From Lawsonibacter sp. (lineage in GTDB: Bacteria; Bacillota; Clostridia; Oscillospirales; Oscillospiraceae), in the NCBI GenBank assembly GCA_022795855.1, contig JAAWHL010000009.1, positions 1-47,128 on the forward strand: DNA of 47,128 bases, read 5' to 3'. Below, in pieces: positions 1 to 47,128 of this stretch. Below the pieces are notes generated by a model. That model was given only the letters and a program-made list of their open reading frames with translations. It was not told the origin of the DNA and did not search any database. The first letter of the stretch is position 1. Each line of letters opens with the position of its first letter. The position numbers and the translations under genes are program-made.

Positions 1-2
1 TG

Positions 3-98
3 GACGCCATCTCCGCCGTGGAGAAGCTGGTGGACACCCTGGAGGGCGACGAGAAGACCGGCGCCAACATCGTGGCCAAGGCCCTGGCCGAGCCCATG
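3..98 (+). pseudogene. groL: GroEL C-terminal fragment (broken at a junction)
   Basis: The first 32 codons, in the frame starting at base 3, read as the conserved GroEL region just before the C-terminus: ISAVEKL, then LEGDEKTGANIV, then KALAEPM. Intact GroEL continues with RQI-type residues and roughly 20 more amino acids. Here homology stops at the ATG at 96-98 and the frame continues into arginine/proline-rich nonsense up to a stop at 321-323. The following DNA belongs to an unrelated hydrolase in another frame. The fragment starts before the window edge, so the rest of the chaperonin gene may lie to the left. Identification is secure. Whether the break is a real rearrangement or an assembly join cannot be decided from the sequence. 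Confidence 0.8.
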
Positions 99-99
99 A

Positions 100-1263
100 C
101 TCGTCAGCCTGCCCGACCTGGAGCGCATCTACGGCCCCTACCTGGACGTGGAGCTGCGGGAGGACGGCGCCCACATCGAGCTGCGGGACGACAGCGCCGA
201 CGTCACCGCCGGCAGCGACGAAATCCGGCTGCCCGGCGGCCCCGTCCGGATGGCCTGCCCCTGCCGGAAGGTGGACGGCGTGCTCTATCTGCCTGTGGGC
301 AGCTTTATGTCCAAGGCCTTTGACAAGTACGCCGCCAACTCCCTGGACTATCCCCCCTTCAGCCCCCGGGACTGGAACCAGCCCGGCTTCCTGACCGCCG
401 TCTGCGACCGGTACGAGTACAAGGAGGTCCCCGGCGAGTTTATTGTGAAGGCCGTCCCCCGGGAGGGCTTCCAGTTCGACAGGGCCGCCGTGTTCGCCAT
501 GAACCGGGACTTGAACGGCAAGCACGACGGCGAGCTGTACCGCAGCTACTGGTTCGAGGAGGCAAAAAAGGTCATGACCTACAGCCTCTACGTCCCCACC
601 TCCTACGACCCCGCCCGCCCCTCCAAAATGACGGTGGCCCTCCACGGCGGCGGCCTGGGGGAGCAGTTCATCTACTCCCTGTCCCAGAACAGGGTGCAGT
701 TCTGGAGCGAGCGCTTCAACTACATCTTCCTAGCCCCCAACGCCTGCGTCAAGGACAGCACCTACGGCAACTACCTGGACCCCGGCGGCCCCATCCTGTC
801 CGCCGTCGCCCCGGACTTCTCCTGCCCGGAGAACCCCTACCACATGGACCAGGCGGAGATTGACCGCCGGCATCTGGGCGAGCTGGGCGTGCTGAAGGCC
901 ATCGAGACGGTGTGCGCCGCTTACAGCATCGACCGGGAGCACATCTTCCTCCAGGGCAACTCCATGGGCGGGCTGGGCGCCTTCTACATGGGCGGCAGGC
1001 ACCCCGAGCTTTTCCGGGCTATCGCCCCCTTCGGCATCGGCATCAACCCCGAGACCATCGGCCAGTACCGCCTGGAGGGAATGCCCATCCGCATGGTGGG
1101 CGGCACCGAGGACCACGGCTTTGAGAAAATCAAGGCCGCCTACAAGGCCCTGAAGGAGGGCGGCTACGACGTGGAGCTGGATGTGGTGGGCGGCGGCGTC
1201 CACACCGACGCCTGGGTGAAGGTGCTGGAGGAGACCTACCGCTTCTTTGAGCGCTGCTCATAA
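100..1263 (+). CDS. alpha/beta-hydrolase (esterase/PHB-depolymerase-like), 5' truncated
   Basis: The frame is open from just after the TGA at 97-99. The C-terminal two thirds form an alpha/beta-hydrolase: an oxyanion-type strand ALHGGGLG (near 640-660), the nucleophile elbow GNSMGG (Ser near base 965) and a late GGGVHTD histidine. This pattern resembles feruloyl-esterase/PHB-depolymerase families. The N-terminal ~100 residues (RLPGGPVRM...YLPVGSFM) look like a copper-amine-oxidase-N-type stalk domain often found on secreted enzymes. No signal peptide or ribosome site is present. The first in-frame start is a GTG at 148 without a good ribosome site, while protein-like sequence (SLPDLERIYG) already precedes it. 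The gene therefore appears decapitated at the GroEL junction. It is followed by the MFS and carboxylesterase genes on the same strand. Confidence 0.7.
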   Translation, partial: LVSLPDLERIYGPYLDVELREDGAHIELRDDSADVTAGSDEIRLPGGPVRMACPCRKVDGVLYLPVGSFMSKAFDKYAANSLDYPPFSPRDWNQPGFLTAVCDRYEYKEVPGEFIVKAVPREGFQFDRAAVFAMNRDLNGKHDGELYRSYWFEEAKKVMTYSLYVPTSYDPARPSKMTVALHGGGLGEQFIYSLSQNRVQFWSERFNYIFLAPNACVKDSTYGNYLDPGGPILSAVAPDFSCPENPYHMDQAEIDRRHLGELGVLKAIETVCAAYSIDREHIFLQGNSMGGLGAFYMGGRHPELFRAIAPFGIGINPETIGQYRLEGMPIRMVGGTEDHGFEKIKAAYKALKEGGYDVELDVVGGGVHTDAWVKVLEETYRFFERCS

Positions 1264-1289
1264 TCCGCCGGACGGCCCGGCCCCCTGCG

Positions 1290-1325
1290 CCCGGCCCGGG
1301 AGAGGCCCCGCCTCCCCGGGCCGGG
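1290..1325 (+). other. strong GC hairpin between hydrolase and MFS genes
   Basis: CCCGGCCCGGG (1290-1300) pairs perfectly with CCCGGGCCGGG (1315-1325) across a short loop. There is no U-run after it, so it is more likely an mRNA-processing or stability element, or a leaky terminator, than a classical terminator. Confidence 0.5.
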
Positions 1326-1353
1326 GTCTGAAAAGCGATTGGGAGAAACAAAC

Positions 1354-2559
1354 ATGAATACACGCAGTCAAACCTCCATCTGGAATCCTACCTTCCTCAG
1401 CGTCTTCCTTGTCAACTTTTCCCTCCAGATGGGACAGTATATGATGAACACCCTGATTCCCAAATACGCCGCCCATCTGGGCGCCGCCGCCTCGGTGGTG
1501 GGGCTGGTCTCCAGCATCTTCGCCCTGACCGCCCTGGCCATCCGCCCGGTGAGCGGCCCCGCCTTCGACTACTTCAGCAAAAAGCGGCTGCTGACCCTGA
1601 CCACCGGGATCATCGCCGCCGCCTTTGTGGGCTACAGCCTGTCCTCCAGCGTGGCCATGGTGATTTTCTGCCGCCTGCTCCACGGCGTGGGCGTGGGCTG
1701 CACTGCCCCCCTGGCCCTGGCCATCGCCAGCGACGCACTGCCCGAGGAGAAAATGGGCTCCGGCCTGGGCATTTTCTCCCTGGCCCAGGCCGTCTCCTCC
1801 GCCATAGGGCCCTCCATCGGCCTGTCCCTGTCGGACAGCCTGGGCTATAACAAGACCTTCGCCATCGGCGCGGTCCTGGTGGCCCTCTCCTGCGGCCTGA
1901 CCAACATCATCTGGGAACCGGAGCGGAAAACGCCCCGGGGCGCCTTCCGCATCACCCCCGACCGGATTATCGCCCGGGAGGCTGTCATTCCGGCGGTCAT
2001 CATGGCCTTTTTGTCCATGTCCTACGCCTGCATCAACGCCTTTATCGCCCTCTACGGCGAGTCCCGGGGGGTGGAGCACATCGGCCTGTACTTCACCGTC
2101 TACGCCGTCTTCCTGCTGATGAGCCGCCCCCTGAGCGGCACAATCGCCGACCGGTTCGGCCTGGACAGGGCCATTGTCCCCGCCTGCCTGTTCTTCGCGG
2201 CCTCCTTTTTCCTGCTCAGCCGGGCCGCCTCCCTGCCCGCCTTCCTGTCCGCCGCCGCCGTGTCCGCCTTCGGCTACGGGGCCTGCCAGCCGGCCATTCA
2301 GGCTTTGTGTATGCGCTGCGTCTCCAAGGAGCGCCGGGGCGTGGGCGCCAACACCAACTATTTCGGCACCGACGTGGGGCAGCTTCTGGGGCCCTCCATC
2401 GCCGGGCGCATTGCCGAGTCCGTCCAGGCCTCCGGCACCCAGGCCGACGGCTACGCCATGGTCTACCGGTGCATGATTGTACCCATTCTCATCGCCATGG
2501 GCCTGTTTCTTATCAACCGGAGGCGTCTGCTGGAGATGTCCTCCAGACAGCAGAATTGA
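1354..2559 (+). CDS. MFS transporter, 12-TM
   Basis: A 401-aa major facilitator superfamily permease. The N-terminal half carries the loop-2/3 signature (RPVSGPAFDYFSKKR) and the long TM4-5 segment FCRLLHGVGVGCTAPLA typical of drug/metabolite exporters of the YfcJ/AraJ type. The second half repeats the motif (RPLSGTIADRFG). I chose the ATG at 1354, preceded by GGGAGA at 1341-1346, over an in-frame TTG at 1339 that would sit on the ribosome site. It lies between two esterases, which suggests export or uptake of an ester, its acid product, or a toxic compound they detoxify. The substrate cannot be read from the sequence. Confidence 0.85.
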   Translation: MNTRSQTSIWNPTFLSVFLVNFSLQMGQYMMNTLIPKYAAHLGAAASVVGLVSSIFALTALAIRPVSGPAFDYFSKKRLLTLTTGIIAAAFVGYSLSSSVAMVIFCRLLHGVGVGCTAPLALAIASDALPEEKMGSGLGIFSLAQAVSSAIGPSIGLSLSDSLGYNKTFAIGAVLVALSCGLTNIIWEPERKTPRGAFRITPDRIIAREAVIPAVIMAFLSMSYACINAFIALYGESRGVEHIGLYFTVYAVFLLMSRPLSGTIADRFGLDRAIVPACLFFAASFFLLSRAASLPAFLSAAAVSAFGYGACQPAIQALCMRCVSKERRGVGANTNYFGTDVGQLLGPSIAGRIAESVQASGTQADGYAMVYRCMIVPILIAMGLFLINRRRLLEMSSRQQN

Positions 2560-2570
2560 GGAGGTATCCT

Positions 2571-4112
2571 ATGAACATCCAACCCCAGGCTATCGTGGAG
2601 ACCGGCGCCCTGTCCGGAAAGCTGAACGAGGACGGCGACGTGCTCATGTTCTTCGGCGTGCCCTACGCCGCGCCCCCCGTGGGCGCTCTGCGCTGGCGGC
2701 CCCCCCAGCCCGCCCGGCCCTGGGAGGGCGTGCGGGACGCCCGTTTCCGCGCCAGCGCCAATATGCACCGGCGGCCCTCCCTGAAGACCTTCTACGGCCG
2801 GGAATTCGATCAGCTGGAGTACCCCCGCAGCGAGGACTGCCTGTATCTGAACATCTGGGCCCCCCTGCCCCGGGAGGGAGAGCAGTACCCCGCCGCGCTC
2901 TACTTCCACGGCGGCGACTCCCACGCCAACAAGGCCGTATTCGACGGCGAGGGCTTCGCCAAAAACGGCGTGATTCTGATTACCGTGGGCTTCCGCTGCG
3001 GCGTGTTCGCCGGCCTGTGCCACAGGGAGCTCTCCTTGGAGTCCGAGCGGGAGACCGGCCATTACACCTCCGGCAATTACGGCCTGCTGGACCAGATCGC
3101 CGCGGTGAAGTGGGCCCGCCGGAATATCCGTGCCTTCGGCGGCGACCCGGACCGGGTGTCCGTCTTCGGCCAGAGCGCCGGCGCCACCGCCGTGCAGCGC
3201 CTGATTACCACCCCCCTGCTCAAGGGCAGCCTCTTCGCCGCCGTCATGCAGAGTGCCGGCGGCATGGACCCCCGGTACATGACCGCAGAGGCCACCCTGG
3301 AGCAGAGCGAGGCCTTCGGCGGGAAAGTGCTGGAGTCCCTGGGGGTCTCCTCCATTGAGGAAGCCCGGGCCCTCCCCGCCGAGACCATCCTCAACGGCGT
3401 TGAGGCCGGCCCGGAAACCAGCATGGCCCACCTCTCCCCCAAGCCAGACGGGTATACCCTGCTCCACACCCCTGACACGGCGGGCTATCTGGGGGAGTAC
3501 CCCGCCAATATCCCCGTCATAATCGGCACCACCAAGCACGAGGGCTTTGCCTACGGCACCTATGACTCTGTCACGGAGGACACGCTGAGGCAGTACCTCC
3601 GGCGGGGGTTCGGGGACGCCTGGGAGGACTACTGGCAGGCCGCCGGCGTCAAGGACGATTCCACCGCCCAAAAGGTGCGCCGCCAGGACAGCGGAGACGT
3701 CAAAATGGCCGCCTGCTACTCCTGGGTCCGGCGCCAGAACCTGCTGGGCCGCCCCGCCCCCTACGTCTACCTGTTCACCAAGGAGGCCCCGGGCCCGGAG
3801 GGGGCCGGCGCTTTCCACAGCGGCGAACACGCCTACGTGTTCCAGAGCATGGACAAGGTCCCCTGGCGGCCCTACAACGACAGCGACCGCGCCCTGTCCC
3901 AGGCCATGAGCCGGTACTGGGCCAACTTCTTCAAAACCGGCGACCCCAACGGAGCGGGCCTGCCGGTGTGGGAACCCACCCGGGATATGGAGCGCGACCC
4001 CTGGATTATGGAACTGGGCTGCCGCCTGGGCATGGTCCGGCCGCCCCAGACCAGAGTGTCCGACTTCATCCAGCGCTTTGTGCTGGACTTCTGCTCCTCC
4101 AAAAATCCGTAA
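2571..4112 (+). CDS. type-B carboxylesterase
   Basis: 513 aa, the usual length for bacterial type-B carboxylesterases (para-nitrobenzyl-esterase-like). Visible features in order are the N-terminal FFGVPYAAPPVG, the type-B signature SEDCLYLNIW (near residue 90), the oxyanion stretch YFHGGD, the nucleophile motif FGQSAGA (near residue 200; family usually GESAGA), and the C-terminal catalytic His region GAFHSGEHAYVF. The acid residue is not assigned with certainty. No signal peptide is evident, so it is probably cytoplasmic. The start ATG at 2571 is 11 bases after the MFS stop, with GAGGAGGT at 2559-2566 as ribosome site, so it is co-transcribed with the transporter. Confidence 0.88.
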   Translation: MNIQPQAIVETGALSGKLNEDGDVLMFFGVPYAAPPVGALRWRPPQPARPWEGVRDARFRASANMHRRPSLKTFYGREFDQLEYPRSEDCLYLNIWAPLPREGEQYPAALYFHGGDSHANKAVFDGEGFAKNGVILITVGFRCGVFAGLCHRELSLESERETGHYTSGNYGLLDQIAAVKWARRNIRAFGGDPDRVSVFGQSAGATAVQRLITTPLLKGSLFAAVMQSAGGMDPRYMTAEATLEQSEAFGGKVLESLGVSSIEEARALPAETILNGVEAGPETSMAHLSPKPDGYTLLHTPDTAGYLGEYPANIPVIIGTTKHEGFAYGTYDSVTEDTLRQYLRRGFGDAWEDYWQAAGVKDDSTAQKVRRQDSGDVKMAACYSWVRRQNLLGRPAPYVYLFTKEAPGPEGAGAFHSGEHAYVFQSMDKVPWRPYNDSDRALSQAMSRYWANFFKTGDPNGAGLPVWEPTRDMERDPWIMELGCRLGMVRPPQTRVSDFIQRFVLDFCSSKNP

Positions 4113-4150
4113 ACAGCGGGGCCGCTTTTCGGGGCGGCCCCGCTGTTTGC
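4111..4150 (+). terminator. intrinsic terminator after carboxylesterase
   Basis: A perfect 15-bp inverted repeat, AAACAGCGGGGCCGC (4111-4125) with GCGGCCCCGCTGTTT (4134-4148), starts on the stop codon of the carboxylesterase and ends in a T-run. It closes the hydrolase-MFS-esterase unit. Confidence 0.85.
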
Positions 4151-4305
4151 CTTAACACCTGTATTCATAACCGGACATGACGCCTGAGCCTTCTTTTTCC
4201 TGGTCTTCCAGACTTCTCTTCTTGCCCTCCGCTCCCCCGTTCCGGTATAATGGAGGCACCTTTTCCCCGCGAGGGAACAAATTCTGCCGAACGGGGTGAC
4301 TTCTC

Positions 4306-6012
4306 TTGGACCCACAAAAGAAACGCCGGCCGCGCCTCCTGATTGCGCTGTGCCTGGCCCTCCTTCTCTCCGCCCTCCCCGCCTCCGCCGTCCCCGAGCG
4401 GAGCGCCGCCGCCCCCCAGGGAACAGCGGTTGGCTACTACGCCAGCTGGGCCTCCGCCCAGGGGTACACGCCCCAGCGCATCCCCGCCCAGCGTCTGACT
4501 CACATCAACTACGCCTTCGCCGGCATCGACGGCAACAGCCGCCTGGCCCTGTCCAACCCCGCGCAGGACAGGAAAAACCTGGCCCAGCTGGTCCGGCTGC
4601 GGGAGGAGCACCCTCATTTGAAGCTGCTGATTTCGGTGGGCGGCTGGGACGGCTCCGCCAACTTCTCCGACGCGGCCTCCACCGCCGCCCGGCGGCAGAC
4701 CTTCGCCCAGAGCTGCGCGGCGTTTTTAGCTGAGCACCGGCTGGACGGCGTGGACCTGGATTGGGAATACCCCGTCTCCGGCGGCACGCCGGGCACCGGG
4801 CACCGCCCCGAGGACCGGGAGAACTTCACCCTGCTGCTCCAGGAGCTCCGGGAGCAGCTGGACCGCCAGGGGCAAAAAGACGGCAAAGCCTACCTGCTGA
4901 CCATCGCCGCCGCCCCGGACGCCGGCTACCTGAACAAAATCCAGCCCCTCCCCGTGTCCCGGCTGGTGGACCACATCTTCCTGATGGCCTACGACCTCCA
5001 CGGCCCCTGGGATACATACGCCGACTTCAACGCGCCCCTTTACACCCCCTCCGAACCCTCCCCCCAGTACAAGACCAGCGTCTCCGACGGCGTGAAGCTC
5101 TGGCTGGACCGGGGCGTCCCCGGGGACAAGCTGGTGCTGGGCATCCCCCTGTACGGCTACTGCTACCAGGGGGTGACCGGGGGGAACAACGGCCTGTACG
5201 GCTCCTTCTCCTCCTCCCTGGCCCTGAGCTATGACCAGGTGGTTCGGGACTTCCTCAGCGACAGCGCCTACCGCGCCCTGCGCCACAGCCAGGCCCGGAC
5301 CCCCTACCTCTACGGGCGGCGCTCCTTCCTCACCTACGAGGACCCGGAGTCCGCCGCCGCCAAGGGCGGGCTGGCCCGGGAGCTGGGACTGGCCGGCGTG
5401 GGCTTTTGGGAGCTCTCCCAGGACCGGGAGGCGGCGCTGATTTCCAGCGCCTGCTCCGCCTTCTCTGTCCGCGGCTTCTCCGACGTGTCCCCCCGCAGCT
5501 GGTACGCCCAGGCGGTGGACTTCGTCTGCGGGCAGGGCTGGATGTCGGGCACCTCAGAGAGAACCTTCTCCCCTGAGCTGACCGTCACCCGGGGCATGTT
5601 CGTCACCGTCCTCCACCGTATGTCCGGCTCCCCGGCCGCCCAGACAGGCCGCTTCCCGGACCTCCCCCAGGAGCACTACGCCGCACAGGCCGCCGCCTGG
5701 GCGGCGGAGCGGGGGCTGGCCGCCGGGTACGCCGGCGGGCGCTTCGGCCCCGACGACCCCGTCACCCGGGAACAGATGGCCCTTATGCTCTTCCGCTTCG
5801 CCCGCCTGCGCGGCCTCTCCACCCGCCCCCGGGACAGCCTGCGCTCCTTCCCAGACGCCTCCGCCGTCAGCCCCTACGCCCTGGAGGCCGTCCAGTGGGC
5901 CGCGGCCGCCGGACTGCTCAGCGGACGCGCCTCCGGCGAGCTGGACCCCTCCGGGGCCGCCACACGGGCGGAGACCGCCGCCGTTCTCATGGCCTTCTCC
6001 AAGCTGTCATAG
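4306..6012 (+). CDS. secreted GH18 glycosidase with three SLH domains
   Basis: 568 aa. It starts with a signal peptide (KKRRPRLLIALCLALLLSAL...ASA, residues 5-28), followed by a glycoside hydrolase family 18 barrel (about 38-380). The barrel carries the catalytic DxxDxDxE motif as DGVDLDWEYP near residues 146-155, the upstream strand LLISVGGWDGS, and the MAYDLHG and GVGFWEL strands. Three S-layer homology repeats follow (about 389-440, 445-505 and 512-568: FSDVSPRSWYAQAVDF, FPDLPQEHYAAQAAAW, FPDASAVSPYALEAVQW). They would hold it on pyruvylated secondary cell-wall polymer. Likely substrates are chitin-type or peptidoglycan GlcNAc linkages. The start is a TTG at 4306 with GGGGTGA at 4293-4299. 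The 3' tail of this gene is duplicated further on (see 6681-6722). Confidence 0.9.
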   Translation: MDPQKKRRPRLLIALCLALLLSALPASAVPERSAAAPQGTAVGYYASWASAQGYTPQRIPAQRLTHINYAFAGIDGNSRLALSNPAQDRKNLAQLVRLREEHPHLKLLISVGGWDGSANFSDAASTAARRQTFAQSCAAFLAEHRLDGVDLDWEYPVSGGTPGTGHRPEDRENFTLLLQELREQLDRQGQKDGKAYLLTIAAAPDAGYLNKIQPLPVSRLVDHIFLMAYDLHGPWDTYADFNAPLYTPSEPSPQYKTSVSDGVKLWLDRGVPGDKLVLGIPLYGYCYQGVTGGNNGLYGSFSSSLALSYDQVVRDFLSDSAYRALRHSQARTPYLYGRRSFLTYEDPESAAAKGGLARELGLAGVGFWELSQDREAALISSACSAFSVRGFSDVSPRSWYAQAVDFVCGQGWMSGTSERTFSPELTVTRGMFVTVLHRMSGSPAAQTGRFPDLPQEHYAAQAAAWAAERGLAAGYAGGRFGPDDPVTREQMALMLFRFARLRGLSTRPRDSLRSFPDASAVSPYALEAVQWAAAAGLLSGRASGELDPSGAATRAETAAVLMAFSKLS

Positions 6013-6020
6013 CATGCAAA

Positions 6021-6055
6021 GGGCCCCCGTCTCTTTTCCTCAGAGACGGGGGCCC
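6021..6055. terminator. bidirectional terminator
   Basis: GGGCCCCCGTCTC (6021-6033) pairs with GAGACGGGGGCCC (6043-6055), followed by TTTT at 6061-6064. It separates the convergent GH18-SLH gene and the 172-aa membrane protein gene. A diverged copy is found 720 bp downstream. Confidence 0.8.
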
Positions 6056-6062
6056 TCAGATT

Positions 6063-6581
6063 TTAGGTCAGATACCGCCTGCTGGGCAGCTCGTCATAGG
6101 GAACTTCTGCCTCCGGAACATCAATGGGCAGCCAAAAGTCTCCGCTGTCGGGCCAAGTGCCCAGATAGTACGCGGTGTATCCGTAAGCGCTGAACAAATC
6201 GGGAGTCGAAACCAGAACCGTGTCTCCCAGGTCGGAGTGGGTCATGGAAACGAGGAAAAATACGTCCTTATCATAGTAATGAACTTCAATTTCCAGCGTG
6301 GCACAGCCGGGAGCTGTATAATCCTCTGTAATTAGAAACGGACGGGGCTCGTATGTAATCTGTTGAAGAATCGGGATAACATCCTGGGCAGGAAATTCTT
6401 TGCAGTAAAGAGGCGATTCCGCGGTAGACAAGTAAACAGAAACCGTCTGGGCGGCTCTGGCATTGATCGGCAGCGTGGCAGTGACCGGACGGGGATGGAG
6501 GTACACAAAAACAATGCCGGCCAGAAGAAAAAGCTCAATGCAAAGATGAAACCAAAAACCTTTTTGTTTATAAATCGGCAT
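6063..6581 (-). CDS. membrane-anchored protein of unknown function, copy A
   Basis: 172 aa. It has one N-terminal membrane anchor (about residues 9-27, FWFHLCIELFLLAGIVFVYL) followed by HPRP and an extracytoplasmic domain of about 140 residues with two cysteines (YCKEF and APGC) that might form a disulphide. I do not recognise the family. The start ATG at 6581 is preceded by AAGGGAGAAAT; a longer upstream reading frame has no support. It is a paralogue of the next gene, with identical length and shared blocks such as LGTWPD.GDFW and VPEAEVPYDELPSR. It arose by a 720-bp tandem duplication. No promoter is obvious just upstream, so it may depend on readthrough from the protease operon. Confidence 0.75.
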   Translation of the reverse strand: MPIYKQKGFWFHLCIELFLLAGIVFVYLHPRPVTATLPINARAAQTVSVYLSTAESPLYCKEFPAQDVIPILQQITYEPRPFLITEDYTAPGCATLEIEVHYYDKDVFFLVSMTHSDLGDTVLVSTPDLFSAYGYTAYYLGTWPDSGDFWLPIDVPEAEVPYDELPSRRYLT

Positions 6582-6680
6582 ATTTCTCCCTTCTTTATGG
6601 TGTTTATTAACAGCTATCAAAAGCCTACCACAACGTTGACCAGATGTCAAGCGTTTTACTCACAATATCCAAAGTCCTTC

Positions 6681-6722
6681 CAAAAAGCAGAGATATTCCA
6701 CCGTTTTCATGCTCTATTCCAA
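6681..6722 (+). pseudogene. relic of the GH18-SLH gene 3' end
   Basis: Bases around 6701-6722 match the last codons of the SLH gene at 5981-6002 at exactly 720-bp spacing: CCGTTTTCATG versus CCGTTCTCATG, then TTCCAAACTGTCATAA versus CTCCAAGCTGTCATAG. Substitutions and small indels have broken the reading frame. The relic is followed by a copy of the terminator, so the tandem duplication included the tail of the upstream gene. Confidence 0.65.
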
Positions 6723-6735
6723 ACTGTCATAAAAC

Positions 6736-6779
6736 GCAAAACGCCCCCGCCTCTTTTCTCAAAGACGGGAGCGTTTTGC
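6736..6779. terminator. terminator, diverged duplicate
   Basis: GCAAAACGCCCCCG pairs with CGGGAGCGTTTTGC around a CTCTTTTCTCAAAG loop. It sits at the 3' end of the second 172-aa gene and is the 720-bp-offset copy of the terminator at 6021-6055. Confidence 0.7.
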
Positions 6780-6782
6780 ACA

Positions 6783-7301
6783 CTAGCTCCGAAACTGCCT
6801 GCTGGGCAGCTCGTCATAGGGAACTTCTGCCTCCGGAACACCAACAGAGGACCAGAAATCTCCGTTGTCTGGCCAGGTACCCAAGTAGTATACGTTCTGC
6901 CCGTAAGCGTTAAACAGTTCAGGAGTAGATACCAGCACAGCGTCACCCAGACCGGAATGGGTGATAAGAATGGTAAAAAATACATCGTCTTGATAGTTAT
7001 AGTGAACCGCAATCTCCAGAACGGGACAACCTGGGGCGGTATAACCAGTCCGGTTAACAATTGTGCAAGGCTCATACTTGATTTGGCGAAGCGCGGGGAT
7101 TGCATCTTGGGCGGAAAACTCCTTGCAGTAAACGCCGCCTTCTCCCGCCACATAGACAGAAACAGAACGAACTTGTCTGTCGTAAATCGGCAAATCACAT
7201 GTAATTGGGCGGGGATGGAGATAAATGAAAACAATACAGCCAAAAAGGAACAGATCAATTAAAAGATGCCACCAGCACCATTTTCGTTTCCTTTCAAGCA
7301 T
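6783..7301 (-). CDS. membrane-anchored protein of unknown function, copy B
   Basis: 172 aa and paralogous to the gene at 6063-6581. It has an N-terminal anchor (about residues 10-27, WWHLLIDLFLFGCIVFIYL), the shared HPRP.T..LPI stretch, the same two cysteines (YCKEF, APGC) and the C-terminal VPEAEVPYDELPSR. Start ATG at 7301 with AGAGGTGAAAT as ribosome site. It begins 13 bases after the stop of the secreted protease, so the two are co-transcribed. This copy still sits next to the protease, so it probably occupies the ancestral position. Function unknown. A role linked to the protease (substrate, inhibitor or anchor) is only inference from the operon. Confidence 0.75.
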   Translation of the reverse strand: MLERKRKWCWWHLLIDLFLFGCIVFIYLHPRPITCDLPIYDRQVRSVSVYVAGEGGVYCKEFSAQDAIPALRQIKYEPCTIVNRTGYTAPGCPVLEIAVHYNYQDDVFFTILITHSGLGDAVLVSTPELFNAYGQNVYYLGTWPDNGDFWSSVGVPEAEVPYDELPSRQFRS

Positions 7302-7314
7302 ATTTCACCTCTGC

Positions 7315-8442
7315 TTAATATTTATACGCATAATACTGTAGTACATAGGTATGTCCAGTACGTGGAAGTGTAATTGAGAACTCAGTTCCTGAACGGTTTA
7401 TAGTCCCTGTAGAATACGTTCCAACTTGAGGATCCATTACACTGAAAAGTTCCCAGCCCACCATTCCACGGATAACCATAGCATGGTCCCAGGACACATC
7501 CTGACCGTCAAAATCCCCATATACAGGATAGGGAGTATTTCTGATTGTTACACCACAGAGAGCATCCCAAATGTCCGAACGGGCATTGTTTGTATTGCCT
7601 ACATATTGCAAAGATGCGCTATAGTTTCGATTTACATTATTGACCAGACTTCGGGTAGCAGGGGAGGATTCCCCATCGTAATCATTCCCATAATAGGATT
7701 TAATAATAGAATTCTCAGTAAGATATTGGGAAGAAATTCTCCCGTAATTTAACATACTGGCCATAGCTGCGGCCCAACATGTTTTATTGCTTGATTGTTT
7801 TACTATCTGAACATTCAGGCTGATTTCCTCATCGTCTGATCCGAGAACACCCAACGACATAATATCAGGGACAGACAATCTGGAACAGGGAGACAAGAAA
7901 GCTCCTTCCAACGCCGAAAGCTGCGCCTGCCCAAGTGTGTCTATGCTGTCCCGACCCATATCGGCACATTCAGGAACCTGTTCCAGCAGAATCAATTCGT
8001 TCCCATCGAACAGGAAAACCCCGCTGTTATCATAGACAAACGCAAGCTCTTCATCCGGAGAAAATGCGCACAAGTCATCCGTGAACGTATTGGACAGTGA
8101 CACAACGGGCTCATTTCCCCTTTGCGTTACGGCGGCAATCAGGACTGTCCGGTCGTTATGATCGAATATGGGATAAATTACCATATCCAGCTTTTCCAAT
8201 GCTCCACCGGCTACCTCATAAGCCGCTATGGCTTCTCCGAGGTACAGGGAAAACATATCCACCCCGTCCAGGCCGTAGGCTTCAGGCTCCGGCAGAATAC
8301 TCAGAAGAGACTGCTCAATTTTCTCCTGGACGATACGGCCGCCTGTATCTGCGGCAAAAGCGGACATTGTGAAGAGCGAAAGTGTGAGGGACGCCAACAG
8401 AATCCAAGAGAGTGTCCTGTTTAAGATGAAATGCTTTTTCAT
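7315..8442 (-). CDS. secreted papain/C39-like cysteine protease
   Basis: 375 aa. It has a clear signal peptide (about residues 1-30, ending SAFA before ADT), a ~180-residue N-terminal region that may be a propeptide, and a C-terminal papain-fold domain of the C39-like/C70 type. Catalytic residues are visible: Cys222 in NKTCWAAAM with a Gln upstream, His320 in WDHAMVIRG, and Asp337 in SVMDP as the probable third member. It is probably exported and activated outside the cell. The start ATG at 8442 has GGAG upstream. Its promoter at 8553-8581 is nearly identical to the one before the secreted gene at 23736. Cleavage target unknown. Confidence 0.78.
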   Translation of the reverse strand: MKKHFILNRTLSWILLASLTLSLFTMSAFAADTGGRIVQEKIEQSLLSILPEPEAYGLDGVDMFSLYLGEAIAAYEVAGGALEKLDMVIYPIFDHNDRTVLIAAVTQRGNEPVVSLSNTFTDDLCAFSPDEELAFVYDNSGVFLFDGNELILLEQVPECADMGRDSIDTLGQAQLSALEGAFLSPCSRLSVPDIMSLGVLGSDDEEISLNVQIVKQSSNKTCWAAAMASMLNYGRISSQYLTENSIIKSYYGNDYDGESSPATRSLVNNVNRNYSASLQYVGNTNNARSDIWDALCGVTIRNTPYPVYGDFDGQDVSWDHAMVIRGMVGWELFSVMDPQVGTYSTGTINRSGTEFSITLPRTGHTYVLQYYAYKY

Positions 8443-8525
8443 AATAATCTCCTTTCATAAATGTGTATCTTAACGTTTATATGTACATTTAACTTTTATT
8501 AAATATCGCCACTTTTCATTTTATA

Positions 8526-8581
8526 TTTTTTATTGATAGCTATCTGTGTATGATATTACCATAGCATAGATAAAATGTCAA
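8526..8581 (-). promoter_or_regulatory. promoter of protease operon; copy 1 of a 56-bp repeat
   Basis: On the minus strand, TTGACA (8576-8581), a 17-base spacer and TAATAT (8553-8558) make a near-consensus sigma-A promoter. Downstream of the -10 lies CATACACAGATAGCTATC and an A-run; GATAGCTATC is a perfect palindrome. The whole 56-bp block matches 23790-23845 at 48 of 56 positions, by hand alignment. The differences cluster in the spacer, so the -35, -10 and the transcribed leader are what has been kept. The rest of 8443-8634 is AT-rich and non-coding. Confidence 0.8.
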
Positions 8582-8634
8582 TCCCTTCTGTGCATATGGT
8601 CCAATTCTTTCCGCTTTTCCGGAACTTTCAGCCG

Positions 8635-9345
8635 TCAGGTGGTGTGCAGCTCCAGGCGGTCGCCGACGACCAGCTGCGTGACCCGGTGGGCGGGGCCCTG
8701 ATCGTCAAAGGAGACGGCCTGAATGGAGATCAGCGGGTAGCCTTGGCTGACAGATAGGTATTTGGCAATGTCATAGGGGGCATAGACCAGCTTGATGGTC
8801 TTTCCGTACCCCACCCAGGAGATGTTGTGGGCAGCAATGGCCTTCTGGAGGGAGGCGTTATTCAGGTTCTCCTCCAGCAGGAAGAGGTACCGCTCGGGCA
8901 TCCGGTGGATCTCGATGCAGACGGGCACACTGTTGGCGTAGCGGATGCGCTCCAGCACTACCACCTGAGCGGGGGGCGTCAGTTCCAGTTCCCGCAGGTC
9001 GTCATCGCTGGCTGCCTCGATCACCGACTTGATGGTGCGGGCCCCGGGAACCATTCCGCTCTGCAGGCACATGTCGGAAAAACTGATATCGTGGGTGATG
9101 CTCCGGCTCATACGGGACTGAGCGACGAAGGTCCCCTTTCCCCGGCGGCGGATCAGAAGGCCGCTTTTCACCAGAGAGTCCAGGGCGCTTCTCACCGTGA
9201 CGCGGCTGACCTGGTAGAGCTGGTGCAGCTCCAGCTCGGTGGGGATTTTCTGGCCTGGGGCATATTTTCCAGTCTCGATGTCCCGACGCAGGGAGTCAGA
9301 TAACTGCTGGTGGAGCGGAATGGATGTATCATGCTTCAGTACCAT
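8635..9345 (-). CDS. GntR/HutC-family transcriptional regulator
   Basis: 236 aa. It has an N-terminal GntR winged helix (about residues 5-72: LHQQLSDSLRRDIETGKYAPGQKIP, then VSRVTVRSALDSLVKSGLLIRRRGKGTFV) and a C-terminal UTRA ligand-binding domain (about 90-232) of the HutC type, which normally senses a small effector such as a sugar phosphate or amino-acid-derived acid. It is divergent from the long catabolic operon starting at 9824 and is the obvious candidate to control it. Both flanks of the intergenic region contain the 10-mer AGTGTATAAT (see 9460-9469 and 9744-9756). The effector is probably the imported compound or its phosphorylated product. Confidence 0.88.
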   Translation of the reverse strand: MVLKHDTSIPLHQQLSDSLRRDIETGKYAPGQKIPTELELHQLYQVSRVTVRSALDSLVKSGLLIRRRGKGTFVAQSRMSRSITHDISFSDMCLQSGMVPGARTIKSVIEAASDDDLRELELTPPAQVVVLERIRYANSVPVCIEIHRMPERYLFLLEENLNNASLQKAIAAHNISWVGYGKTIKLVYAPYDIAKYLSVSQGYPLISIQAVSFDDQGPAHRVTQLVVGDRLELHTT

Positions 9346-9459
9346 CTCTCATAACTCCGTTCGGAAAAATTTACAGCCGTCCGTCCTGTCAGACTGCGCA
9401 ATCTCTTCTCTGCCGCAGGAGGCGAACAGATGCAGACTTAATAATACCTAGCAAAAATC

Positions 9460-9469
9460 ATTATACACT
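9460..9469 (-). promoter_or_regulatory. possible GntR operator / -10 region of the regulator gene
   Basis: The minus strand reads AGTGTATAAT, identical to the ten bases that end in the -10 box of the divergent operon (9744-9753). It contains a TATAAT hexamer, though the -35 region is weak. This suggests one regulator site at each promoter. The rest of the 9346-9723 gap shows no gene I would defend. Confidence 0.4.
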
Positions 9470-9724
9470 GCATCCCCTGAAAAATCCATAGGAATTCTAT
9501 GTTTTTCTCTCCCTTTCCTCCGTGCTTTTTCAGCGTTTCAGTCGCCTTCTGAAGCAAGCCGCGGCTATTCTCCAAGCTTTTTTGTCAGTTCCGACAAAAT
9601 AAACGTGGAATTTTCCGCTGTTCCAACATGTTTTCTCAGCTATTTTCCTAAAACAGCTTCCGGCCCCCCGTATTTTTTTACAATTCTGAATCAAAAGGGC
9701 CAAACTGGCGCCGCCGCGGAAGCA

Positions 9725-9756
9725 TTGACATTCATGTACGTATAGTGTATAATACA
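9725..9756 (+). promoter_or_regulatory. promoter and operator of the catabolic operon
   Basis: TTGACA (9725-9730), a 17-base spacer and TATAAT (9748-9753) form an exact consensus sigma-A promoter. The -10 is embedded in TGTATAATACA (9746-9756), a palindrome apart from its central base and similar in style to HutC-type GntR operators. A repressor bound there would block the promoter. Confidence 0.75.
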
Positions 9757-9823
9757 TTACAAGACATATACGAGATAATATGGGACATAGCTTCCCGGAC
9801 AAACAGTAAAGGAGAGGATGTAT

Positions 9824-10636
9824 ATGGCGATGGAAACCTTGTTTGGAGTGAAAAAGCCCATTGTGGCTCTGCTTCACATCCGCGCCCTCCCCGGAGACCC
9901 CGCCTACGATGAGAAGGGCGGACTAAAGTATATCGTTGACACGGCGGCCCAGGAACTGGAGGATCTCCAAAACGGCGGCGTAGATGCCATCCTGTTCTCG
10001 AACGAGTACAGCTATCCTTTCCAGAAAAAGGTGGACTACGTCACCGTGTCGGCTATGGCCTTTGTGGTGGGCCGGCTCTACAGCCAGCTGCGGGTACCCT
10101 ATGGCATCAACGTGGTGATGAACCCTCTGGCGACTCTGGATCTGGCCGTGGCCACCGGGGCCAGCTTTATCCGCAGTTCCTTTACCGGCGTCTATGCGGG
10201 GGACTCCGGGCTCTACGAGCCTGACCCGGCCGCAGTGATTCGCCGCAAGTACCATCTGAACGCCCAGGGAATCAAAATTTTCTGCAAAGTAAACCCGGAG
10301 GCTGACTCCTATCTGGGAAGCCGCAGCTACAAGAGCATCACCGGGTCGCTGATTCACCGCTGCGCGCCAGATGCCCTGTGCGTCTCGGGGACGGGGGCCG
10401 GCACTGAGACGGACAGCGAGTTTCTCAAGGAGATTGTCAGCTATGCCGGGGACGTCCCTGTGATTTGCAACACTGGCTGCAACGCCGGGAATATCCTGGA
10501 GAAACTGAGCTGCTGCGATGGGGCCTGCGTGGGATCCGCCTTCAAGAAGGACGGAAAAACGGCCAACACGGTGGATCTGGAGCGGGTCAGGGAGTTCATG
10601 TCTATTGTCAAGGCCTACCGGGACACCCTAAACTGA
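9824..10636 (+). CDS. BtpA/SgcQ-family TIM-barrel protein
   Basis: 270 aa, about the length of BtpA/SgcQ proteins. Family-type motifs are visible: ALLHIRALPGDP near the N-terminus, then GGVDAILFSNEYS, YGINVVMNPLATLDLA, FIRSSFTGVYAGDSG, and the phosphate-binding-like VICNTGCNAGNI. The family adopts a TIM barrel and is found in sugar/nucleoside-like catabolic clusters (for example the sgc operon), but its reaction is not established. The ATG at 9824 is nine bases after GGAG (9811-9814); the ATG at 9818 is too close to that site. It is the first gene of the operon, 17 bases before the kinase. Confidence 0.8.
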   Translation: MAMETLFGVKKPIVALLHIRALPGDPAYDEKGGLKYIVDTAAQELEDLQNGGVDAILFSNEYSYPFQKKVDYVTVSAMAFVVGRLYSQLRVPYGINVVMNPLATLDLAVATGASFIRSSFTGVYAGDSGLYEPDPAAVIRRKYHLNAQGIKIFCKVNPEADSYLGSRSYKSITGSLIHRCAPDALCVSGTGAGTETDSEFLKEIVSYAGDVPVICNTGCNAGNILEKLSCCDGACVGSAFKKDGKTANTVDLERVREFMSIVKAYRDTLN

Positions 10637-10653
10637 GCAGAAGGAACGGCGCT

Positions 10654-12171
10654 ATGGGAAATTTCTTTATGGGGATCGATATCGGCACCTTCAGCAGCAA
10701 AGGCGTCATTGTGGATGGCGCGGGGCAGATCCTGTGCCAGCACACGGTCCCCCACGGCATGGAGAACCCCCGCCCAAAGCACTACGAGCACGACGCGGAG
10801 CAGGTATGGTGGCACGACTTCTGCACAATCAGCAAGGCGCTGCTGGTCAAGGCCGGTTTGAAGGCAGGGTGCATCCGTGCGGTGGGGGCCAGCGCCCTGG
10901 GCTGTGACTGCCTCCCGGTGGACGAGGCGTGCCGGCCCCTGCGCAAGGCAATCCTCTATGGCATTGATGCCCGGGCGGAGGAGGAAATCCGATTCCTGAC
11001 CGGGTACTACGGTCCGGAGCGGGTCAGGGCCCTGTTCGGCCGGCCCATGTCTTCCGGGGATATCGCCGCAAAAATCCTTTGGATCAAAAACCACGAGCCT
11101 GAGGTCTATAGGAAGACCTTTAAGTTCCTGACCGGTTCTTCCTATCTCGCCGCCAAGCTGACCGGGAATTACACCATCGACCGCTATCTGGCCCGGGCCT
11201 CCTTCCGGCCCATGTACCGCGCGGACGGATCCATTGACGAGGCGCTTTGCCCGCCGGTCTGCCGGCCCGACCAGCTGCCCCAGGCCCAGGCCGTCACCGA
11301 CCTGGCGGGCCGGGTCACCGCACGGGCGGCCGCCGAGACCGGGCTGGCAGAGGGAACCCCCGTCATCACCGGCACCGGGGACTCTTGCGCCGAGGCCATC
11401 AGCTCCGGGGTGTACAGGGACGGACGGGTGATGCTCCAGTTCGGCTCCACCCTCTACATGAACCTGTGTACCGGCCTCCTGGTGGAGGATGACCGGGTGC
11501 GGGGCACCATCTTTACTGTTCCGGGGACCTACACCGTCTCCGCCGGCACGAACACCGCTGGTACTTTGACCAAGTGGTTCCGGGATTCCCTCTTTCCCGA
11601 CCTGCTGGAGCGGGAGGCTCAGGGCGGTTCCAACGCCTACGCCGCCATGACCGAGGGGCTGGCGGACATCTCTCCCGGCTGCGGCGGGCTGATTACCCTC
11701 CCCTATTTTGCCGGGGAACGCAGTCCCATTGATGACCCGGAGGCCAGGGGGATGATCTTTGGACTGACCCTGGCCCACACCCGGGGCCACCTCTACCGCT
11801 CGGCCCTGGAGGGGATCGGCTTCGGCGTGGATCAGATCTTTCAGGTGCTTCGGGACCACGAGATTCACCCTGCACGGGTGATTGCCGCCGGAGGCGGGGC
11901 CCAGAACCGGGTATGGATGCAGATTGTATCCGATATTCTGGGGGAGAAGCTGCACATTCCCCAGGAGACGGTGGGCGCGTCCTACGGAGACGCCCTGATG
12001 GCGGCCATCGGCTGCGGCGCCCGCAAAGACTTTGACAGCCTGGACGAGATCGTCAAGATCCGGCAGGTCATTCATCCGAATATGGAGCATCACAGGGCGT
12101 ATGCGCCCTACAAGGAGCTGTTCCGGCAGCTGTACCTTCAGAACAGGGAGCTGATGCACCAGCTGCCCTGA
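10654..12171 (+). CDS. FGGY-family carbohydrate kinase
   Basis: 505 aa, typical for xylulokinase/gluconokinase-like FGGY kinases. The N-terminal phosphate-binding strand is GIDIGTFSSKGV. The sugar-side segment includes YGIDARAEEE, the second ATPase motif GTGDSCAEA and QFGSTLYMNL, and the C-terminal FGGY signature is AAGGGAQNRVWMQIVSDI. It would phosphorylate a sugar, sugar acid or polyol that enters by the TRAP transporter or is released by the hydrolytic enzymes of this operon. The exact substrate cannot be predicted. Start ATG at 10654 after AGAAGGA. Confidence 0.88.
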   Translation: MGNFFMGIDIGTFSSKGVIVDGAGQILCQHTVPHGMENPRPKHYEHDAEQVWWHDFCTISKALLVKAGLKAGCIRAVGASALGCDCLPVDEACRPLRKAILYGIDARAEEEIRFLTGYYGPERVRALFGRPMSSGDIAAKILWIKNHEPEVYRKTFKFLTGSSYLAAKLTGNYTIDRYLARASFRPMYRADGSIDEALCPPVCRPDQLPQAQAVTDLAGRVTARAAAETGLAEGTPVITGTGDSCAEAISSGVYRDGRVMLQFGSTLYMNLCTGLLVEDDRVRGTIFTVPGTYTVSAGTNTAGTLTKWFRDSLFPDLLEREAQGGSNAYAAMTEGLADISPGCGGLITLPYFAGERSPIDDPEARGMIFGLTLAHTRGHLYRSALEGIGFGVDQIFQVLRDHEIHPARVIAAGGGAQNRVWMQIVSDILGEKLHIPQETVGASYGDALMAAIGCGARKDFDSLDEIVKIRQVIHPNMEHHRAYAPYKELFRQLYLQNRELMHQLP

Positions 12172-12209
12172 TGGACCTCAAATCAGACACAAAGAAAGGA
12201 GCTAAGTTT

Positions 12210-12752
12210 ATGAGACGAGCGCTTGCGGCCATCCATAGAGGGATGGACCGGCTGGTGGACGCCGTTCACGTGCTGGCTGCGCTGATTACCGGGCTGTTTC
12301 TGCTGCTGACCTTTGCCCAGGTGGTCATGCGCTACGCATTCAATTCCCCCATCTACGGCGTGGACGAATATGTGCTGGCCCTGATGGTCTGGGCCAACGC
12401 CCTGGGCTTTGTGGTGGTCTACTGGCACAATGAACACGCTATGATCGAATTTGTGGTTCGTCGGGTCCCCGGGCCGGTGAAAACCGTGATCTACTGGATC
12501 ACCAACCTGTGCATTTTGATTGTCTCCGCCATTTTTGTGCCTGGAGGCATCACCCTGTTCGGCCTGCAGGTGAAAACGGCCCCCCGGATGGGCCTGCCTT
12601 TCCCCAAGGCCTACTACCTGGCCCTGCCTATGGTCGTTATGGGGATGCTGATGGTTCTGCTGTGCGCCTTTCGGACTGTAGAGTATGGCCTGACCCGGGA
12701 TAACGGGCTGATGAATGCTCTGCCGGAGGAAGGGGTGGTCCGCCTTGATTGA
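12210..12752 (+). CDS. dctQ: TRAP transporter small permease (DctQ-type)
   Basis: 180 aa with four predicted membrane segments (starting near residues 18, 52, 90 and 130). It has the conserved FAQVVMRYAFNSPIYGVDEY stretch of TRAP DctQ subunits. I chose the ATG at 12210, preceded by AAAGGAG, over an upstream in-frame start at 12171 that overlaps the kinase stop and lacks a ribosome site. Together with the next two genes it makes a complete tripartite TRAP importer, driven by an ion gradient. Confidence 0.88.
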   Translation: MRRALAAIHRGMDRLVDAVHVLAALITGLFLLLTFAQVVMRYAFNSPIYGVDEYVLALMVWANALGFVVVYWHNEHAMIEFVVRRVPGPVKTVIYWITNLCILIVSAIFVPGGITLFGLQVKTAPRMGLPFPKAYYLALPMVVMGMLMVLLCAFRTVEYGLTRDNGLMNALPEEGVVRLD

Positions 12753-14034
12753 TCCCATTGTGTGGGTGTGCTTGGGCGTATTTGTGGTGCTGTTGCTTAT
12801 TGAAGTGCCCATTCCCTTCGGCATGATGGCCTCCAGCCTGCTGTATATCCTCTACCAGAGGGACAGCTTCGTCATGTTTGCTTCCAAGCTGTCCACCTCC
12901 TTCTCCGACTTTACCATGATGGCGGTGCCCGCCTTCCTGTTTGTGGGCATCTTCATGAACGAGGTGGGGCTGACCGACCGGCTGTTCACTGGGGTGGAGG
13001 CCTGGATTGGCCACCTGACCGGCGGCCTGGCCCACGCCAACGTACTGGCCAGCATGATTTTTGCCGGGATGTCCGGCTCCGCCCTGGCCGACGCCGGCGG
13101 GTTGGGCACCATTGAGGTAAAAACCATGCGGGAGGCCGGCTATCAGGATGAATTCACCGTGGCGGTCACCGCCGCCTCCTCCGTCATCGGCCCCATCATC
13201 CCGCCAAGCATCAATTTCGTCATGTGGGCTTTCCTCAGCGGCAGCTCCACCATGGCCATGTTTATGGCGGGCATCGTCCCTGGGGTGCTGTGCGGCGCGA
13301 TGCTGATGGTCTGGATCTACGTGTCCATCAAGTTTTTGGGGGTCAAGGCTCCCAAGTCTAAAAAATATACCTGGAGCGAGCGTATGCGCGCCACTTGGCG
13401 GGCGCTGCCCGCCGTGGCCGGCCCGGCGGTGCTGATTGCCGGCATCATGACCGGCGCCTTCACCCCCACCGAGTGCGGCGTGGTGGCCTCCGCCTTCTGC
13501 ATCCTGGTGGCCGTCTGCGTCCGTCGCTTCAGCGTGAAGATGCTGCTCAAGGCCCTGCGCAGCAGCATTTCCTCCGCCGCCATGGTCATGGCTTTGTGCG
13601 GCACGGGGCTGATTTTCAACTGGATGATCACCACCTCCGGCCTGGTGAAGGTGCTGGTGGCCGCCCTGCTCTCCCTGGGCAGCAATGCGTTGATCGTCAT
13701 CCTGCTCAACGTGCTGATGCTGTTTCTGGGCTGCTTTCTGGGGGCCTCTCAAATCCTCATCCTGCTGGCCCCCCTGCTGATCTCCATCGGAAAGGGCATC
13801 GGCATGAGCATGGTGCAGATGGGCGTGATGGCGGTGTTCAACCTGACCATCTCCCTGATGACGCCCCCGGTGGCCCCCTCTCTGTTTATCACCGCCAAGG
13901 CGGCGGGCGTCCCCTTCAACAAGTGCCTGAAGTACGGCTGTCAGTTCCTGGTGCCCCTGGTGGTGACCCAGCTGCTGATTATGTTCATCCCCGCCGTCAC
14001 CGAGTGGTTCCCCCGGCTGATGGGAGTTATGTAG
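12745..14034 (+). CDS. dctM: TRAP transporter large permease (DctM-type)
   Basis: 429 aa with about 12 membrane segments, a normal DctM length. The signature GMSGSALADAGGLGTIEVKT and the later LTISLMTPPVAPSLF are typical. The start is taken as TTG at 12745, nine bases after GGAGGAAGGGG. It overlaps the end of dctQ by eight bases, indicating translational coupling. An ATG at 12715 would overlap dctQ further without a matching ribosome site. This subunit forms the ion-coupled channel of the transporter. Confidence 0.88.
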   Translation: MIDPIVWVCLGVFVVLLLIEVPIPFGMMASSLLYILYQRDSFVMFASKLSTSFSDFTMMAVPAFLFVGIFMNEVGLTDRLFTGVEAWIGHLTGGLAHANVLASMIFAGMSGSALADAGGLGTIEVKTMREAGYQDEFTVAVTAASSVIGPIIPPSINFVMWAFLSGSSTMAMFMAGIVPGVLCGAMLMVWIYVSIKFLGVKAPKSKKYTWSERMRATWRALPAVAGPAVLIAGIMTGAFTPTECGVVASAFCILVAVCVRRFSVKMLLKALRSSISSAAMVMALCGTGLIFNWMITTSGLVKVLVAALLSLGSNALIVILLNVLMLFLGCFLGASQILILLAPLLISIGKGIGMSMVQMGVMAVFNLTISLMTPPVAPSLFITAKAAGVPFNKCLKYGCQFLVPLVVTQLLIMFIPAVTEWFPRLMGVM

Positions 14035-14095
14035 AAAAAGACCTCGCCCGGCGTTCGAGGACTTTAATAAACCATAAATTTAAGGAGGAAACACG

Positions 14096-15175
14096 ATGAA
14101 AAAGAAATTGTCCGGCATCCTGGCGGCGGTATGCGCCCTGTCCCTCCTGCTGTCCGGCTGCGGCTCCAAGCCCCAGCAGCCTGCGGCGTCCACCCCTGCG
14201 GCGTCCACCCCTGCGGCCTCCAATCCAGCCTCCTCCGCCCCTGCGGACCCCGGCAAGGAGCCCCGGGTATTCCGCATCGGCGCCGTCTCCAACCCCACCG
14301 ACATCATGGCTGAGGCCGGCCAAATGTTCTGCGACCTGGCCACCGAGCGCCTGGGCGGCGAGATCATCTTTGAGTACTACCCCGGCGAGCAGTTGGGCAA
14401 CTCCAGCGTCATGCTGGAGAACATGCAGGTGGGGCTGCAGGAGGGCATGACCATCGCCCTGGACTCCCTGTCCGCCTACTCCCGTGACCTGAACATCATG
14501 GCCATGGCCTTTGCCTTTGAGGACATGGACCACCTGATGGCCTACCTGGAGTCCGACTACGGCAAAGCAGCCTTGGACAAGCTGGAGGACTCCGGGTTCC
14601 ACATGCTTAACTACAACTTCCAGAAGAATCCCCGCTGCATCTTCGGCAAAAAACCCATTACCTGCGCAGACGACCTGAAGGGCGTAAAATTCCGCATCGC
14701 CGACATTGAGATCTTTCAGAAAAACTTCAGTACCCTGGGGGCCGTGCCCACGGTGGTCGCCTGGTCGGAGTACACCTACGCCTTAATGCAGGGCGTGGTG
14801 GACGCGGGGGAGTGCACCTATGAGAACATCACCGCCAACGGCTTCCACCTCTACGCCCCCTACATCTCCCTGGTGGACTACGCCTACGCCCTGGAGAGCA
14901 TCATCCTGACCCCCGACGCCTGGAACTCCCTGACTCCCGAGCAGCAGGAGATTGTCTCCCAGTGTGCCGAGGAGGCCTCCGAGATGTTCAACGAGAAGAA
15001 CTCCTCCTCCTGGACCGAGCAGAAGGCCCAGATCGAGCAGGAGGGCGGCCAGTTTGTAGAGTTTGACAAGGAATCCTTCATCAAGAAGATGGAGCCTCTG
15101 GCGGCTCAGCTGGAGAGCGAGGGATTCTTTGATACCCCCGGCCTGTACGATTACGTGCAGCAGCTGCGCGGCTGA
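14096..15175 (+). CDS. dctP: TRAP solute-binding lipoprotein (DctP-type)
   Basis: 359 aa. It has a lipoprotein signal peptide with lipobox LLSGC (Cys22), a low-complexity linker (AASTP repeats at about residues 30-45), and a DctP/TAXI-like periplasmic-binding fold with family landmarks GEQLGNSSVMLENMQVG and LKGVKFRI. The usual arginine that clamps the substrate carboxylate is plausibly Arg in KFRIADIEIFQ, but I cannot confirm this by alignment. It captures the substrate outside the membrane for DctQM. TRAP binding proteins usually take organic acids, which constrains the operon substrate. Ribosome site AAGGAGG precedes the ATG. Confidence 0.88.
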   Translation: MKKKLSGILAAVCALSLLLSGCGSKPQQPAASTPAASTPAASNPASSAPADPGKEPRVFRIGAVSNPTDIMAEAGQMFCDLATERLGGEIIFEYYPGEQLGNSSVMLENMQVGLQEGMTIALDSLSAYSRDLNIMAMAFAFEDMDHLMAYLESDYGKAALDKLEDSGFHMLNYNFQKNPRCIFGKKPITCADDLKGVKFRIADIEIFQKNFSTLGAVPTVVAWSEYTYALMQGVVDAGECTYENITANGFHLYAPYISLVDYAYALESIILTPDAWNSLTPEQQEIVSQCAEEASEMFNEKNSSSWTEQKAQIEQEGGQFVEFDKESFIKKMEPLAAQLESEGFFDTPGLYDYVQQLRG

Positions 15176-15371
15176 TTCCGGCTGCTGCACAGACTTTGCC
15201 CCATCTCCAGCTCAGAGCCGGACCTCGCCGTGCGGGGGGCCTCCCCCGCGGCGGCCGCCGGCCTACCGCCCCTTCCCAGGGACGGCCGAACTCCCGTATG
15301 AGACGGCGCGGCCCTTGGGCGGGCGATGCCCCGGAATGCAGCGATACGATTCCTTTAGGAGGTAATGTTTC
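15176..15371 (+). other. GC-rich spacer within the operon
   Basis: The longest gap in the catabolic operon (196 bases). It contains GC-rich inverted repeats such as GCGGGGGGCCTCCCCCGC near 15227-15252 that could form an attenuating or processing hairpin between the transporter and enzyme genes. TAGGAGGTAAT at 15357-15367 is the ribosome site of hyuA. I see no separate promoter. Confidence 0.4.
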
Positions 15372-17435
15372 ATGGGCTATATGATCGGCGTAGACGTCGG
15401 CGGCACCTTCACCGACTTTTCCATTTTCAGTCAAGAAACCGGAAAGCTCTTCCACTTTAAGCACAGCTCTACCAACCAGGATTCCTCCATCGCCATTGTG
15501 GACGGCATTCAAAAGATTCTCGCCATGGAGCACGCGGACACCGCCAGCGTCGTCTATCTGGCCCACGGCACCACCGTCTCCACCAACGCTCTGATTGAGA
15601 AGACAGGGGCGAACGTGGGACTGATTACCACCGAGGGGTTCCACGATGTGATGGAAATCGGCTTGCAAAAACGGCCGGAGATGTATGACACCCTGGCCCA
15701 AAAGCCCCAGTCCATGGTCCAGCCTGGCATGAATCTGGGCGTGCCCGAGCGCGTCCGGTACGACGGCCAGGTGGTGATTCCTCTGGACGAGGAGCGGGTG
15801 CGGGAGGCGGTCCGCCTGTTCAAGGCCAACGGCGTCAACGCTGTGGCGGTGGCCACCTTGTTCTCCTTCCTGAACGCCAAACACGAAAAGCGCATCAAGG
15901 AGCTGATTCAGGAGGAGTACCCCCAGGCCTATATCACCATCTCCTCCGAGCTTGTGCCCGAGTTCCGGGAGTACTCCCGCATGAGTACCACGGTGCTCAA
16001 CTCCTACCTGGGCCCAAGCATGAAGGACTACGTAAAGAATTTCCAGGACTCGGTAAAGCGCATCGGAATCCAGGTTGAACCCTATGTCACCCAGTCCAAT
16101 GGCAGCATTATCTCTATCAAGGAGACCATTGCCGCCCCCATCAAAACCGCAGTCTCCGGCCCCTCCGCCGGGGTCATCGGCGCGGCATACATCAGCCGGC
16201 AGTGCGGGGCGGACAAGATCATCACCTTTGACATGGGCGGCACCAGCGCCGACATCAGTCTGATTGAAAACTACCGCCCCCAGGTGTCCAACGAGCGCCT
16301 GGTGGAGGGCCATCCCGCCCGCATCCCTATGATCAGCATCATCACCATCGGCGCGGGGGGCGGCAGCATCGCCTCCATCGACGAGGGGGGCGTCATGAAG
16401 GTGGGCCCCCGCAGCGCCGGCGCAACCCCCGGCCCGGCCTGCTACGGCCGCGGCGGCACCCTGCCCACCGTCACCGACGCCAACATCGTCCTGGGAAAGC
16501 TGAACCAGGAGAAGATCCTGGGCGGCCGGATGGACGTGTATCTGGACAAGGCCGTCAGGGCGATTCAGGAAAACCTGTGCAGCAAAACCAGCCTGGACCT
16601 GAAACAGGCGGCCAATGGGATTATTTCTGTTGTCAACTCAAATATGATGCGTGCCGTGCGCGTTGTCTCCGTGGAAAAGGGATACGACGTGCGTGAGTTC
16701 ACGCTTATGGCGTTCGGCGGCGCGGGCCCGCTCCACGCCTGCGAGGTGGCCCAGGAGCTGGGCATCAAGCGGGTCATTATGCCGCCCTCCCCCGGCACCC
16801 TCTGCTCCCTGGGCCTGCTGATGGCGGATACCCGCTTTGATTTCTCCTGCTCCAATATTATGCAGGCCCTCCCCGAGAACATCCCTGCGGTTCGGGACAT
16901 CTTCCGCTCCCTGGCGGAGGACGGCCGGAAAATGCTGGTGAAGGAGGGCGTGGCCGAGGAGCACCACAGCTTTGAGTGGGCCATTGACATGCGCTACGAC
17001 CGGCAGAACTATGAGATCACCGTCCCCCTGCGGGCCTGCGAGATGACCGAGGAGGTACTGGCCTGGGCGGTCGAGGACTTCCACGCCGCCCACAAGAAGG
17101 CCTACGGCTACCGCAGCGACGGGGCCGGCGTCAAGCTGGTCAGCTACCGGGTGGCGGCCATCGGCCTGATCTCCAAGCCGGAGATTCCGGAGCAGCCCAT
17201 CCAGGAAAACGCCCCCGCCCCCGTGCCGGCGGCCCGCCGGAAGGTGCTGTTCCAAGGGCAGCAGGACTATGTGGACTGCGGAATCTACGACCGCGCCTCC
17301 TTTGTCCCCGGCACCCGCCTGTCCGGCCCCGCCATTGTGGAGCAGATGGACTGCACCACCGTCGTCCCGCCGGGCTGGCATATCCTGTCGGACGGTTATT
17401 CCAATATGATCGCTGAATATAGAGAGGAAGGGTGA
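15372..17435 (+). CDS. HyuA-type hydantoinase/oxoprolinase ATPase subunit
   Basis: 687 aa, the usual length of the A subunit of N-methylhydantoinase/5-oxoprolinase/acetone-carboxylase-type enzymes. The ASKHA ATPase motifs are clear: GVDVGGTFTDF at residues 6-16, LAHGTTVSTNALIE, ITFDMGGTSADIS near residue 290, and TIGAGGGSIA. A late conserved block is FGGAGPLHACEVAQELG. Family enzymes use ATP to phosphorylate an amide, lactam or enol oxygen before hydrolysis or carboxylation. There is no gamma-type third subunit here, which favours an ATP-dependent ring opening over carboxylation. Start ATG at 15372 after AGGAGGTAATGTTTC. Confidence 0.87.
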   Translation: MGYMIGVDVGGTFTDFSIFSQETGKLFHFKHSSTNQDSSIAIVDGIQKILAMEHADTASVVYLAHGTTVSTNALIEKTGANVGLITTEGFHDVMEIGLQKRPEMYDTLAQKPQSMVQPGMNLGVPERVRYDGQVVIPLDEERVREAVRLFKANGVNAVAVATLFSFLNAKHEKRIKELIQEEYPQAYITISSELVPEFREYSRMSTTVLNSYLGPSMKDYVKNFQDSVKRIGIQVEPYVTQSNGSIISIKETIAAPIKTAVSGPSAGVIGAAYISRQCGADKIITFDMGGTSADISLIENYRPQVSNERLVEGHPARIPMISIITIGAGGGSIASIDEGGVMKVGPRSAGATPGPACYGRGGTLPTVTDANIVLGKLNQEKILGGRMDVYLDKAVRAIQENLCSKTSLDLKQAANGIISVVNSNMMRAVRVVSVEKGYDVREFTLMAFGGAGPLHACEVAQELGIKRVIMPPSPGTLCSLGLLMADTRFDFSCSNIMQALPENIPAVRDIFRSLAEDGRKMLVKEGVAEEHHSFEWAIDMRYDRQNYEITVPLRACEMTEEVLAWAVEDFHAAHKKAYGYRSDGAGVKLVSYRVAAIGLISKPEIPEQPIQENAPAPVPAARRKVLFQGQQDYVDCGIYDRASFVPGTRLSGPAIVEQMDCTTVVPPGWHILSDGYSNMIAEYREEG

Positions 17436-17438
17436 ACC

Positions 17439-19163
17439 ATGGGCGCAGCTGTGGATCCGGTCATTGTAGAGGTCATTCGCAACCTTTTGCTGTCCATTAC
17501 GGACGAAACCAACACGGTTATCATCAAAAGCGCCTACTCCACCAACATCAAGGAGCGCCGGGACAACTCGGCGGCCGTTATGGACGCCGCGGGCAACGTG
17601 GTGGCCCAGGTAGAGGGGAGCATCCCCATCCTGCTGGCCGCCCAGCTGCTGGCCGCCCGCAACATCATAGGCAAGTACGGCGCGGAGAACATCCATCCGG
17701 GGGACATGTTCATTGTCAACGACCCCTATCACGGCGGCGGCAACCATCTGCCCGACATCACCGTAGCCGCCCCTGTGTTTGCCGGGGGAAAGCTGATTGC
17801 CTGGGTCAGCAACATCGCCCACCATTCCGATATCGGCGGCACCGTGCCGGGCAGCATTGTAGGCAATGCCAGGTCAATCTTTGAGGAGGGCACCCGCATC
17901 CCCATTGTGCGCATCTGCCGGGACGGGGAGATCAACGACGATGTGATGGACCTGCTGCTGGGCAACACCCGCACGCCGGAGGAGCGCCGGGGGGATTTCA
18001 CCGCCCAGATCTCCGCCAACCTGATCGGGGCGGAGAAAATCCAGTCCGCCTATGAGAAGTACGGCCAGACTCTGCTGGATTGCATGGAGGAGATCCAAAA
18101 CTACTCCCAGCGGATGATGCTCAGCACCATCCGGAAGATTCCCGACGGGGAGTACTGCTTTGAGGACTTTGTGGACGGCTGCGGCGACCAGGTGCCCCAC
18201 CCCATCAACATCAGAGTGAAGATCACCGTGGCCGGAGAAAAAATGACCATGGACTTCACCGGGACCCATCCCCAGGTGGAGGCCCCCATCAATATCCCCT
18301 TCCCCGTGCTGATGGCCGGCATTCTCTACTCCATCAAAGCCCTGGTGGGCCCCGGCCTGCCCACCAACGCGGGCATCTTCCGGCCCCTGGAGATCATCGC
18401 CCCCAAAGGGTGCCTGGTCAACCCCGTCGAGCCCGCCCCCGTCTGCGTACTCATCGACGCGGCCCAGCGCATCCCTGACGCCATCTTCGGCGCACTGGGC
18501 GGGGTGATGAAGGAGCGCAGCTTGGCCGCCTCTAACGGAGCGTGCACCACCTGTATGCTCTTTGGCCGCACGGAGAATTCCAGGGGGAACTATTTCATTT
18601 GCCATGAGTCCATTGCCGGCGGCTCGGGGGCCAGCCGCTCCTGCGACGGGCTGAGCGGGGTGCAGGTGTATCTGACCAACACCTCCAATATGCCCATTGA
18701 GGCCACCGAAATGGAGTATCCGGACATCATGGTGGAAAAATACTTCCTGCGCACCGACTCCGGCGGGGCAGGACGGTTCCGGGGCGGCTGCGGCATCGAG
18801 CGGCAGTACCGCATCTGCAGCGACGGTATGGCAGTCAACTGCCTGGGTGACCGGCAGAAGTTCCAGCCGTGGGGGCTGGAGGGCGGCCTGCCCGGCGGCG
18901 CAGGGGCCTTCTACCTGTTGGACGGGGAGACGGGTGAGCGTACCAAGCTCTCCCACAAGACCAGCAGCCTGCCGGTGAAGAAGGGAGACGCTATTCTGGT
19001 CCACACCCCCGGCGCCGGGGGCGTGGGTGACCCCAGGAAGCGGGAACCGGAGCAGGTGCTGCGGGACGTGAACTGCCGTCTGGTCTCTCCCCAGGCGGCC
19101 AGGGAGTTGTACGGCGTGGAGGTGGAGCCCACCGGCTCCGGAATCTACCGCCTGAAACCGTAA
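17439..19163 (+). CDS. HyuB-type hydantoinase/oxoprolinase subunit
   Basis: 574 aa, full length for the B subunit that forms the hydrolytic partner of HyuA. Typical stretches are SAYSTNIKERRDNSAAV, IVNDPYHGGGNHLPDI, VSNIAHHSDIGGTVPGS and AGGSGASRSCDG. The His and Asp residues of HGGGNHLPD and AHHSDIGG are likely metal ligands. The ATG at 17439 is three bases after the hyuA stop, so the subunits are made together. With HyuA it is predicted to open a cyclic amide or imide ring at the cost of ATP. The physiological ring compound is unknown. Confidence 0.87.
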   Translation: MGAAVDPVIVEVIRNLLLSITDETNTVIIKSAYSTNIKERRDNSAAVMDAAGNVVAQVEGSIPILLAAQLLAARNIIGKYGAENIHPGDMFIVNDPYHGGGNHLPDITVAAPVFAGGKLIAWVSNIAHHSDIGGTVPGSIVGNARSIFEEGTRIPIVRICRDGEINDDVMDLLLGNTRTPEERRGDFTAQISANLIGAEKIQSAYEKYGQTLLDCMEEIQNYSQRMMLSTIRKIPDGEYCFEDFVDGCGDQVPHPINIRVKITVAGEKMTMDFTGTHPQVEAPINIPFPVLMAGILYSIKALVGPGLPTNAGIFRPLEIIAPKGCLVNPVEPAPVCVLIDAAQRIPDAIFGALGGVMKERSLAASNGACTTCMLFGRTENSRGNYFICHESIAGGSGASRSCDGLSGVQVYLTNTSNMPIEATEMEYPDIMVEKYFLRTDSGGAGRFRGGCGIERQYRICSDGMAVNCLGDRQKFQPWGLEGGLPGGAGAFYLLDGETGERTKLSHKTSSLPVKKGDAILVHTPGAGGVGDPRKREPEQVLRDVNCRLVSPQAARELYGVEVEPTGSGIYRLKP

Positions 19164-19175
19164 GGAGGAATCAAA

Positions 19176-20081
19176 ATGGCACTGCTGCGCCGGGAGCAGC
19201 TGGCCGGGGTGAATCTCCACTACAGGCTGTTCCCTTTTGAGTATTTTTTGAAGACCCAGCAGGCGCTGGGCATCAAGAGCGTAGAGCTCTGGGCAGGTGC
19301 GCCCCACTTTCTGCTGGGCTGCGACGGATATCAGGACTGCACCCAGGTGAAGGAACAGGCGAAACGCTTTGGCCTGAACATCCCGGTTTTCTCCCCTGAG
19401 TGCGTCACCTACCCCTTCCCCCTCTGCTCCGGAAACCCGGAGGTGCGCCGGATGGCCCGGGACTACTACGCCAACGCCATCCGGGCGGCGGCCCGGCTGG
19501 GGGCCGCAATCGTCCCCCTGAGCTGCGCCGGGGGACTGAAGGACGAGGACCCGGGGGAGGTCCTGCGCCGGGCGGAGGATATGCTGGGGACGTTGGCCCC
19601 CATCGCCCGGGAGGAGGGGATCACCCTGGCGGTGGAGACCCTGTGCCCTGACGTGTCCGTGATTGTCAACACCCTGCCCCAGCTGCTCCGGCTGCTGGAG
19701 GCGGTGAACAGCCCCAGCGTGAAAGCCGCCGCGGATATCTGCGCCGTGCGCACGGCGGGGGAAACGCTGGACCAGTGGTTTGGGGCTTTGGGGGACGCTG
19801 TTGTCCACATCCACTTCACCGACGGGCGGCCCGGCGGGCGGCTGGTCTGGGGACAGGGCCTGCACCCCCTGGACGACTACCTTCAGACCCTGGACCGCTG
19901 GGGATACCAGGGACATCTGGGGCTGAACCTGAATGTCCGGGGCAACTGGTTTGACCCCTCCCTGGTGGACGAGGCCCGGGGATTTGTGGGGACGGAGTTT
20001 GTGCCGGAGAACGACTGGTTCACCCCTGCGGAGGCGGACAGGAAAAACCTGGAGGCCTTCGCCCGCTATCTGGCAGACTGA
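19176..20081 (+). CDS. sugar isomerase/epimerase-like TIM barrel, paralogue 1
   Basis: 301 aa, xylose-isomerase-like/AP-endonuclease-2 family. Conserved positions expected to bind the divalent metal can be read: Glu in LAVETLCPD, Asp in KAAADICAV, and His in HIHFTDG. The final glutamate, normally in a strand such as LSLEI, is replaced: the sequence here is LGLNLN. It may be inactive, altered in reaction, or mainly a partner. It is the first of four tandem paralogues. ATG at 19176, 12 bases after hyuB, with AAGGAGG as ribosome site. Confidence 0.82.
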   Translation: MALLRREQLAGVNLHYRLFPFEYFLKTQQALGIKSVELWAGAPHFLLGCDGYQDCTQVKEQAKRFGLNIPVFSPECVTYPFPLCSGNPEVRRMARDYYANAIRAAARLGAAIVPLSCAGGLKDEDPGEVLRRAEDMLGTLAPIAREEGITLAVETLCPDVSVIVNTLPQLLRLLEAVNSPSVKAAADICAVRTAGETLDQWFGALGDAVVHIHFTDGRPGGRLVWGQGLHPLDDYLQTLDRWGYQGHLGLNLNVRGNWFDPSLVDEARGFVGTEFVPENDWFTPAEADRKNLEAFARYLAD

Positions 20082-20097
20082 CAAGGAGAGCGGTGTG

Positions 20098-20940
20098 ATG
20101 AAATATTTCAGTAAGGACAAGCAGTTTTGCAACTTCAATCTCCACTACGACACCTTCTATTCCCTTGACTACTTCTGTTCGTGTATGGAGCGGCTCCAGG
20201 TGAAAAACGTGGAGCTGATTGCGGGTCATCAAAGCCTGTTCCTGGACCACAACGGTATTCAGGACGCCGCGCGGGCGAAAAAACTCCTCCGGGACCACGG
20301 CCTGAAGGCGGCCGCCGTCTCCGCCCAGAGCTGCCGGTTCCGCTATCAGTTTGCCGTCCGGGAGAAGGAGGTGCAGGAGCAGACCTTCCAGTTCTTCGCC
20401 AACGGTATCCGGCTGGCGGCCGAGCTGGGCGCAGGGATTCTCCAGGTGAACCCGGGCTGGGGCTACTGGAACGAACCCCTTCAGGACGGCCGGGAGCGGG
20501 CGGCGGAGATGTTCCTGCGTCTGTGCCGGGTGGGGCAGGAGTACGGTGTACGCATGGCCTGTGAGGCCCTCCGCCCCCAGGAATCCCTGATGGGATACCG
20601 GATTCAGGACATCAGGCAGATTTACGATATGGTAGACCACCCAAATTTCAAGGTGATGATCGACACCTGCGCCATGGGCGTGGCCGGAGAGACTATCCAG
20701 CAGTGGTTTGACACCTTCGGCAGCGAAAATATTATCCACGCCCATTTCCAGGACGGGACCCCTTATTTCCACATGATCTGGGGAGAGGGCAGGCGCAATT
20801 TGGGCGAGGACCTGCGGGTGCTGTATGAAAATGGCTACACCGGGATGCTCAGCCAGGAGCTGACCATGCCCGCCTACTATCAGGACCCCTTCTCCTGCGA
20901 CGTGCGTAATCTGGCCGCCCTCAGCGAGTACCTGTACTGA
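20098..20940 (+). CDS. sugar isomerase/epimerase-like TIM barrel, paralogue 2
   Basis: 280 aa, same family as its neighbours. Putative metal ligands are all present: Glu in MACEALRP, Asp in KVMIDTCAM, His in IHAHFQDG, and the final Glu in LSQELTM. The N-terminus NFNLHYDTFYSLDYF parallels NLHYRLFPFEYF of paralogue 1. ATG at 20098 (or the adjacent GTG at 20095), preceded by AAGGAGAG; the longer upstream frame overlaps paralogue 1 and is not supported. It probably isomerises or epimerises a ketose/aldose intermediate of this pathway. Confidence 0.82.
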   Translation: MKYFSKDKQFCNFNLHYDTFYSLDYFCSCMERLQVKNVELIAGHQSLFLDHNGIQDAARAKKLLRDHGLKAAAVSAQSCRFRYQFAVREKEVQEQTFQFFANGIRLAAELGAGILQVNPGWGYWNEPLQDGRERAAEMFLRLCRVGQEYGVRMACEALRPQESLMGYRIQDIRQIYDMVDHPNFKVMIDTCAMGVAGETIQQWFDTFGSENIIHAHFQDGTPYFHMIWGEGRRNLGEDLRVLYENGYTGMLSQELTMPAYYQDPFSCDVRNLAALSEYLY

Positions 20941-20965
20941 ACGGGCCTGCAAAGGAGGAAGAGTC

Positions 20966-21820
20966 ATGTCAAAACTGCTGATGGACCAGCTGGCGGCCAC
21001 CAATATGGTGTACTCCCGCTTCTCCTTCCAGTATTTTCTGGACTCCATGCAGCGGCTGGGGGTGCGCAGTATTGAGCTGTACGGCTGTACCACCCACTTC
21101 CATTTTTACGACGGCGGCGACCCCATCCCCCGGCTGAAGCGGCAGATCCGGGACAGCGGGCTGAAGGTCATCTCCATGATGCCGGAAGAAAACGTGTATC
21201 CGGTGAACATTGCGGCCCGGGAGAAGCGCCTGCGGGACAATACGGTTTCTCTGTACAAGCGGTTTATGGACGCGGCAGCGGAGCTGGACTGCCATCAGAT
21301 GCTGCTGTGCCCCGGCCGGCCCTACCGGGATATGCCCTACTCTGAGGGATTCCAATACGCCCGGGACTCCGTCCAGCGCCTGGCCGAGTACGGTCAGGAG
21401 ACCGGCGTGGTGCTGTGCTATGAGAATCTGCGCATCGGCGAGTCCACCCTGGCCACCAACCTGGAGGATCTCAGCCGCATGGTGTGGGAGATTGACTCCC
21501 CCTATCTCAAATGCTGTGTGGACACGGTCCCCGTGTACGCGGCCGGTGAGAAGCTGGCCGACTACCTGGAGGTGTTGGGGGAAAACGTCCACCACATCCA
21601 CTTGAACGACGGCGACCCCGACGGCCATCTAATGTGGGGGGACGGCACCCAGGACCTGGACGAGCATCTGGACGCCCTGCGGGCCCACGGTTATTCCCGC
21701 TACATCACTATGGAGATGGCGGCGGCCAAATACCGCCTGGACCCGGAGACCTATTATGCCCAAAATATCCGATATCTCAGCGCCCACTTCGACGGCGGAA
21801 ATCTGTCCAACAGCTGGTGA
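20966..21820 (+). CDS. sugar isomerase/epimerase-like TIM barrel, paralogue 3
   Basis: 284 aa. Metal ligands appear intact: Glu in LCYENLRIG, Asp in KCCVDTVPV, His in HHIHLNDG, and Glu in YITMEMA. The DGDPDGHLMWGDG segment after the His matches the DG...WG pattern of paralogues 1 and 2 and may contact the substrate. ATG at 20966 with AAAGGAGGAAG upstream, 25 bases after the previous stop. It is probably catalytic. Confidence 0.82.
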   Translation: MSKLLMDQLAATNMVYSRFSFQYFLDSMQRLGVRSIELYGCTTHFHFYDGGDPIPRLKRQIRDSGLKVISMMPEENVYPVNIAAREKRLRDNTVSLYKRFMDAAAELDCHQMLLCPGRPYRDMPYSEGFQYARDSVQRLAEYGQETGVVLCYENLRIGESTLATNLEDLSRMVWEIDSPYLKCCVDTVPVYAAGEKLADYLEVLGENVHHIHLNDGDPDGHLMWGDGTQDLDEHLDALRAHGYSRYITMEMAAAKYRLDPETYYAQNIRYLSAHFDGGNLSNSW

Positions 21821-21836
21821 AAGGAGCGTGTTTTGA

Positions 21837-22739
21837 GTGAAAAACGCAAAGCTGTGCGTCGTAACCGCGCCCTACTGGCACTACACCCTGGAGTACGCCA
21901 TGAACAGCATTGCCTCCAGCGGGTTTTCCAGCCTGGAGCTCTGGGCCGCCTCCCCACACTACTGCTACGCCGATTATACCCAGGAGGAGCGCCAAGCGCG
22001 CCGGCGGGAGATTCTGGCCATGATGGAGCGGTACGGCCTGGACATGCCCGTGTTCTACCCGGAGCAAATGAACAAATACCCCCTGAACATCGCCAGCGCG
22101 GAGGAGGAGATCAGGCAATTCAGCCTGGAGCGGGTGCTGGAGTATGTGGATGACGCAGCTCTCTTCGGCGCGGAGTCCATGCTGCTGGGCACGGGCTGGC
22201 AGCACCTGGACGCCCCCAGTCCGGAAAACCGGGAGCGGGCCGTATCCGCCATCCGGACGGTGTCCTGTCGGGCGGAGGAGCGGGGCATCACCCTGCTTCT
22301 GGAGCCCGCCGCGCCGGTGCTGGGGTCCTTTGTCTGGGACCTGGATTCATTGGTCCGGATGCTGCACGACGTGGGCTGTGCCAATGTGAAGGCCTGTCTG
22401 AACTTGGCCTTCATTCTGGAGCGTGGCGAGTCGGCAGCGGACTGGTACAGCGCTCTGAACGGGCGGGTGGGGCATGTCCACTTTGCCGGTCAGGGCGGCC
22501 GTGACCCAGGATCCGGCAGCGGGGTGTCCGGCGCCCTGCGCGCCCTGGATGCTCTGGGCTATACAGGGCACCTCTCTCTGAATATCACCTTCCGGGACTG
22601 CTGCCTGACACCAGACCGTGAGGTGTTCCGGTCTGGAAGGTGGCTTAGCCGCCAGGGATTTTTGCAGCTCCCGAGACCAGTCTCGCGGGAGCAGTGCAGC
22701 AAAGAGCTGTCCGCCGGAGATTTCCGGCGGACCCTCTGA
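21837..22739 (+). CDS. sugar isomerase/epimerase-like TIM barrel, paralogue 4 (degenerate site)
   Basis: 300 aa and clearly the same fold (SSGFSSLELWAASPHYCY; VGHVHFAGQGG). The Asp expected in KxxxDT is Asn (KACLNLAF) and the last Glu is Asn (LSLNITF); only the first Glu (LLEPAAP) and the His remain. It lacks the DG...WG loop shared by the other three. The start is GTG at 21837 after AAAGGAG. The last ~30 codons run through two strong inverted repeats (22667-22732), so the C-terminus may be frayed. It is likely a pseudo-enzyme or decaying copy. Confidence 0.75.
   Translation: MKNAKLCVVTAPYWHYTLEYAMNSIASSGFSSLELWAASPHYCYADYTQEERQARRREILAMMERYGLDMPVFYPEQMNKYPLNIASAEEEIRQFSLERVLEYVDDAALFGAESMLLGTGWQHLDAPSPENRERAVSAIRTVSCRAEERGITLLLEPAAPVLGSFVWDLDSLVRMLHDVGCANVKACLNLAFILERGESAADWYSALNGRVGHVHFAGQGGRDPGSGSGVSGALRALDALGYTGHLSLNITFRDCCLTPDREVFRSGRWLSRQGFLQLPRPVSREQCSKELSAGDFRRTL
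22667..22732 (+). terminator. two hairpins inside the 3' end of paralogue 4
   Basis: GCTCCCGAGA (22667-22676) pairs with TCTC...GGGAGC (22681-22692). GTCCGCCGGA (22709-22718) pairs perfectly with TCCGGCGGAC (22723-22732) across a four-base loop. They look like the transcription stop of the operon, but there is no U-run, and they lie within the open frame rather than after it. Confidence 0.5.
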
Positions 22740-22744
22740 ATATG

Positions 22745-23245
22745 TCAGGAATCAGCTGACAGCGGCGGGGCAGGCTTCAAGGCCTTTCTTCGTTTCAGAC
22801 CACAGTAAACCATATACAGCGCAAGCATTGCGTTTCCGGTGCCGTACATGTACATACGGTAGAAGTCCACATAAAATCTAATGTAATAGTGAAGTACCGT
22901 ATCCAGTATCGCAATGGCGGCCACAGTCAGAACCACCGCTTTTCTGGTAGTCAAAAACTGTTCCCGCTTGATAAAGATATAGGCCAGGTTGATATGAAAA
23001 AGGAGTCTGAATGCGAAATTAACGATTTTTTCCGCTGTAAAAAAGTAATCAGAAGTCAAATCCCACCAAGCAGGAGATTTATACACATCAAGGCACCAGA
23101 TCCAATTTTCATAAGATATATGGTGATATGCCGGGTCTACGACAATGACATCGGAAAACGCGGCTACTGCCGCCAGAAAGATAGCCAGATAAATGATTCC
23201 ACTTGGGAGAATCACTCTACCCCACACCTTTGCGATTGTTTTCAT
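22745..23245 (-). CDS. small integral membrane protein of unknown function
   Basis: 166 aa with four hydrophobic segments (about residues 10-30, 75-92, 100-118 and 133-150) and a basic tail (GLKRRKALK). Aromatic, AT-richer coding sequence unlike the flanking operon. No family recognised. It starts 11 bases after the stop of the secreted protein gene at 23257 and is presumably co-transcribed from the 23.8-kb promoter. Its ribosome site is weak, suggesting translational coupling. It converges on the isomerase operon with only five bases between stops. Confidence 0.7.
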   Translation of the reverse strand: MKTIAKVWGRVILPSGIIYLAIFLAAVAAFSDVIVVDPAYHHISYENWIWCLDVYKSPAWWDLTSDYFFTAEKIVNFAFRLLFHINLAYIFIKREQFLTTRKAVVLTVAAIAILDTVLHYYIRFYVDFYRMYMYGTGNAMLALYMVYCGLKRRKALKPAPPLSADS

Positions 23246-23256
23246 TGATTTCTCTG

Positions 23257-23736
23257 TTACTCAAACGGGTCAAACTCGGGAAAAACCTCTGTTTCAATCC
23301 TGTAAGCGTTGGGATTAAACAAGTACAAGTAGGGGAATCTGGTCCATGCGCTGGCCACCGGAGCATCGCCGGGTTCATCCTCTGACGTTGAGGTAAGCAT
23401 TACTCGTCCGCCATTATCCTGTAACTGTTTTGCAAGACGGCTGCTTACATGCACCTGTGCCAGTGAAACAATTGTAGCTATCTGGCCTGCAAATTCCGCA
23501 TATACATTTATGTACTCGTCATCATTTCCATGAGGTACAATACCCGCGTTCAGTGAGTTGAGGATATCTTCATAAAAATCCAGCTTGTCCAACGCATTTC
23601 GTTCTTTCAGCTGACCGTAGAGTATCCTTCTGGTGTCCAAATCAACACTTTCGGCTGAAACGGCGAAAACATTACATGTAAAAACCATGGAAAGACAAAG
23701 AACCATTGCCATCAACCGCACAATCTGTTTTTTCAT
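23257..23736 (-). CDS. secreted protein of unknown function
   Basis: 159 aa with a standard signal peptide (about residues 1-30, KKQIVRLMAMVLCLSMVFTC...AVSA). The mature part is acidic and soluble, without recognised motifs. Segments such as LYGQLKERNALDKLDFYEDIL suggest helices. The ATG at 23736 follows AAAGGAGTTCATT. It shares its promoter and leader with the secreted protease at 8442, so the two are probably expressed under the same conditions. Confidence 0.72.
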   Translation of the reverse strand: MKKQIVRLMAMVLCLSMVFTCNVFAVSAESVDLDTRRILYGQLKERNALDKLDFYEDILNSLNAGIVPHGNDDEYINVYAEFAGQIATIVSLAQVHVSSRLAKQLQDNGGRVMLTSTSEDEPGDAPVASAWTRFPYLYLFNPNAYRIETEVFPEFDPFE

Positions 23737-23789
23737 AATGAACTCCTTTCATAACACATGATCTGTCTGATATTTGCAAACCAATATTG

Positions 23790-23845
23790 TTTTTTATTGA
23801 CAGCTATTTGTGTATGATATTACCACGACTGAAATAAAATGTCAA
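23790..23845 (-). promoter_or_regulatory. promoter of secreted-protein operon; copy 2 of a 56-bp repeat
   Basis: On the minus strand TTGACA (23840-23845), a 17-base spacer and TAATAT (23817-23822) are followed by CATACACAAATAGCTGTC and an A-run. Same orientation and spacing as 8526-8581. Weaker similarity continues to about 23861 (TGCGCACATGG versus TGTGCATATGG). Confidence 0.8.
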
Positions 23846-24144
23846 GGGGGATTGCGCACATGGGCGTATCTCGCGCATTTTATGCCGGAAGCGGAAATAA
23901 CCGCATGCAGGGGGCGGCCTCCGAGCCGCCCCGCCGGGGAGGGATGTTTTTCCAAATGCGGGGCGGCGCAGAGACCGCCCCCTACGGCGTGAACGCCGCA
24001 AATCGGACACCCCCGCTCATAGCGGGCTCCCCCGCGCGCATTTCCGTGTGAGGCGCACCGGGCCGGACGGCCCGCAGGGAGGGTCAATCCAATCCCGGTG
24101 TTATCATCTCCGGAAAATTGTTAAGTTTTTTTGAAATCCGCCCG
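23846..24144. repeat. GC-rich palindromic non-coding segment
   Basis: No convincing gene. It contains a string of GC-rich inverted repeats: GGGGCGGC with GACCGCCCC around 23956-23982, CGGCGTGAACGCCG near 23984-23998, and GGGCCGGACGGCCC near 24059-24072. The style resembles short dispersed non-coding repeats found in many copies in Clostridia genomes, but only one copy is in view. Confidence 0.4.
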
Positions 24145-24150
24145 CAAGAT

Positions 24151-24179
24151 TTGACAGCGGGGAGGAGAATGAGTAAAAT
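24151..24179 (+). promoter_or_regulatory. promoter of the LTA-synthase-like gene
   Basis: TTGACA (24151-24156), a 17-base spacer and TAAAAT (24174-24179). The 5' leader then holds AATGCA...TGCATT arms (about 24182-24227) around a GC-rich stem. Confidence 0.7.
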
Positions 24180-24244
24180 GGAATGCAATTCCGGCCCCGG
24201 GGTCCCCCGCTCCGGGTACTGCATTTCGGAGGTATCAAGCGCTC

Positions 24245-26338
24245 ATGACTCTGCCCAGCTTCTTCCGGGCCGGCCGACCGGGGGAGGGCTCTCTCTACAG
24301 CCGCTGGCGGCGGCTGGCGGCCCCCTCCCTCTTTTTCGCCGGCGTGATTTACTATGACGAGCTGTTTCTCAAGCTGTACTGCTTTCACTCGCTCTCCCTG
24401 CCCGGCGCGGTCTTCACCCTGTTGTTCTCCCTGCCCCTGGCCTGTCTGCTGGGACTGCTGTGCGCCGGTCTGTCTCCCAGGCGGGGCAGGCCCGCCCTGG
24501 CCCTGGCCACCCTGCTGGTCTGCGCCTGGATGGCCGCGCAGACGGTATACTACCACCTGTTCAAAACCTTCATGACCGTGTTCTCCCTGACCAAAATGGG
24601 GATGGTGGCCGGCGCCTTCGGCGGCATGGCCCTGGGGGAAATCCTGGTAAACTGGTTCCCCATCATCATGCTGCTCCTGCCCGTCCTGCCCGCCCTGTTC
24701 TGCGCCGGACGGATTCTTCCCGGCGGGGAGCTCCCCTCCAGAGGCCGCCTGCGGTGGGCTCTGCTGGCCGTGCTCCTTCAGCTGGCCGCCATGGCGCTGG
24801 TGCTGTGCTGCGGCTGGGGGGTGATGTCCCTGCGGTACATCTACACCCAGGCCGCCGTCCCGGAGCTGGAGGTGCAGAACTTCGGCATGTTCACCCAGAC
24901 CCAGCTGGAGCTGCGCCGGGTGCTGTTCGGCATCGAGCCCGACCGGGAACACGTCAACCGGAAAAAATCGGTCCCGCTGTCCGACGGCCGGCAGGAGGAG
25001 CTCCCGGCGGCTGCCGCTCCGGTTTTCTCCCCGGAGGAGTACAACGTGCTGGATCTGGACTTCCAGGCGCTGATTGCCGGCGAGGAGGACCAGGACCTGC
25101 TGGAGATGCACCGGTACTTTGCCCAAGCCGAGCCCACCCGGAAAAACCAGTGGACCGGCTATTTCGAGGGCAAAAACCTGGTGTGGATTGTCGCCGAGGG
25201 CCTCTGCCATTTGGCAGTGGACCCGGAGCGCACCCCCACCCTCTACCGGATGTCCCACTCCGGGTTCGTGTTTGAGCACTTCTACACTCCGCTGTGGGGG
25301 GTGTCCACCTCCGACGGGGAGTACGTCACCACCACCGGTCTGATTCCCAAGCCGGGGGTGTGGAGCTACTCCCTGTCCTCCGAGAACTACATGCCCTTCG
25401 GCTTTGGAAACCAGTTTGCCGCCCTGGGTTACCGCACCCTGGCCTACCACGACTACCTCTATGACTACTACGACCGGGACCGCTCCTTCCCCAACATGGG
25501 CTACGACTATCGGGCCATCGGGCACGGGCTGGACATGGAGCTGACCGAGAACTTCCCCTCCGACCTGGAGATGATGGAAAAGATTGTCCCCGAGTTTGTA
25601 AACGAGGACCGCTTTATGGTCTACTGCCTGACGGTCAGCGGGCACCTGAACTACAACACCGAGGAAAACGCCATGTGCCGCCGCCACTTTGAGGAGGTGG
25701 CCGGCCTCCCCTACAGCGACCCGGTCCGGTGCTATCTGGCCTGTCAGCTGGAGCTGGAGCTGGCGGTGTCCAGCCTGCTGGACCAGCTGGAGCAGACGGG
25801 AAAGCTGGAGGACACCGTGATTGTCATTTCCGGCGACCACTACCCCTACGGCCTGCTGGACGAAGAGTACAGCGAGCTGCTGGGCCACACCGTGGATCCG
25901 GTGTTTGAGATTTACGAGAACTGCCTGATCCTCTGGAACGCCGGCATGGGCCGGACCGTCCGGGTGGACAAATACTGCTCCAGCCTGGACGTCATGCCCA
26001 CGCTGGCCAATCTGTTCGGCCTGGAGTATGACTCCAGGCTGCTGGCCGGACGGGATATCCTGTCCGACGCCCCCGGCCTTGTCGTCTTCTCCAACTACAG
26101 CTTTCTCACCGACCAAGGCAGCTATAACTCCGTCACCGACCAGTTTTCCAGCTGGGACGGCTCCCCTGTCCTGGAGAGCTATGTCGCCGAGCAGATCGCC
26201 GAGGTGCAGAACCGCGTGGCCTACTCCGCCGCCATTCTGGACCAGGATTATTACCGTCTTGCCCTCAACGGCCCCCCAAAGCCGGAGTCCCAGGACCGCC
26301 CCTTCCGCATCGGCCCCCGCCGCAGCTGGTTCCAGTAG
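24245..26338 (+). CDS. LTA-synthase-family membrane sulfatase/phosphoglycerol transferase
   Basis: 697 aa. Five hydrophobic segments fill about the first 210 residues, followed by a linker and an extracellular sulfatase-fold domain. Motifs match LtaS-type enzymes: LVWIVAEG (metal-binding Glu, near residue 317), WGVSTSDGEY (nucleophile Thr/Ser region near 355), and VISGDHYPYG (metal-binding Asp-His near 530). It probably transfers phosphoglycerol-type groups onto a glycolipid or wall polymer at the outer membrane face. The start ATG at 24245 has GGAGGT upstream. It is monocistronic, with its own promoter and terminator. The glycosyltransferase at 33.2 kb could supply a glycolipid anchor. Confidence 0.85.
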   Translation: MTLPSFFRAGRPGEGSLYSRWRRLAAPSLFFAGVIYYDELFLKLYCFHSLSLPGAVFTLLFSLPLACLLGLLCAGLSPRRGRPALALATLLVCAWMAAQTVYYHLFKTFMTVFSLTKMGMVAGAFGGMALGEILVNWFPIIMLLLPVLPALFCAGRILPGGELPSRGRLRWALLAVLLQLAAMALVLCCGWGVMSLRYIYTQAAVPELEVQNFGMFTQTQLELRRVLFGIEPDREHVNRKKSVPLSDGRQEELPAAAAPVFSPEEYNVLDLDFQALIAGEEDQDLLEMHRYFAQAEPTRKNQWTGYFEGKNLVWIVAEGLCHLAVDPERTPTLYRMSHSGFVFEHFYTPLWGVSTSDGEYVTTTGLIPKPGVWSYSLSSENYMPFGFGNQFAALGYRTLAYHDYLYDYYDRDRSFPNMGYDYRAIGHGLDMELTENFPSDLEMMEKIVPEFVNEDRFMVYCLTVSGHLNYNTEENAMCRRHFEEVAGLPYSDPVRCYLACQLELELAVSSLLDQLEQTGKLEDTVIVISGDHYPYGLLDEEYSELLGHTVDPVFEIYENCLILWNAGMGRTVRVDKYCSSLDVMPTLANLFGLEYDSRLLAGRDILSDAPGLVVFSNYSFLTDQGSYNSVTDQFSSWDGSPVLESYVAEQIAEVQNRVAYSAAILDQDYYRLALNGPPKPESQDRPFRIGPRRSWFQ

Positions 26339-26357
26339 GAACGCCGGATACCAATCA

Positions 26358-26384
26358 GCCCCCCGGAGACATGCTCCGGGGGGC
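26358..26384. terminator. bidirectional terminator
   Basis: GCCCCCCGGAG (26358-26368) pairs perfectly with CTCCGGGGGGC (26374-26384) around ACATG. It lies between two convergent genes. A near-identical hairpin recurs at 29520-29546. Confidence 0.8.
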
Positions 26385-26422
26385 CGTTATGCTTGCTTCA
26401 CGCTGTTCTGTTTCACTGGAAA

Positions 26423-27598
26423 TCAGCCTTCCGCCGCCAGCTTGGCCGCCCTCTGCTGTTCCAGCCCGTCGATGGTGGCCTGAACCTCGGGGGGCACTTC
26501 CTCGGAATTTCCGGTGTAAACGCGGAACGTCCCAATCACGTTTTCCTCCAGGTCATAGAGGGGAACGTCCAGATAGCCCTCCGGAATCTGCGCCATCTTC
26601 TCCGTATAGGCCAGGGCCTCCTCCGGGGTATTGATTTCGGGCTCCCAATCCGCTCTCTTGATATAGCCGCGGGTGCCGTCCAGACCAACTGCCGAGATCA
26701 GCTCCGGCTCATAGCCCACATACCGGGACAAGAGCCGCGAACCGTAGGTTTTGCCGGACGCTGTGCGGGGGTACTCGCCGTTCTCGTCCAGCGCCGTATA
26801 GATTGCCTTCTCACGGGCCGCAACTCCCACTACAAAGCTGCCGATGACCGTCTCACCGTCTTCCCGATAGAGCGGGATTTCCCATTGATTGGGTCTCTGC
26901 ATCTGATACGCGAGCGCCTCTTCCGGCGTATTGAGCTCTGGCCCTTCCAGGTCCGCCGCTTTCACATAGCCGACGGTTCCATCTTTGCCCATCGCCAGAA
27001 TCAGGTCAGGCTCAATGCCGATTTCGTTTAATTCGCACTCGGGGCCATAAATTTCGCCCTTCTCATTGGATTGAATCGAAATTTCATCCCCTGCGCTGCT
27101 TCTCACTTCCATTGTTGAGCTTCCATTGCTCACATATGGAGTCGGCTCTGTCGTATAGGTCACAAACACGCCCGAACTATCGTCCCAGATTTTAATAGCG
27201 CTTCTGACACGATATGATTGTATTCCCGCCTCTCCTTTTGATCCATACACATAACTAAAATATTGGAAGAAGGCGTCCGCATTTGACTTCTCATTATATG
27301 TATAGTCGCTGCTATCCAACAAAATTCCCTGGGTGCCTTGCTTCATATAAACCCGGACACTAACTCCAAGTTTACCCTGTGGGACTTTACTACTCACAGT
27401 AATAAAACCTGCTCCAGTCAGAGCCTTGGTGCCAGCATCTGCCGTACTCCAAAAATGATATGTACGTCCATTCCTCGTTGTACTTGACTTAGGCGAGTCT
27501 ACAGCCATTGCAGGAACGACCATGCAGAACACCAGCGCGGCAATGGACAAAAGCCGCACGCCTGCTTTTGTCCGGTTCTTAATAACCTTCATTGTCAT
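26423..27598 (-). CDS. secreted protein with two copies of a repeated ~60-residue domain
   Basis: 391 aa. It has a signal peptide (about residues 1-33, ending PAMA), a beta-rich domain of about 150 residues, then two repeats of a unit readable as ILAMGKDGTVGYVKAADLEG, TPEEALAY, IPLY.EDGETVIGSF (about 190-255) and its diverged copy ISAVGLDGTRGYIKRAD, INTPEEALAY, VPLYDLEENVIGTF (about 300-365). The same unit occurs in the next gene upstream. I do not recognise the domain by name. The ATG at 27598 overlaps the upstream TGA (TGATG), so the pair is translationally coupled; ribosome site GAGGAGGGG. Confidence 0.72.
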   Translation of the reverse strand: MTMKVIKNRTKAGVRLLSIAALVFCMVVPAMAVDSPKSSTTRNGRTYHFWSTADAGTKALTGAGFITVSSKVPQGKLGVSVRVYMKQGTQGILLDSSDYTYNEKSNADAFFQYFSYVYGSKGEAGIQSYRVRSAIKIWDDSSGVFVTYTTEPTPYVSNGSSTMEVRSSAGDEISIQSNEKGEIYGPECELNEIGIEPDLILAMGKDGTVGYVKAADLEGPELNTPEEALAYQMQRPNQWEIPLYREDGETVIGSFVVGVAAREKAIYTALDENGEYPRTASGKTYGSRLLSRYVGYEPELISAVGLDGTRGYIKRADWEPEINTPEEALAYTEKMAQIPEGYLDVPLYDLEENVIGTFRVYTGNSEEVPPEVQATIDGLEQQRAAKLAAEG

Positions 27599-28002
27599 CA
27601 CAAGAGCCCCTCCTCTATCATCTTTTCTGCTTCCTCTCTTGCTATCTCAGTCCAGTCCATACCGGGGGTCCATGGGTGAAGTTTACCGCCGCAAAAAATT
27701 TCAAACGTACCAATCACAGTCACGCCGTCTTCTGCATAGAGCGGGATTTCCCTGCGGTCAGGCCGCTGTCTTTGATACGCGAGCGCTTCTTCCGGCGTCC
27801 TGACTTCCGGTCCTTCCAGGTCCGCTGATTTCACATAGCCAATCGTCCCGCCGTTCCCCATTGCCAGAATCAGAGAGGAACCGGCCGTATTCTGTCTAGG
27901 CTCTGCGGATTCGTACCCTGACTGAAGCGCGGCATTTGATGCCGGCGCACACACGGCAAGCAGAAGCACACAGGCCGCCATGGACAAAACCTTCTTTTTC
28001 AG
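27598..28002 (-). CDS. secreted single-repeat protein, apparent CTG start
   Basis: 134 aa if read from CTG at 28002. It has an N-terminal signal peptide (LKKKVLSMAACVLLLAVCAPASNA) and then one copy of the ~60-residue domain found in its neighbour (ILAMGNGGTIGYVKSADLEG, TPEEALAYQRQRP, IPLYAEDGVTVIGTF). A full-strength ribosome site GGAGGTGA (28009-28016) is six bases before the CTG. The frame is closed by a TGA immediately upstream, and the first alternative is a TTG at 27987 that would cut the basic n-region off. The ribosome site can pair with the following CACCT. Its function is unknown. Confidence 0.68.
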   Translation of the reverse strand: MKKKVLSMAACVLLLAVCAPASNAALQSGYESAEPRQNTAGSSLILAMGNGGTIGYVKSADLEGPEVRTPEEALAYQRQRPDRREIPLYAEDGVTVIGTFEIFCGGKLHPWTPGMDWTEIAREEAEKMIEEGLL

Positions 28003-28085
28003 GTGGAATCACCTCCAAAAAAATCAGACAATTTCTTTCAGAGCTTTGGGGCCACATTACCGGCCGGTTTTGTGTCCGTGGCATT

Positions 28086-28114
28086 ATCATACTCCATCTC
28101 CACATATTTGTCAA
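28086..28114 (-). promoter_or_regulatory. promoter of the secreted-repeat operon
   Basis: On the minus strand TTGACA (28109-28114), a 17-base spacer and TATGAT (28086-28091). Its -35 lies 11 bases from the -35 of the divergent padR promoter, so one regulator could control both. Confidence 0.72.
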
Positions 28115-28125
28115 TAGTAAATATA

Positions 28126-28154
28126 TTGACTTTGATATTATTTTATGCTAAAGT
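28126..28154 (+). promoter_or_regulatory. padR promoter
   Basis: TTGACT (28126-28131), a 17-base spacer and TAAAGT (28149-28154), about 35 bases before the GTG start. It is divergent from 28086-28114, and the AT-rich stretch between them is the probable PadR operator. Confidence 0.65.
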
Positions 28155-28188
28155 TATTTCAGTCAGGAAAGCCGAGGTATTCAATATC

Positions 28189-28575
28189 GTGAAAAAAGAA
28201 CAATCTGACCTGCGCGTCCGCAGCGGAACTCCCGCCAGCATCCGGGAATCCCTGAAGAAAGCCACCACTGAAATGCTGGTGCTCTTCACCCTTCAAAAGG
28301 AACCTATGTACACCTATCAGATAGCCCAGCGCCTGGAAGAGCTCAGCGAGGGGGTCATCACCTTCAACACCCTGTATCCAGCCATTTACCGCCTCCAGGG
28401 CTTCGGATATGTCGCCGAGGAGAAAACCGTCACGGTGGACAACCGGACGCGGGTCTACTTTACCGTCACCCCGGCGGGGCGGGACTATCTCAAGCAGCTG
28501 ATTGAGGAATACCGGGGCTTTACCGGCGCAGCAGACCGCATTCTTGGCCTGAACGAGGGCCGGCAGGGGGGGTGA
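28189..28575 (+). CDS. PadR-family transcriptional regulator
   Basis: 128 aa, a PadR winged helix: SLKKATTEMLVLFTLQKEPMYTYQIAQRL, then FNTLYPAIYRLQGFGYV, then RVYFTVTPAGRDYLKQL. The start is set at GTG 28189 (VKKEQ) with GAGGT at 28174-28178, because the longer open frame from 28003 would cross the promoter. It probably represses its own operon and the divergent secreted-repeat genes in response to an envelope or ligand signal. The stop overlaps the next gene's ribosome-binding region. Confidence 0.82.
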   Translation: MKKEQSDLRVRSGTPASIRESLKKATTEMLVLFTLQKEPMYTYQIAQRLEELSEGVITFNTLYPAIYRLQGFGYVAEEKTVTVDNRTRVYFTVTPAGRDYLKQLIEEYRGFTGAADRILGLNEGRQGG

Positions 28576-28580
28576 TACTC

Positions 28581-28997
28581 ATGAGCCAATATGAACTCTA
28601 TGAAAGAAGGCTTGTACAGGCCCTTTCCGGGAACGCCAACGCCGCGTGTCCGTCCAATATCCGGCACCGGCTGCTGGAGCGTACCCGGAAAATGGCCCGG
28701 GATTACCAAAACGGAAACCCGGAGGCCCCGTGGGAGGAGGTAGAACAGTTTTTGGGCGACCCCCGGGAGCTGGCACAGGTCATGCTAGAGGGCGAGGACC
28801 AGGAGGTGCTGAAACGGTATACTCATAGAAAGCGCCTGCGGCAGCGGATTATTTTTGGGGTAATGGCGGTGCTTCTCGTTGCATCTTTCTGTCTGCTGGT
28901 CTATGCCGACTTTGGCCGACCGATGTACATTACAATAGAAGAATCAGGAGTCGAAACTTTTAGAATTGAGGATTCAAGCTCGCCTGATTATCCGTAA
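28581..28997 (+). CDS. HAAS/DUF1700-like membrane protein paired with PadR
   Basis: 138 aa. The cytoplasmic N-terminal ~75 residues fit the HAAS-type helical fold common beside PadR regulators (YELYERRLVQAL..., then WEEVEQFLGDPRELAQVML). There is one membrane segment at about 90-112 (IIFGVMAVLLVASFCLLVY) and a short outer tail. Proteins of this type are thought to relay a membrane signal to PadR; that role is inference. ATG at 28581 after GGGGGGGTGA, co-transcribed with padR. Confidence 0.68.
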   Translation: MSQYELYERRLVQALSGNANAACPSNIRHRLLERTRKMARDYQNGNPEAPWEEVEQFLGDPRELAQVMLEGEDQEVLKRYTHRKRLRQRIIFGVMAVLLVASFCLLVYADFGRPMYITIEESGVETFRIEDSSSPDYP

Positions 28998-29058
28998 GTA
29001 AATTACACTGTGGAAGGGTAAAAGAGAGAGAAATTTTACAAAAAAGGAGTTTGTCAAA

Positions 29059-29511
29059 ATGAAGCGCAGTTTTTCTTTTATCATGGTTTTGGCCCTGTTG
29101 ATGGGAATCATTATGCTCCCCGGTCATGCGTTGGAGTCCGAAATTTTCCGTGAGACAGAAACAATATTTGTAGAGGGAATCGGATATCTGGAAATTGAAA
29201 CTGTTATCACACGAGCTCCTGTGTTTACCCGCAGTGGTGTCGGCTATGACAAGAGTATATCTGTGCGAAATAGCGGCCGCATTATTGCCACTGTAACATT
29301 AGATGCCTCTTTTGGCTATGACGGCTCCAGAGCTTGGGTAAACAGCGCCAGCGCCACCCACAGCACCAACAGCGGCTGGTCCTACGGCGGGGAAAGCATC
29401 AGCAAAAGCGGCGGCACCGTCACCCTGACCGCCACGTTGAGCAAGCCGCTCTACAACGACATCCCCGTCTCTATCTCCATCACCTGCTCCCCCAGCGGAG
29501 TCATCAGCTAA
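29059..29511 (+). CDS. secreted beta-rich protein of unknown function
   Basis: 150 aa with signal peptide (about residues 1-24, ending GHA). The mature part is rich in Ser, Thr and Gly with alternating hydrophobics (ATVTLDASFGYDGSRAWVN, then GGTVTLTATLSKPLYNDIPVSISITC), suggesting an immunoglobulin-like beta sandwich. No family recognised. Strong ribosome site AAAAAGGAG, 61 bases after the HAAS gene, so probably the last gene of the padR operon. The codon composition changes from AT-rich to GC-rich partway through. Confidence 0.68.
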   Translation: MKRSFSFIMVLALLMGIIMLPGHALESEIFRETETIFVEGIGYLEIETVITRAPVFTRSGVGYDKSISVRNSGRIIATVTLDASFGYDGSRAWVNSASATHSTNSGWSYGGESISKSGGTVTLTATLSKPLYNDIPVSISITCSPSGVIS

Positions 29512-29519
29512 TCGGAACA

Positions 29520-29546
29520 GCCCCCCAGAGACATTCTCCGGGGGGC
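29520..29546. terminator. bidirectional terminator
   Basis: GCCCCCCAGAG pairs, with one mismatch, with CTCCGGGGGGC across ACATT, then CGCTTTTA. It lies between convergent genes and is nearly the same sequence as 26358-26384. Confidence 0.78.
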
Positions 29547-29551
29547 CGCTT

Positions 29552-31081
29552 TTACTTGAACCGGAAGACCTCCCGCAGGGACACCCCCTGGGCCTGGAGG
29601 GCGGCCAGATAGAGCACCAGGGCGTAAATCAGGGTAACGCACCCCGCCGGGACCACGTCCAGGCCGCACTCCTTCAGCCGCAGGAACAGCAGCCGCCCGG
29701 TCAGGGCCATCAGCGCCGCCGCCAGCCCAGGCGCGGCCAGACACCGGAATACCGAGGGCCGCAGGCCGGTCCACCGGGCCGACCGCCGGGCGCACAGCCA
29801 CGCCCCCAGCAGCGAGGACGCCGCCGCCCCGGCCACAAAGCCCCGCATTCCTACGCCGGGCAGGGCCACCGTAAACACAAAGGCCAGCTGCACCCCGTCG
29901 CAGAGCAGATTGATGAGGGCGGACTCCCCCTGCCGACCCACGGCGTTCAGCACGCCGCTGAACACCGTCTGATAACAGCTCAGGGCCATGGCGGCGGCCA
30001 GGGGCAGCAGGAACCGGCCCGCCTCCTCCTGGCCGAACATCAGCACCGCCAAATCGCCCCCCAGCACCGTCATCATGGCCATGGAGGGCAGAATCAGCAC
30101 CGACACCACCTCCAGCGCCCGCCCCGCCTGCCGCCGGACCTGCTCCGGCCGGCGCAGTGCGGCCGACCGGGCCAGCCGGGGCACCATCACCAGATTCAGC
30201 GCCCCCAGAAACACCGTGGGCAGGGCCAGCATGGGCATGGTCATACCGCACACCACCCCAAAGGCCGAGACGGCCGCACTGCGCTCCATCCCGCCCTCCA
30301 CCAGCTTCCGGGGAATCAGCGTGGCGTTGGCCGCCCCCATCAGGTTGCCCAGCAGGGCGGTGGCCCCCACCGGCAGGGCGATGCCCCCCACCCGCCGCAG
30401 CAGCGTCCGCCGCTGCTCCCCCGGCCCCTCCCGGTCCAGGCCGGCAAACCGGCGGCGGTACAGCAGCGTCAGGGCCGTGGCCGAGAAGATCTCGCAAATC
30501 ACCATCCCCGCCACAATCAGCCCCACCGTCCGCTCCGGGTTCTGGGGCAGAAACATCACCAGCAGGCCCAGCACCGCCGCCGCCCGGAGCAGCTGTTCGG
30601 CCAGCTCCACAAAGGCCGGGGGCCGCACCAGCCCCGCGCCGTAAAATATGTGCTTCTGAATGTTCTCCACCCCGGTCAGCAGCACGCAGGGCAGCAGCAG
30701 CACCAGCCCCAGCTGGGTCCGGGCGTCCCCCAGCAGGTACACCGAAATGGGGTCGTACAGCCCGATTACCGCCGCCCCCAGCACCCCCACCCCCAGGAAC
30801 AGCAGCACCAGACACACCCGCCTGGTCTGCGCCGCCCCCCGCCCGTTGCCCAGGGCCAGATACTGGGGGGTCAGGTTGGACGCGCAGGCGGTCAGCCCCA
30901 CCGCCGTCAGGGACAGCAGAACCGAATATACCGGCATAATCAGCTGGTAAAGCCCCATCACCTCCGCCCCCACCATCCGGGACAGCGCCACCCGATACCC
31001 GAAGGACAGCGCCTGGGACGCCGCCGCCAGCGCCGTCAGAAACACCGCGCTGCCCGCGGCTGTGCCCCCTCCCCGCTCCAT
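29552..31081 (-). CDS. MVF/polysaccharide flippase, SpoVB-like
   Basis: 509 aa with about 14 hydrophobic segments. The N-terminus FLTALAAASQALSFGYRVALSRMVGAEVMGLYQLIMPVYS is typical of the SpoVB/MurJ-related oligosaccharide-lipid flippase branch in spore-forming Firmicutes. It probably moves a lipid-linked cell-wall or cortex precursor across the membrane. I set the start at ATG 31081 (MERGGG), preceded by GAGAGGGCGGG. A GTG at 31120 would add 13 residues and cannot be excluded. Its upstream region is shared with the divergent crt-hbd operon. Confidence 0.8.
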   Translation of the reverse strand: MERGGGTAAGSAVFLTALAAASQALSFGYRVALSRMVGAEVMGLYQLIMPVYSVLLSLTAVGLTACASNLTPQYLALGNGRGAAQTRRVCLVLLFLGVGVLGAAVIGLYDPISVYLLGDARTQLGLVLLLPCVLLTGVENIQKHIFYGAGLVRPPAFVELAEQLLRAAAVLGLLVMFLPQNPERTVGLIVAGMVICEIFSATALTLLYRRRFAGLDREGPGEQRRTLLRRVGGIALPVGATALLGNLMGAANATLIPRKLVEGGMERSAAVSAFGVVCGMTMPMLALPTVFLGALNLVMVPRLARSAALRRPEQVRRQAGRALEVVSVLILPSMAMMTVLGGDLAVLMFGQEEAGRFLLPLAAAMALSCYQTVFSGVLNAVGRQGESALINLLCDGVQLAFVFTVALPGVGMRGFVAGAAASSLLGAWLCARRSARWTGLRPSVFRCLAAPGLAAALMALTGRLLFLRLKECGLDVVPAGCVTLIYALVLYLAALQAQGVSLREVFRFK

Positions 31082-31233
31082 TTCACATCCCGCCCTCTCC
31101 GCGTCAGTTCTCTCCTTCACATCCTATTCACCGCCCCGCCCATTCATTCTCCATAAAATTCCCGCCCGTGCCTGCGGTATTTTGCCTTAATTGACCAAAA
31201 CATGGCATATCTTCCCCGAAACGAATTTCCCGC

Positions 31234-31262
31234 TTGCCCCTCCGCCGGAAATCAGATATAGT
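31234..31262 (+). promoter_or_regulatory. crt-hbd promoter
   Basis: TTGCCC (31234-31239), a 17-base spacer and TATAGT (31257-31262). The spacer holds TCCGCCGGAAA. Both hexamers and the CCGGAAA element resemble the rnf promoter at 41695-41723. Confidence 0.65.
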
Positions 31263-31332
31263 AAGGACGGATAGAAGGAGACCGGGGCGCGCTCCCCGGG
31301 ACAGGACCGTATTTTTTGAAGGAGGATGCGAA

Positions 31333-32109
31333 ATGGCAGTCATCGAATTGCAGGAGCAGGGCAACGTCGCTCTGGTTACCATCAACCGGCCCAGGGTGCT
31401 CAACGCCCTGAACGTGGAGGTCATGCAGGCCCTGGACCAGACCATGAAGACCATCGAGGAGCGGGAGGACCTGCACGTGGTGGTCATCACCGGCGCCGGG
31501 CGCTCCTTTGTGGCGGGGGCCGACATCGGCGAGATGGCCAACTTCACCGCCGCCGAGGCCAAGGCCTTCAGCCGCCACGGCAACTCCACCTTTATCACCC
31601 TGACCCGCTTCCCCCGCCCGGTCATCGCCGCCGTCAACGGCTTCGCCCTGGGCGGCGGCTGCGAGCTGGCCATGAGCTGCGATATCCGCATCGCCAGCGA
31701 CAAGGCCACCTTCGGTATGCCCGAGGTGGGCCTGGGCATCACCCCCGGCTTCGGCGGCACCCAGCGTCTGGCCCGCATCGTGGGCATGTCCACCGCCATG
31801 GAGCTGGTGCTCACCAGCCGCACCCTCTCCGCCGAGGAGGCTTTGAAAATCGGTCTGGTCACCCACGTGTTCCCCGCCGACGAGATGCTCGACCGGGCCA
31901 TGGACCTGGCCCGCCTTATCGCCGCCAAACCCCAGGTGGCTGTCCGCCAGGCCAAGCAGGCCATCCGCATCGGCAAGAACATCGACATCAGCTCTGCCAT
32001 CTGCTTCGAGGCAGAGGCCTTCGGCCTGTGCTTCTCCACCGAGGACCAGAAGGACTCCATGCGGGCCTTCCTGAATAAGGAGAAGATGACTTCCTATAAA
32101 AATCGGTAA
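31333..32109 (+). CDS. crt: enoyl-CoA hydratase/crotonase
   Basis: 258 aa, the standard short-chain crotonase length. The CoA/oxyanion strands and active-site glutamates are in [14 protein letters not shown] and [27 protein letters not shown] is also typical. It hydrates crotonyl-CoA, or runs the reverse dehydration of 3-hydroxybutyryl-CoA toward butyrate. The ATG at 31333 follows GAAGGAGGATGCGAA. It is followed by hbd after 38 bases. Thiolase, butyryl-CoA dehydrogenase and Etf genes are not in the window. Confidence 0.9.
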
Positions 32110-32147
32110 TATTGTTACATTTTTATACAAAAAGGAGACTGATTTCC

Positions 32148-32996
32148 ATGAACAAAATCGTAGTCATCGGCGGAGGCACCATGGGCCTGGACATCGCCGC
32201 CGTCTTCGCCCGCACCGGCCACCAGGTGGCCGTGCGGGAAATCAATGACGAGCTGGCCGCCAAAGCCCGGGACCGCCTGGAGGCCTCCCTGTCCAAGCAG
32301 GTCAGCCGGGGCAAAATGGAGCAGGCCAAAAAGGACGCCATCCAGGCCAATATGACCTTCACCACCGACGTGTCCCTGGCCGCCGACGCAGACCTGGTCA
32401 TTGAGGCCGCCGTGGAAAAGCTGGAGGTCAAGCAGAGCATCTTTGCCGAGCTGGACCGTATCTGCAAGCCGGAGACCATCCTGGCCACCAACACCTCCTC
32501 CATCTCCATCACCGCCATCGCCTCGGCCACCCAGCGCCCGGACCGCTTCATCGGAATGCACTTCTTCAACCCCGCCACCGTCATGAAGCTGGTGGAGGTC
32601 ATCCGGGGCGTCCACACCTCGCAGGAGACCTACGACGCCATCTTCCAGCTGTCCAAGGACATCGGGAAGGAACCCGTCGAGGTGGCCGAGGCCCCCGGAT
32701 TTGTGGTTAACAAGATCCTGATCCCCATGATTAACGAGGCCATCGGCCTGGTGGAGACCGGCGTGGCCTCCCCCGAGGGCATCGACACCGCCATGAAGCT
32801 GGGCGCCAACCACCCCATGGGCCCCCTGGCCCTGGGCGACCTGGTGGGCCTGGATGTGTGTCTGGCCATTATGGACACCCTGTACGCCGAGACCCACGAC
32901 CCCAAATACCGGGCCTCCCTGCTGCTGCGGAAGATGGTGCGGGGCGGCCTGCTGGGCCGCAAGACCGGCAAGGGCTTCTACGACTACAGCAAGTGA
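32148..32996 (+). CDS. hbd: 3-hydroxybutyryl-CoA dehydrogenase
   Basis: 282 aa, the standard length. NAD-binding Rossmann motif [13 protein letters not shown] at the N-terminus, catalytic histidine in [16 protein letters not shown], and the hinge [17 protein letters not shown]. The C-terminus [15 protein letters not shown] is characteristic. It reduces acetoacetyl-CoA to 3-hydroxybutyryl-CoA with NAD(P)H. With Crt it supplies the middle two steps of butyrate formation; the downstream electron-bifurcating step would feed the Rnf complex encoded nearby. Ribosome site AAAAGGAG. Confidence 0.92.
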
Positions 32997-33010
32997 TTCG
33001 GCAGGCTATG

Positions 33011-33058
33011 GGTGCGCCCCGGGCGGTCAAAGGACCGCCCGGGGCGCACCTTCTTTTT
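33011..33058 (+). terminator. terminator of crt-hbd
   Basis: An 18-bp perfect stem, GGTGCGCCCCGGGCGGTC with its complement at 33033-33050, loop AAAG, then TTCTTTTT. Confidence 0.9.
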
Positions 33059-33115
33059 CCCCTTCTTCATTTCTTCAGAAATTTTTAAGAGTTCTTCCCC
33101 TATGTTTTTAAGAAA

Positions 33116-33128
33116 CCCTTGCTATACT
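33116..33128 (+). promoter_or_regulatory. extended -10 promoter of glycosyltransferase operon
   Basis: TTGCTATACT gives an extended -10 (TGN then TATACT, 33123-33128). The -35 region is poor. It lies about 90 bases before the start codon. Confidence 0.4.
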
Positions 33129-33218
33129 AATATCATCCAAAAAACTCATCTCCCTGTCTGGGGGACCTGCGCCGCCCGCGTTCCAAGCAGAACCGGCGCT
33201 CTGAGAGGAGGACGCGCC

Positions 33219-34304
33219 ATGAATATTCTAATCCTGACGGGGAAATTCGGCATGGGCCATTTCTCCGCCTCCCAATCCCTCCGGGAGCAGCTGCTGCAGG
33301 CCTTCCCCGAGGCCCAGGTCCAGGTGGAGGACTTCCCCGCCTACGCCATGCCCAACCTCTCCGAGGTGATGTACAAGGCCTTCGACCTGGTGGTCAGCCA
33401 CGGCAGCCACCTGTTCAATACCTACTATAAGCTCACCGCCTTGGGCCGCCCAGACGCCCGTCCCCCCTTTGAAGGGCTCTTCCTGGATAAGCTGGTGGAG
33501 CTGCTCCACCAGCGCCGGCCCGACGCGGTCATCGCCACCCACCCCCTGTGCGCCCAGCTGGTGTCCCGGCTGAAGGGGGAGTGGGGGCTGGACCTGCCCC
33601 TGATTACCTGCGTCACCGACGTGACCTCCCACCCAGAGTGGATTAACCAGAACACCGACTGCTATCTGGTCCCCAGCCGGGAGGTCCGCCGGGCTCTGGC
33701 CGCCAAGGGAGTGGACCCCGCCCTGGTGTGCGTCACCGGCATCCCGGTGCGCCGGGAGTTCCGCACCCTGCCCCGGCGCACCGGCCGGGGAGAGCGGGAG
33801 CTGCTGATTATGGGTGGCGGCCTGGGCCTGCTGCCCCGGGACGACAGCTTCTATGAAAAGCTCAGCGCTATCCCCGGGGTGCATACCACCGTCATCACCG
33901 GCCGCAATCAAAAGCTCTTCCGCCGCCTCAGCGGCCGGTGGGAGAATATCCAGGCGGTGGGCTACACCAGCCAGGTGTGGGAGTATATGGCCCGGGCCGA
34001 CCTGATTGTCACCAAGCCCGGCGGCATCACCCTGTTCGAGACCATCTTCGCCCAGGTGCCCATTCTGACCTGGCCCCCCGCCCTTCAGCAGGAGCGCAGC
34101 AACGCCCGCTGGCTGACCCAGGCGGGCATCGGCTGGGTGGCCGAAAGCCAGGACTGCGCCCGGGAGATTCAGGAGCTTTTGCTGGACAGACCCCGTCTGG
34201 CCAGCGCGGCGGCCCGGATGGGCCGCCTGAAGGAGCAGCTGGAGGTGGAAAGCCTGGACCGGCTGATGGAGGCTATTGTAAAAACACAGGAGGCGGCGGT
34301 ATGA
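33219..34304 (+). CDS. MGDG-synthase/UgtP-like glycosyltransferase
   Basis: 361 aa, GT28-type. The N-terminal acceptor half begins ILILTGKFGMGHFSASQSL, the hallmark of monogalactosyldiacylglycerol synthase and processive diacylglycerol glucosyltransferase. The C-terminal nucleotide-sugar half carries TKPGGITLFETIFAQVP. It would add a sugar to diacylglycerol at the inner membrane face, giving glycolipid or an anchor for wall polymers. The ATG at 33219 follows GAGAGGAGGA, and the stop overlaps the next gene by four bases (ATGA). Confidence 0.86.
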   Translation: MNILILTGKFGMGHFSASQSLREQLLQAFPEAQVQVEDFPAYAMPNLSEVMYKAFDLVVSHGSHLFNTYYKLTALGRPDARPPFEGLFLDKLVELLHQRRPDAVIATHPLCAQLVSRLKGEWGLDLPLITCVTDVTSHPEWINQNTDCYLVPSREVRRALAAKGVDPALVCVTGIPVRREFRTLPRRTGRGERELLIMGGGLGLLPRDDSFYEKLSAIPGVHTTVITGRNQKLFRRLSGRWENIQAVGYTSQVWEYMARADLIVTKPGGITLFETIFAQVPILTWPPALQQERSNARWLTQAGIGWVAESQDCAREIQELLLDRPRLASAAARMGRLKEQLEVESLDRLMEAIVKTQEAAV

Positions 34305-35419
34305 TGTCAGGAAAAAAGAATTGTCTGGGCCTGCTGCTTCTGGCCGCCCTGATGGGGGTGACCGGGGCGGTGCTCCTGCGGGGAGAGTCCCTCCGCCTGC
34401 TGGGAGCCGCCCTGCGCCAGCTTCGTCCCCCCTTCCTCCTGCTGGCCCTGGGGGCTATGGTGGGTTACGTGGGGTGCGAGGCCCTGTGTACCAAACAGAT
34501 CCTGGGCCGCCTGGGCCACCGCGTCCCCTACCGCCAGTGCCTGGGCTACTCCTTCGTGGGCTTTTATGTCAGCTCCATCACGCCCTCCGCCACCGGCGGC
34601 CAGCCCGCCCAAATCTACTATATGAGCCGGGACCAGATTCCCGCCGCCCACGGCGCGCTGAACATGATGCTCATCGCCGCCTGCTATCAGGCGGCCACCC
34701 TGATCTGGGGCGGCGGCGTGTGGCTGCTGGTCCCCCGGCTCCGCCACCTTATGTCGGGCGGCTGGAGCCTGCTGCTGATTTACGGCGCGGGCATGATGGT
34801 GCTGCTCACCCTGGGCATGGCCATGGTCATGTTCCTGCCCAACCCCGCCCGCCGCATCTGCCAGGGGATTTTAAGCGTCCTGACCGCGCTGCGCATCCTC
34901 CGCAGCCCGCAGGCCGCCCAGGAGAAAATCGACCGCCAGCTGGCCGAGTACGCCCGGGGCGCTGCCTGCATCAAGCGCAACCCCGGCCTGGCCCTGCGGG
35001 TGCTGGGCCTGTGCATGGTGCAGCTGGGCCTGCTGTTCTCCGTCCCCTGGATGGTCTATCTGGCTTTCGGCCTGACCGGCAGCAGCTGGCTTCAGGTGGC
35101 CGGCACCCAGGCCCTGGTCACCCTGTGCGTGTGCAACCTGCCCCTGCCCGGCGCGGTGGGCCCCGCCGAGGGCACCTTTGTGGCCGCCTTCACCCCCCTC
35201 TTCGGCTCCACCCTGGCCACCCCCGCCATGCTGGTCTCCCGGAGCATCAGCTTCTACTCCTTCCTGCCCGTCAGCTTCGCCGTGGCCGCCGCCGTCCACC
35301 TGCGCACCAGCCGGCAGGCCCGGGAGCGGGCCCTGCGGGAGATGACCGCCTCCCAGACCCACACCCGCGTCCAGGCCGTCCGCACCTACCTGAACGCCCG
35401 GGCGGAGAAGGCGGGATAG
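34301..35419 (+). CDS. UPF0104/AglD-type membrane protein (flippase-like)
   Basis: 372 aa with eight or so membrane segments. The family landmarks SITPSATGGQPAQIYYM and the later LPLPGAVGPAEGTFVAAF fit the lysylphosphatidylglycerol-synthetase transmembrane/UPF0104 family, without the aminoacyltransferase domain of MprF. Such proteins are thought to move or present lipids. Coupling by a four-base overlap to a glycolipid synthase suggests that it flips the product of that enzyme; this is inference from context. Confidence 0.78.
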   Translation: MMSGKKNCLGLLLLAALMGVTGAVLLRGESLRLLGAALRQLRPPFLLLALGAMVGYVGCEALCTKQILGRLGHRVPYRQCLGYSFVGFYVSSITPSATGGQPAQIYYMSRDQIPAAHGALNMMLIAACYQAATLIWGGGVWLLVPRLRHLMSGGWSLLLIYGAGMMVLLTLGMAMVMFLPNPARRICQGILSVLTALRILRSPQAAQEKIDRQLAEYARGAACIKRNPGLALRVLGLCMVQLGLLFSVPWMVYLAFGLTGSSWLQVAGTQALVTLCVCNLPLPGAVGPAEGTFVAAFTPLFGSTLATPAMLVSRSISFYSFLPVSFAVAAAVHLRTSRQARERALREMTASQTHTRVQAVRTYLNARAEKAG

Positions 35420-35474
35420 GTCCCTGTTTTGGAACGGGACGGTACAGGCTTTCTGCCCCTGTCTGAAGATGAAT

Positions 35475-35515
35475 CGGAGCCGTTTTTCAAGCCTCAGGCT
35501 TGAAAAACGGCTCCG
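35475..35515. terminator. long perfect inverted repeat between convergent genes
   Basis: A 19-bp perfect stem (35475-35493 with 35497-35515) and a three-base TCA loop; both arms contain runs of five A or T. No U-run follows on either strand. It lies between the UPF0104 gene and the convergent tetR and probably ends both transcripts. Confidence 0.6.
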
Positions 35516-35572
35516 CCGCGTCCCCTGTTATCCGCCGGAGATAAATCCCGGCGCGGATGCCAAAGCCGCGCA

Positions 35573-36139
35573 TCAGCGGCTGAAATGGCGCATCGCGTCG
35601 TCCATTCCGTGCTCCAGCAGGATATAAAAGTAGTCCAGCCGCTCCACCATTCCGCTGACCATCCCCCGGTCCACCCAGTTGAGCAGCACATTGACCAATA
35701 TAAATACATAAATGTCCTCAATAAACTCTACCGCGCCCGGCTCAATGCGGTAGTTTTTTGCCTGCTCCCGCACAATTCTGGACAGGTGGGGCTTGATCCA
35801 TCTGCTCAGATAGCGTTCGATGTAGGCCCGGTCAAAGGCCCGGTAGGTGTTAATCAGAAGGCTCTTATTCTCCCGCATCATCTTAATCAGCAGCTCAATG
35901 GCCTCCTTGCGGCCCATGTTCTCCGTCTGCTCCAGAAGCTCCTGCGTCACGTTCTGGAACCGCCATTCCACCACGGCGTAGATGTCCTGAAAATGATAAT
36001 AGAAGGTCTGACGGGCAATCCCGCAGTCCTCTACCAGGTCCTTTACCGTGATTTCGTCCAGCGGCTTTTCCAGCAGCAGCTTTCGCAAAGAACCCTCGAT
36101 GGCCTTTTTTGTCACATTCGCCTTGACGCCGTTTGCCAT
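35573..36139 (-). CDS. TetR/AcrR-family regulator
   Basis: 188 aa. N-terminal helix-turn-helix ITVKDLVEDCGIARQTFYYHFQDIYAVVEW (about residues 29-58) and an all-helical C-terminal domain resembling the DhaS/TetR_C_8 group. Its ligand and targets are not evident; no divergent partner is close. The start ATG at 36139 follows GGAGGGACGGTACA. The longer open frame to 36304 is GC-rich leader, not protein. Confidence 0.83.
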   Translation of the reverse strand: MANGVKANVTKKAIEGSLRKLLLEKPLDEITVKDLVEDCGIARQTFYYHFQDIYAVVEWRFQNVTQELLEQTENMGRKEAIELLIKMMRENKSLLINTYRAFDRAYIERYLSRWIKPHLSRIVREQAKNYRIEPGAVEFIEDIYVFILVNVLLNWVDRGMVSGMVERLDYFYILLEHGMDDAMRHFSR

Positions 36140-36500
36140 TGTACCGTCCCTCCATTGCACCTTTTGTTCCGGTTCCGCCTGACCGGCTGGGCTCCGCCCA
36201 AACCCGCCGGGGCCCTGCCCCGGGCCCCGCCGCCATTTGAAAAGGGCGGCCCTAAACTGAAACCCTCCCCTGCCCGTCTGAACTATATCATAACAGAATC
36301 CCAAAAAATCGCAAGATTTATCCCCTGTTTTTCCTTAATTCGGCACTTTGCACATCCATTCGCCGTAAAAAGCCCCCCGGACCGCCAGGCGGCCCGGGGA
36401 GCTTTTCTACACCTCTGAACGCAAAACAACGTTTTGTATCAAAGGTTTTCTTTTGATTCTTTTCTTTTTCAAAAGAGAAGAATGCGCAACCATACAGCCC
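36140..36500. other. tetR leader, tetR promoter and rnf terminator region
   Basis: No gene seen. 36190-36250 is a GC-rich palindromic block (GGGGCCCTGCCCCGGGCCCC) resembling common dispersed repeats. A tetR promoter is plausible on the minus strand: TTGCGA (36309-36314), a 16-base spacer and TATGAT (36287-36292). A hairpin with AAAAGC...GCTTTT arms at 36368-36406, GC-rich with two mismatches, is the likely rnf operon terminator about 95 bases after rnfB. Confidence 0.6.
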
Positions 36501-37304
36501 TCAGGACTGCGCCGGCACGTGGATGACCCCCACGGGGCACTCCTTCACGCACAGCTGGCAGCCCACGCACTTTTCCTGGTCGATATAGGCCAGGTTGTTC
36601 TCCACGGTGATGGCCTGCTTGGGGCAGGCCTTGGCACACTTCATGCAGCCGATGCAGCCGGCGGAGCACACCTTGCGGGTCTGGGCGCCCTTATCCTTGT
36701 TCTGGCACAGGACCACGGGCTTGCGCTTGTGTTCGGGAATGATGGAGATAATGGCGTTGGGGCAGGCCTTGGCACAGGCGCCGCAGCCGGTACACTTCTC
36801 CCGGTCCACCAGGGCCACGCCCTGGTCGGTGACGTGGATGGCGTCAAAGGCACACACCTTGGTGCAGTCGCCGTAGCCCAGGCAGCCGAAGGCGCAGGCG
36901 CCGTCGCCGCCGTACAGGCCCTTGACGGCCAGGCAGCTCTGGATCCCCTCAAACTCAAACTTCTTGGAGGTCTTCTCACAGGTGCCGGAGCAGGCCACCA
37001 CAGCCTTCATGGCGGCGGCGCTGCCCGCCTCCACGCCCATGATGGCGGCAATCTCACCGGCCACCTTGGCCCCGCCGGGGACGCACTTGTTGACGGCGTT
37101 GCCGTCCTCCACGATGGTTTTGGCATAGTCGGCGCAGCCGGCGCAGCCGCAGGCGCCGCAGTTGGCGCCGGGCAGGGCCTCGGTAATCTTACTGACCCGC
37201 TCGTCCACCGGCACATACATCAGGATGGAGGCGGCCACCAGAATCACCGCGCCGATCAGGCCGATTACCGTGACCACAACGATTGCCAATAAAATCGGAT
37301 TCAT
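36501..37304 (-). CDS. rnfB: Rnf complex iron-sulfur subunit RnfB
   Basis: 267 aa. An N-terminal membrane helix (about residues 4-28), the Fe-S motif GANCGACGCAGCADYA (near 48-62), and further cysteine clusters including two classic ferredoxin motifs CTGCGACAKACP and CVGCQLCVKECP, plus CIGCMKCAKACP. RnfB takes electrons from reduced ferredoxin and passes them into the complex. As in other Clostridia it is the last gene of the operon. The start follows the rnfA stop by 20 bases. Confidence 0.93.
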   Translation of the reverse strand: MNPILLAIVVVTVIGLIGAVILVAASILMYVPVDERVSKITEALPGANCGACGCAGCADYAKTIVEDGNAVNKCVPGGAKVAGEIAAIMGVEAGSAAAMKAVVACSGTCEKTSKKFEFEGIQSCLAVKGLYGGDGACAFGCLGYGDCTKVCAFDAIHVTDQGVALVDREKCTGCGACAKACPNAIISIIPEHKRKPVVLCQNKDKGAQTRKVCSAGCIGCMKCAKACPKQAITVENNLAYIDQEKCVGCQLCVKECPVGVIHVPAQS

Positions 37305-37324
37305 AACTTACTCTCCCCTCCTAA

Positions 37325-37942
37325 TCAGACGCCGAAGATAGCTTCCACGATGCCGCCGAAGCCCATGAAGGACAGGGAGGTCATAGCAGCGGCCACCAGG
37401 GTGATGGGCAGGCCCTCAAAGCACTTGGGGGTGACGGCCTCCTCCACCCGGCGGCGCACGCCGGAGAAGAGCACCATAGCCACCAGGAAGCCGATGCCGG
37501 CGCCGGCGGCGCAAACGATGCTCTCGGCAAAGTTATACTTGTTGTCCAGGTTCAGGATGGTCACGCCCAGGATGGTGCAGTTGGTGGTAATCAGGGGCAG
37601 ATACACGCCCAGGGCGCTGTAGAGGGCGGGAATGTACTTCTTCAGGATGTTCTCCAGCAGCTGAACCAGAATGGCGATAATCAGGATGAAGACAATGGTC
37701 TGAAGATAGCCCATGTCGCGGGCGGTCCCCTGGGCCCAGTCGGGCGAGAGAATAAAGGTGTAGATGGGCCAGGTGGCAGCGGTGGCCATAATCATGACGA
37801 AGGTGACTGCCAGGGACATGCCTACGGCGCTGTCCAGCTTCTTGGAGACGCCCAGGAAGGGGCAGATACCCAAAAACTTTGCCAAAACGTAGTTGTCCAC
37901 CAGGATCATGGTGAAGAAGATGCTGGCAAGTTTCAGTGCCAT
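37325..37942 (-). CDS. rnfA: Rnf complex membrane subunit RnfA
   Basis: 205 aa, six membrane segments. MALKLASIFFTMILVDNYVLAKFLGICPFLGVSK is the conserved RnfA start and contains the membrane Cys of the GICPFLG motif that helps ligate an intramembrane iron-sulfur cluster. A second such Cys is in TTNCTILG. It forms a pseudo-symmetric pair with RnfE. The ATG shares one base with the rnfE stop (TAATG). Confidence 0.93.
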   Translation of the reverse strand: MALKLASIFFTMILVDNYVLAKFLGICPFLGVSKKLDSAVGMSLAVTFVMIMATAATWPIYTFILSPDWAQGTARDMGYLQTIVFILIIAILVQLLENILKKYIPALYSALGVYLPLITTNCTILGVTILNLDNKYNFAESIVCAAGAGIGFLVAMVLFSGVRRRVEEAVTPKCFEGLPITLVAAAMTSLSFMGFGGIVEAIFGV

Positions 37943-38637
37943 TACGCGTTCCCTCCTTCCGCAGTCTCAGCAGGCGCGTCCTGCTTCTCCTTCTTGGCTC
38001 TGGGGGTGGTCAGCCACACGGCGCCGGCCATCAGCACGCCGAAGACAAAGAAGCCGCCGGGGGCGCTGGTCATCAGGGTGAAGGGGTCCACGGAGGCGGG
38101 CAGGACCTGAATCTTGAAGCCCTCGGGCAGGAAGGGCAGCAGCCCGTCCAGGCCGGCCATCCAGGTGCCGGCGCCCAGAATCTCACGGATGGAGCCCATC
38201 AGGGTCAGGGTCAGGGTAAAGCCGACGCCCATGCCGATGCCGTCCAGCGCGGAGTCCAGCACGCTGTTCTTGGAGGCAAACATCTCGGCCCGGCCCAGGA
38301 TGATGCAGTTCACCACAATCAGGGGCAGGTATACGCCCAGCGCGGAGTCCAGGCTGGGGACGAAGGCCTTTACCAGCATCTGCACCACGGACACGAAGCC
38401 CGCGATGACGGTGATGTAGCAGGGAATGCGCACCTGGTCGGGAATCACCTTCCGCAGGGCGGAGATGACCACGTTGGAGCACAGCAGCACGAAGGTGGCG
38501 GCCAGACCCATGCCGATGCCGTTGGAGGCCATGGAGGTGACAGCCAGGGTGGGGCAGGTGCCCAGGACCAACCGCAGCACGGGGTTTTCCTTCAGGATGC
38601 CGTTGGTCAGAATTTCCATTTTGTTGTTTTTACTCAT
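37942..38637 (-). CDS. rnfE: Rnf complex membrane subunit RnfE
   Basis: 231 aa. Homologous to RnfA, with LTNGILKENPVLRLVLGTCPTLAVTSMASNGIGMGLA at the start (Cys in LGTCPTL) and VVNCIILGRAEMFA (second Cys). The C-terminus is a short charged tail (AKKEKQDAPAETAEG). It is part of the membrane core through which ion translocation is coupled to electron flow. Starts 18 bases after rnfG. Confidence 0.93.
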   Translation of the reverse strand: MSKNNKMEILTNGILKENPVLRLVLGTCPTLAVTSMASNGIGMGLAATFVLLCSNVVISALRKVIPDQVRIPCYITVIAGFVSVVQMLVKAFVPSLDSALGVYLPLIVVNCIILGRAEMFASKNSVLDSALDGIGMGVGFTLTLTLMGSIREILGAGTWMAGLDGLLPFLPEGFKIQVLPASVDPFTLMTSAPGGFFVFGVLMAGAVWLTTPRAKKEKQDAPAETAEGGNA

Positions 38638-38655
38638 TCTCTACACACCTGCCTT

Positions 38656-39189
38656 TCAGGAAATCTCGTTGTAGGCGTCGATGGCCGCGTTGACGGCGTT
38701 GGTCACCGCCCGGCTGGAGATGGAGGCGCCGGTGATTTTATCCACGTCCACGCCCAAGGTCAGAGTCTGGGCCGCCTTGCCGGCGAACTGGTCCCAGAAT
38801 GCGGTGGGCTGGGTGGTGACCTTGGTGCCCACGCCCTGGGTCTCGCCCTGGCTTGTGACCTTAATCTGCTTGATGGTTCCGTCGGGGGTGAAGGCCACCA
38901 TAACGGTGATCGTGCTGCTGTAGCCCTTGCCGGAGCAGGTAATCACGGTGCCTACGCCGTTGTCGGCGGTGTACACATCGGAGACGTTCTCCACAGAGAC
39001 GTCCTCCACCTTGGTGAAGCCGCTGGCCTCGGGCAGCAGCTCCTGGCGGGCCTGCTCCTGGGCCAGGCGGGTGGCCTCCTCAATGATGGGGGCGGTGACG
39101 CTGTTGGTGGCGGCCAGCGCCCCGGTGATGACCACGCAGATGATGCACAGCACCACAATGGGCTTAAACATACGGTTCCAATTGTTCAT
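38656..39189 (-). CDS. rnfG: Rnf complex flavoprotein subunit RnfG
   Basis: 177 aa. One N-terminal membrane helix (about residues 9-28) and an extracytoplasmic FMN-binding domain. The covalent FMN attachment motif reads DKITGASISSRAV: the accepting residue, Thr in many relatives, would be Ser158 here. ApbE-type flavin transferase targets allow S or T at that position, so it is probably functional. The ATG overlaps the rnfD stop by four bases. Confidence 0.92.
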   Translation of the reverse strand: MNNWNRMFKPIVVLCIICVVITGALAATNSVTAPIIEEATRLAQEQARQELLPEASGFTKVEDVSVENVSDVYTADNGVGTVITCSGKGYSSTITVMVAFTPDGTIKQIKVTSQGETQGVGTKVTTQPTAFWDQFAGKAAQTLTLGVDVDKITGASISSRAVTNAVNAAIDAYNEIS

Positions 39190-40130
39190 TTCGCGGCCGC
39201 CTCCTTTTTCGCCTTGGCAATGCCCAGCTTATCCTGGCGGGTATTGATTTCAATGTAGGGCACCACCAGATTCATCAGCAGAATGGCGAAGGACACGCCC
39301 TCGTTCATGGTGCCGAAGCGGCGGATCATCATGGTGATAACGCCCAGGCAGACGCCGAAAATCAGCTTGCCCTTCTCGGTGGTGGGAGAGGTGACATAGT
39401 CGGTGGCCATGAAGAAGGCGCCCAGCATCAGGCCGCCGGAGAGCAGCTGCACAATGGGATCCATGCCGAAGCACAGGCTGAGCACGGCCACAGAGGCCAG
39501 GTAGCTCACGGGGATCATGGGGCTGATGACCTTGGTGGCGATCAGGTAGACGCCGCCCGCCAGGATGGCAAGGGCGCAGGTCTCGCCCAGAACGCCGCCG
39601 TGGTTGCCCAGCAGCAGGGTGACATAGCTGCCCGCGTTCAGCTCGCCGGCCACGGCCAGAGGGGTGGCGGAGGAGAGGGCGTCGATGCCGTTGCTGGGGT
39701 AGATGTAGGTGGTCATACGGCCGGTAAAGCCCAGCGCCAGGGCGATGCGGCCCACAATGGCGGGGTTGGCGAAGTTGTAGCCCAGGCCGCCGAAGAGCTG
39801 CTTGACCACCACGATGGAAATCAGCGCGCCCACCACGGCCATCCAGACGGGCATTCCGGCGGGCAGGTTGAAGGCCAGCAGCATTCCGGTGACCACGGCG
39901 GAGAAATCGTTGATGGTGGTGTCCCGGCCCATCAGCTTGCAGTAGCCGTACTCGAACAGCACGCAGGCGGCCACGGTGACGGCGGTGAGCAGCAGAGCGC
40001 TAAAGCCGTAAATGACCACGGAGGCGGCCAGGGCGGGCAGCAGGGCGATGCAGACCCGCTGCATGATTTTGCTGGTGCTGTCCGCGCTGGTGATATGGGG
40101 CGCGGCGGAGACAATCAACTTGTTGGCCAT
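39186..40130 (-). CDS. rnfD: Rnf complex membrane flavoprotein RnfD
   Basis: 314 aa, about 9-10 membrane segments. The covalent FMN site is visible as ALSSATPLAV (Thr156), and NLPAGMPVWMAVVGA and GGLGYNFANPAIVGRI are conserved family stretches. It works with RnfG in moving electrons across the membrane domain. The ATG shares one base with the rnfC stop (TAATG), showing tight coupling. Confidence 0.93.
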   Translation of the reverse strand: MANKLIVSAAPHITSADSTSKIMQRVCIALLPALAASVVIYGFSALLLTAVTVAACVLFEYGYCKLMGRDTTINDFSAVVTGMLLAFNLPAGMPVWMAVVGALISIVVVKQLFGGLGYNFANPAIVGRIALALGFTGRMTTYIYPSNGIDALSSATPLAVAGELNAGSYVTLLLGNHGGVLGETCALAILAGGVYLIATKVISPMIPVSYLASVAVLSLCFGMDPIVQLLSGGLMLGAFFMATDYVTSPTTEKGKLIFGVCLGVITMMIRRFGTMNEGVSFAILLMNLVVPYIEINTRQDKLGIAKAKKEAAAK

Positions 40131-41440
40131 TACTTCTTACCTCCATTCTTCATCATAATCTTGGCCAGGGCGATGGAGGGGGCCAGAGGCCGCTTGGCCG
40201 GACAGACAAAGGAGCAGGTGCCGCAGCTCATGCACAGGTCGGCGTTGAGCTCAATCAGCAGCTCCACATTGCCCTTGTTGTAGGCCTGGACAATCTCCTT
40301 GGCGGACAGGCCCAGGGGGCAGGCGTTGGTGCACCGGCCGCAGTGGATGCAGTTGGTGGCCTTGGGAATCCGGGCCATCTTCTCGGAGAAGGCCAGGACG
40401 GCGTTGTTGTTCTTCAGAATCGGCTGGTCCAGGTCGGCCACGCAGGTGCCCATCATGGGGCCGCCGTAGAGGACCTTGCCCGGCTCGGCGGTCAGACCGC
40501 CGCAGAAGTCCAGCAGCTCCCGGATGGGGGTGCCGATGATGACCTCCACATTCTGGGGCTTTGCCACGATGTCGCCGTCCACCGTCAGGCGCTTGGTGGT
40601 CAGGGGGATGCCGGTCTCCAGGTATTTGGAGACGAAGGCCACGGAGGTGACGTTCATCACCACCACCCCCACGTCGGAGGGCAGGCCGGGGAAGGGGACC
40701 TCCCGCCCGGTGCAGTTCTCAATCAGCACCTTCTCCGCGCCCTGGGGGTAGCGGCAGGGCAGCTCCTTCACCTCGATGCCGGGCGCGTCGATGGCGGCCT
40801 TCATCTTGGCGATGGCCTCGGGCTTGTTGCCCTCAATGCCGATGACGCACTTGGGAATTTCCAGGTACTTCATCACCTGCTTGATTCCGTTGAGCACGTG
40901 CCGGGTGTCCTCGATGAAGCAGCGGTTGTCCGAGGTGATGTAGGGTTCGCACTCCGCGCCGTTAATCAGCAGGGTGTCAATCTCGTCCAGGTTCTTGGGG
41001 GCCAGCTTCACCGCCGTGGGGAAGCCCGCGCCGCCCAGGCCCACCAGGCCGCTGGCCCGGACCGCGTCCTGGAAGGACTTCAGGTCGGTCACCTGGGGGG
41101 GGGCGATGGCGGGGTCCAGCTTCTGCTCCCCGTCCGGGGTGATGACCACGGCGGTCTGTTTGGCCCCGTTGGGGGCGGTGATGGTGGTAATCTCTGCCAC
41201 GGTGCCCGATACGCCGGAGTGGATATCCGCCGAGACAAAGCCGCCGGCCCTGCCCACCACGGTGCCCACGTACACCTGGTCGCCCTTTGCCACTGCGGGG
41301 GCGGCGGGGGCGCCGATGTGCTGCCCCATGGACAGGACGATTTTGGAGGGCAGGGTCATCTTCACCGTCTCCAGGTTGCTCGTCCCCTTCTCATGAGGCA
41401 CTCCCGCGCCCTGCGCGGAACGTTTGAGGAATTTGCTCAT
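40130..41440 (-). CDS. rnfC: Rnf complex NADH-binding subunit RnfC
   Basis: 436 aa. The N-terminal barrel-sandwich/quinone-like segment (PSKIVLSMGQHIGAPAAPAV) is followed by the FMN/NADH-binding region with GLVGLGGAGFPTAVKL (about residues 130-146). Two ferredoxin motifs near the C-terminus are CIHCGRCTNACP and CMSCGTCSFVCP. It is the peripheral subunit where NAD is reduced. It is the first gene of the operon, with a leader of about 250 bases from the promoter at 41695. Confidence 0.93.
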   Translation of the reverse strand: MSKFLKRSAQGAGVPHEKGTSNLETVKMTLPSKIVLSMGQHIGAPAAPAVAKGDQVYVGTVVGRAGGFVSADIHSGVSGTVAEITTITAPNGAKQTAVVITPDGEQKLDPAIAPPQVTDLKSFQDAVRASGLVGLGGAGFPTAVKLAPKNLDEIDTLLINGAECEPYITSDNRCFIEDTRHVLNGIKQVMKYLEIPKCVIGIEGNKPEAIAKMKAAIDAPGIEVKELPCRYPQGAEKVLIENCTGREVPFPGLPSDVGVVVMNVTSVAFVSKYLETGIPLTTKRLTVDGDIVAKPQNVEVIIGTPIRELLDFCGGLTAEPGKVLYGGPMMGTCVADLDQPILKNNNAVLAFSEKMARIPKATNCIHCGRCTNACPLGLSAKEIVQAYNKGNVELLIELNADLCMSCGTCSFVCPAKRPLAPSIALAKIMMKNGGKK

Positions 41441-41694
41441 TCAGATTTCAACCTCCCTATACTGCATTGCTGGGATTCTGTCTTCTTTTTTCGGAGCGGC
41501 CGGCTCTTCGCTCCCGGCGCTCCCGCTTCTCTCCCTCCCCATATGCGCACTCGCTTCCCGCCCTTCCTTCCCAAGGGCGGAGACACGACAAGACCCGACC
41601 GGACCTTCTTCCATGCCTTGAAAATCGTCCCCGCCGGTGTCCCGCGTCCGCCGGAGCCCCCAAACGGCGGCCCGGCCTGGTAATTTACCTGTTT

Positions 41695-41723
41695 ACTATA
41701 CACCTTTCCGGCCGGAAAGGCAA
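41695..41723 (-). promoter_or_regulatory. rnf promoter with an 18-bp palindrome in the spacer
   Basis: On the minus strand TTGCCT (41718-41723), a 17-base spacer and TATAGT (41695-41700). CCTTTCCGGCCGGAAAGG at 41703-41720 is a perfect palindrome filling the spacer and touching the -35. It is a good candidate operator for a repressor controlling energy metabolism. It does not look like a Rex site. Between it and rnfC (41441-41694) I see only a GC-rich leader. Confidence 0.7.
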
Positions 41724-41762
41724 GAAAAGTTTTGTTCCAGGCCCATATTTCGCAAAATCCCC

Positions 41763-41793
41763 GCCGGCGGTTTCCCATCGGAGAACCGCCCCC
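41763..41793 (-). terminator. weak terminator after the HD-domain gene
   Basis: GGCGGTT (41766-41772) pairs with AACCGCC (41784-41790), and on the minus strand ATTTTG follows. It would separate the HD gene from the rnf promoter. Confidence 0.4.
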
Positions 41794-41824
41794 GGATTCT
41801 GGAAAAGCCGGAAAAGCGGGCGGC

Positions 41825-42406
41825 TCATCCCAGGGCGGCCACCGCCGCCTCGATGGCGGATTCCTCCGCCTGCATGGCCCGCAGGGTCATGTCCAGCAGC
41901 CGCTCCAGCTCCCAGCCCAGCAGCTGGGCCCCGTTGGCAATCACGTCCCGGGAACAGCCGGCGGCAAACTTCTTGTCCTTGAACTTCTTCCTCAGGGATT
42001 TCAGCTCCATGTCGGCCACGCTTTTGGATGGGCGCATCAGCGCCGCCGCCCCAATCAGGCCGGTCAGCTCGTCGGCGGCGTAGAGCACCTTTTCCATCTC
42101 GTGCTCCGGCTTGATGTCCACCCGAATCCCCCAGCCGTGACAGGCCGTGGCCCGAATCATCCGCTCCTCCACCCCGGCCTGGCGCATCAGCTCCTGGGAT
42201 TTTTCGCAGTGCTCCTCCGGCCACTGCTCAAAGTCCAGGTCGTGAAGCAGACCCACCAGGGACCAGAATTCCCGCTCCTGGCCGTATCCCAGCTCCTGGG
42301 CGTACCAGCCCATGACGTGCTCCACCGTAATGGCGTGGCGCAGGTGGAAGGCCTCCTTGTTGTACTGTGTCAGCAGGCTCCAGGCCTGTTCTCTTGTCAT
42401 GCTCAT
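41825..42406 (-). CDS. HD-domain phosphohydrolase-like protein
   Basis: 193 aa. The metal-binding HD pattern is visible: HAITVEHVM (first His), LVGLLHDLDFEQWPEEH (HD pair), then ATACHGWG and a later Asp in AADELTGL. Such proteins cleave phosphate esters of nucleotides, but the substrate here is unknown. I chose ATG 42406 with GGAGGC eight bases upstream. An ATG two codons later is also possible. Confidence 0.78.
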   Translation of the reverse strand: MSMTREQAWSLLTQYNKEAFHLRHAITVEHVMGWYAQELGYGQEREFWSLVGLLHDLDFEQWPEEHCEKSQELMRQAGVEERMIRATACHGWGIRVDIKPEHEMEKVLYAADELTGLIGAAALMRPSKSVADMELKSLRKKFKDKKFAAGCSRDVIANGAQLLGWELERLLDMTLRAMQAEESAIEAAVAALG

Positions 42407-42425
42407 TTGCAGCGCCTCCAAAATA

Positions 42426-42461
42426 AAAATAGGAGACAGGCTTGCCTGTCCCCTATTTTTT
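42426..42461 (-). terminator. terminator after degV
   Basis: AAAAATAGGAGACAGG pairs with CCTGTCCCCTATTTTT with one mismatch (loop CTTG). It ends in T-runs on both strands and lies about 150 bases beyond the DegV stop, upstream of the HD gene. No gene is seen in 42462-42612. Confidence 0.8.
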
Positions 42462-42612
42462 ACCTTATATTCCGCCGCCTGTCAAGACCTTTCGTCTGCG
42501 GGCCACGGAAATCAATTTTGCTGCGGCCCATGCCGTCCCTGTCCGCCCGGCATCCCGGCGGGCCGGGCCGTCCCGGGTGGTCTCCCCGGAGGGACGCCCG
42601 CCGATTTCCCGG

Positions 42613-43449
42613 TCAGTAGGCCACCACAATGCCCCCGTCATAGGCATAGACCGAGGTAATCCCCCCCGCCTCGGAGATAATCACACTGGCGAAGCGGCAC
42701 TTGTTCTCCACCATGGTTTTCACCTGAAAAGCCCGCTCCAGGCAGTTGCAGTGAACAATGGCCAGCGTGCGGCCCGCGTGCTCCGCGTCCGACGCGATTT
42801 TGTCCACCATTTTGGTCAGGGCCTGCCTGATGGACAGCGCCTGCCCCAGCTTGCATATCTCCCCCTCCGGGGTGGCGCCCATAAACAGCTTGATTTTCAG
42901 CGCCCCGGTGATGACCGCCTGCAAACGGGTCAGCCGCCCGTTCTTCCGCAGGTTTTCCAGGCTCTCCAGCACAAACATGGTCTGCATCCGGTAGATGAAC
43001 TGGTCCACCTCCCGGACCACCTTCTTAAACGGCAGCCCCGCTCCGGCCAGCTCTCTGATTTTCATGGCAATCAGCAGCTCCCCCGCCGCCGCCGAGCAGG
43101 AGTTGAACACCCGCACGTTCACCTGGGGCTGCTCCTCCTCCATCAGCAGCCTGGCCTGCTCGGCGCTGTTGCACGAGCCGCTGAGCAGCGCCGACAGCGT
43201 CACCACATAAATATCCTCCGCGCCGCACTGGTAGGCGTCCAGATAGGCCTGGGGCGGGGGGCAGGAGGTGGAAGGGGCGTCCTCGCTCTGCTTCATTGCC
43301 CAAAGCAGATCCGCCTGGTCAAAGGTCTCGTCGTCCACAAACGTGCTGCCGTTGGAGCGGATGGTGAGAGGCACCTTGATGAAGCAGGGGTCCTTCAGGA
43401 GCTGCGGGGTCAGGTCGCAGCAGCTGTCCACGACAATCTTAAAACTCAT
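42613..43449 (-). CDS. DegV-family fatty-acid-binding protein
   Basis: 278 aa, the family length. N-terminal IVVDSCCDLTPQLL, the phosphate/head-group loop STSCPPPQAYLDAY, LSALLSGSCNSAEQARL, and LENLRKNGRLTRLQAVI are DegV landmarks. DegV/FakB proteins hold a fatty acid for phosphorylation by FakA, or for other lipid handling. The start ATG at 43449 (MSFKIV) follows GGAGATGGAATAT. A minus-strand promoter is plausible at 43495-43523 (TTTACA, 17 bases, TACACT). Confidence 0.85.
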   Translation of the reverse strand: MSFKIVVDSCCDLTPQLLKDPCFIKVPLTIRSNGSTFVDDETFDQADLLWAMKQSEDAPSTSCPPPQAYLDAYQCGAEDIYVVTLSALLSGSCNSAEQARLLMEEEQPQVNVRVFNSCSAAAGELLIAMKIRELAGAGLPFKKVVREVDQFIYRMQTMFVLESLENLRKNGRLTRLQAVITGALKIKLFMGATPEGEICKLGQALSIRQALTKMVDKIASDAEHAGRTLAIVHCNCLERAFQVKTMVENKCRFASVIISEAGGITSVYAYDGGIVVAY

Positions 43450-43572
43450 ATATTCCATCTCCAAATGTGGTTTTCAAAACTAGATTTCTCCACCAGTGTA
43501 TCATACTTTTCCCCCTGTGTAAAGGGAAAATCCGGTTTTCGGCAGAAAAACGGAAAAACAGCCCCGCCCCCC

Positions 43573-43615
43573 TTGACTTCTCCCCCGGGGCATGTTACTC
43601 TAATTTTGTAACTAC
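43573..43615 (+). promoter_or_regulatory. promoter and possible PadR operator
   Basis: TTGACT (43573-43578), a 17-base spacer and TACTCT (43596-43601). GTTAC (43594-43598) and GTAAC (43608-43612) form an inverted repeat overlapping the -10, a plausible site for the PadR encoded by this operon. Confidence 0.5.
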
Positions 43616-43649
43616 TATATTTTTCGCAATAGTTTGGAGGGGTGCTTTT

Positions 43650-44477
43650 CTGAAGAAAAACCGCTATCTGTCCCGCCTCTCCCGGGCCGCTGGGTGGTAT
43701 CTGCCCCCGGCGGAGGCGGCGGACGTGATTGCCGACTACCGGGAGATGCTCGCCGGGGACCCCCGCTCCGAGCAGGAGCTGTGCCGGGACCTGGGAAAGC
43801 CCGGACAGGCGGTGCGCCTGCTGGTCCAGCCCCGGCCATACCGGGTGTGGCTGGCGGTGTTTCTCGCCCTGTCCGCCTGCCTGCTGGTCCCCGGCCTCAG
43901 TCCCCTGCCCGGCGTCTATCCCCTAATCTACAAGTTCTGCTTCGACTGGTTCCACTATGGCATTGTCCCGGTCCTGCTCGGGCTGGCCGGCGGCGCCGTC
44001 TGGTTTCGCTGGAAGGGGCAAAAAGCGGAACGTCTTCCCCGGGCGCTGCCCGTTTTCCTGGCCGTCCTGCTGGCCTGGTGCGCCGGGGTGCTGGTTTTCA
44101 ACTGGACCTGGATGCACAGCCCGGAGGGCATCTGGGACGCCTGGGGATATATGCTGAGCTTCATCGGCCCCCCCGGACGCCTGATTTCCCGCCTCGGCGC
44201 CATTGTGGGCGACACGCTGATGTGGGGCGGCGGGCTGCTGATCCCGCTGATGGGGGAGTACGGCCTGGTCAGGGCTAGGCAGGAGGACCGCCGCTGGGCG
44301 GCGGTGTACGCCCTGGCCCTCACCGCCATGGTGCTGTCCCTGGAGACCCTGACCCTGATGACCAATACCTACTTCTCCTTGGCGGACACCAATCTGACGG
44401 AGCTCCGGTCCGCCTTCTCCGCCTATGTGCTGCTGTCCGCCGCGGGCCTTGCGGGAGCGGGGGCGGTACTGTGCTGA
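43650..44477 (+). CDS. HAAS-domain multi-pass membrane protein, apparent CTG start
   Basis: 275 aa if read from CTG at 43650. The N-terminal ~65 residues match the HAAS-type domain found with PadR (YLSRLSRAAGWYLPPAEAAD, then VIADYREMLAGDP and LCRDLGKPGQAVRLL). Five or six membrane segments follow. GGAGGGG (43636-43642) lies seven bases before the CTG. No ATG, GTG or TTG is in frame nearby: the frame's ATG at 43467 lies upstream of the promoter and the next one inside would delete the domain. It overlaps the padR start by seven bases. Confidence 0.72.
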   Translation: MKKNRYLSRLSRAAGWYLPPAEAADVIADYREMLAGDPRSEQELCRDLGKPGQAVRLLVQPRPYRVWLAVFLALSACLLVPGLSPLPGVYPLIYKFCFDWFHYGIVPVLLGLAGGAVWFRWKGQKAERLPRALPVFLAVLLAWCAGVLVFNWTWMHSPEGIWDAWGYMLSFIGPPGRLISRLGAIVGDTLMWGGGLLIPLMGEYGLVRARQEDRRWAAVYALALTAMVLSLETLTLMTNTYFSLADTNLTELRSAFSAYVLLSAAGLAGAGAVLC

Positions 44478-44773
44478 AGAAGGACCTGCTGGAGCTGTGC
44501 CTGCTCCAGCTTCTGTTCCAAGGGGACCAGTACGGCTATGAGCTGCTCCGCCGCCTTCACGACGGCTTCCCGGACACCCAGGAAAGCGCCGTTTACGCCA
44601 TTCTCCGGGGGCTGTGCCGGGACGGCTGTACCCAGAGCTATCAGGGGGCGGTTTCCGGCGGGCCCGCCCGGAAATACTACCGTCTGACCGACGCCGGGCG
44701 CACCCGCCGGGCCGCCCTGCTGGAGCAGTGGCGGATTCTGACAGGTACGCTGAAGGGCCTGGGGATCGAGTAG
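44471..44773 (+). CDS. PadR-family transcriptional regulator
   Basis: 100 aa. A minimal PadR winged helix: LLELCLLQLLFQGDQYGYELLRRL, then ESAVYAILRGLCRDG, then RKYYRLTDAGRTRRAALLEQW. The start is GTG at 44471, overlapping the end of the HAAS membrane protein, so both are made together. It probably represses this operon through the inverted repeat near 43594-43612. Confidence 0.82.
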   Translation: MLKKDLLELCLLQLLFQGDQYGYELLRRLHDGFPDTQESAVYAILRGLCRDGCTQSYQGAVSGGPARKYYRLTDAGRTRRAALLEQWRILTGTLKGLGIE

Positions 44774-44793
44774 GGCGCCCCGCCCCTTTCCTC

Positions 44794-45540
44794 TTACCGG
44801 GACTCCTCCTCCAGCTCCCGCAGCAGCTTCTGGTCCTCCTTGGAGCTCAGATCCAGCTTTTCATACAGGTCGGGCCGGCGCAGGCGGGTGCGCAGCAGGG
44901 ACTGCTTGCGCCGCCACCGGTCCACCTTGGCGTGATTGCCCGACAGCAGGACGGGCGGCACCGCCCGGCCGTGCCACACCTCGGGCCGGGAGTACTGGGG
45001 GGCCTCCAGCGCGCCGTTCCAGTGGCTCTCGTTCTCATAGCAGGAGGGGTCGGACAGCACCCCGGGCACCAGGCGGCACACCGCGTCGGCTACCGCCATG
45101 GCGGGGATCTCCCCGCCGGTCATGACAAAATCCCCCAGGGAGATCTCCTCGTCCACGCACTCCTCAATAAAGCGCTCGTCAATCCCCTCGTAGTGGCCGC
45201 ACACCAGAATCAGCCGGCTGTAGCTGTCCTTCAGCCGCCGGGCGTCCGCCTGGGTGAAGGTCTTTCCCGCCGGCGACAGATAAATGGTGCGGACCCGCTC
45301 CCCCGCCTCCCGGCACAGGTGCTCCCAGCACCGGTACAGCGGATCGGCCTGCATCACCGCCCCCCGGCCGCCGCCGTAGGGGTAGTCGTCCACCTGCCTC
45401 TGTCTGTTCACCGTGTAGTCCCGAATCTGGTGGCAGTCTATCCGGATATACCCCCGCTCCTGCCCCCGGCCCAGCACCGACTCGCACAGCATATCCCCCA
45501 CCACGTCGGGAAACAGCGTCATGATATCAATATGATACAT
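44794..45540 (-). CDS. trmD: tRNA (guanine-37-N1)-methyltransferase
   Basis: 248 aa, full length. SPOUT-fold TrmD motifs are clear: MYHIDIMTLFPD at the start, QVDDYPYGGGRGAVMQADPLY, LILVCGHYEGIDERF and SLGDFVMTGGEIPAM (the knot that binds S-adenosylmethionine), then GRAVPPVLLSGNHAKVDRWRR. It methylates G37 of tRNAs to prevent frameshifting. The usual neighbours rimM and rplS are not seen beside it. The ATG at 45540 has AAAGGAG upstream. Confidence 0.95.
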   Translation of the reverse strand: MYHIDIMTLFPDVVGDMLCESVLGRGQERGYIRIDCHQIRDYTVNRQRQVDDYPYGGGRGAVMQADPLYRCWEHLCREAGERVRTIYLSPAGKTFTQADARRLKDSYSRLILVCGHYEGIDERFIEECVDEEISLGDFVMTGGEIPAMAVADAVCRLVPGVLSDPSCYENESHWNGALEAPQYSRPEVWHGRAVPPVLLSGNHAKVDRWRRKQSLLRTRLRRPDLYEKLDLSSKEDQKLLRELEEESR

Positions 45541-45572
45541 CTGCGGATGCTCCTTTATGCCTTGATTCTGCT

Positions 45573-45601
45573 ATTATACGGGATTCCCCGGAAAATTTCA
45601 A
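45573..45601 (-). promoter_or_regulatory. trmD promoter
   Basis: On the minus strand TTGAAA (45596-45601), a 17-base spacer and TATAAT (45573-45578), about 30 bases before the start codon. Confidence 0.75.
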
Positions 45602-45642
45602 CGAAATTCCCTGCGCAGACGGCCCATCTCCCTCCGAATATG

Positions 45643-45673
45643 CGAAAGCCCTCCCTGTTTGGGAGGGCTTTCG
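45643..45673. terminator. terminator after the gene at the right edge
   Basis: CGAAAGCCCTCCC (45643-45655) pairs perfectly with GGGAGGGCTTTCG (45661-45673), loop TGTTT. It directly follows the stop codon of the right-edge gene on the minus strand. Confidence 0.75.
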
Positions 45674-45675
45674 GT

Positions 45676-47128
45676 CTACTCCGCCTTCAAAAGGGAGATG
45701 CTGCCCTGTACATTCTCCAGCGCACCGTCCGGGGCCTGGAGGTACAGTTGATAGGTTCCGGGCTCCGCTGCCGGAGGCCCAACGGTAAAATCTGCAATAC
45801 ATTCCAGCGGTTCGCCCGGCTGGCGCAGGTTGTTCACCGACCAATAGGACACATCCTTCTGCTCGCCCTTTGCGAAAAAGACTTTTATTCTATTTCCCGT
45901 TTTCGCTGAAATGTCATACAATATTTCGTCCCCATCGGACAATGTGTATTCCCCCAGGAAGATGGTTTCTCCTGCCGCTACAGTCCTGAAGTCAACGGGG
46001 ATCAGCTCCACATCAGTTGTATCATCCGGGTCATCCATACAGATATCCCCAAACAGCTCAGCCGCTTCCGCCTCGGTCATATAAGCAACGCCTATGATTT
46101 TGTTTTCTGCATCACGGACAATTTTGATGTTGACGGTCCCCTTCGGGTTCATATTCAGCGTATAGAAGGAGCCTTCCTTCCGGATGTCCAGAAAAATATC
46201 GACCAGCTGTCCTTGATAATAATAGGTCTTTTCATCCACCATCGTGACGCCTGCCGCCTCATATTCCGCCATCTGCGCCTCGGCCCATTCCTTTTCCTGT
46301 TTCTCTTTCCGCTCGTCAAATTCGTCTCTCCTGTCCAGCCTATCAAAAAGCATGGATTGGAACGCCCAGTTTCCATCTTCCAAAGCCCTGTCCAGCCAAA
46401 GCCCCAGTTCCGCTTCGTCCATGCAGTCGGCCAAGATGGAAAAAAACGCCGTTTTCCCATCAACATACGCTTTTTCGGCGAAGCCGGCAAACAGCGCGGA
46501 ATTTGTGTCAAGCCGACGCGCAGCGACAGAGAAGAACGTAAAGTCCCCATCCGCATAGAGCTTTTCAAGCCATTCCTTTTGCGTTTTTTCATCCAGCCGG
46601 GGGAAAGTGATTTCAAACAGAGGCAAACTGCCGGCCTCATAGTACCGCGCTATGTCCGCGGAAGCTGTATTCGTTTTTTCAGGCCGCTCGTCAGCCGCGG
46701 CGGGAGCATGGGAGGTATCATCTTCCCGCCAGGTATTTTGCCGCCAGTCATCTTCCCAGGGCTTACCCTGCCATTCGTCTTGCCACAGTTCCTTCCAATC
46801 ATCCGGGAGCTCATTAGAGGCGGTAAAACTTTGTGAAGTATAAATCCCCATAACACCGGAGCCTTTTCGCGTAACCCGAATTATATTTGCCCCTGTGCCG
46901 TCTGTAAATGTGGAAGTATTCCCGTTTTCCTTGAAATTCTCCGGCTTGTAAATCTCGCCCCAATCGCCGTTGTCGGTAATGGTGGTGGTGGTATTTTTGA
47001 AATCATCTTGGGAAACCAACTGGAAATACCCACTGTCGGCAATGGCGTTTACCGAGCCGGAAAATCCTTCCGGCAAGATCAAAAAGACGGAAGCCATATT
47101 GAAATTGCCCACGATATTGCCGGATCGG
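45676..47128 (-). CDS. large protein with short helical repeats, C-terminal part (runs off the window)
   Basis: At least 483 codons, open to the window edge. The GTG at 47112 is probably internal because the preceding residues (SGNIVGNFN) read on smoothly. Order: a beta-rich segment (SGSVNAIADSGYFQLVSQDD), a Trp/Asp-rich linker with WKELWQDEWQGKPWEDDW, three repeats of about 28-36 residues (WLEKLYADGDFTFFSVAARRLD; FAEKAYVDGKTAFFSILAD; WLDRALEDGNWAFQSMLFDRLD), and a C-terminal domain of alternating beta character. The layout recalls the extracellular C-terminal part of BlaR1/M56-type membrane metallopeptidases of gut Clostridia, but the peptidase part is not in view, so that is a weak guess. 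Confidence 0.6.
   Translation of the reverse strand, partial: RSGNIVGNFNMASVFLILPEGFSGSVNAIADSGYFQLVSQDDFKNTTTTITDNGDWGEIYKPENFKENGNTSTFTDGTGANIIRVTRKGSGVMGIYTSQSFTASNELPDDWKELWQDEWQGKPWEDDWRQNTWREDDTSHAPAAADERPEKTNTASADIARYYEAGSLPLFEITFPRLDEKTQKEWLEKLYADGDFTFFSVAARRLDTNSALFAGFAEKAYVDGKTAFFSILADCMDEAELGLWLDRALEDGNWAFQSMLFDRLDRRDEFDERKEKQEKEWAEAQMAEYEAAGVTMVDEKTYYYQGQLVDIFLDIRKEGSFYTLNMNPKGTVNIKIVRDAENKIIGVAYMTEAEAAELFGDICMDDPDDTTDVELIPVDFRTVAAGETIFLGEYTLSDGDEILYDISAKTGNRIKVFFAKGEQKDVSYWSVNNLRQPGEPLECIADFTVGPPAAEPGTYQLYLQAPDGALENVQGSISLLKAE

Follow-up and report, generated by a model that had tools for sequence, protein, structure and literature searches.

The region described here (8635..22739) lies within a 47,128-nucleotide stretch of DNA from Lawsonibacter sp. 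(assembly GCA_022795855.1, contig JAAWHL010000009.1, positions 1 to 47,128), to which we refer as the window. It carries, in order, a divergent GntR/UTRA regulator, a consensus promoter and genes for a BtpA barrel, an FGGY kinase, the DctQ, DctM and DctP subunits of a complete TRAP transporter, HyuA, HyuB and four xylose-isomerase-like barrels (Table 1). Every gene that an earlier note had named in this operon is present at its place, and Pfam cut-offs were passed by UTRA and GntR, BtpA, FGGY_N/C, DctQ, DctM, DctP, Hydantoinase_A (with its N and C parts), Hydantoinase_B and, four times, AP_endonuc_2. The most likely start of the kinase gene is the ATG at 10654, which corrects an earlier call. 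The same note took the genes for a single regulated unit. All genes from 9824 to 22739 share a strand and either overlap or are separated by short gaps, of which the one upstream of HyuA, at 196 bp, is the longest; the promoter at 9725 matches the consensus at all 12 positions. That there is only one promoter is, however, no more than likely, since the scan of both strands gave 12 promoter-like sites versus 4.6 +/- 2.4 in shuffles, and an 11/12 site was seen at 20708, within the second barrel gene. The UTRA protein would be the regulator of a single transcript driven by the 9725 promoter. By eye, ATACA-like repeats were also seen upstream of BtpA in loci L033 and L039, as well as in the upstream stretch of L034.

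Table 1. Genes and sites of the operon in the window.
Feature	Position	Strand	Evidence
GntR/UTRA transcriptional regulator, divergent	8635..9345	-	PF07702 3.9e-23, PF00392 1.9e-20; gene at same place in L033 54% identical
Sigma-70 type promoter, TTGACA-17-TATAAT	9725..9753	+	12/12 match
Inverted repeat TGTAT-A-ATACA, candidate operator spanning the -10 box	9746..9756	.	found by eye; short
BtpA/SgcQ family barrel (alternative start 9818)	9824..10636	+	PF03437 2.1e-73; TIGR00259 252 bits (cut-off 153); tree clade A
FGGY sugar kinase, BtpA partner	10654..12171	+	PF00370/PF02782; best equivalog xylulokinase; FGGY tree
DctQ, TRAP small permease	12171..12752	+	PF04290 3.5e-22
DctM, TRAP large permease (true start perhaps slightly downstream)	12715..14034	+	PF06808 3.4e-86
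DctP, TRAP substrate-binding protein	14096..15175	+	PF03480 6.6e-52; nearest solved chains 4xfe, 4ovt, 4x8r, 4pc9
HyuA, ATP-binding subunit of ATP-dependent lactamase (by family)	15372..17435	+	Hydant_A_N, Hydantoinase_A, Hydant_A_C
HyuB, metal-binding hydrolase subunit	17439..19163	+	PF02538 1.6e-176
Iso1, xylose-isomerase-like barrel; last Glu of quartet replaced by Asn	19176..20081	+	PF01261 2.2e-36; alignment
Iso2, xylose-isomerase-like barrel; quartet intact	20098..20940	+	PF01261 1.4e-30; alignment
Iso3, xylose-isomerase-like barrel; quartet intact	20966..21820	+	PF01261 5e-39; alignment
Iso4, xylose-isomerase-like barrel; Asp and last Glu of quartet replaced by Asn	21837..22739	+	PF01261 2.9e-25; alignment

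Four PF01261 barrels are indeed present, as had been proposed, but to speak of four isomerases is too generous, since Iso1 and Iso4 lack residues of the E-D-H-E quartet, which is complete in Iso2 and Iso3 only. The quartet is kept in all eight aligned relatives. FrlC was the best NCBIfam match for all four proteins, at 58-122 bits and thus below its cut-off of 305. Iso2 is the best match of the barrels adjoining BtpA-FGGY in L046 and L047, and Iso3 the best match within the window of the barrels in L034, L035 and L038.

Both subunits of the presumed lactamase retain the residues expected of them. HyuA, the only PF01968 match in the genome, has intact ATP motifs (DVGGTFTD at 8, DMGGT at 287, GATPGP at 350), and the D-H-D-H metal tetrad of HyuB is likewise intact, D42, H103, D106 and H128 aligning with D41, H99, D102 and H124 of CapB; these are the motifs and the tetrad of the lactamase family as described in excerpts of PMC8453981. 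HyuA scored 609 bits with the caprolactamase model (below the cut-off of 1000) versus 354 with the best carboxylase model, and from these scores a carboxylase was judged unlikely. In the HyuA tree (one HyuA per locus, omitting the second frames of L163 and L168 and the distant HyuA of L102), the window's protein groups with those of L033 and of a Priestia plasmid (99/97). Together with seven proteobacterial plasmid HyuA, including those of pAoF64/95 and pTi CFBP2692, and two ungrouped rows, these three form a 12-row group (100/99) apart from 18 others. Only two of the seven are from records whose name or description identifies a Ti or opine plasmid, and two records are unannotated. The control proteins of L155 and L159, on long branches, fall inside the 12-row group, with no frl, BtpA or FGGY neighbour. 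HyuA as a general companion of frl genes was rejected, as none of the 20 control HyuA loci (three of them under 5 kb) had a BtpA, FGGY, FrlB, FrlC or FrlD match. Outside the genus, HyuAB is linked to frl genes on one plasmid only, that of Priestia, where it is flanked by an SIS protein, 43% identical to that of pAoF64/95, and by a PfkB kinase, 44% identical to its counterpart there.

The BtpA/SgcQ family is of particular interest, as no assigned reaction was found for it, and no enzymology was evident by title in the literature searched. Of 14 control genomes, five had a PF03437 match (E. coli, Synechococcus, Thermus, Thermotoga and Methanocaldococcus, three over the cut-off), as did 198 plasmid records. 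When named genomes were scanned, a single locus was obtained, in Pleomorphochaeta. NCBIfam names a role in photosystem I biogenesis for one BtpA equivalog (NF045918), with which the window's protein scores 154 bits, short of the cut-off of 400. Residues H18, D54, N60, R117, R140, G218, K241 and G244 are invariant across 46 rows. BtpA itself had no significant match among solved structures; a BtpA profile matched phosphate-binding barrels best among the structures, though weakly and over local stretches (E 0.03-0.07), and 6 of 22 family members touched Trp_syntA in Pfam (best E 0.0022). Excerpts of a 2026 E. coli atlas (PMC13343008) report that sgc is induced on nitrogen-containing substrates and that sgc mutants had no growth defect on 190 Biolog sources, and call the function unestablished.

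In a 46-row BtpA tree, the window falls within a 17-row clade, clade A (100/96, midpoint root). The tree holds one BtpA per locus, so that the second genes of L049 and L052 are not in it; nor are L036, which resembles L035, the separately found SgcQ and the short loci L001, L003-L032 and L062-L085. The long stretches compared do not extend to eight BtpA places that were weak or second in their genome (G133 twice, G177, G031, G165, G231, G143 and G293:C155), to four others (G675, G902, G1029 and G926:C86) or to a further place on G180:C55 (48378), which lies outside the stretch from that contig. An FGGY gene lies within 0.9 kb of BtpA in all 17 clade-A rows, although that of L100 is truncated where the contig stops. 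The same group, with 16 rows (100/100), was recovered in an FGGY tree that omits L100 and the frames from L044, L105 and L108. Genes of the frl/moc type scoring at least 120 bits, regulators excluded, were found in the stretches of 10 of the 17 clade-A rows versus none of the 29 other rows, where the E. coli SgcQ row was judged from annotation; the stretches run from 5.6 to 20.8 kb, and a missing neighbour counts for less in the shorter of them. BtpA as a general companion of frl genes was rejected on this count. Among the clade-A neighbours, FrlD (twice) and FrlC in L002 and FrlD in L045 exceed NCBIfam cut-offs, and in L039 one UTRA gene stands between BtpA-FGGY and an SIS/PfkB pair that is 36-37% and 32-33% identical to its pAoF64/95 counterparts. 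Across 300 family genomes, FrlD (E <= 1e-30) was present in 10 of 13 with a clade-A gene (7 over the cut-off) versus 14 of 287 others. A transporter was identified in 10 of 17 clade-A rows, and in each case its type is one for amino acids or dicarboxylates (FrlA, Dcu, SBP_bac_3 ABC, YfcC-like and TRAP).

The full gene set is rare. The suggested check for its co-occurrence elsewhere largely failed: the TRAP-HyuAB form is found in two of the six same-genus genomes shown (G000, that of the window, and G039), the block of four barrels is absent from G039, and no TRAP-HyuAB was found beside other BtpA genes in the long stretches from the samples of family, order and phylum (a comparison that does not include 12 places, weaker or second ones). 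Minus the barrels, the set is found again in one genome of the same genus; the order UTRA-BtpA-FGGY-DctQMP-HyuAB persists where BtpA is only 55% identical. The BtpA-FGGY sub-module, in turn, is conserved and forms the core of the set.

The earlier proposal of a glycosylated lactam that is imported, ring-opened, isomerised and phosphorylated fits both the phylogeny and neighbours of HyuA and the neighbours of BtpA-FGGY, and can be narrowed to a sugar-amino acid conjugate (Amadori or opine-like). This substrate class is fairly well supported, and we consider it probable; its lactam form is moderately supported, with the chances about even. Whether the operon imports and breaks down, specifically, an Amadori-type (1-amino-1-deoxyketose) sugar-amino acid conjugate bearing a lactam, such as N-(1-deoxyfructosyl)-pyroglutamate, we put at an even chance. 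The pathway would begin with uptake of the anionic conjugate by the transporter, which belongs to the TRAP family and whose ligand is predicted. HyuAB, by its family and active-site residues, would use ATP to open the lactam, presumably giving a ketosyl-glutamate. The FrlC-like Iso2 and Iso3 may then epimerise the ketose part, and the FGGY kinase would phosphorylate the sugar end. Finally, BtpA, for which the weak matches suggest kinship with phosphate-binding TIM barrels, might act on the phosphorylated conjugate and release a sugar phosphate and an amino acid, either by cleavage or by running the Amadori rearrangement in reverse, which would be chemistry of the TrpF/HisA type. BtpA as the deglycating step is purely our inference, and a tentative one; BtpA-FGGY coexists with SIS and PfkB genes in several frl loci, and the deglycase may therefore be a protein other than BtpA.

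In G000 (93% complete, 127 contigs) and G039, no FrlD match (NF007321, E <= 1e-30) was found and FrlB matches were only glucosamine-synthase-sized, the sole one in G000 being a 717-codon frame at 41 bits versus a cut-off of 430; no stand-alone FrlB-type SIS protein was found in the G000 draft. With no gene of proven fructosamine function found in these two genomes, the case is built on relatives. Since neither FrlD nor a stand-alone FrlB-type protein was found in the draft genome, deglycation may proceed by a second route, through BtpA-FGGY.

The transporter and the kinase could also be taken as signs of a sugar-acid or simple-sugar operon, in which a uronate or aldonate enters through TRAP, is isomerised and is phosphorylated by a xylulokinase-like FGGY enzyme, HyuAB opening an unrelated lactam or a lactam side group. 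Xylulokinase (XylB) is the best equivalog of the kinase, at 268 bits and under the cut-off of 380; the nearest solved relatives of DctP are, we assume, sugar-acid binders; and sugar isomerases and epimerases are among the proteins of the barrel fold. We nevertheless consider such an operon unlikely, as its identified genes include neither a dehydratase nor a dehydrogenase for uronates or aldonates, clade-A BtpA-FGGY pairs adjoin frl genes and amino-acid type transporters, and the HyuA tree places the window's protein with those of pAoF64/95 and the Amadori-type locus of Priestia. The plain sugar acid of the earlier note is thus left with the weak DctP and FGGY resemblances and nothing beyond these, and no positive support was found for its hydantoin. 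BtpA-FGGY might, alternatively, serve a non-amino sugar phosphate in an aldolase or isomerase role and be joined to HyuAB by chance, making two separate pathways under one regulator. Outside clade A, BtpA-FGGY pairs do adjoin sugar transporters (sugar ABC, with SDR and DeoR genes, in Rhizobium and Thermus), and a PTS lies beside E. coli sgcQ. The recurrent frl/moc context of clade A, which holds the window, and a gene order kept despite such modest BtpA identity make a chance association quite unlikely. Degradation of a reduced mannityl-opine lactam, e.g. agropinic acid, as on Ri/Ti plasmids, is very unlikely: the HyuA group is shared with pAoF64/95, which has a named agropinic acid uptake operon (excerpts of PMC6341043), and with pTi CFBP2692, and Martelella joins TRAP to the same SDR-FAD oxidase-HyuA-HyuB-RidA set, but the SDR and FAD-oxidoreductase pair, just upstream of HyuAB in all three, is absent from the window's operon.

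Returning to an Amadori-type lactam as the substrate, one can speculate, with considerable doubt, that BtpA/SgcQ and its partner, an FGGY kinase or, for E. coli sgc, a PTS, are a second deglycation system, non-homologous to FrlB/FrlD or FN3K, in which the kinase or PTS phosphorylates a ketosamine and BtpA either reverses the Amadori rearrangement, with TrpF/HisA chemistry in the catabolic direction, or cleaves the product. Here it would be coupled to an ATP-dependent lactamase unlocking pyroglutamate-type Maillard products. If true, this would show how bacteria can use lactam Maillard products that occur in food, a process for which the literature searched gave no bacterial pathway; according to excerpts of PMC8303902, the Amadori product of pyroglutamic acid and glucose is present in soy sauce. 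BtpA/SgcQ proteins are widespread, and the operon and its relatives point to a specific, testable substrate class for them, the ketosamines.

Among known systems, the E. coli sgc operon encodes SgcQ, which shares 45% identity with BtpA of the window, and differs in its PTS uptake, SgcX (M42), SgcE and lack of FGGY; its substrate is called unestablished in the same atlas excerpts (PMC13343008). The frl operon (fructoselysine/fructosamine; E. coli, B. subtilis) resembles the window in its UTRA-type regulator, FrlC-like barrels, kinase step and dedicated importer; in relatives, FrlR matches the window's regulator by BLAST and frl-kind genes flank BtpA-FGGY. Unlike frl, the window has FGGY, BtpA, HyuAB and TRAP, in a draft genome where neither FrlD (PfkB) nor a stand-alone FrlB-type SIS protein was found. 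The Agrobacterium mannopine plasmid pAoF64/95, with its moc deoxyfructosyl-glutamine and HyuAB regions, uses ABC uptake, FAD and SDR oxidoreductases and PfkB/SIS chemistry, BtpA and FGGY not being among the annotated genes listed; its HyuA and HyuB are 45% and 39% identical to the window's, its HyuA is of the same group, and it carries an SIS/PfkB pair 43-44% identical to that of Priestia. A mocD mutant was unable to degrade deoxyfructosyl-glutamine (excerpts of PMC6341043). Lastly, the Priestia filamentosa pBEH4 locus (SIS - HyuA - HyuB - PfkB - GntR) has FrlB/FrlD-like enzymes in place of BtpA/FGGY and MFS transporters in place of TRAP, but its HyuA and HyuB are 48% and 47% identical to those of the window, and the logic of a lactamase plus sugar-amine enzymes is common to both.

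The BtpA-FGGY core of the operon belongs to a lineage that travels with genes of the fructosamine and deoxyfructosyl-glutamine (frl/moc) type. In a midpoint-rooted tree of 46 BtpA rows, the window falls within a 17-row group (support 100/96), here called clade A, which includes the near-copies L037 and L038 (L-numbers are fetched gene loci). An FGGY gene lies no more than 0.9 kb from BtpA in all 17, with space for an additional gene between the two in L043, L045 and L095, and is cut by the contig end in L100; the clade-A kinases are about 50-61% identical to the window's. The FGGY tree recovers the clade (16 rows, 100/100, L100 left out), and since one sub-group (the window, L033, L034, L039, L046 and L047) is found in both trees (BtpA 97/97, FGGY 95/98), the two genes seem to share a history.

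With UTRA regulators excluded and the E. coli SgcQ row judged from annotation, frl/moc-type genes of at least 120 bits stand in the fetched stretch of 10 of the 17 clade-A rows (L002, L034, L035, L038, L039, L041, L043, L045, L094 and L095) and of none of the 29 others, among which L042, L050, L051, L104 and L113 have weak matches below 90 bits. Pleomorphochaeta L002 carries two kinases over the NCBIfam cut-off for FrlD and one epimerase over that for FrlC, adjoined by FrlA-like and SIS genes. In L039, a single UTRA gene separates BtpA-FGGY from a SIS-PfkB pair 36-37% and 32-33% identical to that of the Agrobacterium mannopine plasmid pAoF64/95. Seven rows have no frl/moc genes: L037, L040 and L100, whose contigs are short or end there; L046 and L047, with an SBP_bac_3-type ABC system and a barrel best matched by Iso2 of the window; and the window and L033, with the TRAP-HyuAB form. 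Each transporter identified (10 of the 17 rows) is of an amino-acid or dicarboxylate type (FrlA, DcuA/B, SBP_bac_3 ABC, YfcC-like below cut-off, or TRAP). When 300 genomes of the family are compared, 10 of the 13 from clade A have FrlD (E <= 1e-30), seven of them over the family cut-off, against 14 of the remaining 287 (Fisher p 3.5e-10); by genus, the figure for clade A is 9 of 11 (p about 3.5e-7). Here G197 is put in clade A by likeness to G004, the window's genus enters the genus count on both sides (G237 has FrlD without BtpA), and both p-values ignore relatedness and assume that the FrlD and BtpA surveys used the same genomes, as the tallies suggest.

The window's HyuA has all three ATP motifs, and the D-H-D-H tetrad of caprolactamase is present in its HyuB. 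In a midpoint-rooted HyuA tree of 30 rows, the window and L033 join the HyuA of a Priestia filamentosa plasmid (99/97) within a 12-row group (100/99) that also holds seven proteobacterial plasmid genes (pAoF64/95, pTi CFBP2692, Paracoccus, Martelella, Terrarubrum and two unannotated Rhizobium records) and two long-branched phylum-sample rows, L155 and L159; 18 other phylum-sample HyuA fall apart from it. HyuAB on the Priestia plasmid is flanked by a GntR gene, a SIS protein (best NCBIfam match FrlB, 132 bits versus a cut-off of 430) and a PfkB kinase (FrlD, 165 versus 247), the latter two 43% and 44% identical to their pAoF64/95 counterparts. By gene order these counterparts should be mocD and mocE, because passages of PMC6341043 place mocE at the end of the conserved genes, roughly 500 nt ahead of a small traR-like orf, in agreement with the pAoF64/95 annotation; a mocD mutant, according to the same paper, could not degrade deoxyfructosyl-glutamine further. 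HyuAB of pAoF64/95 is adjoined by FAD and SDR oxidoreductases, and Ti-plasmid HyuAB pairs are proposed, in passages of PMC6733357 and PMC8554961, to open opine lactams. At 20 phylum-sample HyuA control loci (L155 and L159 included; three under 5 kb), BtpA, FGGY, FrlB, FrlC and FrlD had no match.

Sequence and profile comparison of BtpA with solved structures found no solved relative; the weak matches, from the profile comparison with structures and from Pfam, are to phosphate-binding TIM barrels (GGGP synthase, TrpA, PcrB and TMP-TENI), those of the former lying mainly over the C-terminal part. Of the 46 BtpA rows, 33 have an FGGY frame within the stretch (17 of clade A and 16 more, in some cases at a distance of several kb) and two further rows (L102 and E. 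coli) an Sgc-type PTS, neither being seen in the fetched stretches or annotation of the other 11. From these barrel matches and this company, we infer that the BtpA substrate is phosphorylated. Residues invariant in all rows include H18, D54, N60, R117, R140, G218 and K241, and E61 is present in 43. By analogy with TrpF and HisA, BtpA could carry out a reverse Amadori rearrangement.

BtpA also has other neighbors. In L096, L099, L101, L106 and L107, BtpA is SgcQ-like and an FGGY gene 42-47% identical to the window's adjoins SgcX-type M42 peptidase genes (some kb from BtpA in L101 and L107); the substrates of such a peptidase-kinase-BtpA set could be peptides that are glycated or blocked. A gamma-glutamyltransferase family gene follows BtpA-FGGY in Rhizobium laguerreae L090 (8989-12918), a hint of a glutamyl conjugate. 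On rhizobial plasmids (L088, L089), an SgcQ-like BtpA (68-69% to E. coli SgcQ) clusters with a sugar isomerase, PIG-L deacetylase, Gfo/Idh oxidoreductase and alpha/beta hydrolase; the fetched stretch holds no FGGY.

All four barrels of the window have FrlC as best NCBIfam match, below its cut-off; among the window's barrels, Iso3 is the best match of those in L034, L035 and L038. The E-D-H-E quartet, whose role we take to be that in the D-tagatose 3-epimerase family, is intact in Iso2, Iso3 and all eight aligned relatives. Its last Glu is Asn in Iso1, as are both its Asp and last Glu in Iso4, and with these losses the two could be partners without activity or catalyse something else. The economical reading of these residues is two active epimerases and two altered paralogues.

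The genes that the earlier note had listed for this region were all confirmed (table). Intergenic spacing is short, good ribosome-binding sites (by eye) stand at 8 of 11 operon genes, and the promoter matches 12 of 12 consensus positions; a single transcript is only probable, because of a second strong promoter-like match and an excess of such sites in the region (12 versus 4.6 +/- 2.4 in shuffles). The draft genome to which the window belongs, as contig C36, measures 2.5 Mb and is 93% complete; it contains a single BtpA, a single HyuA (PF01968) and twelve matches to DctP. GC over 6-10 kb is 47-51%, below most of the window.

Features of the operon region and of other parts of the window
Feature	Position	Strand	Remarks
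Glycosyl hydrolase family 18 enzyme	4306-6012	+	three S-layer homology stretches
Small protein, first of tandem	6063-6650	-	alike by eye to second
Small protein, second of tandem	6783-7301	-	no Pfam match
375-aa secreted-looking protein	7315-8442	-	no Pfam match; by eye, papain-like Cys motif (NKTCWAAAMASML), then His motif DHAMVIRG
GntR/UTRA gene	within 8635-22739	opposite to operon	divergent
BtpA, FGGY kinase, DctQ, DctM, DctP, HyuA, HyuB, four PF01261 barrels	within 8635-22739	opposite to GntR/UTRA
Promoter	9725		17-base spacer; -10 box covered by 11-base inverted repeat
Iso1	19176-20081
Promoter-like match	20708		inside second barrel gene
Iso4	21837-22739
Rnf-type electron transport genes	36501-41440	-	4Fe-4S protein, Rnf-Nqr, NQR2_RnfD_RnfE, RnfC

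Conservation of the full set, to which the earlier note had looked, fared less well. BtpA matches (E <= 0.001) occur in 25 of 300 family genomes, own genome counted, and in two of the six same-genus genomes shown in that survey (G000, the window's own, and G039). At E <= 1e-40, BtpA is found in 9 of 394 order-sample and 18 of 398 phylum-sample genomes, tallies that take in the own genome and some family-survey genomes. The G039 locus, L033, keeps the order UTRA-BtpA-FGGY-DctQ-DctM-DctP-HyuA-HyuB at 40-61% identity; the block of four barrels is absent, the only barrel being a distant one 2.4 kb beyond. At no other locus among those fetched at length, from which twelve of the weaker or second places in the family and phylum surveys are absent, is BtpA adjoined by TRAP and close HyuAB genes; in L102, a HyuA-like frame of only 28-29% identity is found some 5 kb away from BtpA. 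This exact combination is therefore rare, and conservation of the whole set fails.

The glycosylated-lactam substrate of the earlier note can be sharpened to lactam-type sugar-amino acid conjugates, for which a catabolic role of the operon is partly supported. The Amadori product of pyroglutamic acid and glucose is contained in soy sauce, according to a passage of PMC8303902. Fructosyl-pyroglutamate is named in 36 papers under one of six spellings (text match); the literature searched yielded no bacterial pathway for it, which does not prove absence. A search of the draft genome for FrlB and FrlD, which define the frl type, found neither, and the operon is therefore not classed as a member; yet it would work like an Amadori operon, with partial support for BtpA-FGGY occupying the place expected for FrlB-FrlD.
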